A DNA stretch of 64,000 nt, from positions 6,746,001 to 6,810,000 of the forward strand of contig NZ_CP034449.1 in NCBI RefSeq assembly GCF_003952425.1, read 5' to 3'. A program made the translations under genes and the position numbers. This document shows, piece after piece, positions 1 through 64,000 of the stretch. How positions within the stretch are numbered: position 1 is the stretch's first letter; the number at the start of each line of letters is the position of its first letter. A model generated the notes under the pieces. It saw only the letters and a program-made list of their open reading frames with translations, made no database searches and was not told where the DNA came from. The DNA is from Mesorhizobium sp. M2A.F.Ca.ET.046.03.2.1 (lineage in GTDB: Bacteria; Pseudomonadota; Alphaproteobacteria; Rhizobiales; Rhizobiaceae).

Positions 1-937
1 AGGCCTGGAGGACCACCAGCGCGAAGAGAAGCGTGGTGCGACGGGCATGGGTGGTGCCGGGCTGGCGCCGACACGTGGCGATCATATGCCAGAGCGCCAC
101 GAGAAAGACCGTATAGGCGCCCAGTCGGTGGACGAACTGCACCGTCTTCGGATTCTCAAAGAAGTTCAGCCAGGCGGGCTTCAGGAGAAGCAGATCGGAG
201 GGGATCACCTTTCCGTCCATCAGCGGCCATGTGTTGTAGGAAAGACCGGCGTGAAGGCCAGCGACCAATCCGCCGAGATAGATCTGGATTAGCGTCAGGA
301 ACACGATGAAGCCGGCGAGCCGCTGTGTCGAGCGGTCGGCGGCAGGCTCCGAATGCGGCGCCAGGCCTCGCGCGACCGCCATCGTGGCGGTGAAGATCAG
401 CGCGGCAAGCGTCAGATGCGTCGCCAGGCGGTACTGGCTGACCGAAACGCGGTCGACAAGGCCGGAAGCCACCATCCACCAGCCGATGGCGCCTTGCAGT
501 CCGCCGAGCGCCAGGATGCCGATGAGCTTCAACCCAAGGCCGCGCTCGATGCGGCGCGTTGCCCAGAAGAACAGCAGCGGCAGGGCGAAGACCACGCCGA
601 CGCTGCGCGCCAGGATGCGGTGCGCCCACTCCCACCAGAAGATCGACTTGAAGTCCTCGAGGCTCATGCCCTTGTTGATCTCGGTATATTGCGGGATCTG
701 CTGGTAGCGCTGGAACTCTTCCTGCCATTCGGCGTCGTTGAGCGGCGGGATGACGCCATGGATCGGCTGCCACTCGGTGATCGACAGGCCCGAGCCGGTG
801 AGACGCGTGGAACCACCGACCAGAACCAGCGCGAACAGCACGAACACCACGACGTAGAGCCAGCCGCGCACCAAAGCGCGGTTATGGAGGTCTCGGTCGC
901 GTGCGGCATAGGGGGCCGTGGCGGTGATTGCAGCCAT
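1..937 (-). CDS. ctaA: Heme A synthase (COX15/CtaA), 3' end cut by window edge
   Basis: About 312 residues are visible from the ATG at 937 and the frame is still open at base 1, so the C-terminus lies outside the window. The protein is a multi-spanning membrane enzyme of the COX15/CtaA family, which oxidises the heme O methyl group to make heme A for cytochrome oxidase. Supporting features are conserved histidines in [41 protein letters not shown] and [11 protein letters not shown], the arrangement expected of this family. The start [16 protein letters not shown] matches the short cytosolic N-terminus usual in rhizobia. Family assignment is firm. Confidence 0.93.
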
Positions 938-1088
938 GGACGTTTTCCGGCAGTTGAAACGCTGGAGTGGTGGACCAAGGCTCGCGCCGTGGCAAGGCTG
1001 GACAGCGCGGCACGCCGTCGCGCCGGGCCGCGGTGGTTGCGTGCGCACGCCATTCAGCCTAAGCGAGACGGGTCAACGAGACCGCGAC

Positions 1089-1304
1089 ATGCCCATTCGC
1101 CTGAAAAAGCTGATCGGAACCATCCTGCTTGTGGCGCTGGTCATCATCTATGCGCTGATCGCCTCCGCGGTCGCGGTCACCAGGCTCGCCGAATACGGGC
1201 CTACGGCGCATCTCCTGTTCTTCCTGCTCAGCGGCTTTCTCTGGGTTCTGCCGGCCATGGCCATCATCAAATGGCTGATCATCGAGCCGCGTCCGAAGGG
1301 TTGA
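1089..1304 (+). CDS. DUF2842 small membrane protein
   Basis: The protein has 71 residues beginning MPIRLKKLIGTILL and two hydrophobic segments (about residues 8-29 and 38-60) joined by a short polar loop. This length and layout match the DUF2842 family of alphaproteobacterial inner-membrane proteins of unknown function. The frame is open further upstream, but the ATG at 1089 gives the family-like N-terminus. The gene is divergent from ctaA. Confidence 0.72.
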   Translation: MPIRLKKLIGTILLVALVIIYALIASAVAVTRLAEYGPTAHLLFFLLSGFLWVLPAMAIIKWLIIEPRPKG

Positions 1305-1334
1305 TCCTCGCTGACGCCAGCGGCGCCGGCTGGT

Positions 1335-2393
1335 CTAGATGGTCACCACCATCTTGCCGGCATTGGCGAGCGGCGTCGTGATGCCGGACAGCATCGTTTG
1401 GATATGCGCCACGCTCTGGTAGCGGCCGTTGACGGAGATGCGCGGCAGCGCGTGCAGGAAGCCGGCATGCTCGGCCCTCAGCACGCCGTGCCGCGTGGTC
1501 ACCGCCGAGACGTAGCCCGCGTCGCGGGCGAAGCCCACTTCGCGGCAGCCGACAGCGCTGGCATAGCCGTAAGGGTAAGCGAAATGACGCGGCTCCTCGC
1601 CGAGCCTTTCTTCAAGGATACGGCGGACGTCGCCGATCTCATGGCGCGCATCGGCTTCGGACAGCCGCTTCAAATTTCGATGATTGACCGTGTGCGCGCC
1701 GATGGTCACCAGCGGGTGTGCGGCCACGGCACGGAGCTCATCCCAATTCATCAAGGTGCATGGGCGGCCTGTGCCGAATTCATAGCCGTTCGATCGGGCA
1801 AGCTCGCGCAATGCCGCACCCTGCTCCTCCTCGGGCACTTCCACGGTCAGCCAAGCGTTCAGCCGCGCGATGGCCTGGATCTTCCTGCCCCGTGTCGAGC
1901 AATCGATCGCCCTCGGCTTGCCCGCCATCGTCAGCGTCAGGCGCGAGCAGGTGTCGACGATGTCCTCGATGACGTCCCACCAGAGATCGACGGCGCCGTC
2001 GATCAGGCCGGGGGCGACATAGATGGTGATCGGCGCGCCGTGCTTTTCCAACACGGGAAGCGCCTCGGTCATGTTGTCGCGATATGCGTCGTCGGCGGTG
2101 ATGGTGGCGAACTGGCCGCCTTTGCCACCCATCTTGATGCGCTCGATCGCTTCATCAAGGGAAACAAAGGCATAACCCCTTCCCTTCATGTCGGCGATGA
2201 GCCTGTCGAGGAAGGCGGGAGCGATGTTCAGATGCCGGTTGACGCCGTTCGGCTTCTCCGGCGTCGCGGTGACGCGGTGCAGCATCAGGATGGCGCCGAT
2301 GCCGCCGACAAACGGCCGCGCCAGGGGCGCCAGACCGGAGTAGCGGGCAAGGTTCAACGCCAGTTTCCGGATTGCCTCGCCCCCGTCGATCAT
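1335..2393 (-). CDS. Polysaccharide deacetylase family protein
   Basis: A 352-residue protein of the NodB-like polysaccharide deacetylase superfamily (carbohydrate esterase 4), which removes acetyl groups from sugars using a metal bound by Asp and two His. The metal-site motifs are visible as ITADDAYRDN (the TFDDGY position) and GAHTVNHRNL (the HxxxH position), followed by FAYPYGY. The ATG at 2393 is preferred over the upstream in-frame codons because AAGGTGAAGGA sits just before it. The longer frame would overlap the divergent gene starting at 2485. Its position at the edge of the exopolysaccharide genes suggests it modifies that polymer. Confidence 0.85.
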   Translation of the reverse strand: MIDGGEAIRKLALNLARYSGLAPLARPFVGGIGAILMLHRVTATPEKPNGVNRHLNIAPAFLDRLIADMKGRGYAFVSLDEAIERIKMGGKGGQFATITADDAYRDNMTEALPVLEKHGAPITIYVAPGLIDGAVDLWWDVIEDIVDTCSRLTLTMAGKPRAIDCSTRGRKIQAIARLNAWLTVEVPEEEQGAALRELARSNGYEFGTGRPCTLMNWDELRAVAAHPLVTIGAHTVNHRNLKRLSEADARHEIGDVRRILEERLGEEPRHFAYPYGYASAVGCREVGFARDAGYVSAVTTRHGVLRAEHAGFLHALPRISVNGRYQSVAHIQTMLSGITTPLANAGKMVVTI

Positions 2394-2484
2394 TCCTTCA
2401 CCTTTTGCGCCTAGACTCATCCAAGCACGACATTCGCCTATGCGAACCCCCAAGTCGGAACCAATACGTCTTAAGGATTGAGGG

Positions 2485-3714
2485 ATGGTTGACGCCGCCG
2501 CGTCATTTGACGGCAACCGGGTCGCGGCCAACGAGATTTCCGCGCGCTCCATGCGAGCCGATCAGGGTCGATGGGCCGCTACCGCAAGCGACGGCGCCGG
2601 CCTTGCCGATTACATCCAATTCTGCGCCTCGGCGCTGTTTGCGCCGGCGCAAAGCGCATCCTGGGTGAACAACTGGGCAGCCGCGACGGGCGCCGACATG
2701 GTTGTCGCGACGCTGACTTGTGATGCCCGCCCGGCGCTTTCGCTGGCGCTGGAAGTCGTGCGACGCGGCCCGTTCAAAATTGCCCGTTTCGCGGGCGGGC
2801 GTCACGCCAACGGCAATTTCGCCGCCGCTGATCCACGCTTTCTGCCCGCCATCGACGCTTCGGCGATCCGCTCAATGTTCAAGGCGATCGCGAGGATGCG
2901 CCCAGACATCGACCTAATCTCGCTGGAAAGGCTGCTGCCCAACCTCAATGGCGTCGTCAACCCGCTCGCAGCGCTGCCCAGCTTCCCCAGTCCGAACCTT
3001 GCGCTCGCTGTCGATCTCGACGGCGGGTTCGACGCGTTGCTGTCGCGCGCGAGCGGCAAGCGCAAGCGCAAGAAGCACCGCTCGCAGACGCGCAAGTTCG
3101 AAGCCGTCGGCGCCTTCCGGCGGATCGAAGCCCGCACCCGCGAGGACGTCGACAGGCTGCTCGACGCCTTCCTCGGTATGAAGGAAGCGCGTTTCGCCAA
3201 GATGGGCATCGCCAATGTCTTCGGCGACAGGCAGGTGCGCGACTTCTTCCGGGCGCTGTTTACCGATGCGCTGGCTGAGGAAAGGCCGTCCTTCCTGCTG
3301 CACGGCCTGGAGGTGGCGGGAAAGCTGCGCGCGGTGACCGGCTCCAGCCGCTGCGGCAAGCGGCTGATCTGCGAGTTCGGCGCCATCGCCGAGGACGATC
3401 TCGCCTTCACCAGCCCCGGCGACTTCCTGTTCTTCGACAACATCCAGGAAGCCTGCGAGCTCGGTTTCGACGTCTATGATTTCTCGGTCGGAGACGAGGC
3501 TTACAAGCGACTTTGGTGCGATATCGAGGTCCAGCATTTCGAGGTGCTCGCGCCACTGACGCTGAAGGGCCACGCGTTGGCCGCGGCGATGCGGCAAGGC
3601 GCGAGGGGGAAGGCCTTCATCAAGAACAACCCGACGATCTGGAGGCTGACCAAGATGCTGCGCCGCAAGGCTGCCGGACAGGCAGCACCCGCTCCGGCCG
3701 AGGACGACAGCTAG
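2485..3714 (+). CDS. GNAT-type acyltransferase, BioF2/CelD-like
   Basis: A 409-residue soluble protein resembling the Acetyltransf_6 (BioF2-like, CelD-like) group of GNAT acyltransferases found in exopolysaccharide and cellulose loci. The C-terminal half carries the recognisable stretch with FLLHGLEVAGKLRAVTG, then FTSPGDFLFFDNIQEA and YDFSVGDEAYKRLWCD. The middle has a very basic patch (KRKRKKHRSQTRKF, near residue 195). The last 15 residues are Ala/Pro-rich. It is divergent from the deacetylase gene, so the two may share a promoter region and modify the same polysaccharide. The acyl substrate cannot be read from sequence. Confidence 0.75.
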   Translation: MVDAAASFDGNRVAANEISARSMRADQGRWAATASDGAGLADYIQFCASALFAPAQSASWVNNWAAATGADMVVATLTCDARPALSLALEVVRRGPFKIARFAGGRHANGNFAAADPRFLPAIDASAIRSMFKAIARMRPDIDLISLERLLPNLNGVVNPLAALPSFPSPNLALAVDLDGGFDALLSRASGKRKRKKHRSQTRKFEAVGAFRRIEARTREDVDRLLDAFLGMKEARFAKMGIANVFGDRQVRDFFRALFTDALAEERPSFLLHGLEVAGKLRAVTGSSRCGKRLICEFGAIAEDDLAFTSPGDFLFFDNIQEACELGFDVYDFSVGDEAYKRLWCDIEVQHFEVLAPLTLKGHALAAAMRQGARGKAFIKNNPTIWRLTKMLRRKAAGQAAPAPAEDDS

Positions 3715-3733
3715 GCCCGGCGAGAGTCGCTAG

Positions 3734-4168
3734 CTACGCCGCCTGAACGATCTCGACCAATTCAACGTCGAACACCAGGTCCTTTCCGGCCAACGGATGA
3801 TTGCCGTCGAGCTTGACGCTGGCGTCGTCGACGCCGATGACCGTCACTTGCATGGGACGTCCCTCACGGGTGCGGGCCTGTAATCGGGTGCCAACATCGA
3901 CGTCGATGTTTGCCGGCACGGCGGCGCGGTCGACGGTTACGACCGCCTCGGGGCGATGAGGGCCATAGGCGGCGTCAGCGGGAACGGTGACGGTGCTTTT
4001 TGTGCCGACCTCCATGCCCTCGACATGGGTTTCGAGACCAGGAATTACCTGTCCTTCACCGAGTGTAAACTGCAGCGGTTCATTGCCGGAAGAATCGAAT
4101 TGGGTGCCGTCCACCAGACGCCCAGTGTAGTTGATGCGTACGGTGTCGCCGTTCTTGGCCTGTGTCAT
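3734..4168 (-). CDS. FKBP-type peptidyl-prolyl isomerase (SlyD-like)
   Basis: A 144-residue peptidyl-prolyl cis-trans isomerase and probable chaperone. The FKBP fold is shown by VRINYTGRLVDGTQFDSS and LGEGQVIPGLETHVEGM. The insert-in-flap (IF) domain follows from about residue 70 (VPADAAYGPHRPEAV), as in SlyD. The His-rich metal-binding tail of E. coli SlyD is absent. The ATG at 4168 is chosen because AAAGGA lies 8 bases upstream of it, whereas the ATG at 4177 would touch that site. The gene is probably not functionally linked to the flanking polysaccharide genes. Confidence 0.9.
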   Translation of the reverse strand: MTQAKNGDTVRINYTGRLVDGTQFDSSGNEPLQFTLGEGQVIPGLETHVEGMEVGTKSTVTVPADAAYGPHRPEAVVTVDRAAVPANIDVDVGTRLQARTREGRPMQVTVIGVDDASVKLDGNHPLAGKDLVFDVELVEIVQAA

Positions 4169-4349
4169 AGCAGCCATCCTTTGGGAGTTTTGGGGGCCGG
4201 CCTAGGAATTTCGGTCCCGCTCTCGATCATCCACGCATCAGAATGCGCAGCGCGAAACATCGAAACTAGGAGCCTTGCCGCCAATGTAAAGTGCGGGAGC
4301 CGCCGAGAAATGAAGCGGCAACGCGGGACAGCCTTGTCGGCCTCCGGCC

Positions 4350-6599
4350 TTATGCAGCCGACCGGCGCCCGGGCAATGGATCTCCCGGCTCATGACCGAC
4401 CGGCGTGACCAGCGTGACGTCGGGATAGCCGTTCTCGATCAGCTTCACCGCAGCCTGGGTCACCTGGTCGTCGGCTTCCAGCATCGACAGGAAGACTTCG
4501 GTGCCATCGCCGACCAGGCGGCTGATGCCTTGCGCGTCGGCCGGGCCGCATTCGACAACGACGAGATCGTAGGCCGTGGTCAGTGACTGCATGATGATGG
4601 GCAGCCGGTCGGCGGCGCGCATGGCGCGGACCGGGTCGGCGGTGCCGACCGGAATGACATGCGCATCCGAATAGAGATCGGGATGGATGACGTCGCTGAA
4701 CTGCGCCTCGGAGGCTAGAAGATTGGTGATGCCGGGGAAGAGGCTCGAGTCCAGCATCGGCCGCGATGCCGCGCCCGACGCGGTTAGATCGAGCAAAAGC
4801 ACACGCAGGCCGGCGTCGGAGACTTCGCGCGCCACCAGCACGGCGGACGCGGCCGCCTCGTCGCCTTCGGGCGACACGAAGATCGCGCGCGCCGCGCCCG
4901 AAGCGATCAGCTTCTCCGCCGCCTTGTCGACATCGATCTCGCCGAGCCGGGATTGGCGCGGCTCGGGCGCCGATCCGCGGGGTTCAGAAGGCCGGACAAC
5001 GGACTCAGCGGGTCTGGCAGCGGGGGCATGAACCTCCACCGGCTCGCTCTCGGCCGGCCTTGGGAGTTCCGCTTCCGCGATGGAATGACCTGCCGAGGCT
5101 TCCTCGTAAGGAGCAAACGCACGACCTTCGTCATCGATCGCCGGTTCCGTGCGCGCGACAGGCATTGCCACCTGCTCGATATCGGTGAAGCGGGCGCCAG
5201 CGGCCGGACGCATGGCGCGGCCGGAGAACAACTCGCCAAGCAGCGTGCCGATCGCCATCAGCAGCAGAGAAGCGGCGGCGGCGGCCCCGGTGATCGGCCC
5301 GATCTTGGGGAAATAAGGCTGCGACGGCACCTGCGCCTGCGCGATCAGGCTTGCCGCGACCGGCGAGTATTTGCGGTCCTTGCGCGAGGCCGCCGCATTG
5401 TAACTTGCCATATAGGATTCAAGCTGTTGGCGCTGAACGTTCGCGTCGCGCTGCAAGGCATCCAACTGCACCTGCTGTTCGCCGGCGCGCGCCGAGGCGG
5501 CTTTCAGCGTGTTGACGTCCGCGACCAGCTGATCCTCGCGGGCCTTGGCCGTCTGCGCCTGCGCCGACAGGCCGCGAATGATCTTTTGCGCCTCGTTGCG
5601 AATCTGGCCGTCGAGGTCGGCAAGCTGCGATTTCAGCGCCCGAATGCGGGGATGGTTGTCGAGCAAGGTCGTCGAAAGGTCGGCAATGTTGGCCCGGAGT
5701 TCGACCTGCCGCTCGCGCAGGCGCTGAATCAGCTCGGAGGACAGCACTTCCGGCACGCTGTCTAGCGAACCGCCGTTCTGCAGCGCCCGGCGCACGCTCT
5801 CGGCACTCGCCTCGGCGGCGGCGCGGCTGGCGCGCACGCGCGACAGCTCGCTCGACAGCTCGGCAAGTTGCTGAGTCGGCAGCACCGCATTGTTGCCGCC
5901 CATCAGAAGGTCTGACTGGGCACGGAAGGCCGCGACCTTGGCCTCGGCGTCCTTCACGCGATTCTGCAGGTCGGCGATTTCCGGCGCCAGGAAGTCGGTG
6001 GCGGCTGCGTTCGATTCGAGCTTGGCGTCGCTCTTCGAGGCGATATAGGCGTTGGCGATGCCGTTGGCGACATCGGCGGCAAGCTTCGGATCCTTCGAGG
6101 CGAACTCGATCGCGATCGCGCGGGTCTTCTCGACGGCGTAGACATTGAGCTTGTCGTGCATGGCATTCAGCACGCGCTCTTCCGGCGGGATATCGAAGGG
6201 GTCGCTTTTCAAGCCGACGAGAACGAGGATGCGCCCGAGCGCCGACATCTTCAGCGTTTGGTCAAACTCCGGCAGCTTGTCCAGATTGAGCTTGGTCGCG
6301 ACCTGCTTGAGGATATCGGGCGAGGAAATGATCTGGACCTGAGTCGCCACGCCCTGTTCGTCGAGAATCGGCTTGTCGTCATCGTTGGTGCCCGGCGGCC
6401 GGGTGTATTCCGATTCGCGCGAGCCGATCTCCAGCTTGGCTGTCGCCTTGTAGTAAGGCGTCGCGAGCCAGGCTAAAGCGAAGGCGAGCCCGGTGACCAC
6501 AAGCGTGACGAGAACAATGCGCAGCCAGTTCCTCGCTAGGCTGGCGAACAGCTGTCTCAGGTCGACATCGACATCTGCGGCCGCGGACTGAACGGACAT
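4350..6599 (-). CDS. Wzz/ExoP-like polysaccharide co-polymerase with degenerate BY-kinase domain
   Basis: A 749-residue inner-membrane protein of the polysaccharide co-polymerase family that controls chain length and export. In order it has a Wzz N-terminal domain with TM1 (about residues 25-47), a long periplasmic coiled coil (about 170-430), a Pro-rich TM2 region (YFPKIGPITGAAAAASLLLM), a Pro/Glu-rich linker and a C-terminal P-loop-like domain. The Walker A position reads SPEGDEAAAS (residues 576-585) with no GKS/T. The A' motif is VLLLDLTAS, and no C-terminal tyrosine cluster is present. The tyrosine-kinase half is therefore probably inactive. The ATG at 6599 is preceded by GGAGCAGGA. It is divergent from the Wza-like gene. 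Confidence 0.88.
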   Translation of the reverse strand: MSVQSAAADVDVDLRQLFASLARNWLRIVLVTLVVTGLAFALAWLATPYYKATAKLEIGSRESEYTRPPGTNDDDKPILDEQGVATQVQIISSPDILKQVATKLNLDKLPEFDQTLKMSALGRILVLVGLKSDPFDIPPEERVLNAMHDKLNVYAVEKTRAIAIEFASKDPKLAADVANGIANAYIASKSDAKLESNAAATDFLAPEIADLQNRVKDAEAKVAAFRAQSDLLMGGNNAVLPTQQLAELSSELSRVRASRAAAEASAESVRRALQNGGSLDSVPEVLSSELIQRLRERQVELRANIADLSTTLLDNHPRIRALKSQLADLDGQIRNEAQKIIRGLSAQAQTAKAREDQLVADVNTLKAASARAGEQQVQLDALQRDANVQRQQLESYMASYNAAASRKDRKYSPVAASLIAQAQVPSQPYFPKIGPITGAAAAASLLLMAIGTLLGELFSGRAMRPAAGARFTDIEQVAMPVARTEPAIDDEGRAFAPYEEASAGHSIAEAELPRPAESEPVEVHAPAARPAESVVRPSEPRGSAPEPRQSRLGEIDVDKAAEKLIASGAARAIFVSPEGDEAAASAVLVAREVSDAGLRVLLLDLTASGAASRPMLDSSLFPGITNLLASEAQFSDVIHPDLYSDAHVIPVGTADPVRAMRAADRLPIIMQSLTTAYDLVVVECGPADAQGISRLVGDGTEVFLSMLEADDQVTQAAVKLIENGYPDVTLVTPVGHEPGDPLPGRRSAA

Positions 6600-6862
6600 G
6601 CATCCTGCTCCGAACTTTGAGTCGAGGATGGACCGTAAACAACTATGGTAACTCACCCGTTAAGATCGAAACGAACACTTATTAGACAATCCTCAAAGAA
6701 CATCCGGGGAAAGCAATAGAACAATTGGGCTTTTTACCGATCAGCACGCCGCCCGATCGCACTCCTTTACCGCGCATTAACCCTAACAGGATGATAACGG
6801 TCGCACTTTCCTGGGGTTGTGCCGCGGCTTGCGGCAAGAGCGATGAAGGTTCCTGGCCGGTC
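6600..6862. promoter_or_regulatory. Divergent intergenic region between the co-polymerase and Wza-like genes
   Basis: A comparatively AT-rich 263-bp stretch that must hold the promoters for both arms of the exopolysaccharide locus. I see no clear operator or hairpin in it. Confidence 0.4.
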
Positions 6863-7426
6863 ATGAAAAGCACTGCTTCCCTCTTTCGCGCTTTGCTTGC
6901 CCTGTCGCTGCTGACCGGCTGCTCGAGCTATCGCCCGACGCCCGCCGCCTTCCATGAAGTGCTCGACCAGCCCTACCGTCTCGGCGCAGGCGACCGGGTC
7001 CGTGTCACGGTGTTCGAGCAGGACGGGTTGACCAACACCTACAGCGTAGACCAGTCCGGCTACCTCTCCTTCCCGCTGGTCGGTGCCGTGCCGGCGCGCG
7101 GCCACACCGCGCAGCAGTTGGAAAAGGAGATCGCCGACAAATTGCGCCAGGGCTATCTGCGCGATCCCGACGTTTCGGTAGAGATCGACCGTTACCGGCC
7201 GATCTTCGTGATGGGCGAAGTGGGCGCTGCCGGCCAGTATTCCTATGTGCCGGGGCTCACCGTGCAAAAGGCGGTCGCCATTGCCGGCGGCTTCACGCCG
7301 CGCGCCAATCAGGAGAGCGTCGACATCACCCGCGACATCAACGGCAAGGTGATGACCGGACGGGTGCTTACATCCGATCCGCTCCTGCCCGGCGACACCG
7401 TCTACGTTCGCGAACGCCTGTTCTGA
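6863..7426 (+). CDS. Wza/ExoF-like polysaccharide export lipoprotein
   Basis: A 187-residue outer-membrane or periplasmic export protein. It starts MKSTASLFRALL with a lipoprotein signal ending LLTGC (Cys20). It then has a Poly_export domain (LGAGDRVRVTVFEQDGL) and an SLBB domain (IFVMGEVGAAGQYSYVPG to the C-terminus). It lacks the C-terminal amphipathic helix of E. coli Wza and has the length usual for rhizobial ExoF/GumB-type proteins. The ATG at 6863 is chosen because it gives the lipobox. It begins the rightward exopolysaccharide operon. Confidence 0.87.
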   Translation: MKSTASLFRALLALSLLTGCSSYRPTPAAFHEVLDQPYRLGAGDRVRVTVFEQDGLTNTYSVDQSGYLSFPLVGAVPARGHTAQQLEKEIADKLRQGYLRDPDVSVEIDRYRPIFVMGEVGAAGQYSYVPGLTVQKAVAIAGGFTPRANQESVDITRDINGKVMTGRVLTSDPLLPGDTVYVRERLF

Positions 7427-7436
7427 AAAGTCCGTC

Positions 7437-8567
7437 GTGACGGTGAACCTCAGGATCGTCCACTGCTTCCGCTCACCTGTCGGGGGAATCTTCCGGCATG
7501 TGCGCGACCTCACCGAGGCGCAGGTCGCCGCCGGCCATGCGGTGGGCATCGTCTGCGATTCGACAACCGGCGGCGACTACGAGGAGCGGCTCTTCGAAGC
7601 GATGAAGGACAGCCTCGCGCTCGGCATCCATCGCACGCCGATGCAGCGTCATGTCGGGCCGGGCGACCTCGCCTCGGCCTGGCGCACCTATCGAATCATC
7701 CAGGAATTGCGGCCGGACGTACTGCATGGGCATGGCGCCAAGGGTGGCGCCTATGCCCGGCTGTTCGGCTCACTGTTGCGGGTTTCAAGGTCTCGCGTGG
7801 CCCGCCTTTATTCGCCGCATGGCGGCTCCCTCCACTATGACGAAACGACGGCGACGGGAAAGCTGTTCTTCGGCCTGGAGCGCTTCATGGCGCGCTTCAC
7901 CGATTGCCTGCTGTTCGTTTCCGACTATGAGCGGAAAACGTATCGGCGCAAGGTCGGCGAGCCGCCCATACCCAACCGGCTCGTCTATAACGGCCTGCGC
8001 GCCGCGGAATTCGAATCGGTGACGACGGCGATCAATGCCGCCGATTTCCTGTACATCGGCATGATGCGCGACCTGAAAGGTCCGGATATCTTCATCGATG
8101 CGCTGGCTTTGGCCGGCAGCGAGCCTGAACGCCCCTTGAGCGCCGTGATGGTTGGCGATGGCGACGACCTGCCGCGCTACCACGCTCAGGTCGAGCGGCT
8201 CGGCCTCGAGAACCGGGTTCGCTTCTTGCCTCCGATGCCGGCGAGGGAAGCTTTCGCCCTGGCTGAGCTGGTAGTGGTTCCGTCGCGCGCGGAGGCGATG
8301 CCCTATATCGTGCTCGAGGCCTTGGCCGCCGGCATGCCGATGATCGCGACCGCGGTCGGCGGCATTCCGGAAATCTTCGGCGATGGCTCCCCTGCCTTGA
8401 TCCGGCCGGATCCCGTCGAGCTTGCCAGCAAAATCGGCATGGCGGTCAAAGACATGGATGCGTACCGCAAGGCGATGCCACAGGCCGACGAGCTGAAGGC
8501 GCGTTTCGGCTCCGACGTGATGGCAACCGAGATCGAGAAGGCCTATTTCGCGGCGCTGAGCAAGTAG
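7437..8567 (+). CDS. Glycosyltransferase family 4
   Basis: A 376-residue GT-B glycosyltransferase with a GTG start 10 bases after the Wza-like gene. The N-terminal Rossmann domain begins IVHCFRSPVGGIFRHVRDL. The C-terminal nucleotide-sugar domain has YIGMMRDLKGPDIFIDAL, VPSRAEAMPYIVLEALAAG and ATAVGGIPEIFGDG, which carry the EX7E-type acidic residues of GT4 enzymes. It should transfer a sugar from a nucleotide donor to the lipid-linked repeat unit on the cytoplasmic face. The specific sugar is not readable. Confidence 0.88.
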   Translation: MTVNLRIVHCFRSPVGGIFRHVRDLTEAQVAAGHAVGIVCDSTTGGDYEERLFEAMKDSLALGIHRTPMQRHVGPGDLASAWRTYRIIQELRPDVLHGHGAKGGAYARLFGSLLRVSRSRVARLYSPHGGSLHYDETTATGKLFFGLERFMARFTDCLLFVSDYERKTYRRKVGEPPIPNRLVYNGLRAAEFESVTTAINAADFLYIGMMRDLKGPDIFIDALALAGSEPERPLSAVMVGDGDDLPRYHAQVERLGLENRVRFLPPMPAREAFALAELVVVPSRAEAMPYIVLEALAAGMPMIATAVGGIPEIFGDGSPALIRPDPVELASKIGMAVKDMDAYRKAMPQADELKARFGSDVMATEIEKAYFAALSK

Positions 8568-8665
8568 GTCCGCAACCGCACAACAGCTTCAAAACCACGG
8601 GTTGTTTCAAGCCTTTCTTAGCTCTCTTTTGCTAAGCAATTGCGCGAAGCTCGCGGACAGTTCCC

Positions 8666-10201
8666 ATGAATGAGATCGACCCCGCACGCCGCTTTTCCAT
8701 GGATGCGGTGCGCAACTACGACGCCCCCGCCGAAAGCGAAAAGCCCGGCGGCATCAACGATGTGGCGCGCCAGGTCGCCTCGCAATACCGGCGCGATACC
8801 ATGTCGCCGATCATGGTCAGCGGTGTGCTGCGCATGGTCGAGTTCGCGCTGCTGTTCCTGTCGGGGCTCGGCGTCTATTTCTACTATGTCGGCTTCTTCA
8901 ATTATCTGGCCTGGCAATACCCGCTGGCGATCGCGTCGACATCGTTCCTGGCCGTGGTGCTGCTCGACGTCACCGACCGCTACCAGATCGCGGCGCTGAT
9001 GCGCCCCCTCGCCAATTTCGGCCGGGTGCTGCTTGTCTGGGCCGGCAGCTTCGCGCTGATGGCGCTGACCGCCTTTGCCATCAAGGCCTCGGAAGACTAT
9101 TCGCGCCTGCTGTTCGGCACCTGGTTCGTGGTCGGCTTTGTGCTGATCTTCGGCCTGAGGCTGGTGATGTCCAGCCTCATCCGGCGCTGGGCGCGCGATG
9201 GCCGCATGGAAGGCCGCGCCCTCATCGTCGGTGGCGGCAAGGCCGCCGAACAGCTGATCCGCTCGGTCGAGAAGCAGCCCTACAACGACATCCGCATCTG
9301 CGGCATCTTCGACGACCGCAACGACAAGCGTTCGCCGCCGATCGTCGCCGGCTATCCGAAGCTCGGCACGATCTCGGAGCTCATAGAATTCGCCCGCATC
9401 GCGCGCATCGACATGCTGATCGTTTCGCTGCCGCTGACCGCCGAATCGCGCGTACTGCAACTGCTCAAGAAACTCTGGGTGCTGCCGGTCGACATCCGGC
9501 TCTCGGCGCATTCCAACGCGCTGCAGTTCAGGCCCCGCGCCTACTCCTACATCGGCTCCGTGCCGATGCTCGACATCTTCGACAAGCCGATCAACGACTG
9601 GGACTCGGTCGCCAAGCGCGCCTTCGATATCGTCTTCTCGCTTGTCGGCATCATCCTCTTTTCGCCGGTAATGCTCGCCACGGCGATCGCCATCAAGCTC
9701 GACAGCAAAGGCCCGGTGCTGTTCAAGCAGAAGCGGCACGGCTTCAACAACGAGATCATCGAGGTCTACAAGTTCCGCTCGATGTTCACCGACAGGTCCG
9801 ACCCGACCGCCAAGCAGACGGTGACCAAGAACGACCCGCGCGTCACCCGCGTCGGACGCTTCATCCGCAAGACCTCGATCGATGAACTGCCGCAGTTCTT
9901 CAACTCCCTGTTCGGCTCGCTGTCGCTGGTCGGGCCGCGCCCGCATGCCATCGCCGCGCAGTCGCACAACCTGCTCTACAACGAGGTGGTGGACGGCTAT
10001 TTCGCCCGCCACAAGGTGAAGCCCGGCGTCACCGGCTGGGCGCAGATCAATGGCTGGCGCGGCGAGATGGACACCAACGAAAAGATCCGCATGCGCACCG
10101 AATACGACCTCTATTACATCGAGAACTGGTCGATGCTGTTCGATCTGCGCATCCTGTTCCTGACGCCGATCCGCCTGCTCAACACGGAAAACGCCTATTG
10201 A
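8666..10201 (+). CDS. Undecaprenyl-phosphate sugar phosphotransferase (WcaJ/ExoY-like)
   Basis: A 511-residue membrane enzyme that loads the first sugar-1-phosphate on undecaprenyl phosphate. The N-terminal half has four hydrophobic segments and a nucleotide-binding-like CoA_binding_3 region (GRALIVGGGKAAEQLIRSV). The C-terminal catalytic Bac_transf domain has LFKQKRHGFNNEIIEVYKF, DELPQFFNSLFGSLSLVGP and KPGVTGWAQINGW. Length and architecture match the polyisoprenyl-phosphate hexose-1-P transferases of the WcaJ type rather than the short ExoY type. The next gene overlaps its stop codon, so the two are translationally coupled. Confidence 0.93.
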   Translation: MNEIDPARRFSMDAVRNYDAPAESEKPGGINDVARQVASQYRRDTMSPIMVSGVLRMVEFALLFLSGLGVYFYYVGFFNYLAWQYPLAIASTSFLAVVLLDVTDRYQIAALMRPLANFGRVLLVWAGSFALMALTAFAIKASEDYSRLLFGTWFVVGFVLIFGLRLVMSSLIRRWARDGRMEGRALIVGGGKAAEQLIRSVEKQPYNDIRICGIFDDRNDKRSPPIVAGYPKLGTISELIEFARIARIDMLIVSLPLTAESRVLQLLKKLWVLPVDIRLSAHSNALQFRPRAYSYIGSVPMLDIFDKPINDWDSVAKRAFDIVFSLVGIILFSPVMLATAIAIKLDSKGPVLFKQKRHGFNNEIIEVYKFRSMFTDRSDPTAKQTVTKNDPRVTRVGRFIRKTSIDELPQFFNSLFGSLSLVGPRPHAIAAQSHNLLYNEVVDGYFARHKVKPGVTGWAQINGWRGEMDTNEKIRMRTEYDLYYIENWSMLFDLRILFLTPIRLLNTENAY

Positions 10202-11496
10202 GCGCCGTCGCCCATGAGTTGCAGCCGCGGGCATTGCCGCCTTCGGCGGTCAACGCGAAGCTGATCTCGCTGATCGCGTCGGCCGCGATCGGCATCGGCA
10301 TCCTGCTCTCCGGCTTCGTCATCAGCGAGCCCGCGCCCTACGAGATCTACATGGCCGGACTGATCGCGGTCTGGGCGCTGTTCGGCCTTCGAATCTCGCG
10401 CGCGATCGTTCCCTTGCTGGTGCTTCTGGTGGCGATGAACATTGGCGGCATGATCGCCATGACGCAGATGGCGGATCTCGCCAACACGCCGCTTTATCTC
10501 GCCGTCTCGCTGTTCCTGGCCTTCAGCGCGGTGTTCTTCGCCTCGGTGACCTCGGTCCAGCCTAGCCTCTACCGGCTGATCTTCATCGCCTATGTCGTGT
10601 CGGCGGTGGCGACGTCGCTGCTCGGCATCGCCGGCTATTTCCATGCCTTTCCCGGCGCTGAGGTGTTCACCAAATACGACCGCGCCGCCGGCGCCTTCCA
10701 GGACCCGAACGTGTTCGGGCCGTTCCTGGTGCTGCCTGGCACCTACCTGCTCTACCTGCTGCTCACCGGCCCGGTGTCGCGCATGCCGCTGCTTGCGATG
10801 CCGCTGCTCATCATCACCGCCGGCATCTTCTTTTCCTTCTCGCGCGGCGCCTGGGGCATGTTCGCGGTGTCGGCGGTGCTGCTCACGGCATGCCTGTTCC
10901 TGCAGAGCGCCAGCGGCAAGTTCCGGCTGCGGGTCGTGGTGATGACGATCGCCGCCGTGGCGCTGCTGGTCATCGCCTTCCTCATCATCCTGCAACTGCC
11001 CGGCGTGTCGGACATGTTCACCCAGCGCGCGCAGCTCGAGCAGAGCTACGATTCGGCGCGACTCGGCCGCTTCGCCCGCTACGCGATCGGCTTCCAGCTG
11101 GCTATCGAGCATCCGTTCGGCATCGGCCCTCTGGTCTTCGGCACGATCTATGGCGAGGACACGCACGACATCTGGCTGAAGACGCTGATGGATTACGGCT
11201 GGCTGGGCTTCGTCTCGTTCCTGACGCTGACCTTATGGACGATCGGCACCGGCTTCCGCATCCTTCTGCGCGACCGGCCATGGCAGCCCTACCTGCTCTG
11301 CGCCTATGTCGCCTATCTTGGCAATATAGGCCTCGGCACCTTCATCGACATCGACCACTGGCGCCATCTCTATCTGCTGCTCGGGCTGATCTGGGGCGCC
11401 ATCGTGCTGGAGTACCGGCATCAGCGGGACTTGCGGCTGGGAGCTCCGCCAAGCAGCCGAACGAACCGACACGAAGCGGTCGCTCCCGGTCGATGA
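10198..11496 (+). CDS. O-antigen ligase/polymerase-family membrane protein (Wzy_C)
   Basis: A 432-residue protein with about ten transmembrane segments and the Wzy_C/O-antigen ligase signature region around FGIGPLVFG and THDIWLKTLMDYGWLG. It should polymerise or ligate undecaprenyl-linked repeats in the periplasm. It starts at a TTG overlapping the upstream TGA (TTGA), and no better in-frame start exists near it. It is the last gene before the integrated element, and its stop lies only about 30 bp from attL. Confidence 0.84.
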   Translation: MSAVAHELQPRALPPSAVNAKLISLIASAAIGIGILLSGFVISEPAPYEIYMAGLIAVWALFGLRISRAIVPLLVLLVAMNIGGMIAMTQMADLANTPLYLAVSLFLAFSAVFFASVTSVQPSLYRLIFIAYVVSAVATSLLGIAGYFHAFPGAEVFTKYDRAAGAFQDPNVFGPFLVLPGTYLLYLLLTGPVSRMPLLAMPLLIITAGIFFSFSRGAWGMFAVSAVLLTACLFLQSASGKFRLRVVVMTIAAVALLVIAFLIILQLPGVSDMFTQRAQLEQSYDSARLGRFARYAIGFQLAIEHPFGIGPLVFGTIYGEDTHDIWLKTLMDYGWLGFVSFLTLTLWTIGTGFRILLRDRPWQPYLLCAYVAYLGNIGLGTFIDIDHWRHLYLLLGLIWGAIVLEYRHQRDLRLGAPPSSRTNRHEAVAPGR

Positions 11497-11525
11497 AAGC
11501 CTTGGGGCCAAGTCTCAGGTTAAAA

Positions 11526-11575
11526 ATGGTCGGAGTGGCCGGATTCGAACCGACGACCCCTTGACCCCCAGTCAA
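11526..11575. repeat. attL: displaced 3' fragment of tRNA-Pro
   Basis: These 50 bases are identical to 32596-32645 and comprise the CCA end, acceptor strand, T-arm and anticodon 3' side of tRNA-Pro read on the minus strand. Beyond 11575 the sequence diverges, so only the 3' portion of the tRNA is left here while the intact tRNA is at the other end. Confidence 0.95.
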
Positions 11576-11679
11576 AAATCTCCGGCTAACGTCGCCTCAC
11601 AAGTCAAAACGTTCGTGCCTGTTGTATCCCTTTGGCTTTCCGGGAAAATCGGCCTATGTTAGGATGTGTTGATAACACA

Positions 11680-11728
11680 GGGTAACGGGCCATAACGGGC
11701 CAATTCTGTTACCCCGGTGTTACCCAGA
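11680..11728. promoter_or_regulatory. Left integrase arm-type sites and tandem operator
   Basis: GGGTAAC at 11680-11686 is inverted relative to GTTACCCC at 11708-11715 and GTTACCCAGA at 11719-11728. TAACGGGCCA is tandemly repeated at 11683-11692 and 11693-11702. The GTTACCCAGA word recurs twice next to attR (32514-32537). This is what arm-type binding sites for the integrase should look like. The cluster also lies directly upstream of the integrase start and may regulate it. Confidence 0.7.
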
Positions 11729-11742
11729 GGGGGAAAGCAGAA

Positions 11743-13047
11743 ATGGCGAAGGCACTGACGGGCGCAGCGCTCACCAAGCTGAAGGCAGACCCGAACAAGC
11801 GGCTGGAGATCCCGGACGCGGTATTGCCTGGCCTGTTCCTCATCGTGCAGCCGACGGGCCGGAAGGCTTGGGCGCTGCGCTACAGACATCGGGGCAAGCC
11901 CCGCAAACTGACACTCGGCAACTACCTGGCCGGCAGCGATGAGAAGAAGGCCGGGGAGGAGCTGAAAAAGGTCCGTCTCGATGCCAGTGGGACGCTCGAA
12001 CGTATCCGCGCCGGCGCCGATCCAGCGGCCGAGAAGCAGGAGACTCGGAAAGCCGCGAGGGCCGAGGCTGAGGACCAATCGCTACTATTCAAAAACGTGG
12101 TGGTCGATTTCGTCGACAAATACCACCGGCACAAGAAGAAGAACCGCTATGCCGATTGGGTCGAAACCTTGTTTGCGAACCATGTGACGCCGAAGTGGGG
12201 CGACAAGCACATTTCGGAGATCACAGACGTCGATGTCCGCAATCTCATCAACAAGATCGACGCCGACGGCAAGCACGTGATGGCCAACCGGGTGTTCACC
12301 GCGTTGAGCACATTCTTCGATTGGTGCGCCAAGCCGAAGAACGGCATTCCCGTCACCAGTTCACCGATGGAGGGCATGGAAAAGTCCTACGACGAGACGC
12401 CGCGCGATCGTGTCCTGACCGACGATGAAATCCGATGGTTCTGGAAGGCCGCAACGAAGCACGGGCAACCGTTCGGCCATATGTTTAAGGTGCTGTTGTT
12501 GACTGGCCAGCGCCGCACAGAAGTTGCGGCCATGAGCACAAAGGAGATCGACGGCAGCGACTGGATTATTCCTGGCGCTCGAACGAAGAACGGGCGCGAC
12601 AACGTGGTGCCGATCTCGACCGCCGTCAAAGACGTTCTTGACGATGTGAAGGCCATACGGACCAAGGCCGGCTACGTCTTCACCACCACAGGCGAGACCT
12701 ACGCAACGGGTTGGTCGCGGGCAACGAAGGCGATCGCCAAGTCGATGCTGGAAATCGCCCAGGAAGAGACGCGCGATCCTGATTTCAAAATGGAGCACTG
12801 GACTCTGCATGACTTGCGCCGGACAGCCGCCAGCGGCATGGCGCGGCTGCGCATCAGGCCTCACGTTATCGAGGCGGTGCTCAACCATTCGAGCGGCATC
12901 ATCCGCGGCATCGCGGCCATCTACAATCGCTACGACTATTACGAGGAGAAGCAGGCCGCGCTCGAAGCCTGGGGCCGATATGTCGACGAACTGGTGACCG
13001 GCAAGGCCGAGAGCAACGTCGTGCCGATGAAGGTTGCAGGACAATGA
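11743..13047 (+). CDS. int: P4-type tyrosine integrase
   Basis: A 434-residue site-specific tyrosine recombinase with an N-terminal DUF4102 arm-binding domain (LFLIVQPTGRKAWALRYRH), a core-binding SAM-like domain (about 115-200) and a C-terminal catalytic domain. Catalytic residues are visible: Arg257 in LLLTGQRRTE, Lys282 in ARTKNGR, His356/Arg359 in LHDLRRTAAS, His382 in LNHSSG and Tyr394 in AIYNRYDYY. All are intact, so the enzyme may still be active. It is transcribed inward from attL and overlaps the next gene by ATGA. Confidence 0.96.
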   Translation: MAKALTGAALTKLKADPNKRLEIPDAVLPGLFLIVQPTGRKAWALRYRHRGKPRKLTLGNYLAGSDEKKAGEELKKVRLDASGTLERIRAGADPAAEKQETRKAARAEAEDQSLLFKNVVVDFVDKYHRHKKKNRYADWVETLFANHVTPKWGDKHISEITDVDVRNLINKIDADGKHVMANRVFTALSTFFDWCAKPKNGIPVTSSPMEGMEKSYDETPRDRVLTDDEIRWFWKAATKHGQPFGHMFKVLLLTGQRRTEVAAMSTKEIDGSDWIIPGARTKNGRDNVVPISTAVKDVLDDVKAIRTKAGYVFTTTGETYATGWSRATKAIAKSMLEIAQEETRDPDFKMEHWTLHDLRRTAASGMARLRIRPHVIEAVLNHSSGIIRGIAAIYNRYDYYEEKQAALEAWGRYVDELVTGKAESNVVPMKVAGQ

Positions 13048-13748
13048 CGATCGATTTCAACTATCAGCACGATTTCTCTGAGCAAGCCGAACGCGAGATC
13101 CTTTCGATGTTGAAAGCCCAGGGGTTTTCTATGCCTCACGACGATTGGCTCAGGGCTAAGCTGCATGACATCACCAATAGGTTTCACTGGGCGGCAGAGA
13201 GCCGAAAGAAGGACACTCACCAAGCTACGGTTGACGCATGGAGACGGACCCAGGACGCGGTAAGCACCACCATCCGATACTTGGACAGTCAGAGATTTGA
13301 GCTTTCCACAGCCACTGAAATTGTTGCAGGCCTTCCTGATAGCTGGGACGACGAGCAGCGGAATCCCATGACGGATGCGGAATTGGAAGCGGCTCTTGTT
13401 CCGGCCGAGTTTACGGTGGGCGAGGTCGAGATCGCAAAGCGGGTGCTTGAGCGTCTCCTTGCTAACGCGACCGATTTGGCTGGCGCGTTGGAAAATTGGC
13501 TGGATAGGCGGCCGGCGAAAAATGAGCAGCCTGAGATCGATGGGCTGATTCGCGGTCTTGCTCGCCTCTGGTGTGCGGCGTTCAAGGTGCCGATTGCGCG
13601 CATCAAGATATCCGAGAGCTCAGGCAGTCCCGCAGCGAGTTTCATAGAAGCTGGCGTGACGATGTTCCTGGGGAAAACACTTTCCCGCAAATCGATCGTG
13701 ACCCACGTCATCGCCTACCGCGACGAAGAGAAGGCCAAACTCTCCTGA
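13044..13748 (+). CDS. Hypothetical protein coupled to integrase
   Basis: A 234-residue soluble protein overlapping the integrase stop (ATGA), so probably translationally coupled to it. It is mostly helical by composition and rich in Ala/Glu/Arg, with no membrane segment. It contains a segment LARLWCAAFKVPIARIK followed by a Gly/Ser loop. I do not recognise a family. Its position suggests a role connected to integration or excision, but nothing in the sequence proves that. Confidence 0.7.
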   Translation: MTIDFNYQHDFSEQAEREILSMLKAQGFSMPHDDWLRAKLHDITNRFHWAAESRKKDTHQATVDAWRRTQDAVSTTIRYLDSQRFELSTATEIVAGLPDSWDDEQRNPMTDAELEAALVPAEFTVGEVEIAKRVLERLLANATDLAGALENWLDRRPAKNEQPEIDGLIRGLARLWCAAFKVPIARIKISESSGSPAASFIEAGVTMFLGKTLSRKSIVTHVIAYRDEEKAKLS

Positions 13749-13770
13749 TTTAAAAGCGACGATGAGCATC

Positions 13771-13874
13771 TAAATCGGCATCCCGGTTTGCTCATGAAAT
13801 AATCGCGCAAAGAGGAATATTCTCTGGCGCGATTATGGCTATGTATAGGGGCCTAACGTTACCAACGTAAGGCC
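13771..13874. promoter_or_regulatory. Operator/promoter region with inverted repeats upstream of the AlpA-like gene
   Basis: Three nested or adjacent dyads lie in this short gap. ATGAGCA pairs with TGCTCAT (about 13772-13795). ATAATCGCGC (13799-13808) pairs perfectly with GCGCGATTAT (13827-13836). GGCCTAACGTT (13850-13860) pairs with AACGTAAGGCC (13864-13874) with one mismatch across 3 bases. The last dyad is immediately upstream of the AlpA-like start and is a good candidate operator. The first may act as a terminator for the gene ending at 13748. Confidence 0.6.
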
Positions 13875-13882
13875 AACATACG

Positions 13883-14074
13883 ATGTCAACCGAAGTCTAT
13901 CTCACCGCGCCGCAAGTCCTGGCGCGCTACGGGATCAGCGACATGAGCCTGCATCGCTGGCTCAACAATCCCGCCCTTTCATTTCCCAAGCCGATGGTCA
14001 TCAATCGGCGCCGATACTTCCTTGAAGCCGATCTCGTGGCTTGGGAGCGCGCTCGTGCCGCGAATGCCGCATGA
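13883..14074 (+). CDS. AlpA-like helix-turn-helix regulator / excisionase
   Basis: A 63-residue single winged-helix protein. YLTAPQVLARYGISDMSLHRW is the helix-turn-helix and the wing follows as FPKPMVINRRRYFLEADLVAWE. This matches the AlpA/HTH_17 family, whose members act as transcriptional regulators and recombination directionality factors of tRNA-integrated elements. It is the first gene of a chain of overlapping small genes and sits behind a strong palindrome that it may bind. Confidence 0.85.
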   Translation: MSTEVYLTAPQVLARYGISDMSLHRWLNNPALSFPKPMVINRRRYFLEADLVAWERARAANAA

Positions 14075-14367
14075 GCGCGTCGTCTGAAACCTATCATCTT
14101 GGCCCAGATCCCGAAGGCGATTTCGCCAACAAAACTCGCGTGGCTGACGCAGCGCACGAGATTGCGGAAGAACTGCGCACCATGTTCAATCGCAGAAGCG
14201 ACCACCTCGACGGCATCCTAAAACGCTGCGGTAGCTACGATCGCGGCCTCACCCTTGGAGAGGTCATTCTCTCGCTGCAAATGGCGCTGGCGATCTACCA
14301 GGTCGAGCTAATCAACGAACTGGCTGAAATGCACTACGAGCCCGGTGTTGAGAAGGACGAGTCATGA
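14071..14367 (+). CDS. Hypothetical early protein
   Basis: A 98-residue helical protein, MSASSETYHLGPDPEG onwards, overlapping the AlpA-like stop codon (ATGA) and the next start. The middle (AHEIAEELRTMFNRRSDHLDGIL) and the end look alpha-helical and acidic. There is no recognised domain. Tight coupling indicates a real gene of the early operon. Confidence 0.65.
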   Translation: MSASSETYHLGPDPEGDFANKTRVADAAHEIAEELRTMFNRRSDHLDGILKRCGSYDRGLTLGEVILSLQMALAIYQVELINELAEMHYEPGVEKDES

Positions 14368-14588
14368 CGATCAGCGCCTCATTCAAACGGTTCTGGCCGG
14401 CAGATCGTCTCGCTAGGCTCAGGGCGCTGCAGTCGGCCGCGACCAAGGCGGGATACCGCTTCCATGCCCGCAACGGTGGCGATCGGAGAGTCTTCCTCTC
14501 CCACATCATCTTCCGTAAGGGCGAGGCCTTCAACTCGTTCTGGAACATCGAAGAGGCTGAACGCTGGCTAAAGGAGGACACGCCATGA
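14364..14588 (+). CDS. Hypothetical small early protein
   Basis: A 74-residue basic protein with ATGA overlap on both sides. It contains FWPADRLARLRALQSAATKAGY and a C-terminal EEAERWLKED helix. No family is recognised. Confidence 0.6.
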   Translation: MTISASFKRFWPADRLARLRALQSAATKAGYRFHARNGGDRRVFLSHIIFRKGEAFNSFWNIEEAERWLKEDTP

Positions 14589-14794
14589 GCGACCTTCCCA
14601 TCGGCGGCACCACTGGCCTCTGCCACGAAACCAGCGCTGCAATCGACGAGGCCGCGACTTGGCTGGCGCACACACCGCGCCGGCAGCGTGACCGCCCAGC
14701 GGTGCCCTTGCTGCGCGAGCGCTTCGGCCTCAGTGCGCCGGAAGCCTGCCAGGCGATCGCCGCCGCGGCCCGTATATTGGCGAGGGTCGAATGA
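14585..14794 (+). CDS. Hypothetical small early protein
   Basis: A 69-residue protein overlapping both neighbours by four bases. The segment VPLLRERFGLSAPEACQAIA resembles a helix-turn-helix scaffold of the kind found in rhizobial prophage early operons, but the match is too short to assign a function. Confidence 0.6.
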   Translation: MSDLPIGGTTGLCHETSAAIDEAATWLAHTPRRQRDRPAVPLLRERFGLSAPEACQAIAAAARILARVE

Positions 14795-15429
14795 CCAAAC
14801 AGCCCAAGCCGTGGTTCCGAAAGGAACTAGTCGAGATGTCGAAATATGATTGGCGCGACGCCGTGAACGCCGCGCCGAAATGGAAGCGCGAGACTATCCT
14901 CGGCCGTGTCGCCACAAAGATTGCCGACTTCTACAACCCCGAGCTTGGATATGCTTTCCCGTCGCTCGATCGACTGGCGGCAGAGCTCAATCTAACCCCT
15001 GAGAAGGTCAGCCCGGCGATATCGAAAATGAAGCGTGAGGGCGCCTTGGAAAAGGTCCACCGGCGCGACGTGCCGTCCGAAGTTGCGCCAAAGAAGGGTG
15101 AACGCGGGCTGTTCCTCAAGCTCAATTTCAGCTGGGCCGCCGACATGGCCGAGAGGGTATCGAAGCCCCAATTTGCCAAGGGCGAAGAAGCCGCTGCCCT
15201 CCGTGATGGTCGCCTCCGCAAGCAGTCTCGAAAATTACCGGTCACCGATAAGAACATCTTACCGGTCACCGATAACCAAGTTCCTTACGGTCACCGTAAA
15301 GTAGATACCTTAGAGGGAAACCTTAGGGATACCAAAGAGCGCTCTGAACAGGGAAAGCTTGGTGTCTACGCGCGCGAGGGAAAGGAACAGCCCAACAGCT
15401 ACGCCTTAGCCAAAGGGAGGGCAGCGTGA
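14791..15429 (+). CDS. Helix-turn-helix replication-like protein (lambda O-like organisation)
   Basis: A 212-residue protein with an N-terminal winged helix-turn-helix (about residues 45-95; GYAFPSLDRLAAELNLTPEK then VSPAISKMKREGALEKVHRR), of the HTH_36-like type common in phage and plasmid replication proteins. The DNA encoding residues 149-170 contains three spaced dyad repeats. This mirrors the lambda O and P22 gene 18 arrangement, where origin iterons lie inside the initiator gene between its DNA-binding and helicase-loading parts. The C-terminal tail is short and basic. The replication role is inferred from domain plus iteron placement; a plain transcriptional regulator is the alternative. 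Confidence 0.65.
   Translation: MTKQPKPWFRKELVEMSKYDWRDAVNAAPKWKRETILGRVATKIADFYNPELGYAFPSLDRLAAELNLTPEKVSPAISKMKREGALEKVHRRDVPSEVAPKKGERGLFLKLNFSWAADMAERVSKPQFAKGEEAAALRDGRLRKQSRKLPVTDKNILPVTDNQVPYGHRKVDTLEGNLRDTKERSEQGKLGVYAREGKEQPNSYALAKGRAA
15235..15299. repeat. Three dyad iterons inside the replication-like gene
   Basis: TTACCGGTCACCGATAA occurs at 15235-15251 and 15259-15275, and TTACGGTCACCGTAA at 15285-15299. Each is a near-perfect palindrome around a central C, and their centres are 24-25 bp apart. An AT-richer stretch with two ACCTTAG words follows (15306-15330). This fits an origin or operator bound by the encoded protein. Confidence 0.75.
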
Positions 15430-15728
15430 GCGTGCAGATGAACTTACTCGATTGGAATCCGCCCTGCCAGGTAATCGCATTCCCGCTGGTCAGCCGGGTC
15501 GGTCGCATCCGGGAGGTCGCCACGAAGATGCTGGCGAAGTCGACGGATCGCCATGCTGAAAGCTATCGCGACCAAGTGACCACCGGCCTGCTCGGTCATC
15601 TCGGCCGGCTAGGCATTTCCGAATCTGAACAGGACGAGCAGCTCGGTGCCTTCTGGGCGGCGGTGCAAGCCGAGATTATCCGGCAGACCTATCAGGGCGG
15701 TCAGCAGCCGGGAGGCAGCGCGGCATGA
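15426..15728 (+). CDS. DUF6074-like small protein
   Basis: A 100-residue protein starting MSVQMNLLDWNPPCQVIAFP. This N-terminal pattern, with a [L/F]DW-PP-C-V-AFP signature, is typical of the small DUF6074 proteins in rhizobial prophages. Function is unknown. It overlaps both neighbours by ATGA, so it belongs to the early operon. Confidence 0.65.
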   Translation: MSVQMNLLDWNPPCQVIAFPLVSRVGRIREVATKMLAKSTDRHAESYRDQVTTGLLGHLGRLGISESEQDEQLGAFWAAVQAEIIRQTYQGGQQPGGSAA

Positions 15729-15910
15729 GCGACCGGATCGAAGCTTTCCCTCAGCAGGATTCAGTGGTCGTCGAGGTCGATGACGATAGCGTGGCGATAT
15801 CTCAAACGGACTCGCACGACGGCAGCGAGGATCGGATCGCCATATTCGGTAAGGCCAACGTCGACGCTCTGATCGAAGCGCTGAAGAAGGCGCGGGCGGT
15901 GATGGTTTGA
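15725..15910 (+). CDS. Hypothetical acidic protein
   Basis: A 61-residue acidic protein (VVVEVDDDSVAISQTDSHD, then a C-terminal helix ALIEALKKARAVM). It overlaps the preceding gene and shares TTGA with the following frame. No family recognised; probably a small regulatory or binding protein of the early operon. Confidence 0.6.
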   Translation: MSDRIEAFPQQDSVVVEVDDDSVAISQTDSHDGSEDRIAIFGKANVDALIEALKKARAVMV

Positions 15911-16111
15911 ACGCCTACCGCTCCGCCGCGACCTGGATCGAGACCGCCCTTGGGTGCTTTGCCGAGGCCGCCGAGCGCATGCCCGACGCCGCATTCCTAG
16001 CCGAGCATGCTGCCGCGCACGACGCGCCGCGGATCACCGGCCGGCGACCTGGTGGCGAGCGTGCTGGAGCGAGAATGGTGGCGCCGGTGGCCAGAGGGCC
16101 GCGACGAGTGA
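15907..16111 (+). pseudogene. Frameshifted small early gene
   Basis: Reading from the TTG at 15907 gives a coherent start (NAYRSAATWIETALGCFAEA to DAPRITG). At 16039 the coding signal, judged by G/C at third positions, leaves this frame. It continues in the next frame as GDLVASVLEREWWRRWPEGRDE and stops at 16109-16111. The break coincides with a tandem GGCC/CGGC duplication at 16038-16045. Removing four bases restores one frame of about 66 codons. Confidence 0.55.
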
Positions 16112-16128
16112 CAGCGCGCGCGAGGGAA

Positions 16129-16344
16129 CTACAGCCCCAGTGTCGAACCGGCCTTGAGCAATCTGATCGACCGGTCAGACTCTATCGCTTGGACCAACTC
16201 GGCCGCAGCCTTGATCACACGAGCGGCCCTTTCGTCGATTTGATCGAGCCGTTTGATCACCCGATCGCGCAAAAGCAAAAGGCGCGCGGCTCGGTGAAGA
16301 GCGGCCCGCCTTTCGCCGTCCTGGTCCAATGGCGCAAAACGCAT
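16129..16344 (-). CDS. Hypothetical small helical protein
   Basis: A 71-residue basic, probably coiled-coil protein (ALHRAARLLLLRDRVIKRLD, then DERAARVIKAAAELVQAIES). It is the last of four small leftward ORFs embedded among rightward genes. Its start lies 13 bases after the preceding stop. No family recognised. Confidence 0.5.
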   Translation of the reverse strand: MRFAPLDQDGERRAALHRAARLLLLRDRVIKRLDQIDERAARVIKAAAELVQAIESDRSIRLLKAGSTLGL

Positions 16345-16356
16345 AAAACGCTGTAC

Positions 16357-16515
16357 TCAAAACGCTGTAGTCCAATGGCGCTTACAGTGGCTCAAAGCCG
16401 TCGCCACATCCAGTTCACCATCCGGCGAGAACGCCTCCACCCTTTGGCGTACGTTGGCGTCACCTTCACCGGTTTTGCGCCGACACTCTCGCCGGCATCG
16501 TGGGGTGGCTGTCAT
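16357..16515 (-). CDS. Hypothetical 52-residue protein
   Basis: A short ORF beginning MTATPRCRRECRRKTGEG between two other leftward small ORFs and tightly spaced with the next. A local duplication (CGCCATTGGAC at the end of this ORF and again at the start of the next) spans the junction. Coding status rests mainly on its position. Confidence 0.35.
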   Translation of the reverse strand: MTATPRCRRECRRKTGEGDANVRQRVEAFSPDGELDVATALSHCKRHWTTAF

Positions 16516-16552
16516 GATCACCGCGAGGCAGTGGGGCAAGCGCTGGCTTGGT

Positions 16553-16747
16553 TCAACCGGCGCTGTGATCTTCGTTGAGGCGATCGATCTCCCGGTATGC
16601 GGCATCGACCAGGCCTCGCATCCTGCTGCGGAGTGCCATGTTTTCGGCCAGAATTTTCTCAGACCGCTGAATTGCCAGTTCGGTTTCGCGGATGCGCTCC
16701 TCTGCATCTTCGAAGCCTGTGTGCTGCATCATCGGGCAGAACTCCAC
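16553..16747 (-). CDS. Hypothetical coiled-coil protein
   Basis: A 64-residue helical protein with heptad-like spacing (EDAEERIRETELAIQRSEKI then RMRGLVDAAYREIDRLNED). The frame opens with GTG at 16747; the ATG at 16732 with GGAG upstream is an equally good start. It belongs to the leftward small-gene cluster. Confidence 0.5.
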   Translation of the reverse strand: MEFCPMMQHTGFEDAEERIRETELAIQRSEKILAENMALRSRMRGLVDAAYREIDRLNEDHSAG

Positions 16748-16828
16748 GGTGAAGTCTCAGGCGGAAAAATCAACTTGCGGCTGCGTGGGTTCCGTCACAT
16801 CCGGCAACAGGCTGAAAGGCAGCGTGTT

Positions 16829-17035
16829 TCAATGCGCGGTCGGCGCGATCTTCAGCAGCCGACGCCGGGCTGCTTTTGCACGCGCTTGCCCGTTTCGTAT
16901 CCGGCTGCAGAGTGCAAGGCTGACCGCAAGCCCGTGGTCCTCGTCCAGCAAGGCCGTCGCTTGCTTCAGCGAGTGCTCGGCTCGCTTTTCGCGTTGCCTT
17001 GCGACTGCCATTTCCAGAACCCTAAGTTCAATCAT
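16829..17035 (-). CDS. Hypothetical small helical protein
   Basis: A 68-residue very basic helical protein (MIELRVLEMAVARQREKRAE onward). The ATG at 17035 is preferred because AGGG precedes it and the upstream in-frame codon is TTG. It is the first gene of the leftward cluster and faces the rightward gene starting at 17110. Confidence 0.5.
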   Translation of the reverse strand: MIELRVLEMAVARQREKRAEHSLKQATALLDEDHGLAVSLALCSRIRNGQARAKAARRRLLKIAPTAH

Positions 17036-17109
17036 TGCGCGGCACCCTTTCGGTTTGCCGTTCAATCGGCGCAGGCATTTTTTGTTCCTACGACAGAACG
17101 GCCGCGGTC

Positions 17110-17436
17110 ATGACCGAGCGCGCCGCTATCCTGGCCGAACTCGCATCGATCGCCGCCGCGGTCGAGCGGCTCGCCGGACTGCTCACTGTGGAAGAGCCGT
17201 CGCCGGACCCGCCTATCGGCCATGCTGACGATGGTGGTCGTGTGGAACCGCCTCGCAAGTTTGACGGGCATGACATGGTGACGCCGCACATCGCCCAGCT
17301 GCGCACCGGTATTCCGCAGAACACGATCCGCAAGTGGTGTCAGGCTGAGGGCATCGGTGAGAAGCGTGGCGCCGGCTGGGTCGTCTCCATGCAGGAACTG
17401 CACACCCGGGTTCATCGCCGACGCAAAGCCGCCTAA
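17110..17436 (+). CDS. Putative DNA-binding protein with C-terminal helix-turn-helix
   Basis: A 108-residue protein with an acidic helical N-terminus (LAELASIAAAVERLAGLL), a disordered middle, and a C-terminal segment MVTPHIAQLRTGIPQNTIRK followed by WCQAEGIGEKRGAGWVVSMQ. The latter reads as a MerR/excisionase-like helix-turn-helix with wing. It is followed immediately by four TCACGTT repeats that it may bind. Start chosen at the ATG giving MTERAAILAEL. The regulatory role is inference. Confidence 0.6.
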   Translation: MTERAAILAELASIAAAVERLAGLLTVEEPSPDPPIGHADDGGRVEPPRKFDGHDMVTPHIAQLRTGIPQNTIRKWCQAEGIGEKRGAGWVVSMQELHTRVHRRRKAA

Positions 17437-17442
17437 GCGCGC

Positions 17443-17516
17443 TGTCACGTTTTTCTTGCGCCTATCACGTTCTGTCACGTTTTTCGGTGCCGGCCCCTAT
17501 AGGCCTATCACGTTTT
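17443..17516. repeat. Four TCACGTT direct repeats
   Basis: TGTCACGTTTTT (17443-17454), TATCACGTT (17463-17471), TGTCACGTTTTT (17473-17484) and TATCACGTTTT (17506-17516) lie between a putative DNA-binding gene and the next rightward gene. A regulatory array or binding cluster is likely. Confidence 0.65.
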
Positions 17517-17553
17517 CGACCGCACCTTCGGACCATCAAAACGAGGTGCAGGC

Positions 17554-18474
17554 ATGGACATCTTCAAACTTCTCCGCAGGCCATCGAACACTTCATCTGA
17601 CCTCAGATCTGCCTTGGCCGCCATCGATCTGAAGGCTGCCGAGGAGGCAACCGAAGCCCTGGAGGCGGAGCGCAAGCGCGTCTTGCTCGATGGCAGCGAC
17701 AAGGATCTGGCCGCAGTCGAGGATCGTTTGGCAGCCGCCTACCGTCACACGGAACGATTGGAAGCTGCTCGTGACGAACTCGAGCGCCGGATCGAAGCAG
17801 CAACGGTGGCCGAGACCCAGCAGGACCGGGCCGCACAGTACGCTTCTGCCAAGGCACAAGCCGATGCTGCTGCCAAGCTGCTCACAACCAAATACCCGGC
17901 GATCGCCAAGGACTTCACCGCGTTGCTGAAGACGCTGGCCGAGGCAGCAATCGCAGTCGAGGAGGCTAACAAGAATCTGCCTGAGGGTGCAGCACCGCTG
18001 ATGGACCCAGAGTTCGCGGTGCGCGGCAAACTCGGAGAGCCGGAGAAAACAATCAGTCAGGAGACTGTCGACGTCTGGTGCTACAGCAACGCTCCCGACA
18101 TCCGTGTGCTCCCGCCAGAAAAGCAGGCCGAGTTGAATGCCCGCTTCCGAGGGGCAAACCAGGGATCGCTACCGTCGGGAAGTTCGGGCGGAATGACCAG
18201 CGTCACCCGACGCCGCGTGGTCAAGCGCACCTATGTGCCTGCTCAGCACACCCAACGACCCGAAAGCATCGCGCGCTTGGAGATGCCGGGGCTCAAGGTA
18301 GGCGATGTCCCGTTCTGGAAGGCGCCGACATACTCAAACCCCAGTGTTGTAATCGCCACCCTGGAGCAGCTTGCCACAATGACCCCCGCGCCAGCCATCA
18401 ATCCGGCGGACGTGAGGACCGAGTATCTCGATCCCAGCGACGCCAAGCAGGCCGAGGAAGACGTCGCGGCATGA
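17554..18474 (+). CDS. Hypothetical coiled-coil phage protein
   Basis: A 306-residue protein. Residues about 20-170 form a long Ala/Glu/Lys-rich coiled coil (EEATEALEAERKRVLLDGSD to AAKLLTTKYPAIAKDF), followed by a Gly/Ser linker (GSLPSGSSGG) and a basic patch VTRRRVVKRTYVP. No family recognised. The shape is compatible with a scaffold-like or structural phage protein, but the expected neighbours of a scaffold (protease, capsid) are absent. Confidence 0.65.
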   Translation: MDIFKLLRRPSNTSSDLRSALAAIDLKAAEEATEALEAERKRVLLDGSDKDLAAVEDRLAAAYRHTERLEAARDELERRIEAATVAETQQDRAAQYASAKAQADAAAKLLTTKYPAIAKDFTALLKTLAEAAIAVEEANKNLPEGAAPLMDPEFAVRGKLGEPEKTISQETVDVWCYSNAPDIRVLPPEKQAELNARFRGANQGSLPSGSSGGMTSVTRRRVVKRTYVPAQHTQRPESIARLEMPGLKVGDVPFWKAPTYSNPSVVIATLEQLATMTPAPAINPADVRTEYLDPSDAKQAEEDVAA

Positions 18475-19036
18475 ACGGCAAACCCACGACATCACAGATA
18501 CCGCCAGCGCCTACATCGCTGGTCGGTGCTGCTCCCCAGGAGGTCACGCGGGCGCGCGGCGCCTGGGGGGCAAACTACACCAGCTATGCCCACCCCGGCA
18601 TAAGGTTCCTCGCTCAAGAGCAGGCAAGGATACGGGGCGGCGCAGGGCGATCCGTCCGTGTTTTTCGGGTTTCGAAATTCTCGTTTTTCTTTTCTTTTAG
18701 GCAGGCTTCATCCGCCTGCTCGCGAATGCCACGCCGCCTTGCTGTCGGCCGGACCGTGGCACAGAGCCGGCAGGCTTCTCAGCGGTGGCCTGCCGGTTCG
18801 ACTACCACCTTCCGATCGGCTGGTTACTCGACATCGCCAATCGATCGGGATTGTCGAGGCGCAGGCGATGCTCTGCGACATGGCAAGCGCGGGTCGGGTG
18901 TTCGGTGCCGCTCGACCCGCCAGCCTCGGACGGGTCCTTCCCACATCGGAAACCGGATACGGGGCGGCTACGCGCATCGTGCCTCTAGCCACAAAGTTTT
19001 TTCGCGCGTTCCACCACACCTGGGAGGCCGCGGCTC
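18475..19036 (+). other. Region of broken coding frames
   Basis: An ORF could start at 18471 (ATGA overlap; MNGKPTTSQIPPAP), but coding character does not stay in one frame. A Phe/Ser-rich stretch encoded by a T-rich run at 18658-18700 is followed by protein-like fragments in different frames (FDYHLPIGWLLDIANR near 18795-18845, then IVEAQAMLCDMASAGRVFG near 18855-18905). I read this as the debris of one or more genes or a deletion junction. An intact unknown gene on 18471-19046 cannot be excluded. Confidence 0.4.
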
Positions 19037-19618
19037 ATGTCGATGACCAAAAAGCCCTGGTCTATCAACGCTCTAGCGACGGAGTTCGGCCTCGATCGCA
19101 GGACCGTCGCATTGCGCGTCGGTCAGATCAGACCCGCAGGCAAGCAGAAAGGCTCTCCGGTCTGGCATCTCGCCGACGTTGCGCCAGTGCTGGCGAGCAA
19201 GACTGTCCCCGCAAAAGCGAAGTTGCCACCGCAGCATTTTTCCGCGCCTCCCGGCTTCCAAGCGCTGGACGATCTTTCCAACCCTGTGGACAAGGGCGCC
19301 GCGTATATGGCCTTGGCCTTGGTTTACCGCGTCGAGCCGGTAGCAGCTTCGCTGGCCATCGGCTGCGGGGCGCCGTGCGAGGTCGCCTATGCAATGGCCA
19401 AGGCCATGACCTTTGCACTGATGCATGGCGCCACCGAGATAGGCCGCTTCTCCGAACTCGAGCCTTGGGCGTCGAATCCGGATCCGGACATCTGGGATCT
19501 CGAGGCATTCGAAAAGGTCGACTGGCCGAACCTGGCCAAGGCAGCCGGCGAGCCCGTCGATCTTGAGGCATGGGAGGCCTTTGCCAACCTCCGGCTCAAC
19601 GAAGAGGAAGCAGCATGA
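19037..19618 (+). CDS. DUF1441/Nu1-like DNA-binding protein (possible small terminase relative)
   Basis: A 193-residue protein with an N-terminal helix-turn-helix (SINALATEFGLDRRTVALRV) followed by a wing and linker, and a hydrophobic helical C-terminal domain (YRVEPVAASLAIGCGAPCEV). The N-terminus resembles the DNA-binding domain of Nu1/DUF1441 small terminase-like proteins. No large terminase follows, so a packaging role may be lost. It overlaps the next gene by ATGA. Confidence 0.6.
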   Translation: MSMTKKPWSINALATEFGLDRRTVALRVGQIRPAGKQKGSPVWHLADVAPVLASKTVPAKAKLPPQHFSAPPGFQALDDLSNPVDKGAAYMALALVYRVEPVAASLAIGCGAPCEVAYAMAKAMTFALMHGATEIGRFSELEPWASNPDPDIWDLEAFEKVDWPNLAKAAGEPVDLEAWEAFANLRLNEEEAA

Positions 19619-20040
19619 CCGTACCCGCACACTGGCCTGAACACTGGCGCCGCGCCGCCGCCGGCGATCACAGCGGCCTCGCCAGCTTTGACGACAATGT
19701 TCGGTTTTTCATGGAAGCCAACAACCGCTCGCCGAACTGGCGGCACTTCAGCGAAGCCGAACGCGATCGGCTCGTCGACCTGAGTTGCGATGTCACGCAC
19801 CTCACGGAGGCATTCCATGAGGCGATGGACATTGTGGTCTATGGCAGGGCCGTCGCAACGTCGCGGCCCGTTTCAACTTCGCATCCTGCATTCAGCGATT
19901 TCCGTATGCATGAAAAGGCGAAGGCGCCGCCGGCGCAGAAGCCCGCTCAGCGCCTTTCCTGGGACAAAGCCATCGCCAAGACCAACTCGGGTTTCAGCGG
20001 CATGGCGCGGCAGATCTATGCCGGGCGCCGAGGTGCCTGA
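19615..20040 (+). CDS. Hypothetical phage protein
   Basis: A 141-residue protein (MTVPAHWPEHWRRAAAGDHS onward) coupled to the upstream gene by ATGA and followed two bases later by the head-tail joiner gene. It contains SPNWRHFSEAERDRLVDLS and ends in a basic tail. No domain recognised; the position suggests a structural or assembly role. Confidence 0.6.
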   Translation: MTVPAHWPEHWRRAAAGDHSGLASFDDNVRFFMEANNRSPNWRHFSEAERDRLVDLSCDVTHLTEAFHEAMDIVVYGRAVATSRPVSTSHPAFSDFRMHEKAKAPPAQKPAQRLSWDKAIAKTNSGFSGMARQIYAGRRGA

Positions 20041-20042
20041 CC

Positions 20043-20378
20043 ATGAGTATCTGGGACACCCACTACGCAGCTCTCTATGCCTCGCCGATCGCGGTCGACG
20101 CCTCGCTGACTATCGCTTGCGGCGAGGTGCCGAAGGCCCTCCGCGCCATCGACAAGACAAACCCGGCCGCTCTGAACTTCCGCGGCGTCGACGTGCTCGA
20201 TGTGAAGCCGTCGGCCACGATCCGCGCTTCCGACTTGGCCGGCATCGATCCGGCCAATCTTCGTGACGCGGATCTGACCCTCAACGGCAAGTCTTGGCGC
20301 GTCGTCTCTCACCAGCCCTTGCCGGCGCCGACGGGCGAAGCGGCAGGCGAAATCATGCTCGTTTTGTCGGAGGTCTGA
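20043..20378 (+). CDS. Head-tail joining-like protein
   Basis: A 111-residue protein. The N-terminal WDTHYAALYASPIAVDASLTI and C-terminal DADLTLNGKSWRVVSHQPLP with GEIMLVLSEV resemble small beta-rich head-tail connector proteins of the FII type. It is placed directly before the tape measure gene, where such proteins or tail completion proteins are found. The assignment is by layout and weak similarity. Confidence 0.5.
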   Translation: MSIWDTHYAALYASPIAVDASLTIACGEVPKALRAIDKTNPAALNFRGVDVLDVKPSATIRASDLAGIDPANLRDADLTLNGKSWRVVSHQPLPAPTGEAAGEIMLVLSEV

Positions 20379-20380
20379 CC

Positions 20381-22624
20381 GTGGCTAAGAACACGATCAC
20401 GCAACGCATCGCGCTGGACGGCGGTGATACCATCAAGGCGCAGTTGCTCGCTCTCGGGAAGCAGGGCGAGGAAGCCTTCAAAGCCATCCAGGCTGCGGCG
20501 AACAAGGCCGATTTCGCAAAGTTCTCCGCCAGTCTTGGGAAGGTGCGCTCGGATTTGGCCACGCTCGGTAAGAACCTGGCCCTGGTTGGCGCTGGCCTCG
20601 CGGCAGCGGCGACGACCACGGGGGCTGCTATCTTCGCGCTCGCCAAAACCTCTGGCGACGCTGCCGACCAGGCCGGCAAGAACGCTGAGAAAACCGGTCT
20701 TCAGGTCGAGGCATACACCAAGCTCGAGTTTGCGGCCAACATGGCCAACGTCAGCACCGAGCAATTTATCGGCGGCATGACAAAGCTGAACAAGGCGATC
20801 ACTGAGGCGGCCAAGGGCACGACGAAAGCAGGTGATGCTGTGGACGTTGCCGGCGTGCACGTCACCAGGTTCGGCGCTGCTGCCACAAAGGCGGCCACCA
20901 GCACCAAGCAGACCGCCAGCGTGTTCGATCAGCTTGGCGTGAAGATCTTCGACGCCAGCGGCAAGCTGAGGTCAAATGAAGCCATCCTGCTAGACGTGGC
21001 CGACGCGTTTGCCCGAATGCCGCCGTCCGCCCGCAAGGCAGCGCTGGCAGTAGAATTGTTCGGCAAGAGCGGCGCCGAGTTGCTGCCTTTCCTCGACCAG
21101 GCAAAGGCCGGTATCCTCGACCTCAGCGCACAGGCTGCGCAGCTCGGAATCGTGCTGACCCAGCAACAGGCCGACGTTGGTGACGCGCTCGGCGACAGTC
21201 TCGACAGCGTGAAGAAGGCGGTGGCCGGCACGCGCCTGCAGCTTGGCCTGCTGTTCGCGCCTGGCATCACGGCCCTCGCTCAGGGCTTCGCCGACATCAT
21301 CAATCAGAACCGGCAGACGCTGGTCGACTTCGCGGACACAATCAATCGGAAAGTGCTCTCCGTCGTCGGCGACCTTCTGCACCTCCTGAGCGGCAACACC
21401 GACAACATCAAGAACCCGTGGATCAAAGACTGGTCGGCGGCGATCATACAGTTCGGGTCCGACGTCGCTGGCGTCTTTAACGGCCTCATCCTGCCGGCCT
21501 TCAAGGCTCTTCGCGCAGGCGCACAGTTCGTTGCCGATCAGATCAACAAGATCTTCGGTACCGACATCACCGCCGGTGAGCTCGCCCTCGGCGCCGCGGT
21601 CCTATCCGTCGTCGGCGCCTTCACGCTGCTCGGGTCGACAATCGCGGCCGTCGTGACAGGGATCGGCTTCCTGGTCGGACTTGTGGGTGGCATCCCCTTG
21701 GCCATCGCTGCCGCAGCTGTAGCGGCCGGCGTGGCGATCGGCGTCTTCTGGGAGGATATCAAAGCCGGCGCAGCCGCTGCATGGGAGTTCATCACCAGCG
21801 GCGCGGCTGGCGCCTGGCAAGCCATCGTCGACGGCGCCACGGGCCTGTGGGAGAGCATCGTCGCTGCATTCGGCGAGGGGCAGCAAGCCGCTGTGGATGC
21901 CTTCAACGGCATCGTCGATTCCATCGTCTCGGCCTGGAACGGCCTCGTCGACAAGCTCGGCGCGATCGCCCAGCAGATCGTCGACCGGATTGCCGGCTGG
22001 TTCGGCACCTTGCCTCAGCGCATTACCTCAATCTTCGACAGTGTCGTCGAAACCGTGCGAAGCGTCCTCGCCCGCATCTCGTCCCTGGTCGACAGCATCA
22101 TTTCGAAAATTCAGAGCGCTATCTCGGCCGCGAAGCAACTCGTCGGCCTCGGCGGCGGCGACAGTGGCGGCGGCGGATCGACGCAAGGCTTTGCCGGCGG
22201 CGGCTTCGCGCGCGGTCCTGGCGGCCCCAAGGGCGACAAGATCCCGGCATGGCTTTCCGATGGGGAGGCGATCACACAAACGCCTGCAGTCTCCTATTAC
22301 GGCCGGCCCTTCTTCCGTGCGCTCAACGCAATGGCGATCCCGCGGGAGCAGCTTATGAGCGCGCTCCGTGGCATGCGCGGATTCAATCTCGGCGGGTTCG
22401 TGGACAGCATCAATCGATCGATGTCGGTCCAGAGCTTTGCCGGCGGCGGCTTCGCCAGCATGAAGCTTGCGCCGGCAACGGCTGGCGGCCTTTCCGGCAA
22501 GCTTGTGCACGTCGATCTGCAGTACGGCCCGACAATGCAGCAGGTGTTGAGAGCGATCGCCGAGGATTCGGCAGTCGATAAGCTTGCGCGCTGGTCCGTC
22601 GGTCAATCGCTAACGAAGGCCTGA
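20381..22624 (+). CDS. Phage tail tape measure protein
   Basis: A 747-residue protein with the typical tape-measure layout. The helical N-terminus begins AKNTITQRIALDGGDTIKAQ, with Ala/Lys-rich heptads, ELFGKSGAELLPFL and KKAVAGTRLQLGLLFAPGI. A hydrophobic middle (about 395-470) has IAAVVTGIGFLVGLVGGIPL. Trp-rich repeats follow (AAWEFITSGAAGAWQAIVDG), then a Gly-rich C-terminus with AGGGFARGPGGPKGDKIPAW. It starts at GTG 20381 behind GGAGGT. It determines tail length in siphophages, so the element derives from one. Confidence 0.87.
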   Translation: MAKNTITQRIALDGGDTIKAQLLALGKQGEEAFKAIQAAANKADFAKFSASLGKVRSDLATLGKNLALVGAGLAAAATTTGAAIFALAKTSGDAADQAGKNAEKTGLQVEAYTKLEFAANMANVSTEQFIGGMTKLNKAITEAAKGTTKAGDAVDVAGVHVTRFGAAATKAATSTKQTASVFDQLGVKIFDASGKLRSNEAILLDVADAFARMPPSARKAALAVELFGKSGAELLPFLDQAKAGILDLSAQAAQLGIVLTQQQADVGDALGDSLDSVKKAVAGTRLQLGLLFAPGITALAQGFADIINQNRQTLVDFADTINRKVLSVVGDLLHLLSGNTDNIKNPWIKDWSAAIIQFGSDVAGVFNGLILPAFKALRAGAQFVADQINKIFGTDITAGELALGAAVLSVVGAFTLLGSTIAAVVTGIGFLVGLVGGIPLAIAAAAVAAGVAIGVFWEDIKAGAAAAWEFITSGAAGAWQAIVDGATGLWESIVAAFGEGQQAAVDAFNGIVDSIVSAWNGLVDKLGAIAQQIVDRIAGWFGTLPQRITSIFDSVVETVRSVLARISSLVDSIISKIQSAISAAKQLVGLGGGDSGGGGSTQGFAGGGFARGPGGPKGDKIPAWLSDGEAITQTPAVSYYGRPFFRALNAMAIPREQLMSALRGMRGFNLGGFVDSINRSMSVQSFAGGGFASMKLAPATAGGLSGKLVHVDLQYGPTMQQVLRAIAEDSAVDKLARWSVGQSLTKA

Positions 22625-22638
22625 GAGGAGGCGATGAC

Positions 22639-22986
22639 ATGACCTTCCCCAATCCGACACTTGGCCCCTTCGAAGCTGAAAACAACGACTGGGCGCAACA
22701 TGTGGCATCAGGCTTCGTCAGCGAAATCACACGGGAGCAGCTGGCGTCGCCAGGGTGCGACCCGGCGCATGCCGCCATGGCTCATCTGGCGGGTTTCGTC
22801 ATCTGCGCCATGTCTGACGCCGGCAAGCGCGGTGACGGCCGGCAGCAGATCATGCCTGACCTTCTTGAGGAGGTGACGCTACGCCTCAAACCGCTGTTCG
22901 CCGGCACGATCGGCGTCACCATCCGGCCGAGCAACGGGCCTCTGTTGACCGTCGTGCCGGGCGGCAAGCCGGACGATGCCGCATGA
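22639..22986 (+). CDS. Hypothetical tail-module protein
   Basis: A 115-residue protein starting MTFPNPTLGPFEAENNDWAQ, with a helical middle and a C-terminal GVTIRPSNGPLLTVVPGG. It lies between the tape measure and tail fibre genes. No family recognised. Confidence 0.55.
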   Translation: MTFPNPTLGPFEAENNDWAQHVASGFVSEITREQLASPGCDPAHAAMAHLAGFVICAMSDAGKRGDGRQQIMPDLLEEVTLRLKPLFAGTIGVTIRPSNGPLLTVVPGGKPDDAA

Positions 22987-23045
22987 TGCCCGTCCTCGCC
23001 TTCATCGCATCGCTCGCCGTCTGTGGCGCGCTCCTGTTTCACTGA
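22983..23045 (+). CDS. 20-residue hydrophobic microprotein
   Basis: An ORF starting at an ATG that overlaps the upstream TGA encodes MMPVLAFIASLAVCGALLFH, essentially one transmembrane helix. The overlap, the hydrophobic composition and the following close spacing to the next start support translation. It is too short for any similarity argument. Confidence 0.4.
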   Translation: MMPVLAFIASLAVCGALLFH

Positions 23046-23057
23046 AGGGATTCCCAG

Positions 23058-23255
23058 ATGCTCCCACCCCTTTTGTTCAACGATCGCAGCACATGGCGTA
23101 AGGGCGCCTACGTCTGCACCATCCGGCTTTCGGGCGATCAGCAGAGCGGCACGGGCACGGACACCGAGAACGTGTCGGGCGATCAGCGCTCGGGCAATGA
23201 AGCCATCGACCCAATCACAAACGCGTTGCTCGCCTCTGGGGCCGAGTACGCATAA
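23058..23255 (+). CDS. Hypothetical tail-module protein
   Basis: A 65-residue protein (MLPPLLFNDRSTWRKGAYVC onward) containing a short internal repeat SGDQQSGTGTDTENVSGDQR. No family recognised. It directly precedes the tail fibre-like gene. Confidence 0.5.
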   Translation: MLPPLLFNDRSTWRKGAYVCTIRLSGDQQSGTGTDTENVSGDQRSGNEAIDPITNALLASGAEYA

Positions 23256-23272
23256 CCGAAAGGACCTCCCGC

Positions 23273-23830
23273 ATGGGCAAGGAAATCGGCAGTCTCACGG
23301 CGGCGAGCACGCTCACGGGCGCGGAATTGCTTCACGTCATCCAAGCGGGGAATTCGCGCCAGACGACTGTGGGGGCGTTGCCGGCCTGGAAGGTGGCCGC
23401 AAGCTGGGCCTTCAGCACAAACGTTGGCAACGTCGATTTCACCGGCCTTGCTGGCTACAACGAGTTGATGGCGGTCGTCAGGGGTATCACGACATCCGCC
23501 TCCGGTACGCTCGTCCTGCAGGTCAGCACCGACAATGGATCGACGTTCAGAAGCACCAGCGGCGATTATGTTACCATTGGCGCCACTGGCGCCGAGACGA
23601 ATTCGATTGCGGCAGCCGGCTTCAACACCGGCAATCTGACAAGCGCTCGATCCGGATACGTATGGATACCGCAGGCGGGCCTGAACGGCGTCGTCAAGCC
23701 AATCCACAATTTCGCGGCGGGTGTGGCGGCCATGTTCGTCCAGTCGACATCGCCGATCAACGCGTTGCGCATTGTCAACACGGCCGGCGGCAACCTGACG
23801 GCGGGATCTGCCTGGGTTCTTGGGCGCTAG
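23273..23830 (+). CDS. Tail fibre/receptor-binding-like protein
   Basis: A 185-residue beta-rich, Gly/Ser/Thr-rich protein. The N-terminus (IGSLTAASTLTGAELLHVIQ) is the tail-attachment pattern shared by many short tail fibre proteins. The rest consists of beta-strand-like repeats (TASGTLVLQVSTDNGSTF, RSGYVWIPQAGLNG). It is the last rightward gene of the tail module and is followed by a strong terminator. Host-range function is inferred. Confidence 0.65.
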   Translation: MGKEIGSLTAASTLTGAELLHVIQAGNSRQTTVGALPAWKVAASWAFSTNVGNVDFTGLAGYNELMAVVRGITTSASGTLVLQVSTDNGSTFRSTSGDYVTIGATGAETNSIAAAGFNTGNLTSARSGYVWIPQAGLNGVVKPIHNFAAGVAAMFVQSTSPINALRIVNTAGGNLTAGSAWVLGR

Positions 23831-23909
23831 CGCTTTCGCACAGCGTCCCGGCTCATTGACCGGCAACGTAGAACGTTGCCTGAGCCGGCGCCACCTTGAT
23901 CAGCGCCCC

Positions 23910-23933
23910 TTGCCGATAAGTCGCGACTTATGC
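23910..23933. repeat. Dispersed palindromic motif, copy 1
   Basis: TTGCCGATAAGTCGCGACTTATGC, containing the perfect 16-bp palindrome ATAAGTCGCGACTTAT (23916-23931). Related copies lie at 27089-27112 and 27772-27795. Confidence 0.6.
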
Positions 23934-24031
23934 GCAGCCTGCGAGCTCTTAACATTTGTAGGCGCGCCTGGACGGCTGTGAGCGCAAGATCACGTTCTTG
24001 GCCCACGTGCCGGGCCGAACCCCCCACTTCA

Positions 24032-24060
24032 CCCGCTGGCTTCGGCCAGCGGGCTTTTTT
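24032..24060 (+). terminator. Rho-independent terminator of the tail module
   Basis: CCCGCTGGC (24032-24040), a TTCG loop, GCCAGCGGG (24045-24053), then C and a run of T. The stem is perfect and carries a stable tetraloop. Confidence 0.88.
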
Positions 24061-24158
24061 GTCGCCGCATTAACGTGCGTAAAAGCGGCAGAGAATCGCT
24101 GGCTTGAGCGCATAGCTGAACGCATGGCGACAGGCGTGCCGGCGAGGCAGTGCATGTT

Positions 24159-24252
24159 CGCCCCCGCGATCAGCCCCGCAAGCGGCCGACGCATACTTGG
24201 GGTTGGGGTCCCGGATACATGAAAGCGTCGGCCGCCAGTTTGGGCGGGGGCG
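24159..24252. repeat. Nested inverted repeats, possible structured RNA
   Basis: The outer arms CGCCCCCGC (24159-24167) and GCGGGGGCG (24244-24252) enclose the inner arms GCGGCCGACGC (24182-24192) and GCGTCGGCCGC (24225-24235). All arms are perfect, with a 32-base G-rich loop. No ORF explains it. Confidence 0.6.
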
Positions 24253-24346
24253 CGTCTCAATTGACGCTATGTTAGATTAGGCGCGATGTTTGCGCCTTCA
24301 ATTAGGATGCCCCGATATGGTGAATGAGAGGTTACTTTCCACAGGC

Positions 24347-24538
24347 CTATTTGAACGCGTACTTATACACTGTCCGGCTGCTCTCCTCCGTGACACGAAC
24401 CCATAGCCGTTCATCGGTCCGGCCCTTGACCTCCTTCCTGGTTCCGATCGTCGCTGCTTCCCACGGCGTGTTGGCGATCACAGTGTGGTGGGAGACGGGC
24501 GTGTCGCCGGCCATCTCTTCAACCAGATAGGTTTTCAT
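24347..24538 (-). CDS. Hypothetical small protein
   Basis: A 63-residue protein (MKTYLVEEMAGDTPVSHHTV onward) with alternating hydrophobic and polar residues suggesting a small beta-alpha-beta fold, ending RTVYKYAFK. No family recognised. It is the most distal of three leftward small genes in the cargo region. Confidence 0.6.
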   Translation of the reverse strand: MKTYLVEEMAGDTPVSHHTVIANTPWEAATIGTRKEVKGRTDERLWVRVTEESSRTVYKYAFK

Positions 24539-24616
24539 GCTTAGCGCCCCGATTCGGTCACCGATCCAACGATGAGCGCCAAGCCTTGTTCCGGCTTGCC
24601 GCTTGGCTTGACCGGG

Positions 24617-24847
24617 CTATCCCTTGATGCTCGGCGCCGGTGGCATCTCTTGGGGGTCGAAGCTCAAACGTTTGACAGTAGCCACGATGGCGGCAGACAA
24701 CGCCTCGGCCTCGTCGAGCAGCGTCGGACCATACTGCCCATTCACCTGGTCCTCGCTCAACAGCACGCCAGGCGGGCAATGCTCCTCGATCGTTGCGCGG
24801 ATCATGCGCAGCGCGGCGCGGCACTCGGTGATGTCGATCGTCTCCAT
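24617..24847 (-). CDS. Hypothetical small protein
   Basis: A 76-residue acidic helical protein (METIDITECRAALRMIRATI, then TLLDEAEALSAAIVATVKRL). ATG at 24847 chosen over TTG at 24856. The upstream region contains the 12-bp palindrome TTTTAGCTAAAA. No family recognised. Confidence 0.55.
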   Translation of the reverse strand: METIDITECRAALRMIRATIEEHCPPGVLLSEDQVNGQYGPTLLDEAEALSAAIVATVKRLSFDPQEMPPAPSIKG

Positions 24848-24976
24848 GACGAACAAACATTCCTTTTAGCTAAAATGTTCCGCCAGCAACCTGGAACTGT
24901 TTTGAAGTCGGCGAGTTTGGACGATGAGCGGTTCATCTCCCCTCCGGGCCGCTCACCTTGTAGTCCCCTAATTACG

Positions 24977-25009
24977 GCCCGTCGCTTGTGCATTGGCGAC
25001 GGGCTTTTT
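24977..25009 (+). terminator. Orphan rightward terminator
   Basis: GCCCGTCGC (24977-24985), a 10-base loop, GCGACGGGC (24996-25004) and five T. The neighbouring genes run leftward, so this would terminate a rightward transcript with no recognised gene, perhaps a small RNA. Confidence 0.7.
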
Positions 25010-25010
25010 G

Positions 25011-25307
25011 TCACGTGGATGTCTTCCGCTTCGGTGCTACATGGCTGATGACGAGCCGCACAGCACTACGCTTGACCGTAATACCGAGATCCTTGCCGCC
25101 GACGGTCACGCTGTCCCCATCTACCCTGGTGACTTCCCCCGTAAGCTCAATCTTCTGCCCGCTGCTGACGTTTGGTGTGGAGTCCACAATCGAATGGGGC
25201 TGATGATATGACGGGATCAGCACGCTCACCCGGTCCTCGGTGACGCGCTTGCGCACCGTCGCGGTGATCACGACCTCATCGCCGACTTTGAGGCTGCCCT
25301 TCGCCAT
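25011..25307 (-). CDS. Hypothetical OB-fold-like protein
   Basis: A 98-residue strongly beta-patterned protein (KVGDEVVITATVRKRVTEDR, then GQKIELTGEVTRVDGDSVTV), ending in a basic tail. The alternating pattern suggests an OB- or SH3-like barrel. The ATG at 25307 gives MAKGSLKVGD. Function unknown. Confidence 0.6.
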   Translation of the reverse strand: MAKGSLKVGDEVVITATVRKRVTEDRVSVLIPSYHQPHSIVDSTPNVSSGQKIELTGEVTRVDGDSVTVGGKDLGITVKRSAVRLVISHVAPKRKTST

Positions 25308-25724
25308 GGCATGACTCTGGCGCTGCAACCGGCTTCGTCAAGCGGTTGCTAATGGAACATCGGCCTGAATGTCAGGTTGATTGATCAGTTGGCGCGCCAG
25401 GCTGCTATCCAGGCGCGTCGCGTCGGGTGGGGTGCCTTTTCCGCGTTCCAAGGCCCACACGCCGATAAAGAGCCCGACTGGCACCCATGGCAGGCGGGCT
25501 CTTTCAAGATTGCTCTTAACCATGCCGAGCGCTCGACGGGAACAACGTCCATTAACATTTGTTATGGCGGCATGCAGAGACCAATAGCCGTAACAGACCC
25601 TATTCCCGTAAGCATTCTGCTCGCGGCCATCCGCCTCCAGGTTGCGATCGACAGACGTCGGATCAAACAGCAAGCGGTCGGCCCTATCAGCGGAACCTAA
25701 TGTTTTCCTCTCGCTTATGCGGAG
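25308..25724. other. Gap without a convincing gene; contains a bidirectional hairpin
   Basis: Open frames here (for example TTG at 25377, 107 codons) lack a ribosome site and are interrupted in meaning by a perfect 10-bp inverted repeat. AAAGAGCCCG (25467-25476) pairs with CGGGCTCTTT (25495-25504), which has the form of a bidirectional terminator. I see no other feature. Confidence 0.5.
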
Positions 25725-26111
25725 ATGAGCACGCGCGGCGCCAATTTCCTCGACCGTTGGATGGCAGAGCATCTGCCCAAAGTGCTGACGGATGACCCTG
25801 CCGCGATAAGCGATCTGACTGACCAAGCGATGGAAGCTGCGGGCCGTGAGGGCATCGAGGTCAGCGAGATATACGAGGAAGTCGGCAGCGTCTTCGAAGT
25901 GATCGCGGCGGCGATGCAGCACCGCGATGGCAGTTCGCCCGCGGCCGATCTCACCGAATTTGACCTGCTGGCCGGCCGACTCTCACGAGAAGCGAATCTC
26001 ACGGACGCACAGGCTCGCGATCTGATTGAGCGCTTCGGCACGGATTGGGAAACGCTCCTCAATGAAGCTTATTTCCTGAAGGAGCTTGAAGCCGGCAGGT
26101 GTCAGGAATAA
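25725..26111 (+). CDS. DUF768 protein
   Basis: A 128-residue acidic protein beginning MSTRGANFLDRWMAEHLPKV. The combination of FLDRWMAEHLP, DDPAAISDLTDQAMEAA and EVGSVFEVIAAAMQHRDG is the signature of DUF768, a small family concentrated in Mesorhizobium and often present in many copies per genome. Function is unknown. It is good evidence for the host genus. Confidence 0.85.
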   Translation: MSTRGANFLDRWMAEHLPKVLTDDPAAISDLTDQAMEAAGREGIEVSEIYEEVGSVFEVIAAAMQHRDGSSPAADLTEFDLLAGRLSREANLTDAQARDLIERFGTDWETLLNEAYFLKELEAGRCQE

Positions 26112-26154
26112 ATCCCACATCGGTGCGGCGACCCTTTTCAGCACGAGGATCGCC

Positions 26155-26418
26155 ATGGGTAAGGAATATCCGTTTTCAGAAAGCACTCTGGGAGACAAGC
26201 TGGCCGCCGGCACGGGCTTGTCCGTTCACTGCTTCGGCTGTCAGCGTCGTGCAGTCCTTGATGTCGCGGAGCTGGTGCGGCGGTTCGGGCCGGATCAGCC
26301 CTGCCTGCATTGGGATCTGCTCAAGATCATTTATTGCAGCGAGTGCCGCGGCGCCGGCCGCGATGATCGGAACCTGCAGTTCACCAACCACGCGCTGACG
26401 CCAGACAAGAGGCGTTAA
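26155..26418 (+). CDS. Hypothetical zinc-ribbon-like protein
   Basis: An 87-residue protein with two cysteine pairs (HCFGCQRRAV near residue 25 and YCSECRGAGR near 65) that could bind one zinc. The ATG at 26155 follows GAGG. The family is common in rhizobia as an uncharacterised small protein; a DNA- or RNA-binding role is a guess. Confidence 0.6.
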   Translation: MGKEYPFSESTLGDKLAAGTGLSVHCFGCQRRAVLDVAELVRRFGPDQPCLHWDLLKIIYCSECRGAGRDDRNLQFTNHALTPDKRR

Positions 26419-26528
26419 AAAAGGCGAGGCCTCTTTCCGTTCACCGCACGTTCAAACCATCAGCAATTGCTAATGGATTTTGTTCACGGCCAACTGGATT
26501 AGGCCAGTTCCTAGTCAAAAGAGGTAAG

Positions 26529-26681
26529 ATGGCGCGACGCCGAAGGGCCAGGAGCCGGAGCAGCGGAATGGCTGGACGCCTTGCCCTTAGGCCCAAGGGC
26601 CTCCTCCGTCGCCGCTGGTACATCCGCAGTCGGCGACGGAGGTCGGAAGCGGCCCGGCACGCTGACGGGGTAGGCCAGTGA
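26529..26681 (+). CDS. Arg-rich 50-residue ORF overlapping a structured segment
   Basis: ATG at 26529 with AGAGG upstream gives MARRRRARSRSSGMAGR onward, with 17 arginines in 50 residues. Its DNA contains strong inverted repeats, so the arginine bias may be a by-product of a GC-rich structured RNA rather than a real protein. Both possibilities are open. Confidence 0.35.
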   Translation: MARRRRARSRSSGMAGRLALRPKGLLRRRWYIRSRRRRSEAARHADGVGQ

Positions 26682-26691
26682 GCGCCGGGCC
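26590..26691. ncRNA. Candidate structured RNA: three consecutive stem-loops
   Basis: GGCCC-AA-GGGCC (26590-26601) is followed by the 12-bp pair CCTCCGTCGCCG (26603-26614) / CGGCGACGGAGG (26631-26642), and then by GGCCCGGC (26651-26658) / GCCGGGCC (26684-26691). All stems are perfect. The strand of any transcript is not determined. Confidence 0.45.
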
Positions 26692-26797
26692 TAACCGGGG
26701 GGACTTCGGCTCGCGCAAATATACGCCTCTGCCCAAATAGAAGGCACATATCCATAAGGACGACGAGGGAGTAGCCACAGCCCGTCTCATCTGGGGA

Positions 26798-26840
26798 CCG
26801 AATTGCTGGCATTAATTTTGCAACAGCCGAATTGCTGGCA
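26798..26840. repeat. Short direct repeat
   Basis: CCGAATTGCTGGCA occurs at 26798-26811 and 26827-26840, 29 bp apart, just upstream of the gene at 26857. It could be an operator pair or a slippage duplication. Confidence 0.5.
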
Positions 26841-26856
26841 AGGGGATACTCTTCAC

Positions 26857-27084
26857 ATGCGATTGTCTACTCAGCCTGGGCGAAAGCCAGGATCACCGAA
26901 ATGCATATACTCGGCGCCACTCCAGATCGACGATGTTCAGATCGATGAGAACGGCGATGTGACCGTCTCGATTATTGCTGACGACATCTACTCGAAGCAA
27001 TCGAAACAGCGCTATCAGATCACACTGACCGAAGCCGAGATCGGCATTCTCTTCCGTCGCGCCGAACGGCGCTTGCGAGCATGA
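26857..27084 (+). CDS. Hypothetical small protein
   Basis: A 75-residue protein (MRLSTQPGRKPGSPKCIYSA onward) with beta-like VQIDENGDVTVSIIADDIY and a C-terminal helix ILFRRAERRLRA. ATG 26857 has AAGGGG upstream and is preferred to TTG 26803. No family recognised. Confidence 0.55.
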   Translation: MRLSTQPGRKPGSPKCIYSAPLQIDDVQIDENGDVTVSIIADDIYSKQSKQRYQITLTEAEIGILFRRAERRLRA

Positions 27085-27088
27085 CGCT

Positions 27089-27112
27089 TGCCGATAAACC
27101 GCGACCAGTTGA
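27089..27112. repeat. Dispersed palindromic motif, copy 2 (degenerate)
   Basis: TTGCCGATAAACCGCGACCA, a partial copy of the motif at 23910 and 27772, immediately downstream of the gene ending at 27084. Confidence 0.45.
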
Positions 27113-27115
27113 ATG

Positions 27116-27664
27116 TTAGCTGGCCGTGCTTTCCAGCAGTCTTGTAGCGACCGGCCTAGATTCCTGCCGTTCCGAGTAGGCGCGATCAATGCCTTGCACT
27201 GTGATGGCGAACGTCCCGTTCTCGGTCCTTCCTATGAAACCCTTTGCCTTTAGGTACCACAGGTGGAATTCGAGGTGCTCGCGCGGACAGCCCGACAGAC
27301 GTTCGAGCTCTTCGTCGCCGATACCCGGATTGTTGACGTCTTGCCGGCGCTTCATGCAAAGCAAAGAGAGCACCCTGTCCTGAACAATCATGTCCTTCTC
27401 GACCACTCGTGGGTCGCTGGCTTCCTGAGCCGTCTCACGCTGATGGCCTAGGTACTCTCGGTAATGGATGTCGTACTGGGCGCGGGTGGCAGGATCTTTG
27501 AGCGTGTTGTGCGCCTCGACAAGGTCGCTAAAGCGCCGTTCGTCGCCAGTCTCCCGATTGTCCGGGTGGTAGCGTTTAGCGAAGTAGCGGAAGATACGCT
27601 CGATCGTTTCTGGCGTCGCCCTCGGGCTGATCTCCAGCAGCTCGTAGTAATCAACAAATGTCAT
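27116..27664 (-). CDS. J-domain protein with C-terminal winged-helix-like region
   Basis: A 182-residue DnaJ-like protein. A complete J domain occupies residues 1-65 (DYYELLEISPRATPETIERI, HPD at 33-35 in KRYHPDNRE, then FSDLVEAHNTLKDPATRAQY). The remainder (DRVLSLLCMKRRQDVNNPGI, LSGCPREHLEFHLWYLKAKG) looks like a winged helix. There is no Gly/Phe or zinc region, so it is a specialised co-chaperone that should stimulate host DnaK. The ATG at 27664 gives the canonical J-domain start. Confidence 0.82.
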   Translation of the reverse strand: MTFVDYYELLEISPRATPETIERIFRYFAKRYHPDNRETGDERRFSDLVEAHNTLKDPATRAQYDIHYREYLGHQRETAQEASDPRVVEKDMIVQDRVLSLLCMKRRQDVNNPGIGDEELERLSGCPREHLEFHLWYLKAKGFIGRTENGTFAITVQGIDRAYSERQESRPVATRLLESTAS

Positions 27665-27771
27665 CGTGGTGCTTCCCCAAGCCACCACCCCCACGGATCA
27701 GAATCGCGCAAGTTGACGGCACAAGCAAGTTGGGGTGCGCTGCGTTCCACCGAATAGGTTAACCGGCTGCC

Positions 27772-27795
27772 TTGCCGATAAGCCGCGACTTATGC
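27772..27795. repeat. Dispersed palindromic motif, copy 3
   Basis: TTGCCGATAAGCCGCGACTTATGC, one base different from copy 1. It lies 13-36 bases before the ATG at 27808, so it could be an operator for that gene. Confidence 0.6.
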
Positions 27796-27807
27796 AACAT
27801 CCGCGGC

Positions 27808-28170
27808 ATGCGCGATCAAGACCTTACCGAACGGCCCGGCCGCGGTTGGACCCCATGGGCCAAAGGCACCGGCGATCATGACATTGAGAAAGTGTGGTGG
27901 GCGGCCCGGTGCTTGCATTTCCCGAAGCTGAACTCAAGCGCATGGTTCGATGGCTCCGAGCTCGTCGGCATCGCCTTGTGGGGCTTCCGCGGCGAGAAGT
28001 GGTGCATGAAGCTCAAGCCGGCCGACTGGCAACCGCTGCCCGACAAGTTCAGGCTCGAGCGAGAGCGAGCACAGCAGGAAGCGCTCGACCGGGTGCGCAT
28101 TGCTGCCGAGGCACGGATGCTTGCGCAAATTCGGGCCACAGGGAAGCGCCAGAGCAGCACTACTGCCTAG
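27808..28170 (+). CDS. Hypothetical Trp-rich protein
   Basis: A 120-residue protein starting MRDQDLTERPGRGWTPWAKG, unusually rich in tryptophan in the first 75 residues (EKVWWAARCLHF, GIALWGFRGEKWCM), followed by a charged C-terminal helix. The ATG at 27808 is preferred because the upstream frame runs through the palindromic repeat. Its 3' end overlaps the convergent gene by 11 bp. Function unknown. Confidence 0.6.
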   Translation: MRDQDLTERPGRGWTPWAKGTGDHDIEKVWWAARCLHFPKLNSSAWFDGSELVGIALWGFRGEKWCMKLKPADWQPLPDKFRLERERAQQEALDRVRIAAEARMLAQIRATGKRQSSTTA

Positions 28171-28483
28171 CCTGATAACATCTCACCTGGACGTCGTTGG
28201 CGAAGTCGGAAATCGCCTGCTGCTTCAACTCCTCGCCGTTCCACCGCGGGATTCCATAGGCAGCGATCACGATCGATCTCGCGATGGGTATGAAGTCTTT
28301 TTGGTCGATCGATTCAACGGCGGTCATTATTTCCGACATATCCGCACCGCTTTGACGCTTGGTCATGACGCTGCGGGCGAGACCGCCTATTGCGTTGCAA
28401 CTTTCCGTCACGGTCTCAGCTCTCGCCGGCAAAACGACGCACACAAATGCGCTGGCAAGTACGAAGGCAGTTCCTTTGCGCAC
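28160..28483 (-). CDS. Small exported protein
   Basis: A 107-residue protein with a GTG start behind GGAG and a Sec signal peptide (RKGTAFVLASAFVCVVLPARA, cleavage near residue 24). The mature part has two cysteines (ESCNAIGG and VQVRCYQARQ) that could form a disulfide. It follows another exported protein by 19 bases, so the two form an operon. Confidence 0.65.
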   Translation of the reverse strand: MRKGTAFVLASAFVCVVLPARAETVTESCNAIGGLARSVMTKRQSGADMSEIMTAVESIDQKDFIPIARSIVIAAYGIPRWNGEELKQQAISDFANDVQVRCYQARQ

Positions 28484-28502
28484 CGTATTTTGCTCCGAGC
28501 TA

Positions 28503-28832
28503 CTAATCGACCACCAGCCCTTTAAAGGGTGTCCACCTCGCAAGGCGCTTGTGTGTCCGATTGCTGATGAACTCGATTTCGCCAAGATGCTTGCCGGGGC
28601 CAGCGACCGCGCAGTCCAGCGTCACGGCAAATCCGGTCTTGGTCGCAAAATCAGCGTTGAGGAATGTCTCCTCATCTACAGCGGCAGTCGGTGTGCTGCC
28701 GACCATGCCAACGCCAAAGACAATGCCAGCCTTTTCGGCGGCCAGCCACTTCGCCTCGCACTCCTCTTGCGTCTCCGCATAAGCTGCGCTTGCCGTAAGC
28801 ACTATCGCTGCAGTGAGCAATGCTCGTTTCAT
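28503..28832 (-). CDS. Small exported protein
   Basis: A 109-residue protein with a clear signal peptide (MKRALLTAAIVLTASAAYAE) and a GGAGGG ribosome site. The mature region has two cysteines (EECEAKW, TLDCAVAGPG) and a beta-rich C-terminus. No family recognised. It forms a leftward operon with the gene at 28160. Confidence 0.68.
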   Translation of the reverse strand: MKRALLTAAIVLTASAAYAETQEECEAKWLAAEKAGIVFGVGMVGSTPTAAVDEETFLNADFATKTGFAVTLDCAVAGPGKHLGEIEFISNRTHKRLARWTPFKGLVVD

Positions 28833-28889
28833 AGTTGCCCTCCACTTCCCCAAGGGCAGCATCGCGCAACTGCGACGCGCACGCAAGCA

Positions 28890-29417
28890 TCAGCCCGGCA
28901 CGAGTGCCCTATACACGGCCATGGCGCCGGCGATGAAACTGCCGAACGACATCAATCCGAATACAGCAGCAAGGAAGAGCGTCGCCGTTATTGGATCGGT
29001 TCTCTCCTCGGGCTTCGGCCACCGATCCGATCGGTACAACATCGCAGGATCCGACCAACGGAAATACGATTGCTCAGCGAATTGGAAGTTTAACCACGCC
29101 AAGAATGCAGCTACGAGAATGAAACCGATTCCGAACAGGTTCCACCCCACGCCAGCCATCAGGTCCGGCATCGCAGCCGGGGAAAGTTTATGGTTCCCGT
29201 TCCAGAGGCCGCTGATCGCGTAGATCGAGCCGCCATGCACGGCCAAGAGACTGGCGATCAGCCATCGACCGTAATCAACATGGTTCCGCTGGCTTGCGGC
29301 TCTCAGTTCGCCCATCTGCCGAAAAATCTCCTGGGCGTGCCGCTCGTAGCGCAAGCGGTCAGCTTCGGGCCAATTGCTGATGAAGAATTTAGGATCGTCG
29401 GTCATATGCGAGATCAT
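28890..29417 (-). CDS. Hypothetical membrane protein
   Basis: A 175-residue protein with a charged N-terminal helical part (RLRYERHAQEIFRQMGELRA) and about three transmembrane segments (near residues 55-72, 88-108 and 145-168). ATG at 29405 is an alternative start. It lies just upstream of the two exported-protein genes on the same strand and may be their partner. No family recognised. Confidence 0.65.
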   Translation of the reverse strand: MISHMTDDPKFFISNWPEADRLRYERHAQEIFRQMGELRAASQRNHVDYGRWLIASLLAVHGGSIYAISGLWNGNHKLSPAAMPDLMAGVGWNLFGIGFILVAAFLAWLNFQFAEQSYFRWSDPAMLYRSDRWPKPEERTDPITATLFLAAVFGLMSFGSFIAGAMAVYRALVPG

Positions 29418-29843
29418 CCCCCGCGGTTAGTTTCCGCACGGCGAGGTTGCTGCAAGCTCCGCAACTGCGCAAGCGCTTCCCCTAGAGAGGGGAATTGAAC
29501 TGTTAACCGAATAAGGGCATGCTGTCCGTGGGTGTCAGAACCCGGACCGTGATAAGCAGGAAACCTCGATTGGCGTCGTAGGTGTCTGCTGAGGCGCACG
29601 GAGCCTTGGCGGGCTCTTTGTGTGCCATTGGTGACGCTTTGGCGAGCGCACCGTCCTCGTCGTCATAGCACGGCCGGGGTCGATGCGCCATGTCCAGGGC
29701 GAAAGCCTAAAAGCACATCGAGCTGTCTCACGGCAGTTTCTGACCCCCCGGCTTCGGCGACGCCCGCCGAGATAGGCAAATCGGGAAGTATTCCCCTTTT
29801 GCCGCCGGCTGTCAGAAGCCGGTTCGAACCGTGAGCAACGACC
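29418..29843. other. Gap with no firm gene
   Basis: Only short frames occur. The best is leftward at 29503-29628 (41 codons, MAHKEPAKAPCASADTYDAN), without a good ribosome site. A weak GAGCC/GGCTC-TTT hairpin is at 29601-29619. I do not call a gene. Confidence 0.5.
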
Positions 29844-30005
29844 ATGACCACCATCACAATAGGGCTTCTGCTGGCCTCAGCAGCGCTCCGCACGCGCCTT
29901 GCACGCGCTTCCCTGGCCTACGCGCTCCTCCGAGCCTCCAATGCGCTCCTCGACCTCGGCAGCAATGCCATGGACAACATTGAGGAGGACCGCGGCCATG
30001 GATGA
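29844..30005 (+). CDS. Hypothetical 53-residue protein coupled to the acidic repeat protein
   Basis: A short ORF (MTTITIGLLLASAALRTRLA onward) with an Ala/Leu-rich, amphipathic N-terminal half and an acidic end. It overlaps the start of the next gene by eight bases, which suggests translational coupling. No family recognised. Confidence 0.5.
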   Translation: MTTITIGLLLASAALRTRLARASLAYALLRASNALLDLGSNAMDNIEEDRGHG

Positions 30006-30603
30006 CCTCCAACTCACCAAGAAGGCCCAGGCCTATGTCGCCGCGGCACGAGCAACAGTTGGGGAAGTGCTCACCCTCCAGATCGACCGCACCAGCCGGA
30101 AGGCGCTGTCCCTGTCGATCGAGGCGCTTATCGACATGCTCGACGATCTGTCGCCGGACCCCGACCTTGAGGACAGCGCCGACGATGAGCCAAGTCTCGG
30201 TTGGACGGGGCGCGGGCCTGAGGCCAGCAGCAACATGTTCCTCGACGGCCGCGGCAGCGCGTACGATGACCGCGAAGCCGACGACAGTGACTATGAGCCC
30301 AACGGCGACGAGAAGGATACCTCTTGGGCCGTCGGCGGCGGAAAGGGTGCGCACTGGTGCGAGGACGCCGAGGAAGGCGGCGACCATGAGCATAATCTTG
30401 GGTGGCGAGAGGCAGGCTCATTGACGGGCGATCTGGCCTGCTTCGGCAACGGAGAAGAAGATGAGCCGTCCCTGGGCTGGACGAATCATATCGACCAGCG
30501 CCTAAGCATGGTCGAGACCGAGAACGATTGGCACGTCCTTGATGGCGAGGAAGACCCGGACGACGAGGACGAGCGAGAGGACGACAGCTACAGCGGCCTC
30601 TGA
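29998..30603 (+). CDS. Acidic protein with repeated SLGW motif
   Basis: A 201-residue, very acidic protein. The N-terminus is a helix (LQLTKKAQAYVAAARATVGE), after which the motif [DE]x[SN]LGW recurs three times (DDEPSLGWTGRG, EHNLGWREAG, DEPSLGWTNH) in an Asp/Glu/Gly-rich chain. Such EPSLGW proteins are common in rhizobial prophages and of unknown function. A hairpin terminator follows. Confidence 0.65.
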   Translation: MDDLQLTKKAQAYVAAARATVGEVLTLQIDRTSRKALSLSIEALIDMLDDLSPDPDLEDSADDEPSLGWTGRGPEASSNMFLDGRGSAYDDREADDSDYEPNGDEKDTSWAVGGGKGAHWCEDAEEGGDHEHNLGWREAGSLTGDLACFGNGEEDEPSLGWTNHIDQRLSMVETENDWHVLDGEEDPDDEDEREDDSYSGL

Positions 30604-30625
30604 AAACCGACACGCTGACGTATTT

Positions 30626-30653
30626 GGCCCGGCTGCTATGCGGCCGGGCCTTT
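30626..30653 (+). terminator. Hairpin terminator after the acidic repeat gene
   Basis: GGCCCGGC (30626-30633) pairs with GCCGGGCC (30643-30650), followed by TTT. The same arms occur at 26651-26691. It also overlaps the 3' end of the convergent gene at 30636. Confidence 0.65.
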
Positions 30654-31154
30654 CTCGTCCAAACCGTAGGAGAAGATCGGCCGCGCCTTCGGCTTGCTCG
30701 CGTCCTCAGCGGTCTTCCAAATGCGCCATTTCCGAAAGAGGATTCCATCGCGGCGCTGACCGTTAGCGGCCGCAATTTTTTGCAAATCCAGAGCCAACAG
30801 CACCGGCGGCTTGATCCCCTTGATCGTAATAGCAGCGCTATCGTTGGAGATCTGGTGAATTGTTCCCAACTTGTCTTCGTCTAGATCATTGCCTGGCCAA
30901 GAATTCTCATCGTCGATAAGCTCTACAACCCAAGTCAAGCCATAGCTAACGCACTTGAAATGGGGATCTGTTTGCCACAAATGGAAATCCATCTCTGGGT
31001 CCTCTGCCTTGAGCAGCAGAATCAGTCTTTCACCAAAATCGACTGTTGTGAGAACTATCGCTAAACGGCTTTGGCCGCCGACCCCAAAGCGGACCAATTC
31101 ACCTGGCTCACACGATGCCAGGATTTTTTCTTCAACTCGCGTGACTATTTTCAT
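30636..31154 (-). CDS. Hypothetical cytoplasmic protein
   Basis: A 172-residue protein with a beta-rich N-terminal half (FGVGGQSRLAIVLTTVDFGE, LILLLKAEDPEMDFHLW) and a basic C-terminal region. ATG at 31154 (MKIVTRVEEKILA) is preferred to the upstream codons. No family recognised. It is separated from the upstream HEPN-like operon by a hairpin. Confidence 0.6.
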   Translation of the reverse strand: MKIVTRVEEKILASCEPGELVRFGVGGQSRLAIVLTTVDFGERLILLLKAEDPEMDFHLWQTDPHFKCVSYGLTWVVELIDDENSWPGNDLDEDKLGTIHQISNDSAAITIKGIKPPVLLALDLQKIAAANGQRRDGILFRKWRIWKTAEDASKPKARPIFSYGLDEKGPAA

Positions 31155-31284
31155 TTCAATCCCCCTTAAAGAGCGCCGTGATACTTGCAGAAGCGAGACT
31201 TGTGCGCAACCGCCCGGCCGCTTTCCGACGGCCACTTCTATCGTTGATCGCGCGCGGGGTGAAACTAATCACCGTGAATGATTT

Positions 31285-31308
31285 GGCCGGCTGCTCAGGC
31301 GGCCGGCC
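31285..31308. terminator. GGCCGGC hairpin
   Basis: GGCCGGC (31285-31291) and GCCGGCC (31302-31308) resemble the hairpin at 30626-30650. It lies directly downstream of the leftward gene ending at 31319 and probably ends that operon. Confidence 0.5.
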
Positions 31309-31318
31309 TCTCAATCTG

Positions 31319-31846
31319 TTAGCTACTGCCTTTTAGACGCTTAGCCATCTTTTCATGCTCGGGACTTAGTTGCATTCCATATCTTGCACGGAGCTTGGAC
31401 GCGATTTCCAGCGCTCGACGCCCTAGCATTCTCGTAGAATCGTCAAAATCGAAGGGGTTGCCCTCATAAGTGCGCGCGTAGGCAGCTTCTGATTCCGCGA
31501 TCTTGCTGGACGTGATGAAGGACATGACCTCATCCGACAACGTCGTGTCCAAAGTGCGCCAGTCGATGTCATCCGGAATGACAGGTGCCGGTGGAAGAGA
31601 TGTTGAGTAGGCCTCCTCGACCATTTGAAAATGCCCCTCGCTCATATTGGCATTGTTCCAGCAATCGGCGGCATAATGCTCAAAAGCGACGGCGCACCGC
31701 ATGGCGCCGTATCGCGCCGACCGCCTTTCAGACCAACGTTCTTTTACAAAATCGGCAATCCAGCCGGCCAAGGCTGAAATCAAGCCCGTCGCGATGATCG
31801 CAAGGATAATGTCTTTGCTCGTCCAAACTGCTTCTGAAGCTGGCAT
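31319..31846 (-). CDS. Membrane-anchored hypothetical protein (partner of HEPN-like gene)
   Basis: A 175-residue protein with one N-terminal transmembrane helix (about residues 10-30, IILAIIATGLISALAGWIAD), a basic juxtamembrane stretch (VKERWSERRSARYG) and a helical cytoplasmic domain. It starts 15 bases after the HEPN-like gene ends, so the two are co-transcribed. No family recognised. A membrane effector or sensor paired with a nuclease-like protein is an inference from this arrangement. Confidence 0.65.
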   Translation of the reverse strand: MPASEAVWTSKDIILAIIATGLISALAGWIADFVKERWSERRSARYGAMRCAVAFEHYAADCWNNANMSEGHFQMVEEAYSTSLPPAPVIPDDIDWRTLDTTLSDEVMSFITSSKIAESEAAYARTYEGNPFDFDDSTRMLGRRALEIASKLRARYGMQLSPEHEKMAKRLKGSS

Positions 31847-31861
31847 CGGAACGCTGCCTTC

Positions 31862-32482
31862 TCAATATTTCTCGAACGTTGGATTGTAAAAACGATCTGC
31901 AAGCTCTTCGAGCGTTTCCATCACTTCGCGGATAGCCTTGGGGGCTGCGTCTTGCGACGAGATCTCGGACAGCTTGAAGCGACCGACTTGGAGTTCGATG
32001 ATGATGCGCGCGATAACAGCCATGAATGCCCGCATGCGATCAAGGGCATAATCCTCAGCCCAAAAGTCCGAGAAATCTTTCCTGCGCAGTTCGCCATGCC
32101 ATTGGGGATTTCTATTGAAGATGACCGTATTGCCTGCCTTCGCCGGCAGGCCGTGAACGATGTCGTTTCTTACCTCAAAGGCAAGACGAGCGGCTTTGCA
32201 CCAGGTCTCTAGGAAGCGACGCTCATTGACCGGCGTCAACGTCGCCGCGTGCCGCTCGAGCATCCCGATCATATCGGTGATCTTCATTAGATCCGTTTTG
32301 GGCCGGACGCCTTTGTAGGGAATCTTGAGCGCGTGCCAGATGTAGCGTTCGATGTGATACTCGATTGCCGAACCGAAGGTTACGATCGCCGCGATCTTTG
32401 CGCCTATTTCCGGCGATATGCCTTGCATCTCCTGCAACCGATCGGGTTGGCCATACTGCTCGTAAATTGGTGGCTTCATCAT
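31862..32482 (-). CDS. HEPN-like protein next to attR
   Basis: A 206-residue all-helical protein. The N-terminal helix pair (AKIAAIVTFGSAIEYHIERY) and the motif EVRNDIVHG place Arg105, Asn106 and His110 in the Rx4H arrangement of HEPN-domain ribonucleases and toxins. Outside the element's tail module and immediately inside the attachment site, this is the place where prophages usually carry defence or exclusion genes. It is the promoter-proximal gene of a two-gene operon with a membrane protein. The nuclease assignment rests on one motif and overall helical shape. Confidence 0.6.
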   Translation of the reverse strand: MMKPPIYEQYGQPDRLQEMQGISPEIGAKIAAIVTFGSAIEYHIERYIWHALKIPYKGVRPKTDLMKITDMIGMLERHAATLTPVNERRFLETWCKAARLAFEVRNDIVHGLPAKAGNTVIFNRNPQWHGELRRKDFSDFWAEDYALDRMRAFMAVIARIIIELQVGRFKLSEISSQDAAPKAIREVMETLEELADRFYNPTFEKY

Positions 32483-32513
32483 CGTGTGGCCATCTGCCGA
32501 TGGGGCGGGCTTT

Positions 32514-32537
32514 CGTTACCCAGAACGTTACCCAGAA
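32514..32537. promoter_or_regulatory. Right integrase arm-type sites
   Basis: CGTTACCCAGAA is tandemly repeated at 32514-32525 and 32526-32537 and shares GTTACCCAGA with the left end (11719-11728). The sites occupy the probable promoter region of the HEPN-like operon. Confidence 0.7.
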
Positions 32538-32595
32538 CGATTTTAAGAAGATATTCAGAGATCGGACTTTTGGGGGTAAGTCCTTGTTTTTATAG

Positions 32596-32673
<78 letters not shown>

Positions 32674-32991
32674 GACCGCGCAAAGCCCTATAGTCTCAAA
32701 GGTTCAGAAGCAAGAGGCCAATAGGACAAAATCACGCCGGGCCTTCCATCTGTTTTCCACGTTATTCTATTTTTTCGAGCGATTACGGCAGCGAAGCACA
32801 GCAGCGTATAACGCGAGGCAAGCCGTGCTCACTCCAAGCCAGCCGAAATTCGGCTACTTTGCCAATTCGTCACCTTTGACAGGCGGCTTACCCTTGCCGG
32901 CGTGCTGTGTCGAGAACCAGCCTCATGCGACTATATCGAGTTGCAGAAGTGATATTGCAAGCAATATTGCATCAATTGAAATTTGCGGCAA
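32674..32991. other. Gap between tRNA-Pro and the SorC-type regulator gene
   Basis: This gap must contain the tRNA promoter. The perfect inverted repeat ATATTGC (32952-32958) / GCAATAT (32961-32967), followed by TTGCATCAATTG, lies just downstream of the regulator gene. No ORF is convincing. Confidence 0.5.
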
Positions 32992-34011
32992 CTACCTCGA
33001 CGCGCCATGCGCGGCCAGCATGCGGCGCGCGCTTTCCTCGTCGGTGATGAGCACGGTCGGCGCGACCAGGTTCATGGCACCGAGCAGCGCCTCGGTCTTC
33101 TCTTCGCCGCCGGAGGTCAGGATTCGGATCGGAGCCTTGCGCAGCCGATCGACATCCACCGACATCACATGGCTGTTGACGGGATGGTCGACCAGGTCGC
33201 CCTTGCGGTCGTAGAAATGGAACAGAAGGTCGCCGACGGCGCCACGCGCAAGCAGGGCCTCCCGGTCCGCTTCCTTGAGAAAGCCGCCGCGCGAGAAGGT
33301 GGTGGCCGACGCGATGCCGCCGACGCTGAGCAGCACAGCATCGAGCGCATCGGCCATCTCGAAGATTTCCTGCAGGCCGCAGCGCTCGACCAGCGCGATC
33401 TTGGTCTCGACGCTGTCGACGACGGCCGGCGTCGGCATCAAATAGCCGTCGCCCTGAAAAATCTGCGCGAAGCGCCAGGCGAACTCGGCCGGGTTGACCC
33501 GGCGCGCGACGCCGACGCCGCCGAGCAGCGAGATCACGCTGAAGTCGGTCAGCGACTTGGCGCTGATGAAAGGCAAGGTGTGGAACAGCGTCACGCCCCA
33601 GCCGACGCCGACCCGCATGCCGGATTTCATGGCGTCGGACAGGAACATGCCGGTCTTGGCGGCGATCGCCGGGATCGGATCGGCGTTGGGGTCGGAGAGC
33701 GGCGCCACCAGCGCCTGCCGCAGGCCGAAGGTCTTTTCCAGCGCGCGCTCCAGGCGCACGATTTCCAGAAGCTCGCTCTCGATGGTGATCTTGACCTCGT
33801 TGCGCGCCCTCGCTTCCGCCAGCATGCGCACGATGGTGACCCGGCCGACGCCGAGCACGTCGGCGATCTCGTTCTGTGTCATCTGCTCGACGAAATACAT
33901 CCAGGCGGCGCGGATCCTGAGCCGGTCGGTCCGGTTTTCATTGACGACCTGGTCGGCCGCCTCCGCTGTCGCCTTGCCGTTTTCAGCTTCGCCCTGCCGT
34001 CGCCTGCCCAA
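32992..34011 (-). CDS. SorC/DeoR-type sugar-binding transcriptional regulator
   Basis: A 339-residue regulator. The helix-turn-helix is at about residues 33-65 (AWMYFVEQMTQNEIADVLGV, GRVTIVRMLAEARARNEV) and the rest is the SorC C-terminal phosphosugar-binding domain (SGMRVGVGWGVTLFHTL, ISLLGGVGVA, LLSVGGI). Members bind a phosphorylated sugar and release DNA. It sits beside the PTS genes and is the natural regulator of that operon. A shared GAACATnTG motif upstream of three nearby units is its candidate operator. Confidence 0.9.
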   Translation of the reverse strand: MGRRRQGEAENGKATAEAADQVVNENRTDRLRIRAAWMYFVEQMTQNEIADVLGVGRVTIVRMLAEARARNEVKITIESELLEIVRLERALEKTFGLRQALVAPLSDPNADPIPAIAAKTGMFLSDAMKSGMRVGVGWGVTLFHTLPFISAKSLTDFSVISLLGGVGVARRVNPAEFAWRFAQIFQGDGYLMPTPAVVDSVETKIALVERCGLQEIFEMADALDAVLLSVGGIASATTFSRGGFLKEADREALLARGAVGDLLFHFYDRKGDLVDHPVNSHVMSVDVDRLRKAPIRILTSGGEEKTEALLGAMNLVAPTVLITDEESARRMLAAHGASR

Positions 34012-34153
34012 GGTCCCCTCCGCGATGCCGTCGCCGATTCTGCGTACTGGTTAAATATCGTCTATTGATCTACCAATCGACACGAACAATCTAGAGAGGG
34101 GCGACTGGCGCCCCCGAGCCGTTGGCGACTTCAGCATTTCGAGGCAATTGGCG

Positions 34154-34924
34154 ATGCTGCGACAAATCTCCGAGGACGTCCGCGCCAACCTGAAGGACCG
34201 GCTTCGGGAACTGCGCGACGCCATTCGCCAGAGCCGGCACGACAGCGCCGGCGAGACGTCTCATGATATAGTCGGGAATTTGCCTCCCTTTCCGGGCCGC
34301 AGCCTGCTCGGCCACGCCGCGAGCGCTGTCGACGACGCGCTGACGATCGCCGAATCCTTCGTTCCCCATTCCCGGCCGCTCAAGGTCGACGGAACGACCG
34401 TGAAAAGCCTGCGCTCCTATTTCCCGGACGGCGATGAAGACCGGCAGATCGGCGGCGAACGTCAATTCAGGCGCGACATGTATTATCTGACCCGCGCGGT
34501 TCTGGCCGGTCACGGCGTCGACAATCCCCGCGTACACGAGGCGAGTTTTTCCGCCGTGCACGCCGCGATGCGCAAGCGCCATGCCGATCTTCTGGCTGGA
34601 GCGACGGCGGATGCGGTCTCCACCGACCAGGTCGCTGCGGCCTGCGCGGCTCTGCTGGTCGAATGCCTCAACCACCGTCCGGTTCAGCCTGGCGAGGCGG
34701 CCACGGCCGACCGGTCGCTCGACATAAGATGTCTGGCGCCTGTCGTGCTTGCCTGCGGACTGGCGACCAAGGCGGACGGCTGCACGCCGGAGCCCGACAT
34801 TCTCGAGATCGCGGTGCTGGCGGCCGAAGTGCGGGAGGATCGCATCCGGCAGGCTTGCGCTCAGGCCAATGCCGTCCAGGAACTGACACCGGTTCTCGCC
34901 ACTCTGCTCGCGCATCTGACGTAA
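34154..34924 (+). CDS. Hypothetical protein in the polyol PTS cluster
   Basis: A 256-residue mostly helical protein (MLRQISEDVRANLKDRLREL onward), convergent with the HPr-EI gene and divergent from the regulator. It contains GERQFRRDMYYLTRAVLAGH and a final LTPVLATLLAHLT. The ATG at 34154 is preferred to TTG at 34148. No family recognised. Its G/C-rich third positions match its neighbours, so it is a resident gene. Confidence 0.6.
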   Translation: MLRQISEDVRANLKDRLRELRDAIRQSRHDSAGETSHDIVGNLPPFPGRSLLGHAASAVDDALTIAESFVPHSRPLKVDGTTVKSLRSYFPDGDEDRQIGGERQFRRDMYYLTRAVLAGHGVDNPRVHEASFSAVHAAMRKRHADLLAGATADAVSTDQVAAACAALLVECLNHRPVQPGEAATADRSLDIRCLAPVVLACGLATKADGCTPEPDILEIAVLAAEVREDRIRQACAQANAVQELTPVLATLLAHLT

Positions 34925-34941
34925 CCGCCGCGAGGAATCCG

Positions 34942-36927
34942 CTATCTTTCGGGCGCCATCGCCGCGATGGTCTTCTTGGCGCGCTGGATCGAGGCCGGGC
35001 TCATGCTGAGCTCGGTCAGGCCCATCCCGATGAAGGCCGGGATCAGGTCCGGACGGCCGGCGGCCTCGCCGCACATGCCCACCATGATGCCGGCGGCGAC
35101 ACCCGCCTTGGCCGTCAGCTCGATCGCCGACATCACCGCCGGATTGGTGACGTCGTTAAGCTTGGCGACCGTCGGGTTGAGGCGGTCGGCGGCCATGATG
35201 TACTGGGTGAGGTCGTTGGTGCCGATCGAGAAGAACGCCACTTCCTTCGCCAGCGCCGACGCGATCAGCACGGCGGCTGGCGTCTCGATCATCACGCCGA
35301 GGTCGAAGCTTGCATGCGGCACGCCTTCGGCCTTCAACTCGGTCGCGCATTCATCGACCAGCGCGCGGGTCCGCGTCACCTCGGCGATTTCCGAGACCAT
35401 CGGCAGCATCACCTTGATGTTGCCGTGAACCGCGGCCCTGAGCAGTGCCCGCAACTGCCTCTTGAAGATGTCGGGACGATCCAGGCACATGCGGATGCCG
35501 CGCCAGCCGAGGAAGGGGTTCTCCTCGTCGGGGAATTCGATGCCGGCGATCGGCTTGTCGCCGCCGATGTCGAGCGTGCGTACGATGACCGAATGCGGCG
35601 CGAACGCCCTGGCCAGCGCGCTGTAGGTCTCGGCCTGCATGTCTTCCGAAGGCAGGTGCATGTGGCGCATGAAGAGCAGCTCGGTGCGGAACAGGCCGAC
35701 GCCCATGGCGCCGGCTTCCTGCGCCGCCTCGATCTCTTCCAGCGAGCCGATATTGGCCGCGACCTCGATCACCGTGCCATCCGCGCGGGTCGGCGTCACG
35801 CTCTTGAACACTTTCAGCCCGGCGCGCTCCTGCGCCGCGGCTTCAACGCGCTTGTTGAAATCGGAGCGCGTCGCCCCATCCGGATCGACGATGACATGCC
35901 CGGCATTGCCGTCGATGGCGACCTCCTTGGCCGCACGCAACTCGTTGATCTTGTCTCCCAGACCCAGCACGGCCGGAACGCCGTGCGAGCGGGCGATGAT
36001 GGCGATGTGCGAGGTGGCGCCGCCATGGCCGCAGACCACGCCGCCGATGCGCTTCAGCGGCGCGCGCGCCAGATCCCAGGCACCGATGTCGTCGGCAATC
36101 AGGATCGCGCCTTGAGGGATGGTCTCCAGGCTGACCTCGTCCTGGCCGAGCAGCACCAGGCAGATCTGCCCGCCGACGGCATGGACGTCGTCGGCCCGGG
36201 CATTGAGATAATGGTCGTCGACCGCGCTGAAATCGGCGGCGATGGTGGCCGCGGCCGCGATGACCGCGGAGACCGCATCGTCACCGCCCTTGATCAGTCT
36301 TTCGACCTCGCCGGTCAGGCTGTCGTCGGCGGCGATGTCGCGCAAAGCCGCGACGATGCCGCGGTCGCCGGCGGCGAGATTGTTCTCGGCAAGCGTGCGG
36401 TCCATGCGCGCCTGGACGCTGGCGACGGCGCCGCGGAAGCGCTCCAGCTCGCTTTCGATCTCGCCGGCCTGCAGGTGCCTGCCCGGCCCCTCGATCTCCG
36501 GCGGGAAATGGGCGAAGGCCGGCCCGATCGCCACGCCCTCACTGGCGGCTACGCCCTGCAGTTTCGGCGTTCCATCCGCCGACGCTGCAGCCGGTGCTAC
36601 GGGCTCCGACGCAGGTGCGACGGCTGCGGTTTCAGAGCCGCCCTCACCCGCTTCGCTCTCGTCGTCGAGACCGGCGCGCGGATTCTCCAGATAGCCGATC
36701 AGCGCCTCGATCGCCTCGATGGCGTCGGCGCCGTTGGCGCGCACGGTGACTTCCTGGTTTTCCTTGACCGCCAGCAGCATCAGCTTGACCGAGCTCTTGG
36801 CGCTGACCGCCTTGCCGTCCTTGATCAGCTCGACATCGGATTCAAAACCCTTGGCGAGTTTTACGAACCGCGTGGCGGGACGGGCGTGCAAACCTTCGTG
36901 CACTCTGACGATGGTCGAGCGTTCCAT
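34942..36927 (-). CDS. HPr-enzyme I fusion of the PTS
   Basis: A 661-residue phosphotransferase. An HPr domain (residues 1-88) carries the phospho-His14 in HEGLHARPATRF and the regulatory-serine region VSAKSSVKLM. An Ala/Pro/Glu linker leads to enzyme I (from about 122), with phospho-His307 in CGHGGATSHIAI, the PEP-binding RTELLFMRHMH and GWRGIRMCLDRP regions, and Cys in MVGMCGEAAGRP. It takes phosphate from PEP and passes it through its own HPr domain to the adjacent IIA. It is the last gene of a five-gene leftward operon. Confidence 0.95.
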   Translation of the reverse strand: MERSTIVRVHEGLHARPATRFVKLAKGFESDVELIKDGKAVSAKSSVKLMLLAVKENQEVTVRANGADAIEAIEALIGYLENPRAGLDDESEAGEGGSETAAVAPASEPVAPAAASADGTPKLQGVAASEGVAIGPAFAHFPPEIEGPGRHLQAGEIESELERFRGAVASVQARMDRTLAENNLAAGDRGIVAALRDIAADDSLTGEVERLIKGGDDAVSAVIAAAATIAADFSAVDDHYLNARADDVHAVGGQICLVLLGQDEVSLETIPQGAILIADDIGAWDLARAPLKRIGGVVCGHGGATSHIAIIARSHGVPAVLGLGDKINELRAAKEVAIDGNAGHVIVDPDGATRSDFNKRVEAAAQERAGLKVFKSVTPTRADGTVIEVAANIGSLEEIEAAQEAGAMGVGLFRTELLFMRHMHLPSEDMQAETYSALARAFAPHSVIVRTLDIGGDKPIAGIEFPDEENPFLGWRGIRMCLDRPDIFKRQLRALLRAAVHGNIKVMLPMVSEIAEVTRTRALVDECATELKAEGVPHASFDLGVMIETPAAVLIASALAKEVAFFSIGTNDLTQYIMAADRLNPTVAKLNDVTNPAVMSAIELTAKAGVAAGIMVGMCGEAAGRPDLIPAFIGMGLTELSMSPASIQRAKKTIAAMAPER

Positions 36928-36975
36928 GGCAATTCTCTAGGTTTGGGCGCTTATCGACAGACAGCGCGGATATTA

Positions 36976-37356
36976 TCAGGCGGCGATGGTGATGACAGCG
37001 CCCGGTGTAAGGGCGGCCACGAGCGCTCCGGTATCGACCTCGGACGCGCAAACCTCACCCGGCCTTTCGGCCTCGGATGCTCCGTTGAAAGAGATCACGA
37101 CATGACCCATCTCGCGGACCTTGCTCCAGGCCGTGGAGCCGACCGCCGTTATCGTCGCCGAGACCGGCCCGAGCGTGATGGAGGCGCCTGTTGCCGGCGC
37201 ATCGTCGCTCGGGCCTTCTTCCGTCTTGTGCAGCACGGAGACCTCGGCCAGTTCGGGAGGCGAGCCATCCGCGAACAGGATGAGCACGCCGCCTTCGGCG
37301 AGGTCCGCCACTTCGGGTCCAATTGCCGTGACCCGTGTCTTGAGAAGAACCGACAT
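36976..37356 (-). CDS. srlB: PTS glucitol/sorbitol-family IIA component
   Basis: A 126-residue soluble phosphocarrier. ILFADGSPPELAEVSVLHKT contains the likely phospho-histidine, and MGHVVISFNGA is typical of the GutA/SrlB family. It passes phosphate from HPr to the IIB cysteine. It has 30 bases of spacing from the IIB gene. Confidence 0.88.
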   Translation of the reverse strand: MSVLLKTRVTAIGPEVADLAEGGVLILFADGSPPELAEVSVLHKTEEGPSDDAPATGASITLGPVSATITAVGSTAWSKVREMGHVVISFNGASEAERPGEVCASEVDTGALVAALTPGAVITIAA

Positions 37357-37385
37357 TTGGCGAACCTCGTTTTATTACTGCTATT

Positions 37386-38390
37386 TTAGAACACGATCAG
37401 GGACACGACCCATGCGATCAGCACGGAGACCGGGCCCATGATCTGGCGGCTGATGAGCACCGCCGGCACGCCGATTTCGATCGTCTTCGGCTTGGCCTCA
37501 CCGAGCGCCAGACCGACAGGAACGAAGTCGCAGCCCACCTGGGTGTTGTAGGCAAACAGCGCCGGCAGCGCCATTGCGGGCGAGATGGTGCCGTTGGCGA
37601 TCTGCGGGCCGATGATGGCGACGCCGATGACCTGGGCGATGACCGCGCCCGGTCCCAGGATGGGCGACAGGAACGGCAGGCCGCAGATGGCCGAGATGAC
37701 CAGCAGGCCGACGATGTTGTTGGCCAGCGGACCCATCGGCTGCGCCAGCACATCGCCGATGCCGGTATAGAGGATCAGGCCGATCAGCATGGTCACGAAA
37801 GCCATGAAGGGCAGCACGTTGCGGACGACCTGATCGATGGTGCGGCGGCCGGAGTTGAAGAAGATGCCGACCACGCGGCCCATGACGCGGCCGATCGAGC
37901 TGATCAGGCCGATAAGCCCGCCTTCGCTCGGCAGCGGCTCGGCCGCCCTGGCTGTGGTGTTGTTGCTTGAACTCATCGATGCTGCTCCCCCCGCAGTGGT
38001 GACCGCTTCGGATCCGTCCGCCATTGCGACATTGGCCGGCTTCACGCCCGAAACGTAGATGTCTTCCGTGATGAACTGGGCGAGCGGACCCGCCTGGCCG
38101 ACCGGCGTCAGATTGACGGTCGGGATACGCTTGCGCGGGTAGACGCCGCAGCGCGCGGTGCCGCCGCAGTCGACGACGACGACCGCCATCTCGCTTTCGA
38201 TCGGCGGCGACTTGAAGCCGTCGACAGCCTGGGCGCCGGTCATGTCGGCAATGAGCTGCGCCACCGGATGGATGCCGCCACCGGTTACCGACACGACCTT
38301 GTTGCGCTGCTCGGTCGGCTCGATGACCAGGGGGCCGCCCCAACCGGTCGACCCCTTCGATATCTTTACTGCCTTGTATGTCTTGGCCAT
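37386..38390 (-). CDS. srlE: PTS glucitol/sorbitol-family IIB(C) component
   Basis: A 334-residue protein. The N-terminal IIB domain has the phospho-cysteine region VVVDCGGTARCGVYPRKRIP (Cys75 and Cys81), and the C-terminal half is a membrane domain with about four helices ending LISRQIMGPVSVLIAWVV. This is the SrlE layout. The family transports and phosphorylates hexitols or related polyols; the substrate cannot be read from sequence. Confidence 0.92.
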   Translation of the reverse strand: MAKTYKAVKISKGSTGWGGPLVIEPTEQRNKVVSVTGGGIHPVAQLIADMTGAQAVDGFKSPPIESEMAVVVVDCGGTARCGVYPRKRIPTVNLTPVGQAGPLAQFITEDIYVSGVKPANVAMADGSEAVTTAGGAASMSSSNNTTARAAEPLPSEGGLIGLISSIGRVMGRVVGIFFNSGRRTIDQVVRNVLPFMAFVTMLIGLILYTGIGDVLAQPMGPLANNIVGLLVISAICGLPFLSPILGPGAVIAQVIGVAIIGPQIANGTISPAMALPALFAYNTQVGCDFVPVGLALGEAKPKTIEIGVPAVLISRQIMGPVSVLIAWVVSLIVF

Positions 38391-38405
38391 GGTGTCCTCC
38401 CGCCC

Positions 38406-39173
38406 TTAGAGCTCGACGCCCTGGCGGCGTGCCATGATGGCCGTGATGCGCTCGGTCAGGATGCCCTTCAGCAGGATGACGACGAGGCCGACGATGGCGT
38501 ACCAGATGGCTACCTTGACGTGATAACCATTGGCGATGACGCCCCGCTTCTCGAGGTCGAGCAGCGCGACCAGCATGCCGCCCCAGACGAAATATTCACC
38601 GGGGTTGATGTGCGGGAAGAGGCCGAGCGGGGGATGCACATAGGACACTGCCGCGTCGTAGAAGGCAGGCTTGTGCTTTTCTTCCAGGAAGGAACCGAAG
38701 GTGTAGGCCATCGGGTTGGTGAGGAAGAACACCGAGAGCACCGGCAGCACCGTATAGCGGGTCAGCGCGATGCGGCCGGCGCCACGCGCCAGACCGTGGA
38801 CGCGCTCCTCGCCGACCAGCTCGGTGACGGCGTAGAAGGCCGTCATAAGCACGACCAGGGTCGGGATGATGCCGGTGACGAAGCCGGCGAACACTTCGCC
38901 GCCCTTCTGGAAGATGCCGATGAAGTACTTGCCGATGGCGGTGAGCCAGCCGAGCTGCTCTTCCTGCTGCACGTTCTTCAGCTGTTCCTTGAGCTGATCG
39001 GCGGTGACCGGCGCGTTGTCGGTCGTCGCCTGCGCCAGGACCACGAGATGATCGGTGGCATGCTCGACGCCGAGCTTGCCGTGCCAGGCAGCATCCGAAA
39101 CCATGGTGCCTGCGACATGCAGGTTGTGCACCGCGAGGTCCGCATGCTGCGCCAATAGTGTAATTACAGACAT
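38406..39173 (-). CDS. srlA: PTS glucitol/sorbitol-family IIC component
   Basis: A 255-residue membrane permease. The family core runs from about residue 75 (GWLTAIGKYFIGIFQKGGEV), with FLTNPMAYTFGSFLEEKHKP and LFPHINPGEYFVWGGMLVAL. It has an N-terminal extension of roughly 70 residues compared with E. coli SrlA, which may reflect a different substrate or regulation. It forms the transport channel with the IIB(C) protein. Confidence 0.92.
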   Translation of the reverse strand: MSVITLLAQHADLAVHNLHVAGTMVSDAAWHGKLGVEHATDHLVVLAQATTDNAPVTADQLKEQLKNVQQEEQLGWLTAIGKYFIGIFQKGGEVFAGFVTGIIPTLVVLMTAFYAVTELVGEERVHGLARGAGRIALTRYTVLPVLSVFFLTNPMAYTFGSFLEEKHKPAFYDAAVSYVHPPLGLFPHINPGEYFVWGGMLVALLDLEKRGVIANGYHVKVAIWYAIVGLVVILLKGILTERITAIMARRQGVEL

Positions 39174-39225
39174 TTCTCCTCCTTATGACCCCTGCCGGTC
39201 ATTCCCAGCCGGCTGCCGGCGTCGT

Positions 39226-39663
39226 TTAAGCCCTTGCTATGTTCAAGCCGGCCAGGCCCGGCTTCTTCCCCGGCTCCGACCGTGCGCGGTCGATCTGCTC
39301 GATCGCCCGTTTCACGGCCTCGGCCACACCGGGTTCCCCCTCCCCCATGATCGCAGGGTTGGACCGGAGTCGATCGAGGGGGATACCCTCGAATTCTTCA
39401 TGTCGCTTGAACTTGGTCAGCACCGAACGGCCGCTCATGACCATCATGCGGCGCACGATGAGATCCGGCGTCACGACGATGAGCGCGATGGTGCCCTTGG
39501 CCAGGCGTCCGCGGAAATTGCCCGCGCCGACGAAACCGTCCTTGTACTGGCTGGTGACGCCTTTGAAGACATCCGAATAATGCCGCATCTGCAGCCAGAC
39601 GCCCAACGATTGCAGCGCCCAGACAACAAACAGCAGAAGCAGTGCCCACTGCCAGATTGCCAT
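39226..39663 (-). CDS. gutM: GutM-family protein
   Basis: A 145-residue protein with an N-terminal transmembrane helix (AIWQWALLLLFVVWALQSLG) and the GutM domain (HYSDVFKGVTSQYKDGFVGA, GTIALIVVTPDLIV). In E. coli GutM is a transcriptional activator of the glucitol operon. The membrane anchor suggests it senses PTS activity. ATG 39663 follows GGGAGGAG. It is the first gene of the leftward PTS operon. Confidence 0.88.
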   Translation of the reverse strand: MAIWQWALLLLFVVWALQSLGVWLQMRHYSDVFKGVTSQYKDGFVGAGNFRGRLAKGTIALIVVTPDLIVRRMMVMSGRSVLTKFKRHEEFEGIPLDRLRSNPAIMGEGEPGVAEAVKRAIEQIDRARSEPGKKPGLAGLNIARA

Positions 39664-39729
39664 TTCGGTCTCCTCCCGAGTCTCTTCCTCCGGCACATAT
39701 TGAACGGAGGCGAGACGACCCGAAAGTGA

Positions 39730-39738
39730 GAACATTTG
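39730..39738. promoter_or_regulatory. Candidate SorC-type operator A
   Basis: GAACATTTG lies 67 bp before gutM in the region divergent to the gene at 39852, with a related TCAACATGTA at 39751-39760. It shares the GAACATnTG core with 40518-40530 and 47347-47359. Confidence 0.45.
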
Positions 39739-39851
39739 TTTCCTCGAATGTCAACATGTATTATATTAGCAGCCATAACGCTCCACAGCCGACCGGCCGA
39801 TTTCGGCATCGGCGGCGCTGTGGTAGCCTGTCGTCAAACGGGATGTGAGAC

Positions 39852-40493
39852 ATGGACCTGCCCTTCAGGCACGAACTGGCGCTTATGCCGGACCTTCGCC
39901 ACAGGCTGCGGCAGCTGCGCTGGTTCCGCGCCACCTTCCGCAGCAGCGCGAGGGTGGTGTCGGAAACGTTCGGCGTGCGCTTCGAGATCGACGAGGCCAA
40001 GCTGACGCGCGCCTTCCTCGACTGGATCGAAGTCATGGAAGCGCAGAAGCGATTTGCGGCGGTCGACCGCGCGGACTTCATCGTCTTCGCCGCCGGGCTG
40101 GTGCTGCGTGAGCTGATCCGGCAGGCGCCGGCGCGGGAGGCCTCAGGTCTGAAGGAAATGGTCGAGACCGAGGCAAATGCCGGCACGGCGGAAATCGTGC
40201 GCTTCTGGCCGGAAGGTTTCCTTTATACCAACTACTGCGTGTCGGCGATCCTGGCCGTGCACGAGCAGGAATTCGGCAACGCGCCCAGCATCGATAAATG
40301 CGCCGACGATCTGCGCACCTGGTGGTCCTACCGCGAGAACGCATCGGAAATGCCCGCTTATGCCGTGGCCTTCCTCGATCGGTTCCTCGGCGCCGAGCCC
40401 AACTGGATCACACCCGACCGCGCCCAGTCGCGCCAGGCCATGCAGCGCGCGCTCGGATCCTCGCCGGTCAGCGAGGCGTTGCGCCAGCTTTGA
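39852..40493 (+). CDS. Hypothetical protein in the polyol cluster
   Basis: A 213-residue soluble, helical protein (MDLPFRHELALMPDLRHRLR onward) with a Trp/Tyr-rich middle (FWPEGFLYTNYCVSAILAVH, DDLRTWWSYRENASEMPAYA). It is divergent from gutM and upstream of the HAD gene. No family recognised. Shared control with the PTS operon is likely because the two share an intergenic region. Confidence 0.65.
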   Translation: MDLPFRHELALMPDLRHRLRQLRWFRATFRSSARVVSETFGVRFEIDEAKLTRAFLDWIEVMEAQKRFAAVDRADFIVFAAGLVLRELIRQAPAREASGLKEMVETEANAGTAEIVRFWPEGFLYTNYCVSAILAVHEQEFGNAPSIDKCADDLRTWWSYRENASEMPAYAVAFLDRFLGAEPNWITPDRAQSRQAMQRALGSSPVSEALRQL

Positions 40494-40517
40494 GCCGCTG
40501 GAGACGTAATCACCCGC

Positions 40518-40530
40518 TATTGAACATCTG
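40518..40530. promoter_or_regulatory. Candidate SorC-type operator B
   Basis: TATTGAACATCTG lies about 52 bp before the HAD gene. It differs by one base from TATTGAACATATG at 47347-47359. Confidence 0.5.
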
Positions 40531-40581
40531 ACTTTTTATCGATAGCGATGTGCGCATTGGCACAGAGGCCGGGAGAAGCGC

Positions 40582-41256
40582 GTGGCGCAAACCAGACTTA
40601 TGATTTTCGACTGCGACGGCGTTCTCGTCGACAGCGAGCCGCTCGCCGCCAAGGCTTACGAGCGCGTCTACGAGAAGCACGGCATGCCGGGCGTGCATGG
40701 CGGCATCATCGCGCAATGCATCGGCATGAAGCAGGCCGACATCATCGTGAAGATCAAGGAACTGACCGGCCACCAGTTCCCCCCGGCGGCCGATGGCGAC
40801 ATCTGGGCCGAGACCAAGCTGCTCTTCTCCGAGGAGTTGAAGCCGACGCCGGGGATCGCGCCATTCCTCAGCGCGCTTGCCGGAAACCGTTGCGTCGCCT
40901 CGTCGTCCTCGGTCGAGCGTATCAACCACAGCCTGTCGGTCACGGGATTGTCGCGCTTCTTCGGCGAGGCGATCTTTTCCTCCTCGATGGTGAAGAACGG
41001 TAAGCCGGCGCCGGACATCTTCCTCTACGCCGCCGAGAAGATGGGTGCGAAGCCGACCGACTGTATCGTGGTAGAGGATTCGCCCTTCGGCGTTCAGGGC
41101 GCGGTGGCTGCCGGCATGATCGCGATCGGCTATACCGGCGGCGGTCACACCTATCCCGAGCACGGCGCGCGGCTGAAAGCCGCCGGCGCCGATTTTGTCT
41201 GCGCCGACTGGCACGAGGTTGCCCGGCAATTGGCGGAGCTTGGTGTCCCGGCCTAA
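40582..41256 (+). CDS. HAD-superfamily sugar phosphatase/phosphomutase
   Basis: A 224-residue HAD hydrolase of the beta-phosphoglucomutase/sugar-phosphatase type. Motif I is FDCDGVLVDSEPLA, motif II ASSSSVER, motif III KNGKPAPDIFLYAA and motif IV VVEDSPFGVQGA. All catalytic residues are present. Within this cluster it probably removes phosphate from a dead-end or overflow sugar phosphate. The exact substrate is unknown. Confidence 0.88.
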   Translation: MAQTRLMIFDCDGVLVDSEPLAAKAYERVYEKHGMPGVHGGIIAQCIGMKQADIIVKIKELTGHQFPPAADGDIWAETKLLFSEELKPTPGIAPFLSALAGNRCVASSSSVERINHSLSVTGLSRFFGEAIFSSSMVKNGKPAPDIFLYAAEKMGAKPTDCIVVEDSPFGVQGAVAAGMIAIGYTGGGHTYPEHGARLKAAGADFVCADWHEVARQLAELGVPA

Positions 41257-41257
41257 T

Positions 41258-42427
41258 CTAGCGGAGACTGGGGAAGCGACGCCGGGTCCAGTCCCCCGGC
41301 GGGACCAATCCCCCTACACGGAAGTTGAAGGATAGGACCCTCGTCGCATCGGCGTCGACCTCGCAGCGGAAGCTCAGATCGTACCATTGGGTTGTCGTGC
41401 TGAAGGCGGCCTGCGGAGGGTTGAGAACATTGCCCTGCTTCAGGGGGATGGTCGGCAGCCATTTCGGCGCGTAGTCGGCACTTTGCAGTTCCTGGTTCAG
41501 GACGTTGGCGCAAAGATTGGCTATGCGCTGATCGCGCGGCACGTTCTCCATCGAGCTCGTAGCCTGCATATTGCCGGTCGCACCCGGCGAGTAAAGTTTC
41601 CTGACGCCCGGCAGGCCGGAATAGATCGGCGCTCCCGCAGCCGCGCTGTCGGCGGAGTTCGACCTTGCCGGGTTCCCGCTTGGCGCTCTCAAGGCTCTTG
41701 CGGATTTGAACTTCATCGCCTTGGAAGGTTTTGCCTTTTCGGCCATGGATGGAGGCGCGGGCTTGTCGCCTGACTCGGCCGTCAATGGCTTTAACGGCAC
41801 GGCCGCAGGCTTTTCGGCGGTTTCCGGAGCTGTTTCCTGCTTGTCCTGCTGCTGTTTGTCAGCATCCTCCGTCGCCTGCTTCTCCTCGCTTTGAGCGGGT
41901 TTTTCCTCCGTCGCGGCGGTTGCCGGTTTCTCTTGAGGCTTATTGGCGTCAGCCTGCTGCTCGGGCGTTGCAGGCGAAGCGGGCTGGCCGGGCGCGGGCT
42001 TCGGCGCGACCGGCGGCTTCGCGGGCTCATTCTGGGTCGGCGATGGCGCATTGGCCGGAGCGCTGCCCCCGTTCAGAGATTTCTCCGGGCCGGTATCCTT
42101 CTCGCCGTACTGGAAAACGCGCTTCAGAACCGGGATGTCCTGCGGCTTCGGCGGCTGCGGAGCCGGTGGCTTCGGAGCCGGCTGCTCAGGCGGCTTTTCG
42201 ACCTTCTGTTCAGGTTTCGGCTCCGGCGGCTTCGGAGCAGGCTTCGGCTTTGGCTGTTCCGGCGGCGGCACGATCGCGACGTTGACCGGCTGTTCCTGCT
42301 GGTCCGGCTGTTGCTCGGGCCTCGGCAGGCCAAAGAACAGGAACGCTGCAATCAGGACATGCAGGAACAGCGATGCGGCCAAGGCCCATCGCCAATTCCG
42401 AAACCATTCCCGCATCTTGCCGTTCAT
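41258..42427 (-). CDS. DUF930 protein with long Pro/Lys/Glu-rich linker
   Basis: A 389-residue protein with an N-terminal membrane anchor (WRWALAASLFLHVLIAAFLF), a low-complexity Pro/Lys/Glu/Ala-rich segment (about residues 40-250, TonB-like) and a C-terminal DUF930 domain (RIANLCANVLNQELQSADYA, WYDLSFRCEVDADATRVLSF). Such proteins are confined to rhizobia and relatives and probably reach across the periplasm. The start at 42427 (MNGKMREW) is the best of several. Not obviously part of the polyol pathway. Confidence 0.8.
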   Translation of the reverse strand: MNGKMREWFRNWRWALAASLFLHVLIAAFLFFGLPRPEQQPDQQEQPVNVAIVPPPEQPKPKPAPKPPEPKPEQKVEKPPEQPAPKPPAPQPPKPQDIPVLKRVFQYGEKDTGPEKSLNGGSAPANAPSPTQNEPAKPPVAPKPAPGQPASPATPEQQADANKPQEKPATAATEEKPAQSEEKQATEDADKQQQDKQETAPETAEKPAAVPLKPLTAESGDKPAPPSMAEKAKPSKAMKFKSARALRAPSGNPARSNSADSAAAGAPIYSGLPGVRKLYSPGATGNMQATSSMENVPRDQRIANLCANVLNQELQSADYAPKWLPTIPLKQGNVLNPPQAAFSTTTQWYDLSFRCEVDADATRVLSFNFRVGGLVPPGDWTRRRFPSLR

Positions 42428-42565
42428 TGCGCCCGATGTGGAACGAAATGGCGGCGGCTTCAAGCACCGGGCCGGGATTTGCGCGAGCTGCCGGCCTGGC
42501 AAGTCGGTGATCGGAGGGCCCCGTAGCGTAAGATCAAGCCGGATCAAAGGCCTGCAGGAATTGGC

Positions 42566-43939
42566 TTACACCAGCATGCCCATCGGGTTTTCGATCATGC
42601 GCTTGAAGGCGCCGAGCAGTTCGGCGCCGAGCGCGCCGTCGACCGCGCGGTGGTCGGTCGAAAGCGTCACTGACATCACCGTGGCAATCTTGATCTCACC
42701 CTTCTTCACCACCGCACGCTCCTCGCCCGCGCCGACCGCCAGGATCGTCGCATGCGGCGGGTTGATGACGGCGGCAAAGTCCTTGATGCCGAACATGCCG
42801 AGATTGGACACCGCCGTCGTGCCGCCCTGATACTCTTCCGGCTTCAGCTTGCGGCTCCTGGCACGGCTGGCCAAATCCTTCATCTCGTTGGAGATCACCG
42901 ACAGCGTCTTTTCATCGGCATGCCGGATGATCGGCGTGATCAGGCCGCCGGGGATCGACACGGCGACGCCGACATCGGCGTGCTTGTGCTTGACCATGGC
43001 GTTCTCGGTCCAGGAGGCGTTCGCATCCGGCACCGCCATCAGCGCCATCGCCATCGCCTTGATCACCATGTCATTGACCGAGAGCTTGTAGGCCGGAACC
43101 TCGCCCTTGTCGGTCTCCCTCATGGGTGCTGAGGCATTCAACTGCGTGCGCAACGCCAGAAGCGCGTCGAGCTCGCAGTCCAGCGTCAGATAGAAATGCG
43201 GGATGGTGGACTTCGCCTCGACCAGGCGGCGCGCGATGGTCTTGCGCATGTTGTCATGCGGAACGAGCTCGTAGGAGCCTTCGGCGAACAGCTTCAGCAC
43301 CTGGTCGTCCGACATCGGCTTGGGCGCGGGCGCCGGGGCGAACGGGACTTCGGCCGGAATCTCGGCGGCCGGCTTAGCGAGGGTGGCCGTGCCTTTCGCT
43401 GCGACCGCGGCCTCGACGTCGGCGCGCACGACACGGCCGCGCGGGCCGCTGCCTGCCATGGCCGAGAGGTCCAGATTTGCCTCACGGGCCAAGCGTCGAG
43501 CCAAAGGCGTGGCTCGGGCGGGCCCCTGCGATTGGCTGATCTCCCCCCTTGTGGGGGAGACGGCCGGCAGGTCTGAGGGGGGCCGGACGGAATGAGAGGT
43601 TGGCGGGACAACGCCCGCACCTGTCGGCTGCGCCGACATCTCGCCCACGAGGGGGGAGATTGGCGCCTTGTTCTGCGGCGTCTCAGCCGAATACACTTCA
43701 TCGTCGGCATAGATCCAGGCGACGGGCTCACCGACGGGAATGTCGACGCGCTCCTTGCCAGTGACGTTGCGAAGCGTGCCGCTGGCCGGCGCGTCGATCT
43801 CCATCGCCGCCTTGTCGGTCTCGATCTCGAAGAGCACGTCACCCTTCTTGACGCGAGCGCCCTCCTCGGCGAACCAGCGCGAGATCTGGCCGGTCGCCAT
43901 GTCCATGTCGACCTTGGGAAGAATGACTTCTGTCGGCAT
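42566..43939 (-). CDS. Dihydrolipoamide acyltransferase (E2) of an acetoin-dehydrogenase-like complex
   Basis: A 457-residue E2. It has a lipoyl domain (lipoyl Lys43 in EIETDKAAMEID), a linker, an E1/E3-binding domain (ATPLARRLAREANLDLSAMA, then GPRGRVVRADVEA) and a catalytic domain with STDHRAVDGALGAELL. Residues 94-134 of the linker are encoded by a palindromic repeat element (see 43538-43660). It transfers the acyl group from E1 to CoA. No E3 gene is nearby, so a shared dihydrolipoamide dehydrogenase must be used. Confidence 0.92.
   Translation of the reverse strand: MPTEVILPKVDMDMATGQISRWFAEEGARVKKGDVLFEIETDKAAMEIDAPASGTLRNVTGKERVDIPVGEPVAWIYADDEVYSAETPQNKAPISPLVGEMSAQPTGAGVVPPTSHSVRPPSDLPAVSPTRGEISQSQGPARATPLARRLAREANLDLSAMAGSGPRGRVVRADVEAAVAAKGTATLAKPAAEIPAEVPFAPAPAPKPMSDDQVLKLFAEGSYELVPHDNMRKTIARRLVEAKSTIPHFYLTLDCELDALLALRTQLNASAPMRETDKGEVPAYKLSVNDMVIKAMAMALMAVPDANASWTENAMVKHKHADVGVAVSIPGGLITPIIRHADEKTLSVISNEMKDLASRARSRKLKPEEYQGGTTAVSNLGMFGIKDFAAVINPPHATILAVGAGEERAVVKKGEIKIATVMSVTLSTDHRAVDGALGAELLGAFKRMIENPMGMLV
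43538..43660. repeat. Rhizobial palindromic repeat inserted in the E2 gene
   Basis: The ends are near-identical inverted copies (ATCTCCCCCCTTGTGGG at the left; the reverse complement of the right end is ATCTCCCCCCTCGTGGG). The 123-bp length keeps the reading frame and adds about 41 residues of Pro/Ser/Gly-rich linker (PLVGEM and SPTRGEI flank it). Confidence 0.75.
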
Positions 43940-43942
43940 CGC

Positions 43943-44944
43943 TCAGCGGACCCCTTTCACGAGGTCGCGCGCTGCGGCGATGATGTCGGGAACCTGCGGC
44001 ACGGTGGCCTTTTCCAGGTCCGGATTGTAAGGGATCGGCGTCTCGGCGCCGCCCAGGCGCACGATCGGCGCATCGAGATAATCGAAGGCCTCGCTTTCGG
44101 CGACTAGCGCGCTTACTTCCGCGCCGATGCCGAGCGTCTTCACCGCTTCGTAGACGCAAAGCAGGCGCGAGGTTTTCTTCACGCTGTCGATGATGGTCTG
44201 CCTGTCGATCGGGCGGATGGTGCGCAAGTCGACCACCTCGATGTCGATGCCTTCGCCTTCCAGCGCGGCAGCAGCGTCAAGCGCCTTCTGCACCATGATC
44301 GACGTGGCGACGATGGTGAGGTCGCGACCTTCGCGGCGGATCTCGGCCTTGCCGATCGGAACGGTATAGTGGCCTTCCGGCACATGGCCCTTCATCTTGT
44401 AGAGCAGCTTGTGCTCGAAGATCATCACCGGATCCGGATCGGCAACGGCGGCCAGCAGCATGCCCTTGGCATCGTGCGGCGTCGCCGGCTGGATCACCTT
44501 CAGGCCAGGCACATGGCCGAGCCAGGCTTCCAGGCTCTGGCTGTGTTGGGCGGCTGCACCCGTGCCGGAGCCGGCAGGGAAACGCATCACAACCGGCACC
44601 GAGACCTCGCCGCCCAGCATGAAGCGCATCTTGGCCGCCTGGTTGACGATCTGCTCCATGCCGAGCGTGGCGAAATCCGAGAACTGGAATTCGAAGATCG
44701 GCCGCATGCCGGTGACGGCCGCGCCAACCGCGACGCCTGCACCGCCCAGTTCGGAAATCGGCGTGTCGATCACCCGGTCGGTGCCGTACCGTTCGACGAG
44801 GTCGCCGGTCACCTGGAAGGCGCCGCCATAAACGCCGATATCCTCGCCCATCAGGAAGACGCGCTCGTCCATGTCCATGGCGATCGCCATGGCTTCCTGG
44901 ATCGCCTGGGCGTAGCTCAGTTCACGCACCGCGGCGTCCATCAC
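43943..44944 (-). CDS. TPP-dependent dehydrogenase E1 beta (AcoB-like)
   Basis: A 333-residue E1 beta subunit. The transketolase pyrimidine-binding part shows [18 protein letters not shown] and [35 protein letters not shown] and the C-terminal [16 protein letters not shown] domain resemble acetoin dehydrogenase AcoB more than classical pyruvate dehydrogenase beta. It forms an alpha2-beta2 enzyme with the upstream gene, which it overlaps by ATGA. Confidence 0.9.
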
Positions 44945-45969
44945 GCTTGCTCCGTGTAAACATAGTTTTCGAGGGTGGCGATCTCGGGCGCCGGGCTCGC
45001 CTTGGCGAACTCGATGCCGTCGGCGATCTCCTTGGCGACCGCGTCGCGGATCGCCTCAATGCCCTGGTCGTCGATGAAACCGAAATCGCGCAGCTCCGTC
45101 TCGAACAGCGTGATCGGATCGCGGTTCGCCATCCAGTCCTCGATCTCTTCCTTCGTGCGATAGCGGTTGCGATCGCTCTTGGAATGGCCGCGATGACGGT
45201 AGGTCTTGGACTCGATCAGCGTCGGCCCCTCGCCGGCGCGCGCCCGCTCGACCGCGTTGAAGGACGCCTCGGCCACCTCGGAGAAGATGTTGCCGTTGAC
45301 GATGACGCCCGGCATCGAATAGGCGGCCGCTCGTTCGGCGATGTTCTTCACCGCGGTCGAGCGCGCCGTCGAGGTCGACATGCCGTAGCCATTGTTCTCG
45401 CACACGAAGATCACCGGCAGCTTCCAGATCGCCGCCATGTTCAAGGCCTCGTGGAAGGCGCCCTCATTGTTGGCGCCGTCGCCGAAGAAGGAGACGACCA
45501 CCTTGCCGGTCTTCATCCTCTTGGATGAAAGCGCTGCGCCCACGGCAATCGGAATGCCGCCGGCAACGATCCCATTGGCGCCGAGATTGCCCTTGGCGAC
45601 ATCGGCGATGTGCATGGAGCCGCCCCTGCCCTTGCAATAGCCGGTGGTCTTGCCGAAGAACTCGGCGAACATGCGGCTGACCTCCGCGCCCTTGGCGATG
45701 CAATGGCCGTGGCCGCGATGCGTCGAGGTGATCTGGTCATCCTCGGCGAGCGGCATGCAGATGCCCATGGCGCTCGCTTCCTGCCCGATCGACAGGTGCA
45801 TGGTGCCGTGGATGAGGCCGCGCATGTAGCACTCTTCCGCGCCCTCTTCGAAGCGGCGGATGAGGTACATCTTGTGAAGCACCTGTCTCAGTTGCTCTGG
45901 ACGGTACTGGCGATAGACGAAAGGCAGGTTGGCCCGGCTATCCACGACGGCTTTGCTGGCTCCGGCCAT
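44941..45969 (-). CDS. TPP-dependent dehydrogenase E1 alpha (AcoA-like)
   Basis: A 342-residue E1 alpha subunit. The thiamine-diphosphate motif is [20 protein letters not shown], with [33 protein letters not shown] and [10 protein letters not shown], closely following the AcoA pattern of acetoin:DCPIP oxidoreductases. The enzyme class cleaves acyloins (CH3-CO-CHOH-R) to an acyl group on lipoate plus an aldehyde. It starts two bases after the COG4091 gene, so the three enzymes form one operon. Confidence 0.9.
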
Positions 45970-45971
45970 GA

Positions 45972-47300
45972 TCACGCCTCCACGGTTCCGTAGACGAGCT
46001 TGTCCTGGCGGGCGCGCAGATCGGCGATCTTCGAGCCCGGCGCGGGCGCGGCATTGGCATAGGTGATGAGCTCGCCCTTCTTGATGGGCGCCGTCACGGA
46101 GCCGCCCTGCAGCAGGCCGCAGGGGATCGCGCGCGCCGCATGGGCTTCCGGCGCCGTCATGATCCAGGCGCGGTAGCAATATTCGCCGATGGCATCGAGC
46201 TTGTCGCCGGGCTTCAGGTCCTTCTTGGCGACCGCGCAGACCTCGGCCACGGGCTTTGCCAGCGGCACCATGTCGGCCTTGCCGTAGAGCACGACGCGGG
46301 CGCAGGTCAGCGGCACTTCCAGCGAGGTCAGGTGATAGGGGCGATGGAAGGTGAAATACGGGCCCTTGCCCATCTTCAGGTCTTCCATGCGCTCCGAGAT
46401 GCGCGGATGCGACATGTCGGCCACGACGAAGACGCCCGGCGCGACGCCCTTGCCGATCGAATAGTCGACGACGCCGACCTTCGACAGCACGCCGCCGTCC
46501 TTCTCAGGCACCAGCACCTTCGACAATTCGCCGAGCGTGGCCGCCGGGCCGTGCATCCCGGGCTTGTCGGGAACCAGCCCAGTCGCGTTGGCGATCGCCG
46601 CCATCTCGACCATTGTCTTCGAACCATCGACGAATTCGACCAGCATGCGCACATTCATGTGCCGGCGCTTCGCCTCCTCCTCATAGTCCGGAGGCGTGGC
46701 GTCGATGTTGAGCGGGTTGTTCTTGCCCTTGCCCGCGGCAACGATCGGGTGGCCCATAGCGGAGACGAACTCGATCAGCTCCATGCAGGAAGACGGCTCG
46801 TCGCCGGCGCCCAGGGAATAGGTGACGCCAAGCCGGTCGGCCTCGGCCTTGAGATAGGCGCCGATGGTGACGTCCGCCTCGACATTCATCATCACCAGGT
46901 GCTTGCCATGCTCCATGGCGCGCAGGCCGATCTCGGCGCCGACGGCCGGAACGCCGGTCGCGTCGATCACGACGTCGATGAGGTCATTGCCGATGACAAG
47001 GCTGGAATCGTTGGTGACGGCGATCTTGCCCGCTTCCATGGCAGCGGTCATGGCCGACGCGTTCGACACTTCCCGCGCATGGCCGGTTTCCTGGAAGGCG
47101 ATATCGACGGCCTTGCTGGCCGCCGGCAGGTTGAGTTCGGAAATGGCGCCGATCTCGATGCCGGACATATGGGCGACGCGGGTAACGATGTCGGTTCCCA
47201 TTTCGCCTGAGCCGATTAGGCCGATGCGGATGGGCTTGCCGGACTTGCCGCGTTCCTCGAGATCCCGGGCAAGGCCCGTCAACGAAATATTGGAAGCCAT
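45972..47300 (-). CDS. COG4091 NAD(P)-dependent oxidoreductase with SAF domain (DXR-like/DRL family)
   Basis: A 442-residue protein. The Rossmann domain begins IRIGLIGSGEMGTDIVTRVA (GxGxMG at residues 30-35), followed by a homoserine-dehydrogenase-like catalytic region (EADVTIGAYLKAEADRLGVT, YSLGAGDEPSSCMELIEFVS) and a C-terminal SAF domain (GELITYANAAPAPGS). This is the COG4091 architecture of DRL from Brucella, which converts DXP to MEP. Paralogues with other roles exist. It is first in an operon with AcoA/AcoB/E2-like genes. ATG 47300 follows GGAGGA. Confidence 0.82.
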   Translation of the reverse strand: MASNISLTGLARDLEERGKSGKPIRIGLIGSGEMGTDIVTRVAHMSGIEIGAISELNLPAASKAVDIAFQETGHAREVSNASAMTAAMEAGKIAVTNDSSLVIGNDLIDVVIDATGVPAVGAEIGLRAMEHGKHLVMMNVEADVTIGAYLKAEADRLGVTYSLGAGDEPSSCMELIEFVSAMGHPIVAAGKGKNNPLNIDATPPDYEEEAKRRHMNVRMLVEFVDGSKTMVEMAAIANATGLVPDKPGMHGPAATLGELSKVLVPEKDGGVLSKVGVVDYSIGKGVAPGVFVVADMSHPRISERMEDLKMGKGPYFTFHRPYHLTSLEVPLTCARVVLYGKADMVPLAKPVAEVCAVAKKDLKPGDKLDAIGEYCYRAWIMTAPEAHAARAIPCGLLQGGSVTAPIKKGELITYANAAPAPGSKIADLRARQDKLVYGTVEA

Positions 47301-47346
47301 GCCGCTTATTCCTCCCATATCGCATGCTGTCTGATTGCTTGACGGG

Positions 47347-47359
47347 TATTGAACATATG
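47347..47359. promoter_or_regulatory. Candidate SorC-type operator C
   Basis: TATTGAACATATG lies 47 bp upstream of the COG4091 start, within an AT-rich stretch (47341-47400) that is the likely promoter. It matches operator B in 12 of 13 positions. Confidence 0.5.
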
Positions 47360-47544
47360 TATTTCTGTCAAGACTAATGTCCAAATCTTTGGCCGTTAGT
47401 CGACGCTTTTCGGATTGGTCGAGGCGCGGCCGCGAAAGGCATGGACCATGAGCGCCGCCATCAACCCAATGCGAGCGTGCGCCTGTGGCCGAATGCCGGC
47501 GAAGGCGCTCGACGGACCGCAAGGAGATATCTAGGCGGTAATTG

Positions 47545-48003
47545 TTACTGGCAAACGTCGACCCATATGGCGCCGACCAGATCGGCCATGCGCTGCGGCG
47601 TGATGCGGACAGCGGCGTTGGTGGCGCCGGCAGCGGGGACGACCTCGTCGAAGGCCTTGAGCGACAGATCGCAATAAACGGGAAGCGGCGCCAGCAGGCC
47701 AAACGGACAGACGCCGCCCGGCGGATGGCTGGTGACGGCCAGCACCTCCTCGCCGCCCAACATGCGCGGCTTGCCGCCCATCCTGTCCTTGAACTTGCGG
47801 TTGTCGAGCCTGACGACGCCGCTGGTGACGACCAGCATGGTCTCGTCGCCGACGCGCAGGCAGATCGTCTTGGCGATCTGCGCGGGCATCACGCCATGGG
47901 CTTCCGCCGCCAGCGCCACGGTGGCCGAACTGGCCTCGGTGACGATGACTTCGATGTCGGGCGCATGCCGCGCAAAGAAAGCGCGAACCGATTCCAAGCT
48001 CAT
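47545..48003 (-). CDS. YbaK/EbsC-family aminoacyl-tRNA deacylase
   Basis: A 152-residue single-domain trans-editing protein of the YbaK/ProX type, which removes mischarged amino acids from tRNA. The family core is VALAAEAHGVMPAQIAKTIC, the lysine in AKTI being the conserved one, with LAVTSHPPGGVCPFGL. Single gene, convergent with none; its link to the upstream cluster is only by position. Confidence 0.88.
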   Translation of the reverse strand: MSLESVRAFFARHAPDIEVIVTEASSATVALAAEAHGVMPAQIAKTICLRVGDETMLVVTSGVVRLDNRKFKDRMGGKPRMLGGEEVLAVTSHPPGGVCPFGLLAPLPVYCDLSLKAFDEVVPAAGATNAAVRITPQRMADLVGAIWVDVCQ

Positions 48004-48101
48004 GGTGGGCCCCTCGTCAGGTCTGTCGGATAGCAGCGGTCGGCGAATCGCACGGCTAAGCCATCGTTGGCAAGAGCCAGCGCTTTCCGCCTTCAGGCAT
48101 T

Positions 48102-48133
48102 AAAAAGCCCGCCGGGCGAAACCTCGGCGGGCT
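48102..48133 (-). terminator. Rho-independent terminator of the HTH gene
   Basis: On the minus strand, AGCCCGCCG and CGGCGGGCT (48125-48133 and 48106-48114 on the plus) pair and are followed by four T (48102-48105). Confidence 0.8.
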
Positions 48134-48155
48134 CGAATGGACGCTTTTCGCGCCT

Positions 48156-48422
48156 CTACTGATGCGTGGGCCGATTCTCGGCGGCCGGCACTTTGATCAA
48201 TTCCTCTTCCGGCATCTGCAGCGCGGAAGCGATGCGCCGGAGCTTGGCGGGATCGGCGTCCTTGCCGTCCTCGATGTCGACGATCTCGCCCACGGCCAGG
48301 CCGCAGGTCAAAGACAGTTCCTCGATCGTATATCCCCTCGTTTCGCGAGCGGCCTTCAGCGGATTGAGGCCGGACGCGGCAATGATGTCGTTGGAAACGG
48401 CGTTCCGTGCGGTGTTGGGCAT
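48156..48422 (-). CDS. XRE-type helix-turn-helix protein
   Basis: An 88-residue protein with a Cro/CI-type helix-turn-helix (LKAARETRGYTIEELSLTCG, then AVGEIVDIEDGKDADPAKLR). It starts at MPNTARNAVSND (48422); upstream in-frame codons lack a ribosome site. Probable small transcriptional regulator with unknown targets. Confidence 0.75.
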   Translation of the reverse strand: MPNTARNAVSNDIIAASGLNPLKAARETRGYTIEELSLTCGLAVGEIVDIEDGKDADPAKLRRIASALQMPEEELIKVPAAENRPTHQ

Positions 48423-48714
48423 GGCAACTCCTTTGGATGAAACGGTCGGATGAAATGTGGCGTTGCCTGAGACTGGCGGGAGAATGCTCGTTAACAAATG
48501 ATTTGCCAAGAGCTTAGGCCGTCACGCCATCGTGAAGCGGCATTCCGGCCGGTATCGCAGGCGTCCCACATGTAAGATCGCGCGGCGCCCAATCAAGTTC
48601 TTTTGAAGCTCCGCGACCGGTTTCGCCGGCATTTTCGACGCCTCGATTCGTTAGCTGGCCGTCACCGGCAGCCAAAACCCGGGCGACGGGCGTTTCACGG
48701 AAGGATCGAATGCC

Positions 48715-49320
48715 ATGAATTTGAAATCATTCGCAATTGTGCTCGGCACAGTCTCAAGTGTCATCTGCGGGGAAGCGTGGGCGACGGATGCCGCACGTGT
48801 TCGAGGCACTGTCGTCGGTATAACCGGATCGACGCTGACGGTGAAGGACCGCGACGGCAAGACCGATGCGATCACACTTGCCGACGGCTGGAAGATTTCG
48901 GGTGTCGCCAAGGCATCGGCGGCCGACATCAAGCAGGGCGACTTTCTCGGCATCGCCTCGCTTTCCAAGGCCGATGGCGCCAGCGGGGCGCTGGAAGTCG
49001 TCATCTTTCCCGCGGCGCTGAAGGGCACGGGAGAAGGCGACCGCGACTGGGATCTGCAGCCCAACAGCCGCATGACAAACGGCACCGTGGCCGACGTCAC
49101 CGAAATCCAGGGCCGCACGGTCACGCTTACCTATGACAACGGCCAGAAAAAACAGATCGCGATCCCCCAGACGACGCCGATCGTGACATTCGCCGCTGCC
49201 ACGCCTTCGGATCTGACGCCGGGCGCCGCGGTCTTCGTCAACGCCAAGCGAGGTGGCGATGGCAAGCTCACCGCGAATCGGGTCGTGGTCGGGAATCACG
49301 GCATCGCGCCGCCCATGTGA
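48715..49320 (+). CDS. Exported DUF5666-like protein
   Basis: A 201-residue protein with a signal peptide (MNLKSFAIVLGTVSSVICGE, ending near AWA) and two beta-rich repeats. The first is RVRGTVVGITGSTLTVKDRD and the second NGTVADVTEIQGRTVTLTYD, with LTPGAAVFVNAKRGGDGKLT. This fits the DUF5666 OB-like domain of secreted proteins. Function unknown. Confidence 0.68.
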   Translation: MNLKSFAIVLGTVSSVICGEAWATDAARVRGTVVGITGSTLTVKDRDGKTDAITLADGWKISGVAKASAADIKQGDFLGIASLSKADGASGALEVVIFPAALKGTGEGDRDWDLQPNSRMTNGTVADVTEIQGRTVTLTYDNGQKKQIAIPQTTPIVTFAAATPSDLTPGAAVFVNAKRGGDGKLTANRVVVGNHGIAPPM

Positions 49321-49657
49321 AGCCGCGCAGGCCACCAAGCGACCTGGCAACCTTTCCAAACCCGAACAAGTCAGTGACCGTAACTTGCAATCCGACAGCG
49401 CCGCAGGAACGCCATCCGTTTCGCTTCGGGCATCGGGACAATCGCTCATATGCTGTCGTTAGGACGGATTTGCCACATGGCAACACGCAGGTGAGAGTTC
49501 TACTCGCGACTTCCTCTCTGCCCCGCATTTTTTGCATCGCATATGAACCTTTCCATTGGAGACAGCACTAACCGGTCATGGGCGCCGCGAAGGTGCTCCT
49601 CAACCCAACGGGACGCCAGAATGCCGATCCCAACAACCAATGGAAGGAAATGCTCAA
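49321..49657. other. Gap between exported-protein genes
   Basis: 337 bp with no convincing ORF. The end holds the ribosome site AAGGAAATG before 49658. No terminator or repeat stands out. Confidence 0.5.
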
Positions 49658-49918
49658 ATGACCAACTTCAAGCGTATCACCCTCGCCGCGGCTCTCGTCG
49701 TCTCGGCTTTCGGCTCGGTCTCGGCTCCGGCTTTCGCGGGCACGCATCCGACCGGCGACGGCGGCGCCGTCTGTAAGGGTTCGGGCTCCTGCCTGGTGCT
49801 GCAGCTCGATTGTAAGGGCACCTACACCGACGCCACCGACAAGAACGGCACCGTCTACGGCAAGTGCAGCCACGTCATGAAGGTCGACCCGAAGAGGCGG
49901 CTCAAGCTGGCGAACTGA
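49658..49918 (+). CDS. Small exported protein
   Basis: An 86-residue protein with a clear signal peptide (MTNFKRITLAAALVVSAFGS, cleavage near AFA-G) and a mature part containing four cysteines (AVCKGSGSC, LDCKGTY, GKCSHVM), likely two disulfides. No family recognised. Confidence 0.7.
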   Translation: MTNFKRITLAAALVVSAFGSVSAPAFAGTHPTGDGGAVCKGSGSCLVLQLDCKGTYTDATDKNGTVYGKCSHVMKVDPKRRLKLAN

Positions 49919-49994
49919 TCGCCTGCAGCCGACGGTATGGAAATGGCGGCGGTCGAGGACGGCCGCCGTTTCTGTTTCAGATTCCGTCGATTGA

Positions 49995-50297
49995 TCAGCG
50001 GCGGCTGATAAGAAGGCCGGCAAGCAGTCCGACCACGACAAGTCCGACGGCGGCGGTCGTCGCCGGATGGTCGCGCGCCGTCCGCTCGAGCACCCTGCCC
50101 CTGCGCCTTATTGCCGGCAGCGCCTCGTGAAGGCGGTCGGCAACTTGCGAGTAATAGTCGGACGCCGCCTCGCGGCCATCCTCATAATAGGCGTCACCGC
50201 GGCTGGCCAAAACCTTCTTGAGGTCGTTCAATTGCCGCGAAAGCGCCGCGACCTGCTTGTCGATGTCGAGGTCGGAGAGGGTCGAAAACGATGCCAT
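49995..50297 (-). CDS. DUF883/ElaB-like membrane-anchored protein
   Basis: A 100-residue protein with a coiled-coil N-terminal half (QVAALSRQLNDLKKVLASRG) and a C-terminal anchor (ATTAAVGLVVVGLLAGLLIS). This is the ElaB/YqjD/DUF883 layout, in which E. coli members bind ribosomes at the membrane in stationary phase. That activity here is inferred. Confidence 0.75.
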   Translation of the reverse strand: MASFSTLSDLDIDKQVAALSRQLNDLKKVLASRGDAYYEDGREAASDYYSQVADRLHEALPAIRRRGRVLERTARDHPATTAAVGLVVVGLLAGLLISRR

Positions 50298-50389
50298 GCT
50301 GATTGTCCTTCTCTTCGAGAAGGCCTAACGCACGGACGACGGGCCAGTTCCGGCGGCCCGACCGCGCGGCATCACGTGGAATGATGCCT

Positions 50390-50929
50390 TCAACGAACCT
50401 GGTCGAGCAGGCGTTTGCATTCCAGCAAGTCGAACAGCGCCTCCTGCAGCAAGGCGCGATTGTCACGCGACAACTTTGAGGCGTCCGGTTGCACCGGACC
50501 TTCGTCGTCACTCTTGCCGAGACCGAAGAAACGGCGGCTGGGCTTCACCTTCGGCTGGCCGACGAGCGCATCCTCATCGCCGCGCGGCTGTGCGGCCGCC
50601 GTCAGCGGCACCTGCTCGGCTTGACGGCGCTGGGCGATCGCCTCCACCGCGGCCATGTCGCCATTGCCGATGGCGACCAGAAAATGGTTGCCGTTCTCGC
50701 GCAACAGCTTCTGCACGCCTTTGATCGTATAGCCCTGATCGTAGAGCATGTGCCGGATGCCCTTGATCAGCTCGACGTCCTGCGGCCGGTAATAGCGACG
50801 GCCGCCGCCGCGCTTCATGGGCTTGATCTGGGTGAAGCGCGTCTCCCAGAAACGCAGCACGTGCTGCGGCAGGTCGAGATCTTCCGCGACTTCGCTGATG
50901 GTTCGGAAAGCATCGGGGCTCTTGTCCAT
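50390..50929 (-). CDS. MerR-family transcriptional regulator
   Basis: A 179-residue regulator with an N-terminal MerR helix-turn-helix ([20 protein letters not shown], then [20 protein letters not shown]). It has no Cys-rich metal site and ends in a helical segment ([20 protein letters not shown]). It is always next to ihfA in Rhizobiales. ATG 50929 gives the family start MDKSPDAF. Confidence 0.9.
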
Positions 50930-51061
50930 GGGCCAATCCTCCACACTGGACCACGATCCGGCGCATGATGCCGAATCGCCCCTTATTTCAGCGATTTATG
51001 AAGCGATATTCAAGCCCAGCGTCAAAACCGCGGGCGGTTTTCAACCGCATTCGCCAGCAAA

Positions 51062-51385
51062 CTACTTGCCGCCTTTGCCCTTGCTGTTCTGGTGCGAGCG
51101 CAGAATCCGGCTCTTGAGCACGTTCGACGATTTGAACGTCATCACCCGGCGCGGCAGGATCGGCACTTCCTCACCGGTCTTGGGATTGCGGCCGATGCGC
51201 TCGTTCTTGGAGCGGACGTGGAAGGTGGCAAAAGACGAAAGCTTGACCGTCTCGCCCCGAACGATGGCTTCGCAGATTTCGTCCAGCACGGCTTCGACGA
51301 GTTCCGCCGATTCAGTCCGCGACAGGCCAACCTTCCGATAAACGGCTTCAGCAAGGTCGGCACGCGTCAGTGTCTTTCCCCCCAT
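51062..51385 (-). CDS. ihfA: Integration host factor subunit alpha
   Basis: A 107-residue DNA-bending protein of the HU/IHF family. It starts [20 protein letters not shown] and contains [20 protein letters not shown] and [20 protein letters not shown] (the beta-arm with the intercalating Pro). It forms IHF with IhfB and is also the host factor that tyrosine integrases such as the one at 11743 usually need. Confidence 0.95.
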
Positions 51386-51490
51386 GCGACCGTCCCATCT
51401 GCTCGCAGAAAATGTAAATCGATACAGCCAAAGGCAGAGCCTAAGTAATTGATCCGGCAAGGTCAAGGACCGAACCGGCGCGTTCGGCAC

Positions 51491-52456
51491 TTACCAGCGG
51501 AGCAACACCGCGCCCCAGGTGAAGCCTCCACCCATCGCCTCGAGAAGCACCAGATCGCCCTTCTTGATGCGGCCGTCGGCGACGGCCACCGCGAGAGCCA
51601 GCGGCACCGAGGCAGCCGAGGTGTTACCGTGTAAATCGACGGTGACCACAACTTTCTCCTCGGCTATCCCGAGCTTCCTGGCGGAAGCGTCAATAATCCG
51701 TTTATTGGCCTGATGCGGCACGAACCAGTCGAGGTCCTGCGCCGTTATGCCGGCCTCGCCGAAGGTCGCCTCGATGACATCGGTGATCATGCCGACGGCA
51801 TGCTTGAACACCTCACGGCCTTCCATCCTGAGATGACCGACGGTTCCCGTCGTCGAAGGCCCGCCATCGACGAAGAGCTTGTCCTTATGCGCGCCATCGG
51901 AGCGTAGGCTCGCCGCCAGCACGCCGCGGTCGGTGATCGCGCCGTCTTGGGCTTCGAGAACGAGCGCCCCGGCGCCGTCGCCGAACAGCACGCAGGTCGA
52001 GCGGTCGTTCCAGTCGAGGATGCGCGAGAACGTCTCCGAGCCGATCACCAGGACACGCTTGGCCAAGCCGCCACGGATATAAAGGTCGGCGGTGGCGACG
52101 GCATAGACGAAGCCAGAGCAGACGGCCTGCATGTCGAAGGCAAAGCCGTGATGCATGCCGAGCCTGTTCTGGATCTCGACGGCGGTCGCCGGGAATGTGT
52201 TGTTGGGCGTCGAAGTCGCCAGGATGATGAGGTCGATATCGGCTGGCGTCATGCCCGCGCTGTCGAGCGCTGCGCGCGCCGCCGCCTCGCCCAGCGAGGC
52301 CGTCGTCTCGTCATCGGCCGCGACATGACGCTGGCGGATGCCTGTGCGCTGGACGATCCACTCGTCGGAGGTCTCGACCATGCCTTCGAAGTCGGCATTC
52401 TTCATAATGCGGCGGGGCAGCGCGGCACCATTGCCGCGCACGACTGATCTGATCAA
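51491..52456 (-). CDS. fabH: 3-oxoacyl-ACP synthase III
   Basis: A 321-residue ketoacyl synthase that starts fatty-acid synthesis by condensing acetyl-CoA with malonyl-ACP. Catalytic residues are seen in [12 protein letters not shown] (Cys), [11 protein letters not shown] (His) and [12 protein letters not shown] (Asn). It lies 9 bp downstream of plsX, the usual operon. Confidence 0.97.
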
Positions 52457-52465
52457 GGTCCGTTC

Positions 52466-53536
52466 CTATTCCTCGGCGTCGGCGGAGACGCCGGATTTCC
52501 TGTTTGCCTGGGCATTGGGATTGCGCGCATGGAACAGATCGAGGTCGGCCTCGATCCGGTCAAGCAGATTATTGCGCACCATGTCGTAGCCGAGCTCGAT
52601 CGCCGCAGCGAAGCCATCCGAATCGGCGCCACCATGGCTCTTCACCACGATGCCGTTCAAGCCCAGGAAGACGCCGCCATTGGAGCGGCCGACATCCATC
52701 TTCTCGCGCAGCCGGTCGAAGGCGCCCTTGGCGAAGACATAGCCGATCTTGGCCATGAGCGTGCGGCTCATGGCGGCGCGAAGATAGCCGGCGATCTGCC
52801 TTGCCGTGCCCTCGGCGGTCTTAAGCGCGATATTGCCGGCAAAGCCCTCGGTGACCACCACGTCGACCGTGCCCTTGCCGATGTCGTCGCCTTCGACGAA
52901 GCCGCGGTAATTCATCGAGGCCATGTTGGCCTCGCGCAGCATGCGGCCAGCCTCCTTGACCTCTTCCTGGCCCTTGATCTCCTCGACGCCGACATTGAGC
53001 AGGCCGACGCTCGGCCGCTCGATGCCGAACACCGAGCGCGCCATGCCGGTGCCCAGAATGGCGAAATCGATCAGCTGATGCGCGTCGGCACCGATGGTGG
53101 CGCCTACATCGAGCACGACGCTTTCGCCGCGCGTCGTCGGCCAGAGCGCCGCGATCGCGGGGCGATCGATGGTGGCCATGGTGCGCAGGCAGAATTTCGA
53201 CATCGCCATCAGCGCGCCGGTGTTGCCGGCCGAGATGCAGGCCTGCGCGGCGCCGCTCTTCACCGCCTCCACGGCCTTCCACATCGACGACTTCCAGCGG
53301 CCGTGGCGCAGAGCCTGGCTCGGCTTGTCGTCCATGCGCACGGCGATCTCGCAATGGACGAACTCGCTCACTTCGGCGAGTTTCGGGAACTTGGCGAGCT
53401 CGGGACGCACCACGTCCTCGCGGCCATAGATGACGAAGCGGATGTCAGGGCGGCGGATGACGACCGTCATCAGCGCCGGGATGACCACGCTTGGTCCGTG
53501 ATCGCCGCCCATGGCATCGATGGAAATCCTGATCAC
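52466..53536 (-). CDS. plsX: Acyl-phosphate synthase PlsX
   Basis: A 356-residue enzyme that converts acyl-ACP to acyl-phosphate for phospholipid synthesis. Family motifs are [35 protein letters not shown] and [20 protein letters not shown]. First gene of the plsX-fabH-ihfA-merR leftward operon. Confidence 0.97.
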
Positions 53537-53666
53537 TCGGTGTTTTTCTCACGGTTTGCCTGGCTAGCGGCGGACGCCTGCCAAGGTAAGGGGGCTCGCG
53601 AAGGTTCGGCGAAAATAGCGGTTTTGCGCCTGCGCACAACCAACTTTTCCAAAATCCGGACCACTC

Positions 53667-54215
53667 TCAGGATTTTCCGAGCAACGAACGCAGCTTTTTC
53701 TGGAATTCGCTTTCCTCGGCCTGATCGTCGCCGGCGACGTCGAGCGAGGCTCCCGGCTTGCGCGGATAGGGGTCGATCGCCAGGCCGAAGAACTGTTCGG
53801 CCAGCGCACCGACGTCGATCGTGTCGCCGGAGAATGTTTCCGGACTGTCCGGTCCATCGGCGTCGAGAATAATCTCGCCGCCGCCCTCGAAGCCCTCGCG
53901 TCCAAGCTTCGACTGCTCGGGCAGGAACAGCGCCTCGACCGGCTCGTCTATATGTGCGCTTACCGGCTCCAGGGTGACGATGCAGGCCTGCGTGATGTCG
54001 GCCTCGACACGACCGGTAACCTTGACGCCGTTGCGCTTCCACGAAGCAACAAGCAATTCGGCACGGTAGCTTTCGACCGAAAGCAGCTCATATTCGGCTG
54101 CAAGTGCTTCGCGCTGGCGCTGATCGGCCTCGACCAGGATCGGCAGGCCCTTTTGCGGCAGCCGCGCGACATTGGCGACAAAGGATACCGGGCTGCGCAA
54201 TTCAGCGTCTTTCAT
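53667..54215 (-). CDS. DUF177/YceD-family protein
   Basis: A 182-residue protein (MKDAELRSPVSFVANVARLP onward) of the DUF177 family that in other bacteria is linked to 23S rRNA maturation and the plsX locus. FGLAIDPYPRKPGA and an acidic end are typical. It slightly overlaps the CBP3-type gene if the longer start at 54230 is used. Confidence 0.88.
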   Translation of the reverse strand: MKDAELRSPVSFVANVARLPQKGLPILVEADQRQREALAAEYELLSVESYRAELLVASWKRNGVKVTGRVEADITQACIVTLEPVSAHIDEPVEALFLPEQSKLGREGFEGGGEIILDADGPDSPETFSGDTIDVGALAEQFFGLAIDPYPRKPGASLDVAGDDQAEESEFQKKLRSLLGKS

Positions 54216-54226
54216 GCTGGCCTCCT

Positions 54227-54769
54227 TCAAGCGGCCCCGGCGGCCGGGAATGCGACCGTGCCGGCGGCGATCGATTCGGTCGGCTGCGCGGCGAGCTTCT
54301 GGCTGGCATCGCAGACATAATCCGCCAGCAGCGACGCCTGCGGCCAGGGGCCCGCGTCCGGCCTGACATTGCGCGCAAGCGCCGCCGCAAGCGCCGACCG
54401 GTCGTTTTCTCGGAGGGCATCATCATAGGCGGTCGTGCGGCCGTAAAACATCCTTGCCAGCTTCTTCATGCGCTTGGGCACGCCGACATCGCTGATTCCA
54501 AGTTCGCGCAGCGAATGATCGACATCGAGGAAGAACTCGTCGATCAGCACTTGCGCGACCTCGGCCGCCACGCCTCGCTCGCCATGCAGACGGTGCTGGA
54601 CGAGATAGATATGCAGCGACAGCATCTCGAAGCGGCCGAGCGGCGTATCCGGCACATTCCAGTCCGAATAAAACACCGTTTGCCGCGCCGCCGCCACGAT
54701 TTGTGCGTAGAGCGCGTCGGTGATAGCGCGGTTGGCATTGCGTTCGCGGCCAAAAAGGCGCTGGAACAT
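54227..54769 (-). CDS. Ubiquinol-cytochrome c chaperone (CBP3-type)
   Basis: A 180-residue protein (MFQRLFGRERNANRAITDAL onward) with FEMLSLHIYLVQHRLHGERG and VGVPKRMKKLARMFYGRTTA, the signature of the CBP3/UQCC chaperone family that assists cytochrome bc1 assembly. ATG 54769 gives the family start. It is divergent from bamE, as in other Rhizobiales. Confidence 0.9.
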   Translation of the reverse strand: MFQRLFGRERNANRAITDALYAQIVAAARQTVFYSDWNVPDTPLGRFEMLSLHIYLVQHRLHGERGVAAEVAQVLIDEFFLDVDHSLRELGISDVGVPKRMKKLARMFYGRTTAYDDALRENDRSALAAALARNVRPDAGPWPQASLLADYVCDASQKLAAQPTESIAAGTVAFPAAGAA

Positions 54770-54886
54770 TGAGGGCGGTCTCCCGGGGACCTGTTGTTTG
54801 ATTTGGCCTTGTTGCATCGGCATGCAAGCTGGTTTACCGGTTTTGCGGCCCAGCGCAAGTTGCGGGGATGTGATGGAGAATTGTTG

Positions 54887-55408
54887 TTGGGTGCGCTGAA
54901 ATTCAAGTCGTTTCTTGCGCCCGCCCCGGTGGGCGTGGCTTCACTGCTGATGGTCGTATCAGCGCTTTCCGCCTGCAATTCATCTAAGATGTTCGGCGAT
55001 CTCCATCCAAGCGAGACGCTGACGAAAGGCTACGTCATCGACCAGCAGGCCATCGATTCGGTACCGGTCGGATCGAGCCGTGAACAGGTGCTGCTGGCGC
55101 TGGGCACGCCGTCGACGACGGCGACCTTCGACAACGAGGCCTTCTACTATATCTCGCAGACGCGCAAGCGCTACGTCGCCTTCGACAACCCGCACATCAT
55201 CGACCAGCATGTGCTGGCGGTCTATTTCGGCGCTGACGGCCGCGTGACCCAGATCGCCAATTACGGCCTCAAGGATGGCAAGATCTTCGACTTCATCTCC
55301 AGGACGACACCGACCGGCGGCAAGGACCAGAACTTCCTCACCCAGGTCATCAACGGCGCCAGCAAGCTGGCGCCCGGCATCCCCGGCGGCGGCAGCGGCA
55401 CGCCTTAA
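54887..55408 (+). CDS. bamE: Outer membrane protein assembly factor BamE
   Basis: A 173-residue lipoprotein of the BAM complex (SmpA/OmlA). A lipobox ends at Cys30 (VVSALSAC), followed by GYVIDQQAIDSVPVGSSREQ, VLLALGTPSTTATFDNEAFY and AVYFGADGRVTQIANYGLKD. The start is uncertain: TTG at 54887 with GGAGAA upstream gives a normal lipoprotein signal, while the ATG at 54794 would add an unlikely N-terminal tail. Confidence 0.9.
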   Translation: MGALKFKSFLAPAPVGVASLLMVVSALSACNSSKMFGDLHPSETLTKGYVIDQQAIDSVPVGSSREQVLLALGTPSTTATFDNEAFYYISQTRKRYVAFDNPHIIDQHVLAVYFGADGRVTQIANYGLKDGKIFDFISRTTPTGGKDQNFLTQVINGASKLAPGIPGGGSGTP

Positions 55409-55434
55409 GTCTATCGACGAACCGCGGAACAATC

Positions 55435-55462
55435 AAAACCCGCCACCTCGCCGGCGGGTTTT
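55435..55462 (+). terminator. Terminator after bamE
   Basis: AAAACCCGCC (55435-55444) pairs with GGCGGGTTTT (55453-55462). The A/T ends make it usable in both directions. Confidence 0.85.
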
Positions 55463-55536
55463 GTGTATGTGCGGCCCGACGCCCTTGCTTATGTTCCGGC
55501 GTCCCCCTATCAATTCGCCGGGATTGGGGACCGGTC

Positions 55537-56083
55537 ATGAGCAACAGCGATCGTACTGTGCCGCAAGGCTGGATGGCGACAGGCACGCCAGACCGGCAGA
55601 CCGCGACACCCGACTGGCTCGTCGTGGGATGCGCCGACAATCCAGGGCGTCGCGCTCAAGGAAATCCGGCCTGTCGCGACTTCGACCGGCTACCTCACTG
55701 AAGTCTTTCGCGAGGAATGGGATCTGGACGGGCTTCCAGTCGGACAGGTGTTTCAACGCACGCTTTATCCCGGCGCGGTGACGGGGTGGCATGCCCATGG
55801 CGTCACAACCGACCGGCTTTTTTGCTCGGTGGGCAGCGTTCGCATCTCACTGTTCGACGGTCGCAAGGCCTCGCCGACATTCGGCGCGGTCTGGCACAAG
55901 ATCGTCGGCGCGGTCAGGCCTGCCATCGTCGTCATTCCGCCCGGCGTCTGGCACGGAGTCGTCGCGCTCGGACCGGACATTGCTTTGGTGCTCAATCTGG
56001 TCGACAAGGCCTACGCCTATGACGCGCCCGATCACTGGCGGCTACCGCCCGATACCGAACAGATCCCCTACAAGCTGGCATAG
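55537..56083 (+). pseudogene. RmlC-like cupin gene with a frameshift
   Basis: From the ATG at 55537 the reading MSNSDRTVPQGWMATGTPDR fits a start. The cupin body (IQGVALKEIRPVATSTGYLT, EVFREEWDLDGLPVGQVFQR, PGAVTGWHAHGVTTDRLFCS, VVIPPGVWHGVVALG) is in the next frame and has no start codon of its own before the GTG at 55748. One extra base near the CCC at about 55608-55611 explains it. The product would be a dTDP-4-dehydrorhamnose 3,5-epimerase-like protein. It could be a true pseudogene, a sequencing error, or a short product from 55748. Confidence 0.7.
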
Positions 56084-56084
56084 C

Positions 56085-57074
56085 GTGGAACAGGCCGGCC
56101 AGCGCCCGCCGACAGGGCGGATCGAACCGCTTGTCTCGGTCATCATCGCGACGCACAACCGCCCCGCGGTACTGCGCCAGACGCTGAAGAGCCTCATGGG
56201 CCAGACCCTGCGGGACTGGGAAGCCATCGTCGTCGGCGACGCGTGCCGGCCGGACACCGCGACAACGGTCGCCGCTTTCGGCGACGGCCGCATATCCTAT
56301 ATCGATCTTCCGGTGAATTTCGGCGAACAGTCGGGGCCCAACAATATCGGCTTTGCCAGAGCACGCGGCCGTTTTGTTGCGATCTTGAATCATGACGACC
56401 TCTGGTTTCCCGACCATCTGGCATCCGTGAGCGGCTGGATCGACGCCACCGCTGCCGATGTAGTGATCGCCCGCGGCGCGGTCATCGAGTCGGCCGCGAG
56501 CAAGGGTTCCAGGCATATGATCCTCGGGATGGGGCGGGACGGCTTCTATGACCCAGTCACCACGGTCGGATTTGGCTCCGCGCAAATGATCCGGCGCACG
56601 TCGCTGCCAAGGCTTGGACCATGGCGCCCGGCCAGCCAGTGCGTTTGCGAGAGTTCCCAGGACTGGCTGTTCCGTGCCTGGCGCAAGGGTGCGGTGATCG
56701 CGACAATGCCGCATCTGACCGTGCTCATGCTGCATTCGGGCAAGCGCGAAGGCAGCTATGCGCGTGATACGGCGCAGGAGCAGGAAGAACTGATGGACGC
56801 GATGAGCTCGCCGGACGCTTTGCGCGCCAGGATTCTTGGCAACGCCGAGGAACCTGCTCCCCTCAAGCGTTCCCGCTACCTTAAACGCAGGCTCCTGGCG
56901 ATGCTTGGCATACATCCGCGGGCGCGTTCCTTCCGCCGCCAGCATCGCCGAGGCGCCTTCATTGCCATGCTGCGCCAGACACGCGGCTTGCCGCCAATGC
57001 CCGAGCGAGAGCCGAACATCGACGCGTTGCTGGCCCGCTATCGCCATGGCACCGAAAGGCCCGAAGCCAACTGA
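56085..57074 (+). CDS. Glycosyltransferase family 2
   Basis: A 329-residue GT-A glycosyltransferase with a GTG start two bases after the cupin stop. The nucleotide-sugar fold shows PLVSVIIATHNRPAVLRQTL, DWEAIVVGDACRPD and the metal-binding ILNHDDLWFPDHL (DxD-like). The basic C-terminal tail may bind membrane. With the RmlC-like gene it suggests synthesis of a deoxysugar-containing glycan. Confidence 0.87.
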   Translation: MEQAGQRPPTGRIEPLVSVIIATHNRPAVLRQTLKSLMGQTLRDWEAIVVGDACRPDTATTVAAFGDGRISYIDLPVNFGEQSGPNNIGFARARGRFVAILNHDDLWFPDHLASVSGWIDATAADVVIARGAVIESAASKGSRHMILGMGRDGFYDPVTTVGFGSAQMIRRTSLPRLGPWRPASQCVCESSQDWLFRAWRKGAVIATMPHLTVLMLHSGKREGSYARDTAQEQEELMDAMSSPDALRARILGNAEEPAPLKRSRYLKRRLLAMLGIHPRARSFRRQHRRGAFIAMLRQTRGLPPMPEREPNIDALLARYRHGTERPEAN

Positions 57075-57111
57075 GTGCCCGCCGGGAAGGCGGCACGCAT
57101 GGTGTCATGTG

Positions 57112-57146
57112 AAAAAAAAGCCCGCGGGATCGCTCCCGCGGGCTTT
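57112..57146 (-). terminator. Rho-independent terminator of hppA
   Basis: On the minus strand GCCCGCGGG pairs with CCCGCGGGC (plus 57120-57128 and 57135-57143) and is followed by eight T (57112-57119). Confidence 0.92.
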
Positions 57147-57167
57147 ATCCTGGAATAGCTGCCGCGA

Positions 57168-59309
57168 TCAGCCGTGCGCGAGCACGGCGAGAAGAAGCAG
57201 CGCGACGATGTTGGTGATCTTGATCGCCGGATTTACGGCCGGGCCGGCGGTGTCCTTGTAGGGGTCGCCGACGGTGTCGCCGGTGACCGAGGCCTTGTGC
57301 GCCTCGGAACCCTTCAGGTGTTTGACGCCGTCCTTGTCGGTGAAGCCGTCCTCGAACGACTTCTTGGCGTTGTCCCAGGCGCCGCCGCCGGAGGTCATCG
57401 AGATGGCGACGAAGAGGCCGTTGACGATCACGCCGAGCAGCGAGGCGCCGAGCGCGGCGAAGGCCGAGGCCTTCGAGCCCGAGATCAGCAGCACGCCGAA
57501 ATAGACGACGAGCGGCGCCAGCACCGGCAGCAGCGACGGGATGATCATCTCCCGGATCGCCGCCCTGGTCAGGATGTCGACGGCGCGCGCATAGTTCGGC
57601 TTCGAGGTGCCGGCCATGATGCCCTTGTCCTCGCGGAACTGCTTGCGCACTTCCTCGACGATCGAGCCGGCGGCGCGACCGACGGCGGTCATGGCGATGC
57701 CGCCGAACAGATAGGGGATCAGGCCGCCGAAGATCAGGCCGGCGACGACATAGGGGTTGGAGAGGTCGAAGGAGACGTCGCCCATGCCCTGGAAGTAGGG
57801 GTACTTGTCGCCATTGGCGGCAAAGAACCGGAGGTCGTTCGAGTAGGCCGCGAACAACACCAGCGCGCCGAGACCAGCGGAACCTATGGCATAGCCCTTG
57901 GTCACCGCCTTGGTGGTATTGCCGACAGCGTCGAGCGCGTCGGTGGAGTGGCGCACTTCCTTGGGCAGGCCGGCCATTTCGGCAATGCCGCCGGCATTGT
58001 CTGTGACCGGGCCGAAGGCGTCGAGCGCCACGATCATGCCGGCAAGGCCAAGCATGGTGGTGACGGCGATCGCCGTGCCGAACAGGCCACCTAGTTGGTA
58101 GGTCGCGATGATGCCGCCGACGATGACGATGGCCGGCAGCGCGGTCGATTCCAGCGAGACCGCGAGGCCCTGGATGACATTAGTGCCGTGACCGGTCACC
58201 GACGCCTGGGCGATCGAATTCACCGGACGCTTGTTGGTGCCGGTGTAGTATTCGGTGATCACCACGATCAAACCGGTCACCAGCAGACCGATGAGGCCGC
58301 AGATGAACAGGTTCTTGCCGGTGATGCCGATGCCGGCAACGGTGCCGACCTCGCCCCAGCCGACCGTGGCGGAGGTCGCGGCGGCAAGACCGACGATCGA
58401 CAGCAGGCCGGTGACGATCAGGCCCTTGTAGAGCGCGCCCATGATCGAGCCGTTGGAGCCGAGCTTGACGAAGAAGGTGCCGACGATCGAGGTCAGGATG
58501 CAGGCGCCGCAGATGGCGAGCGGATAGAGCATGGCCGCGCCCAGCGCCGCCGTGCCGCCGAAGAAGATGGCGGCCAGAACCATGGTGGCGACGACGGTCA
58601 CCGCATAGGTCTCGAAAAGGTCCGCGGCCATGCCCGCGCAGTCGCCGACATTGTCGCCGACATTGTCGGCGATGGTGGCAGGGTTGCGCGGATCGTCTTC
58701 GGGAATGCCGGCCTCGACCTTGCCGACGAGGTCGCCGCCGACATCCGCACCCTTGGTAAAGATGCCGCCGCCGAGACGGGCGAAGATCGAGATCAGCGAT
58801 GCGCCAAAGCCGAGCGAAACTAGCGAGTCAATGACGACGCGGTCGTTCGGTTGCAGGCCCATCGGGCCGGTGAGGATGGCGTAGTAGATCGAGACGCCGA
58901 GCAGCGCCAGGCCCGCGACCAGCAGGCCGGTGATGGCGCCGGATTTGAAGGCGATGTCGAGGCCGGCGGCGAGGCTGTTGGAGGCGGCCTGCGCGGTTCG
59001 AACATTGGCGCGTACCGAGACATGCATGCCGATGAAGCCGGCGGTGCCCGAAAGCACGGCGCCGATCAGGAAGCCGATAGCGGAGGTGATCGAGAGCAGC
59101 CACCAGGCAAGCAGGAGCACGACGATGCCGACCACGGCGATGGTGGTGTACTGGCGCGCCAGATAGGCCTGGGCGCCTTCGCGGATGGCGGCGGAGATTT
59201 CCTGCATGCGCTGATTGCCCTGATCGGACGCAAGGACCGAACGTGTCGCCCAGATGGCGTACAGAACTGACAGCAAGCCGCAGGCGATGACGGCGGTAAT
59301 AATGGTCAT
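57168..59309 (-). CDS. hppA: Membrane-bound proton-translocating pyrophosphatase
   Basis: A 713-residue enzyme with about 16 membrane helices that couples pyrophosphate hydrolysis to proton pumping. Substrate-site motifs are [40 protein letters not shown] and the C-terminal [20 protein letters not shown]. The segment [16 protein letters not shown] has lysine at the position that distinguishes potassium-independent enzymes. ATG 59309 ([13 protein letters not shown]) is the family start. Confidence 0.96.
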
Positions 59310-59638
59310 TGCCGGATTTTCCTCGATTGTTGGCCCAAAAGAACCCCTCCCTGGGCCGTTGGAACGGAGACGGATGCCGCGCTTGGAATCCACCTCTTGG
59401 TTGGGGTATGCGAAACAAGGCTTGGAACGTCAAGATATTGTTCGGTTTTTGCCCGGCTTTCGCCCAAAAGAAGAAGGCGGGAATCGTTGTGCCAGCGCGA
59501 GCCTGGAATTAGATCGATTGAAATGACGTTGGGTCCGGCTGCTCAGGATCGGTCCGTGGCGAGGTTGGCGGCTGACGGATCGGCGCTTTGCAAATGCTCA
59601 ATGCCAAGCATATCTTCCGGGTGGACAGGAGTTGATCA
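59310..59638. other. Gap between hppA and hicB
   Basis: 329 bp holding the hppA promoter on one side and the hicBA promoter on the other. No gene is convincing and no repeat stands out. Confidence 0.5.
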
Positions 59639-59842
59639 ATGAAGTTCAAAGCTATCGTGCACGAAGCGGAAGAAGGTGGATTCTGGGCCGAGGTTCCCGC
59701 CATTCCGGGATGCGCAACCGAAGGAGAAACCCTGGACGAACTCATGGCAAATCTGCGTGAGGCAATTGAAGGCTGCCTTTCGGTAGATCTGCCGTCTTCG
59801 GTCACTTCAGTTCCCGGCAAGGTGGTGGAAATCGCAGTTTGA
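59639..59842 (+). CDS. hicB: HicB-family antitoxin
   Basis: A 67-residue antitoxin with the HicB fold (KAIVHEAEEGGFWAEVPAIP, GCATEGETLDELMANLREAI). It lacks the C-terminal ribbon-helix-helix of longer HicB proteins, so DNA binding may need the toxin. It overlaps hicA by four bases and neutralises it. Confidence 0.88.
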   Translation: MKFKAIVHEAEEGGFWAEVPAIPGCATEGETLDELMANLREAIEGCLSVDLPSSVTSVPGKVVEIAV

Positions 59843-60045
59843 AATCCATTTCGGGCAAGGATCTGGCCAGGGCCATTGAGCGGCGAGGCTGGCAACTTCT
59901 GCGAATAGCAGGCAGCCATCATATTTATGGAAAAGAGGGAAGCATTGTGCGTCTCTCTATCCCGATACATGGCAACAAGCCCCTCAAGACGGGTCTCGTG
60001 CGCCATCTTCTGAAGATGGCGGAAATCAGCGAAACAGATGTCTGA
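59839..60045 (+). CDS. hicA: HicA-family mRNA interferase toxin
   Basis: A 68-residue dsRBD-like toxin with the catalytic histidine in LLRIAGSHHIYGKEGS and the conserved IHGNKPLKTGLVRHLLK end. It starts at a TTG overlapping the hicB stop, so it is translated only with its antitoxin. Its 3' end lies 7 bp from the convergent transporter gene. Confidence 0.9.
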   Translation: MKSISGKDLARAIERRGWQLLRIAGSHHIYGKEGSIVRLSIPIHGNKPLKTGLVRHLLKMAEISETDV

Positions 60046-60051
60046 ACATCT

Positions 60052-60801
60052 CTACTCTGCCCCCTGCCCCATCCGCCGCGCGGCGTAGCGCTCTATGGCC
60101 GACAGACCGTCATAGATCAGCACCGCAAGCGCGGCGACGATGAGACCGCCCTGCAGCACGAAGGCAAGGTTATTCGAGATCAGGCCGGCGATGATCACCT
60201 CGCCCAGGGTCTTGGCTGCAACCGTTGAGCCGATCGTCGCGGTGGCGAGGCTGATGACGACCGACAGCCGGATGCCGCCCAGAATAACAGGGGCGCTGAG
60301 CGGCAACTCGACCTTCATCAGCCTTTGCCAGCCGGTCATGCCGGCCCCGCGCGCCGCTTCCATCACATTGCCCGACAGCGTGGTCAGCGCGGTCAGCGCA
60401 TTCTCGAAGATCGGCAGCAGCCCATAGAGGAAGAGCGCGATCAGCGTCGGCTTCTCGCCGAAGCCGACGGCCGGTACCGCAAGCGCCAGCACGGCAACCG
60501 GCGGAAAGGTCTGGCCGATATTGACCAGGCTGCGCGACAAGGGCAGGAACTCGGCGCCTGCCGGCCTGGTGACCAGGATGGCTAAAGCCACCGCGACAAT
60601 CGTTGCCGCGACCGTCGCGACCAGGACGGTCCGCAGGTGCTGCAGGGTCAGCGTCAGCAGGCTGCCCTGGTTGTAGATCGCCGGCGCGCCATTCTCGGTC
60701 AGGGGTTTCAACAGCGGCTCGAACCAGCCCGGGCTGATGATGAAGACCACCAGCAGCGCCAGGACAGCCAGCCTCAGCAGCGCGGGCAGCCAGGCTTTCA
60801 T
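60052..60801 (-). CDS. yehW: Osmolyte ABC transporter permease (YehW-like)
   Basis: A 249-residue permease with about six helices and the EAA loop region MEAARGAGMTGWQRLMKVEL. Order and sizes match the E. coli YehZYXW (OsmF) system for glycine betaine-type compatible solutes. It overlaps the ATPase gene by four bases. Confidence 0.9.
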   Translation of the reverse strand: MKAWLPALLRLAVLALLVVFIISPGWFEPLLKPLTENGAPAIYNQGSLLTLTLQHLRTVLVATVAATIVAVALAILVTRPAGAEFLPLSRSLVNIGQTFPPVAVLALAVPAVGFGEKPTLIALFLYGLLPIFENALTALTTLSGNVMEAARGAGMTGWQRLMKVELPLSAPVILGGIRLSVVISLATATIGSTVAAKTLGEVIIAGLISNNLAFVLQGGLIVAALAVLIYDGLSAIERYAARRMGQGAE

Positions 60802-61736
60802 TGCGGCCTCGCCGCGCGTTTCACCAGGCCCTCGACGGTGACGCGGCCAATGAGCCTGCCGTCCGCGCCTTTTACCGGCAGCGCGGGCCGCCCCGACCAC
60901 AGAAGCTCGGCAAGCGCGTCGCGCTGCGTGGCCTCACCGGGGATCGCTTCGCCTTCCGCGCCGCCCGGCTCCACCGCATCGCGCACAGGCCCGAGCGACA
61001 GCAGCCGGAACGGCCTTTCGCTGGCGCCGACCAATGTCTCGACGAAGCCGCTCGCCGGCCTGGCCAGAATCTCCGCCGGTTTGGCATATTGCACCAGCTT
61101 GCCGGCATCCATGACGGCGATCTTGTCGCCCAGATGCACCGCCTCTTCCATGTCGTGGGTGACGAGGATGATGGTGGTGCCGAAACGCTTCTGGATCGCC
61201 AGCAGATCCTCCTGCGCCTTGGTGCGGATGATCGGGTCCAACGCGCCGAAGGGCTCGTCCATCAAAAGCACGTTTGGCTCGGCGGCCAGAGCGCGGGCCA
61301 CGCCGACACGCTGCTGCTGGCCGCCGGAAAGCTCGTGCGGGTAACGCGGGCCGTAGGCCTGTGGATCGAGCTGGTAAAGCGTCATCAGCTCGTCGACACG
61401 CGCCTTGATCCGATCCCTGTCCCAGCCGAGCAGCAGCGGCACAGTGGCGATGTTCTGCGCCACCGTGCGATGCGGAAACAGTCCATGGCCCTGAATGGCG
61501 TAGCCGATGCTGCGGCGCAGCTGATAGCCAGGCACCGAGCGGTTGTCGGCGCCGTCGAGCTTGATGACGCCGGAGGTCGGCTCGACCAGCCGGTTGATCA
61601 TCCTGAGCAGCGTCGTCTTGCCGGATCCCGACGTGCCGACAATGGTGGCGATGGTGCGCGGCTCAATGACCATCGAAACATTGTCGACCACCGTCGTCTC
61701 GTCATAGCGCTTGATGATGCCCTCGATCTCGATCAT
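60798..61736 (-). CDS. yehX: Osmolyte ABC transporter ATP-binding protein (YehX-like)
   Basis: A 312-residue ATPase: Walker A GTSGSGKTT, signature LSGGQQQRVGVARAL, Walker B NVLLMDEPFGALD and a switch histidine in LVTHDMEE. The C-terminal extension (about 235-312) is a shortened CBS-like domain, as found in betaine/choline ATPases that sense ionic strength. It overlaps both neighbouring genes. Confidence 0.93.
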   Translation of the reverse strand: MIEIEGIIKRYDETTVVDNVSMVIEPRTIATIVGTSGSGKTTLLRMINRLVEPTSGVIKLDGADNRSVPGYQLRRSIGYAIQGHGLFPHRTVAQNIATVPLLLGWDRDRIKARVDELMTLYQLDPQAYGPRYPHELSGGQQQRVGVARALAAEPNVLLMDEPFGALDPIIRTKAQEDLLAIQKRFGTTIILVTHDMEEAVHLGDKIAVMDAGKLVQYAKPAEILARPASGFVETLVGASERPFRLLSLGPVRDAVEPGGAEGEAIPGEATQRDALAELLWSGRPALPVKGADGRLIGRVTVEGLVKRAARPQ

Positions 61737-62899
61737 GCCGTTTCAACTACCCTGCGCTTGGTGGCGGTCATCTCGATGACCGCGTCGAGGATGATGGCCG
61801 CCGCAAAGGCCAATGCCACGGTGGGCAGCGCGCCGAGCAGCACCAGATCCATCGCGGTCTGGCCGACGCCCTGGAAAACGAACACGCCGAAGCCGCCGCC
61901 GCCAATCAGCGCGGCAATGGTGGCAAGGCCGATATTCTGCACCAGCACGATGCGGATGCCGGTCAGGATCACCGGAAAGGCGAGCGGGAACTCGACATCG
62001 AAAAGGCGCTGGCGATCGGTCATGCCCATGCCGCGCGCGGCGTCGTTGGCCGCGCGGGGCACACCAGCCAGCCCGACCACCGTGTTGGCCACCACCGGCA
62101 ACAGCGAATAGAGGAAGAGCGCGACAAAGGCGGGCGCGGTGCCGATGCCCCTGATGCCGATCGCGGCGGCCCCCGGCACGTGGACGGCGACCCAGCCGAG
62201 CGGCGCGATCAGCAGGCCAAACAGCGCTATGGAGGGAATGGTCTGGATGATGTTGAGCACGTTCAGCACCCCCGCCCGCAGCTTCTCGACGCGATGGCAA
62301 AGGATGCCGAGCGGTATGCCGACGATCACCGCGCCAGCCAGCGAGCCAAGCGCCAGGCTAACGTGCTTGGAAGCCTCGGCCCAGAAACTGTCGGCGCGGC
62401 TGGCATATTCCTTGAGGATGGAGAGGGTGTCCCAGCTTCCCGAGACGAGCAGCACGGCAATGGCGAGCGCGGCAAGGACGAGCACGCCGACGCGCGACCA
62501 GGGCGACAGGTTCAGCCTGGTCAGCACATCGGCCAACAGCAGGGTGAAGGCAAAGATCAGCAGCCAGAAACCGGAGGCGGGCGCGACGCGGGCAAAGGTG
62601 TTTCCGGCAGGCGTCAGGAAACCGCCGGCGGTGCCGATCAGGACCGATAGCGCGACCAGCGCGACGACGCTGACCGCCAGCCTGAGGATCAGCGGCGTCT
62701 TAAGCAAGGCGACGATGGCGGCGACGATCACCATAGCCAGCAGCACCATGCCAAGCGCGGGCGGCAGCGCTTCGAGGATCGAACGCGCCTGGCCTGGCAC
62801 AATGCGGTTGGCGCGGAACGTCGCAAAGGGGGCCGCCAACGCAGCGTAGGCGACGATCGCGGCAATGACGACGCCGAGCTTGTCGAAGCGGATGGTCAC
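61733..62899 (-). CDS. yehY: Osmolyte ABC transporter permease (YehY-like)
   Basis: A 388-residue permease with extra N-terminal helices (YehY is similarly longer than YehW). The EAA loop is ANDAARGMGMTDRQRLFDVE. GTG at 62899 (VTIRFDKLGVVIAA) follows GGGGGCG and is preferred to the upstream ATG at 62932. Confidence 0.9.
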   Translation of the reverse strand: MTIRFDKLGVVIAAIVAYAALAAPFATFRANRIVPGQARSILEALPPALGMVLLAMVIVAAIVALLKTPLILRLAVSVVALVALSVLIGTAGGFLTPAGNTFARVAPASGFWLLIFAFTLLLADVLTRLNLSPWSRVGVLVLAALAIAVLLVSGSWDTLSILKEYASRADSFWAEASKHVSLALGSLAGAVIVGIPLGILCHRVEKLRAGVLNVLNIIQTIPSIALFGLLIAPLGWVAVHVPGAAAIGIRGIGTAPAFVALFLYSLLPVVANTVVGLAGVPRAANDAARGMGMTDRQRLFDVEFPLAFPVILTGIRIVLVQNIGLATIAALIGGGGFGVFVFQGVGQTAMDLVLLGALPTVALAFAAAIILDAVIEMTATKRRVVETA

Positions 62900-62949
62900 G
62901 ATCGCCCCCCAATCGGCGGCGCGCCGCAGCACGGCGCGCCGAGCTCACC

Positions 62950-63861
62950 TCACTTCAAGAACCCGTTCTTCTTCAGAAAATCCTCCGCCACGCCCTTGGC
63001 AGGCTCGCCACCCAGTTGGACGCGGCCATTGAGCTCCTGCAGGGTGACGAGATCGAGCTTGGCGAAGACCGGCTTCAGCAGCGCCTCGATTCCGGGATGC
63101 TGCTTAAGGACCTCTTCGCGGATGATCGGTGCCGGCTGGTAGACCGGCTGCACACCCTTGTCGTCCTCGAGCACGACGAGGCCGGAGGGCTGGATGCCGC
63201 CGTCGGTGCCATAGACCATGGCGGCGTTGGCGCCGTTGGTCTGGTTGGCGGCGGCAGCGATGGTTGCCGCGGTGTCTCCGCCGGAGAGGGTGATCAACTG
63301 GTCCGGCTTCAGCATGAACCCGTAGGTCGTCTGGAAGGCGGGGAGCGCCGCCGCCGAATTCACGAACTCGGCGGAAGCCGCGAGCACCACCTTGCCGCCG
63401 CCGGCGACATACTTGCCGAAGTCCGACAAGGTGGCGAGCTTGTTCTCGTCAGCCACTTCCTTGCGCAGCGCGATCGCCCAGGTGTTGTTGGCCGGCGACG
63501 GCGACAGCCACACGATCTTGTTGGCATCGTAGTCGAGCTTCTTGGCGGTCTCGTAGCCCTTGGCGGCGTCCTTCCAGACCGGATCGTCGGCCTTCTGGAA
63601 GAAGAAGGCGGCATTACCCGTATATTCTGGATAGATGTCGATCTCGCCAGCGGTGATCGCCTTACGCACCACGGGCGTCGCGCCGAGCTGGATGCGGTCG
63701 GTGGTCTTGATGTTGTTGGCGTTGAGCACGAGCTGGATGATGTTGCTCAGCACGCCGCCTTCGGTGTCGATCTTGGAAGACACCACCACCTGGGCATTCG
63801 CCGATGCCGTCGCAATACCAAGCGCCATCGCCGCGAAAGCGAGCTTTCTAGCTGAAAACAT
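62950..63861 (-). CDS. osmF: Osmolyte ABC transporter substrate-binding protein (OsmF/YehZ-like)
   Basis: A 303-residue periplasmic protein with a signal peptide (MFSARKLAFAAMALGIATAS, cleavage near ANA-Q). The OpuAC-type ligand domain includes GATPVVRKAITAGEIDIYPE, YTGNAAFFFQ and YGTDGGIQPSGLVVLEDDKG. It is the first gene of the yehZYXW-like operon; its promoter lies between 63862 and 64000. Confidence 0.93.
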   Translation of the reverse strand: MFSARKLAFAAMALGIATASANAQVVVSSKIDTEGGVLSNIIQLVLNANNIKTTDRIQLGATPVVRKAITAGEIDIYPEYTGNAAFFFQKADDPVWKDAAKGYETAKKLDYDANKIVWLSPSPANNTWAIALRKEVADENKLATLSDFGKYVAGGGKVVLAASAEFVNSAAALPAFQTTYGFMLKPDQLITLSGGDTAATIAAAANQTNGANAAMVYGTDGGIQPSGLVVLEDDKGVQPVYQPAPIIREEVLKQHPGIEALLKPVFAKLDLVTLQELNGRVQLGGEPAKGVAEDFLKKNGFLK

Positions 63862-64000
63862 TGTGAAAATCCCTTGCTATAAGCCGTTCAGTCGGTGGTC
63901 GCATATGAGCACAGCTTCAACGGCCGGTCGGGGCATACGGTTTCATAACTAGGGGAATACACGCAATAATTTTGTTCGGCCAGACGAAGGCACGGCCGCA

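Follow-up and report, generated by a model that had tools for sequence, protein, structure and literature searches.

A glucitol-type PTS, a DXR-II enzyme and an acyloin-type E1/E2 operon in Mesorhizobium: a candidate regulon for breakdown of a methyl-branched tetritol

Gene content of the locus

The window analyzed here is a 64,000-nucleotide stretch of Mesorhizobium sp. M2A.F.Ca.ET.046.03.2.1 (contig NZ_CP034449.1, positions 6,746,001 to 6,810,000), and the genes of interest lie at positions 32992-47367. The region begins with a SorC/DeoR-type sugar-binding transcriptional regulator (32992..34011, minus strand; PF04198, 174 bits); a SorC-type gene also adjoins the PTS or the DXR-like (DRL) gene in relatives, and we propose this regulator as the owner of the common operator described below. 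The PTS genes follow on the minus strand. A fused HPr-Enzyme I (34942..36927; PF00381, PF05524, PF00391 and PF02896) is predicted from its domains to act as the cluster's general PTS phosphoryl donor. It is followed by a glucitol-type EIIA (36976..37356; PF03829, 95 bits), EIIB (SrlE; 37386..38390; NF049924, 450 bits, cut-off 400), EIIC (SrlA; 38406..39173; NF049923, 183.7 bits, cut-off 150), which carries approximately 75 additional N-terminal residues, and GutM (39226..39663; PF06923, 72.6 bits). The listed open reading frame of GutM extends upstream to an ATG at 39735, but that codon falls within the operator, so the start was instead assigned to the ATG at 39663. IIA, IIB, IIC and GutM all passed their Pfam cut-offs, and with the NCBIfam models IIC and IIB passed while IIA and GutM fell short. 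These are the families of the glucitol/sorbitol PTS operon (srlAEB, gutM), but the cluster differs from that operon in its SorC gene, its fused HPr-EI and its lack of sorbitol-6-phosphate dehydrogenase, for which DRL is the proposed stand-in. That such a dehydrogenase is missing had been stated in the initial annotation, and none was recognized among the 14 proteins scanned within 32992-47300.

The second operon, also on the minus strand, consists of DRL (442 amino acids; 45972..47300), E1 alpha with an acyloin-type signature (44941..45969; PF00676, 292.8 bits), E1 beta (43943..44944; PF02779 and PF02780) and an E2 with lipoyl, E3-binding and 2-oxoacid acyltransferase domains (42566..43939; PF00364, PF02817 and PF00198). 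No E3 gene was found in this operon. All genes named by the initial annotation (SorC, HPr-EI, IIA, IIB, IIC, GutM, E2, E1 beta, E1 alpha and DRL) were found at these coordinates; it had omitted two orphans, a HAD phosphatase and a DUF930/TonB-like protein (41258-42547, minus strand). The first orphan (258 amino acids; 34148..34924, plus strand) matched no Pfam or NCBIfam family, has homologs of 35-43% identity in Phyllobacterium and Ochrobactrum-type PTS clusters, and gave a poor predicted model (mean pLDDT 66.9). The second (213 amino acids; 39852..40493, plus strand) accompanies both the PTS and the ABC transporter variants of the cluster, with 33-63% identity to companion proteins elsewhere. 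It has 437 homologs; among the 120 matches listed, none had a precomputed Pfam domain and one was named DUF1266 domain-containing by UniRef, and a fold search against the PDB gave no match at E <= 0.001. The HAD phosphatase, of the 6-phosphogluconate phosphatase/beta-PGM group (40582..41256, plus strand; PF13419, 89.8 bits; NF007854, 119.4 bits, under the cut-off of 211), is a conserved neighbor in other clusters.

A common promoter motif and conservation of the gene association

A pairwise search for common promoter words in the window alone gave nothing above shuffled sequences. A motif was derived from relatives (loci L056 and L060) and then tested on the window, using a position weight matrix built from 21 sites at ten other loci. 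This analysis ranked the DRL, gutM and HAD promoters first to third in the window, and the next site scored 12.6. The predicted operators lie 44 bp upstream of DRL (47344..47367, minus strand; core AATACATATGTTC; score 27.7) and upstream of gutM (39723..39746, minus strand; core AAACAAATGTTC; score 27.3), both matching the exact pattern, and an operator-like site precedes the HAD gene (40515..40538, minus strand; score 22.5). The exact pattern occurs three times in the 7.37 Mb genome, twice at the PTS and DRL-E1-E2 operons; the reversed control gave no match. The third match (C1:5400396), between what read as an IclR-type regulator gene and a CoA-transferase-like gene, was taken as unrelated, and the third place matched by a looser pattern (C1:797945) was set aside as presumed unrelated. 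A site at the distant galactitol-type (gat) PTS of the same genome scored 18.3. Of the 80 DRL genes that matched best, 68 have E1 alpha adjoining and the other 12 are stand-alone. The operator was present at 66 of the 68 E1 alpha-linked DRLs (exceptions L058 and L083), including 60 of the 62 that did not belong to the training loci, compared with 1 of 12 stand-alone DRLs and 7 of 400 random windows. The PTS and DRL-E1-E2 operons thus appear to be co-regulated, the HAD gene probably belongs to the same regulon, and SorC may be the protein that binds the motif.

Linkage of the PTS to DRL was also examined across genomes. Genes of the srl PTS were present at 27 of the 43 E1 alpha loci with full 10-kb flanks and at none of the 11 stand-alone loci with full flanks; no srl PTS gene was seen at 41 of all 68 E1 alpha loci, 25 of which have short flanks and 16 of which do not. 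Glucitol IIC was found in 8 of 150 genomes of the order (source included), all eight with a DRL_cat match. In seven of the eight, IIC and DRL shared a contig and lay no more than 10 kb apart, DRL being present only as a fragment in G095; in G141 the PTS adjoins E1/E2 and DRL is on another contig. The glucitol PTS occurs in this neighborhood across three alphaproteobacterial orders. Other rhizobia have an ABC transporter and a sugar kinase in its place, together with SorC and DRL-E1-E2-E3 (S. meliloti Rm41, A. tumefaciens CFBP7129, R. sophoriradicis, S. americanum and S. chiapasense); the kinase is PfkB by Pfam in S. meliloti Rm41 and A. tumefaciens CFBP7129. In Firmicutes (Listeria and Ligilactobacillus salivarius) DRL adjoins the same PTS but E1/E2 is missing, which shows that E1/E2 is not a universal partner. 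The association of the PTS with DRL is more than chance, a chance neighborhood being rejected by the conservation in relatives, the 150-genome count and the operator counts. The initial annotation had named absence of the PTS-DRL-E1/E2 link in relatives as grounds for refutation; the link was instead conserved, rearranged and apparently co-regulated, and the proposal was not refuted on this point.

Family assignment of DRL and E1/E2

The COG4091 oxidoreductase had been placed in the DRL family, an assignment that can now be made more exact as DXR-II. The protein matched PF21135 (227 bits) and the Brucella structures 3UPL and 3UPY (E ~1e-217), was 73.6% identical to the crystallized Brucella DXR-II (3UPL) over 436 amino acids, and kept all ten residues examined (K191, K193, T229, R320, G121, H250, V351, E174, F178 and Y322). 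The first seven are tied to activity and to divergence from DLO1/DLO2 (PMC3847144), and membership in those side families was ruled out because the residues examined are those of DXR-II. DRL of L. salivarius differs at two of the ten. Having the same family and active-site residues as the Brucella enzyme, DRL is expected to perform MEP/DXP chemistry, and DXR is listed as reversible (PMC13001223). The Brucella enzyme is described as biosynthetic, whereas DRL here shares an operon with acyloin-type E1/E2 and appears co-regulated with a PTS.

DXR-I was not found in the source genome, which carries two DRLs and a full DXS (804 bits). DXR-I was likewise absent in 18 of 20 chosen relatives, 16 of which have at least two DXR-II-grade DRLs; the two relatives with DXR-I have one each. 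Among 12 DXR-I-less two-copy genomes, chosen rather than random, the cluster DRL was nearly identical to the stand-alone DRL in nine, with unrelated flanks. In one comparison of nine two-copy genomes, the two open reading frames were 95.3-98.7% identical in seven, with flanks at 22-35%; a separate comparison gave two further near-identical pairs. Given this near-identity in genomes without DXR-I, the cluster DRL very probably catalyzes MEP<->DXP. The two copies have diverged in Ochrobactrum-type genomes and Mesorhizobium, where the case for the same reaction comes from family membership. The pair in the window genome has 66% protein identity, its ungapped open reading frame identity of 38% being an artefact of length difference. 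An additional, functional DXR-II paralog is reported from M. loti (PMC3847144) and may or may not correspond to the window gene. At least two DXR-I-less genomes (G079 and Root157, also labeled G165) have the cluster DRL only, and unless these assemblies are incomplete the enzyme would have to work in both directions there. The cluster is also present in genomes with DXR-I (Pseudohoeflea and Pseudorhodobacter).

The E1 alpha/E1 beta/E2 operon had been described as acetoin-dehydrogenase-like, which held for E1 alpha, whereas E2 passed a PDH E2 model. E1 alpha carries the 11-residue acyloin-type signature common to three aco E1 alphas (the genome's own PDH has AYRDHGHMLA), shares only 39% identity with the PDH E1 alpha of its own genome, and falls outside PDH and BCKDH in a tree, where the split of these two from the rest has local support 0.90. 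It also failed the NCBIfam PDH equivalog TIGR03182 (373.4, cut-off 393.85; the E. faecalis aco E1 alpha scored 342.7). By these measures E1 alpha resembles acyloin-type rather than pyruvate-type E1s. E1 beta passed PRK09212 (a subfamily named for pyruvate dehydrogenase E1 beta); the genome's own PDH E1 beta adjoins the cluster clade in a tree that has long branches and gives the cluster E1 beta no clear place. The window E2 passed the NCBIfam PDH E2 model (TIGR01349, 466.7, cut-off 445) and is of PF00198 type, not the AcoC-type alpha/beta hydrolase, but three aco E2s likewise have PF00198, so an AcoC-type E2 is not definitive of all aco systems. E2 of the Terrarubrum and Pseudoroseomonas clusters passed the acetoin-E2 cut-off, and Aminobacter E2 has the same domains. 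Unlike the window, S. meliloti Rm41 and others have a dedicated E3 in the operon. The system resembles acetoin dehydrogenase (acoABC with E3) in its E1 alpha signature, its E1/E2 gene order, the acetoin-type E2 of some clusters and the expected acyl-CoA and aldehyde products. It differs in its proposed sugar phosphate substrate, in having no 2,3-butanediol/acetoin reductase gene adjoining, in lacking E3 in the operon and in its PDH-type E2 match.

A proposed catabolic route and its alternatives

On the most probable reading, the locus is a regulon induced for catabolism of a methyl-branched tetritol, with 2-C-methyl-D-erythritol the likeliest substrate. The second, operator-free DXR-II would serve isoprenoid biosynthesis, because the source genome is without DXR-I. 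The likely route is MEP to DXP to acetyl-CoA and glyceraldehyde 3-phosphate, and we infer its substrate, the oxidative direction of DRL and the cleavage of DXP by E1/E2. The PTS (HPr-EI, IIA, IIB, IIC and GutM) would import the polyol and phosphorylate it at C4 to MEP, which DXR-II would oxidize with NADP+ to 1-deoxy-D-xylulose 5-phosphate (DXP). The ThDP-dependent E1 would attack the C2 ketone of DXP, releasing glyceraldehyde 3-phosphate and leaving hydroxyethyl-ThDP, which E2, with an E3 encoded at another genomic locus, would convert to acetyl-CoA. The formation of DXP in E. coli with aceE mutations (PMC3424233) speaks for the feasibility of the route. SorC and the common operator would jointly switch the PTS operon, the DRL-E1-E2 operon, the distant galactitol-type PTS and probably the HAD gene. 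Erythritol catabolism of rhizobia and Brucella uses an ABC transporter, a kinase and dehydrogenases; there too a tetritol is taken up, phosphorylated and oxidized, but neither DRL nor acyloin cleavage is known to take part. The suggested plant source of the substrate is supported, as plants make methylerythritol and its glucosides (PMC11192765). No report of bacterial methylerythritol catabolism by this route was found among the matches listed from PMC titles and abstract openings; subscription journals are mostly outside this set and may hold such a report.

Another branched polyol, such as apiitol or hamamelitol, is an unlikely substrate but the strongest competitor: DRL would yield xylulose 5-phosphate or fructose 6-phosphate, and E1/E2 would give glycolyl-CoA or be replaced by aldolase and transketolase. 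By our own chemical reasoning the DRL rearrangement needs no methyl group in principle, and in L. salivarius the genes for DRL, the srl PTS and SorC are followed by those for a fructose-6-phosphate aldolase and a transketolase, with no E1/E2 in the stretch. However, the L. salivarius enzyme is the one deviating at two examined residues, alphaproteobacterial DRL mostly stands with acyloin-type E1/E2 (the 68 of 80 loci above), fitting a 1-deoxy ketose, and the near-identity with stand-alone DRL points to MEP/DXP activity. Less probable still is the reading that an ordinary hexitol PTS has an auxiliary pyruvate dehydrogenase at its side and that DRL is a plain polyol-phosphate dehydrogenase. PTS transport yields pyruvate, and the model matches of IIB, IIC, E1 beta and E2 agree with such a system (IIA and GutM fall short of their glucitol models). 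Against it, E1 alpha is under the PDH cut-off and apart from the genome's own PDH, some clusters have an acetoin-type E2, ABC-type clusters keep E1/E2 although no PTS pyruvate is made, and DRL keeps every examined DXR-II residue and differs little from the stand-alone copy in nine of the 12 genomes compared.

A role of the cluster itself in isoprenoid biosynthesis is highly improbable. E1 would make DXP from pyruvate and glyceraldehyde 3-phosphate and DRL would make MEP, or the PTS would salvage methylerythritol into the MEP pathway, where its product could feed IspD. The lack of DXR-I and the few genomes with the cluster DRL only fit this reading, and aceE mutations affecting PDH E1 permit DXP formation in E. 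coli (PMC3424233). The full DXS led us to reject E1/E2 as a DXP synthase; moreover, a second DRL without operator exists, the regulator is of sugar-binding type, the cluster persists alongside DXR-I, and salvage would need neither DRL nor E2.

The catabolic regulon, if correct, would be a breakdown route for methylerythritol, a compound that plants form from the MEP isoprenoid pathway and convert to glycosides. It would provide a testable carbon link from plants to rhizobia and an example of an acyloin-type dehydrogenase with a sugar phosphate as its substrate. Carretero-Paulet et al. 2013 raised the question of how DXR-II arose in strains already with DXR-I, redundancy being unfavored (PMC3847144). 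We suggest, with confidence evenly divided, that DXR-II was originally, and in most hosts is, catabolic (branched-polyol breakdown with a PTS or with ABC transporter and kinase, in Alphaproteobacteria and Firmicutes), its isoprenoid role in Mesorhizobium, Phyllobacterium and Brucella relatives being a later recruitment through which DXR-I could be lost. There would then be no redundancy with DXR-I, and this would explain the patchy, often seemingly redundant spread of DXR-II beside DXR-I and its presence in mevalonate-only bacteria or those without isoprenoid genes (PMC3847144, classes B, C and E). Where E1/E2 is missing, the host would break down other branched polyols via aldolase and transketolase. 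With two DRLs, one apparently inducible, the source genome offers a gene set for studying the direction of DXR-II in living cells.

Gene layout and conservation of the cluster

Two operons lie in the same orientation on the - strand of the source genome, a single contig of 7.37 Mb. One encodes a glucitol-type phosphotransferase system (PTS; gutM-IIC-IIB-IIA-(HPr-EI), window positions 34942-39663), with the gene for a SorC regulator (32992-34011, -) past an orphan gene. The other is closely packed and comprises DRL (45972-47300, -; COG4091, PF21135), E1alpha, E1beta and E2; DRL and E1alpha are 2 bases apart, E1alpha and E1beta overlap by 4 bases, and the gap to E2 is 3 bases. The intervening stretch contains genes for a 213-aa orphan protein and a HAD protein, both on the + strand, as well as a DUF930/TonB-like gene. 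Because the listed GutM start at 39735 falls within a predicted operator (see below), translation more likely begins at the ATG at 39663.

To examine conservation, the best 80 of at least 584 DRL relatives from a genome scan were retained. E1alpha followed DRL in 68 of these 80 loci, and glucitol PTS genes were present in 27 of the 43 E1alpha loci with full 10-kb flanks and in none of the 11 fully flanked stand-alone loci, where DRL has no E1alpha beside it. No PTS gene was found in the other 16 fully flanked E1alpha loci. Among these 16, some (L018, L028 and L029) carry PTS-neighbour genes near the edge of the stretch, and others have different transport genes nearby. A search of 150 genomes of the order, our own included, identified glucitol IIC in eight. 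All eight had a DRL_cat match; in seven it shared the contig and was no more than 10 kb away (in one, G095, as a fragment only), and in the eighth (G141) the PTS adjoins E1/E2 on one contig and DRL is on another. The proximity of the PTS to DRL and E1/E2 noted in the initial annotation is thus conserved in relatives. Gene order was shuffled in Ochrobactrum-type Brucella, Phyllobacterium, Pseudohoeflea, Terrarubrum, Pseudoroseomonas and Paracoccus versutus; such rearrangement speaks for function over inertia.

The 213-aa orphan family (window 39852-40493, +) accompanies both the PTS and the ABC-transporter versions of the cluster. It has 437 homologs, and an alignment of 43 showed 31 invariant positions. 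None of the 120 homologs listed has a precomputed Pfam domain; UniRef names one of them DUF1266, and a fold search of the PDB gave no match. Clear homologs of a 258-aa orphan (34148-34924, +) were confined to PTS clusters; next to the 213-aa orphan of ABC clusters lies a similarly sized gene, at 16-24% identity and with no BLAST match. Further coordinates for these orphan genes are L091:17256-17879 and 1267-1854.

A promoter motif shared by the PTS and DRL operons

Comparison of promoters among relatives revealed a common word, AAAACAAATGTTC. A weight matrix was built from 21 sites chosen for their resemblance to this word, from ten loci other than the window (one, L041, also Mesorhizobium). 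Within the window it scored 27.7 at the DRL promoter, 27.3 at the gutM promoter and 22.5 at the HAD promoter, with 12.6 in fourth place. The exact pattern RAWACAWATGTTC occurred at three places in the whole genome, namely gutM, DRL and one elsewhere, and its reversed control at none. A second pattern, allowing at most one mismatch, recovered the HAD site, a site before a galactitol-type PTS and one further place; its control matched once.

Across the 80 loci, an operator (score of at least 15 within 200 bp upstream) preceded 66 of 68 E1alpha-linked DRLs (60 of 62 once the training loci are excluded), 1 of 12 stand-alone DRLs and 20 of 21 gutM genes. The same score was reached in 7 of 400 random 200-bp windows; these came from within the 80 loci, and some may contain true sites. 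Sites were weaker in several ABC-type and distant clusters, and L099 had none scoring 7 or more. We infer that SorC binds the shared motif.

The galactitol-type PTS with the operator-like site (G000:C1:1511156, L092) is convergent to the second, operator-free DRL of the same genome. In Ochrobactrum-type genomes, as in a Rhizobium from blueberry, this PTS adjoins the DRL-E1-E2 cluster.

Two classes of DXR-II

Mesorhizobium proteins match the window DRL at up to 99% identity. A phmmer search of the PDB matched 3UPL/3UPY (E ~1e-217; all other chains E > 0.01), and identity to the crystallised DXR-II (3UPL) was 73.6% over 436 residues. Ten examined residues, including substrate-binding and dimerisation residues named in PMC3847144, were all identical. 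By sequence, then, the window DRL is a DXR-II. That paper regards DXR-II as biosynthetic, and notes that its hosts include DXR-I carriers as well as strains with the mevalonate pathway only or neither pathway, that M. loti encodes an additional functional DXR-II paralog, and that how DXR-II arose in DXR-I strains is a question (PMC3847144). A PF08436 search, which gave a match in 9 of 14 control genomes, found no DXR-I, the other family forming 2-C-methylerythritol 4-phosphate (MEP), in our genome. The genome has two DRLs and a full DXP synthase (DXS); therefore a DRL must make MEP for isoprenoids.

Among 20 hand-chosen relatives, whose genome completeness was not stated, DXR-I was not found in 18, the two carriers being Pseudohoeflea and Pseudorhodobacter. 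At least two DRLs of DXR-II grade (>212 bits) were present in 16 of these 18, and each carrier had one DRL, the cluster copy. Two DXR-I-less relatives had a single DRL, which was stand-alone in G159 (L082) and the cluster copy in G165 (Root157); among the 150 genomes, G079 had the cluster DRL alone and no DXR-I. Where only the cluster copy is present, either it serves biosynthesis too or the genomes are incomplete.

Nine two-copy genomes were fetched, and each had one E1alpha-linked DRL with an operator (25.7-35.6) and one stand-alone DRL without (<8). In seven of the nine (four Phyllobacterium, two Aminobacter, one Oryzicola), a proportion that is not a frequency since genomes were mostly picked for two similarly scoring DRL matches, the two ORFs were 95.3-98.7% identical in DNA and their flanks 22-35%. 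Between different genomes of this set, six ORF comparisons, of which some paired unlike classes, gave 80.6-90.8%. Near-identical pairs were also present in two further Phyllobacterium genomes, making 9 of 12 two-copy genomes compared; diverged pairs were found in two Ochrobactrum-type genomes (71-75% DNA) and our own (66% protein). Read most simply, these identities would reflect either gene conversion or recent duplications that recurred within lineages, and in either case both copies can perform the same reaction. As the near-identical-pair genomes lack DXR-I, one of the two DRLs must make MEP.

In one of the two further Phyllobacterium genomes, P. endophyticum (L052 and L058, on one contig), the promoters are exchanged: the catabolic one precedes the stand-alone DRL and the stand-alone one precedes the E1-linked DRL, as though swapped by recombination inside the gene or by mis-assembly. 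One of the two E1alpha-linked DRLs without an operator, and the sole operator-bearing stand-alone DRL, belong to this genome.

Proposed route and variants of the cluster

In the route judged most likely, methylerythritol would be imported and phosphorylated to MEP, which DRL would oxidise to 1-deoxy-D-xylulose 5-phosphate (DXP). E1 would cut DXP in the manner of acetoin, releasing glyceraldehyde 3-phosphate, and E2 and E3 would take up the acetyl unit to give acetyl-CoA and NADH. Plants produce methylerythritol and its 1- and 4-glucosides (PMC11192765). Mutations in E. coli PDH E1 allow DXP formation (PMC3424233). Presumably hydroxyethyl-ThDP is there joined to glyceraldehyde 3-phosphate, the reverse of the cleavage, so DXP can be accommodated in an active site of this type. 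The literature searched, coverage of which was partial, yielded no paper on the route.

The window E1alpha shares an 11-residue motif with the E1alphas of three acetoin-type clusters, two of which have butanediol or acetoin reductase genes beside them; our genome's PDH E1alpha (gene next to enolase) reads AYRDHGHMLA there. In a tree, 18 cluster E1alphas formed one group (local support 1.00) and the PDH and BCKDH E1alphas split from the rest (0.90). The window E1alpha also fell below the PDH model cut-off. The acetoin-dehydrogenase-like assignment made initially therefore held for E1alpha but less clearly for E2, as the window E2 passes the PDH E2 model. For E1beta, the tree had long branches and placed our genome's PDH E1beta beside the cluster clade. 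The E2s of Terrarubrum (377.5) and Pseudoroseomonas (362.1) exceed the cut-off (307) of the acetoin-dehydrogenase E2 model, and an Aminobacter E2 has the same domains as these. Pfam finds the same domains in the window E2 and in those of the three acetoin clusters, so E2 type by itself is hardly diagnostic. Despite its E2, the window E1/E2 thus appears acyloin-like.

In S. meliloti Rm41, A. tumefaciens CFBP7129, R. sophoriradicis, S. americanum and S. chiapasense the cluster is on plasmids, where DRL-E1alpha-E1beta-E2 and E3 adjoin a SorC-type gene, and the PTS is replaced by a sugar kinase, which Pfam assigns to PfkB in the first two, together with a carbohydrate ABC transporter. Either version would supply DRL with a phosphorylated substrate. 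E1/E2 use lipoate and thiamine diphosphate as cofactors; lipA is present in two of the five plasmid clusters, and a thiamine-synthesis operon follows the cluster in the blueberry Rhizobium. A Priestia plasmid carries a PTS, E1/E2/E3, two SorC-type genes, an MFS transporter, DRL and an FGGY kinase. At L101, L105 and L119, genes resembling DRL (57-59% to that of the window) adjoin FGGY-kinase-like and ABC-transporter-like genes, and the stretch showed no E1/E2; this may be a third variant of transport and phosphorylation.

In the stretches read from Firmicutes (Listeria, L. salivarius), DRL is paired with a glucitol PTS and E1/E2 is absent; therefore the substrate or later steps differ there. 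A Clostridioides difficile plasmid record (L130) has a SorC-type gene, E1alpha, E1beta, E2, E3 and a PTS together, with no DRL gene annotated in the stretch and a lipoate ligase and ispD-ispF a few kb off. In Ligilactobacillus salivarius (L085), DRL, a glucitol PTS, a SorC-type gene, fructose-6-phosphate aldolase and transketolase lie in a row, and a different lower pathway would be needed.
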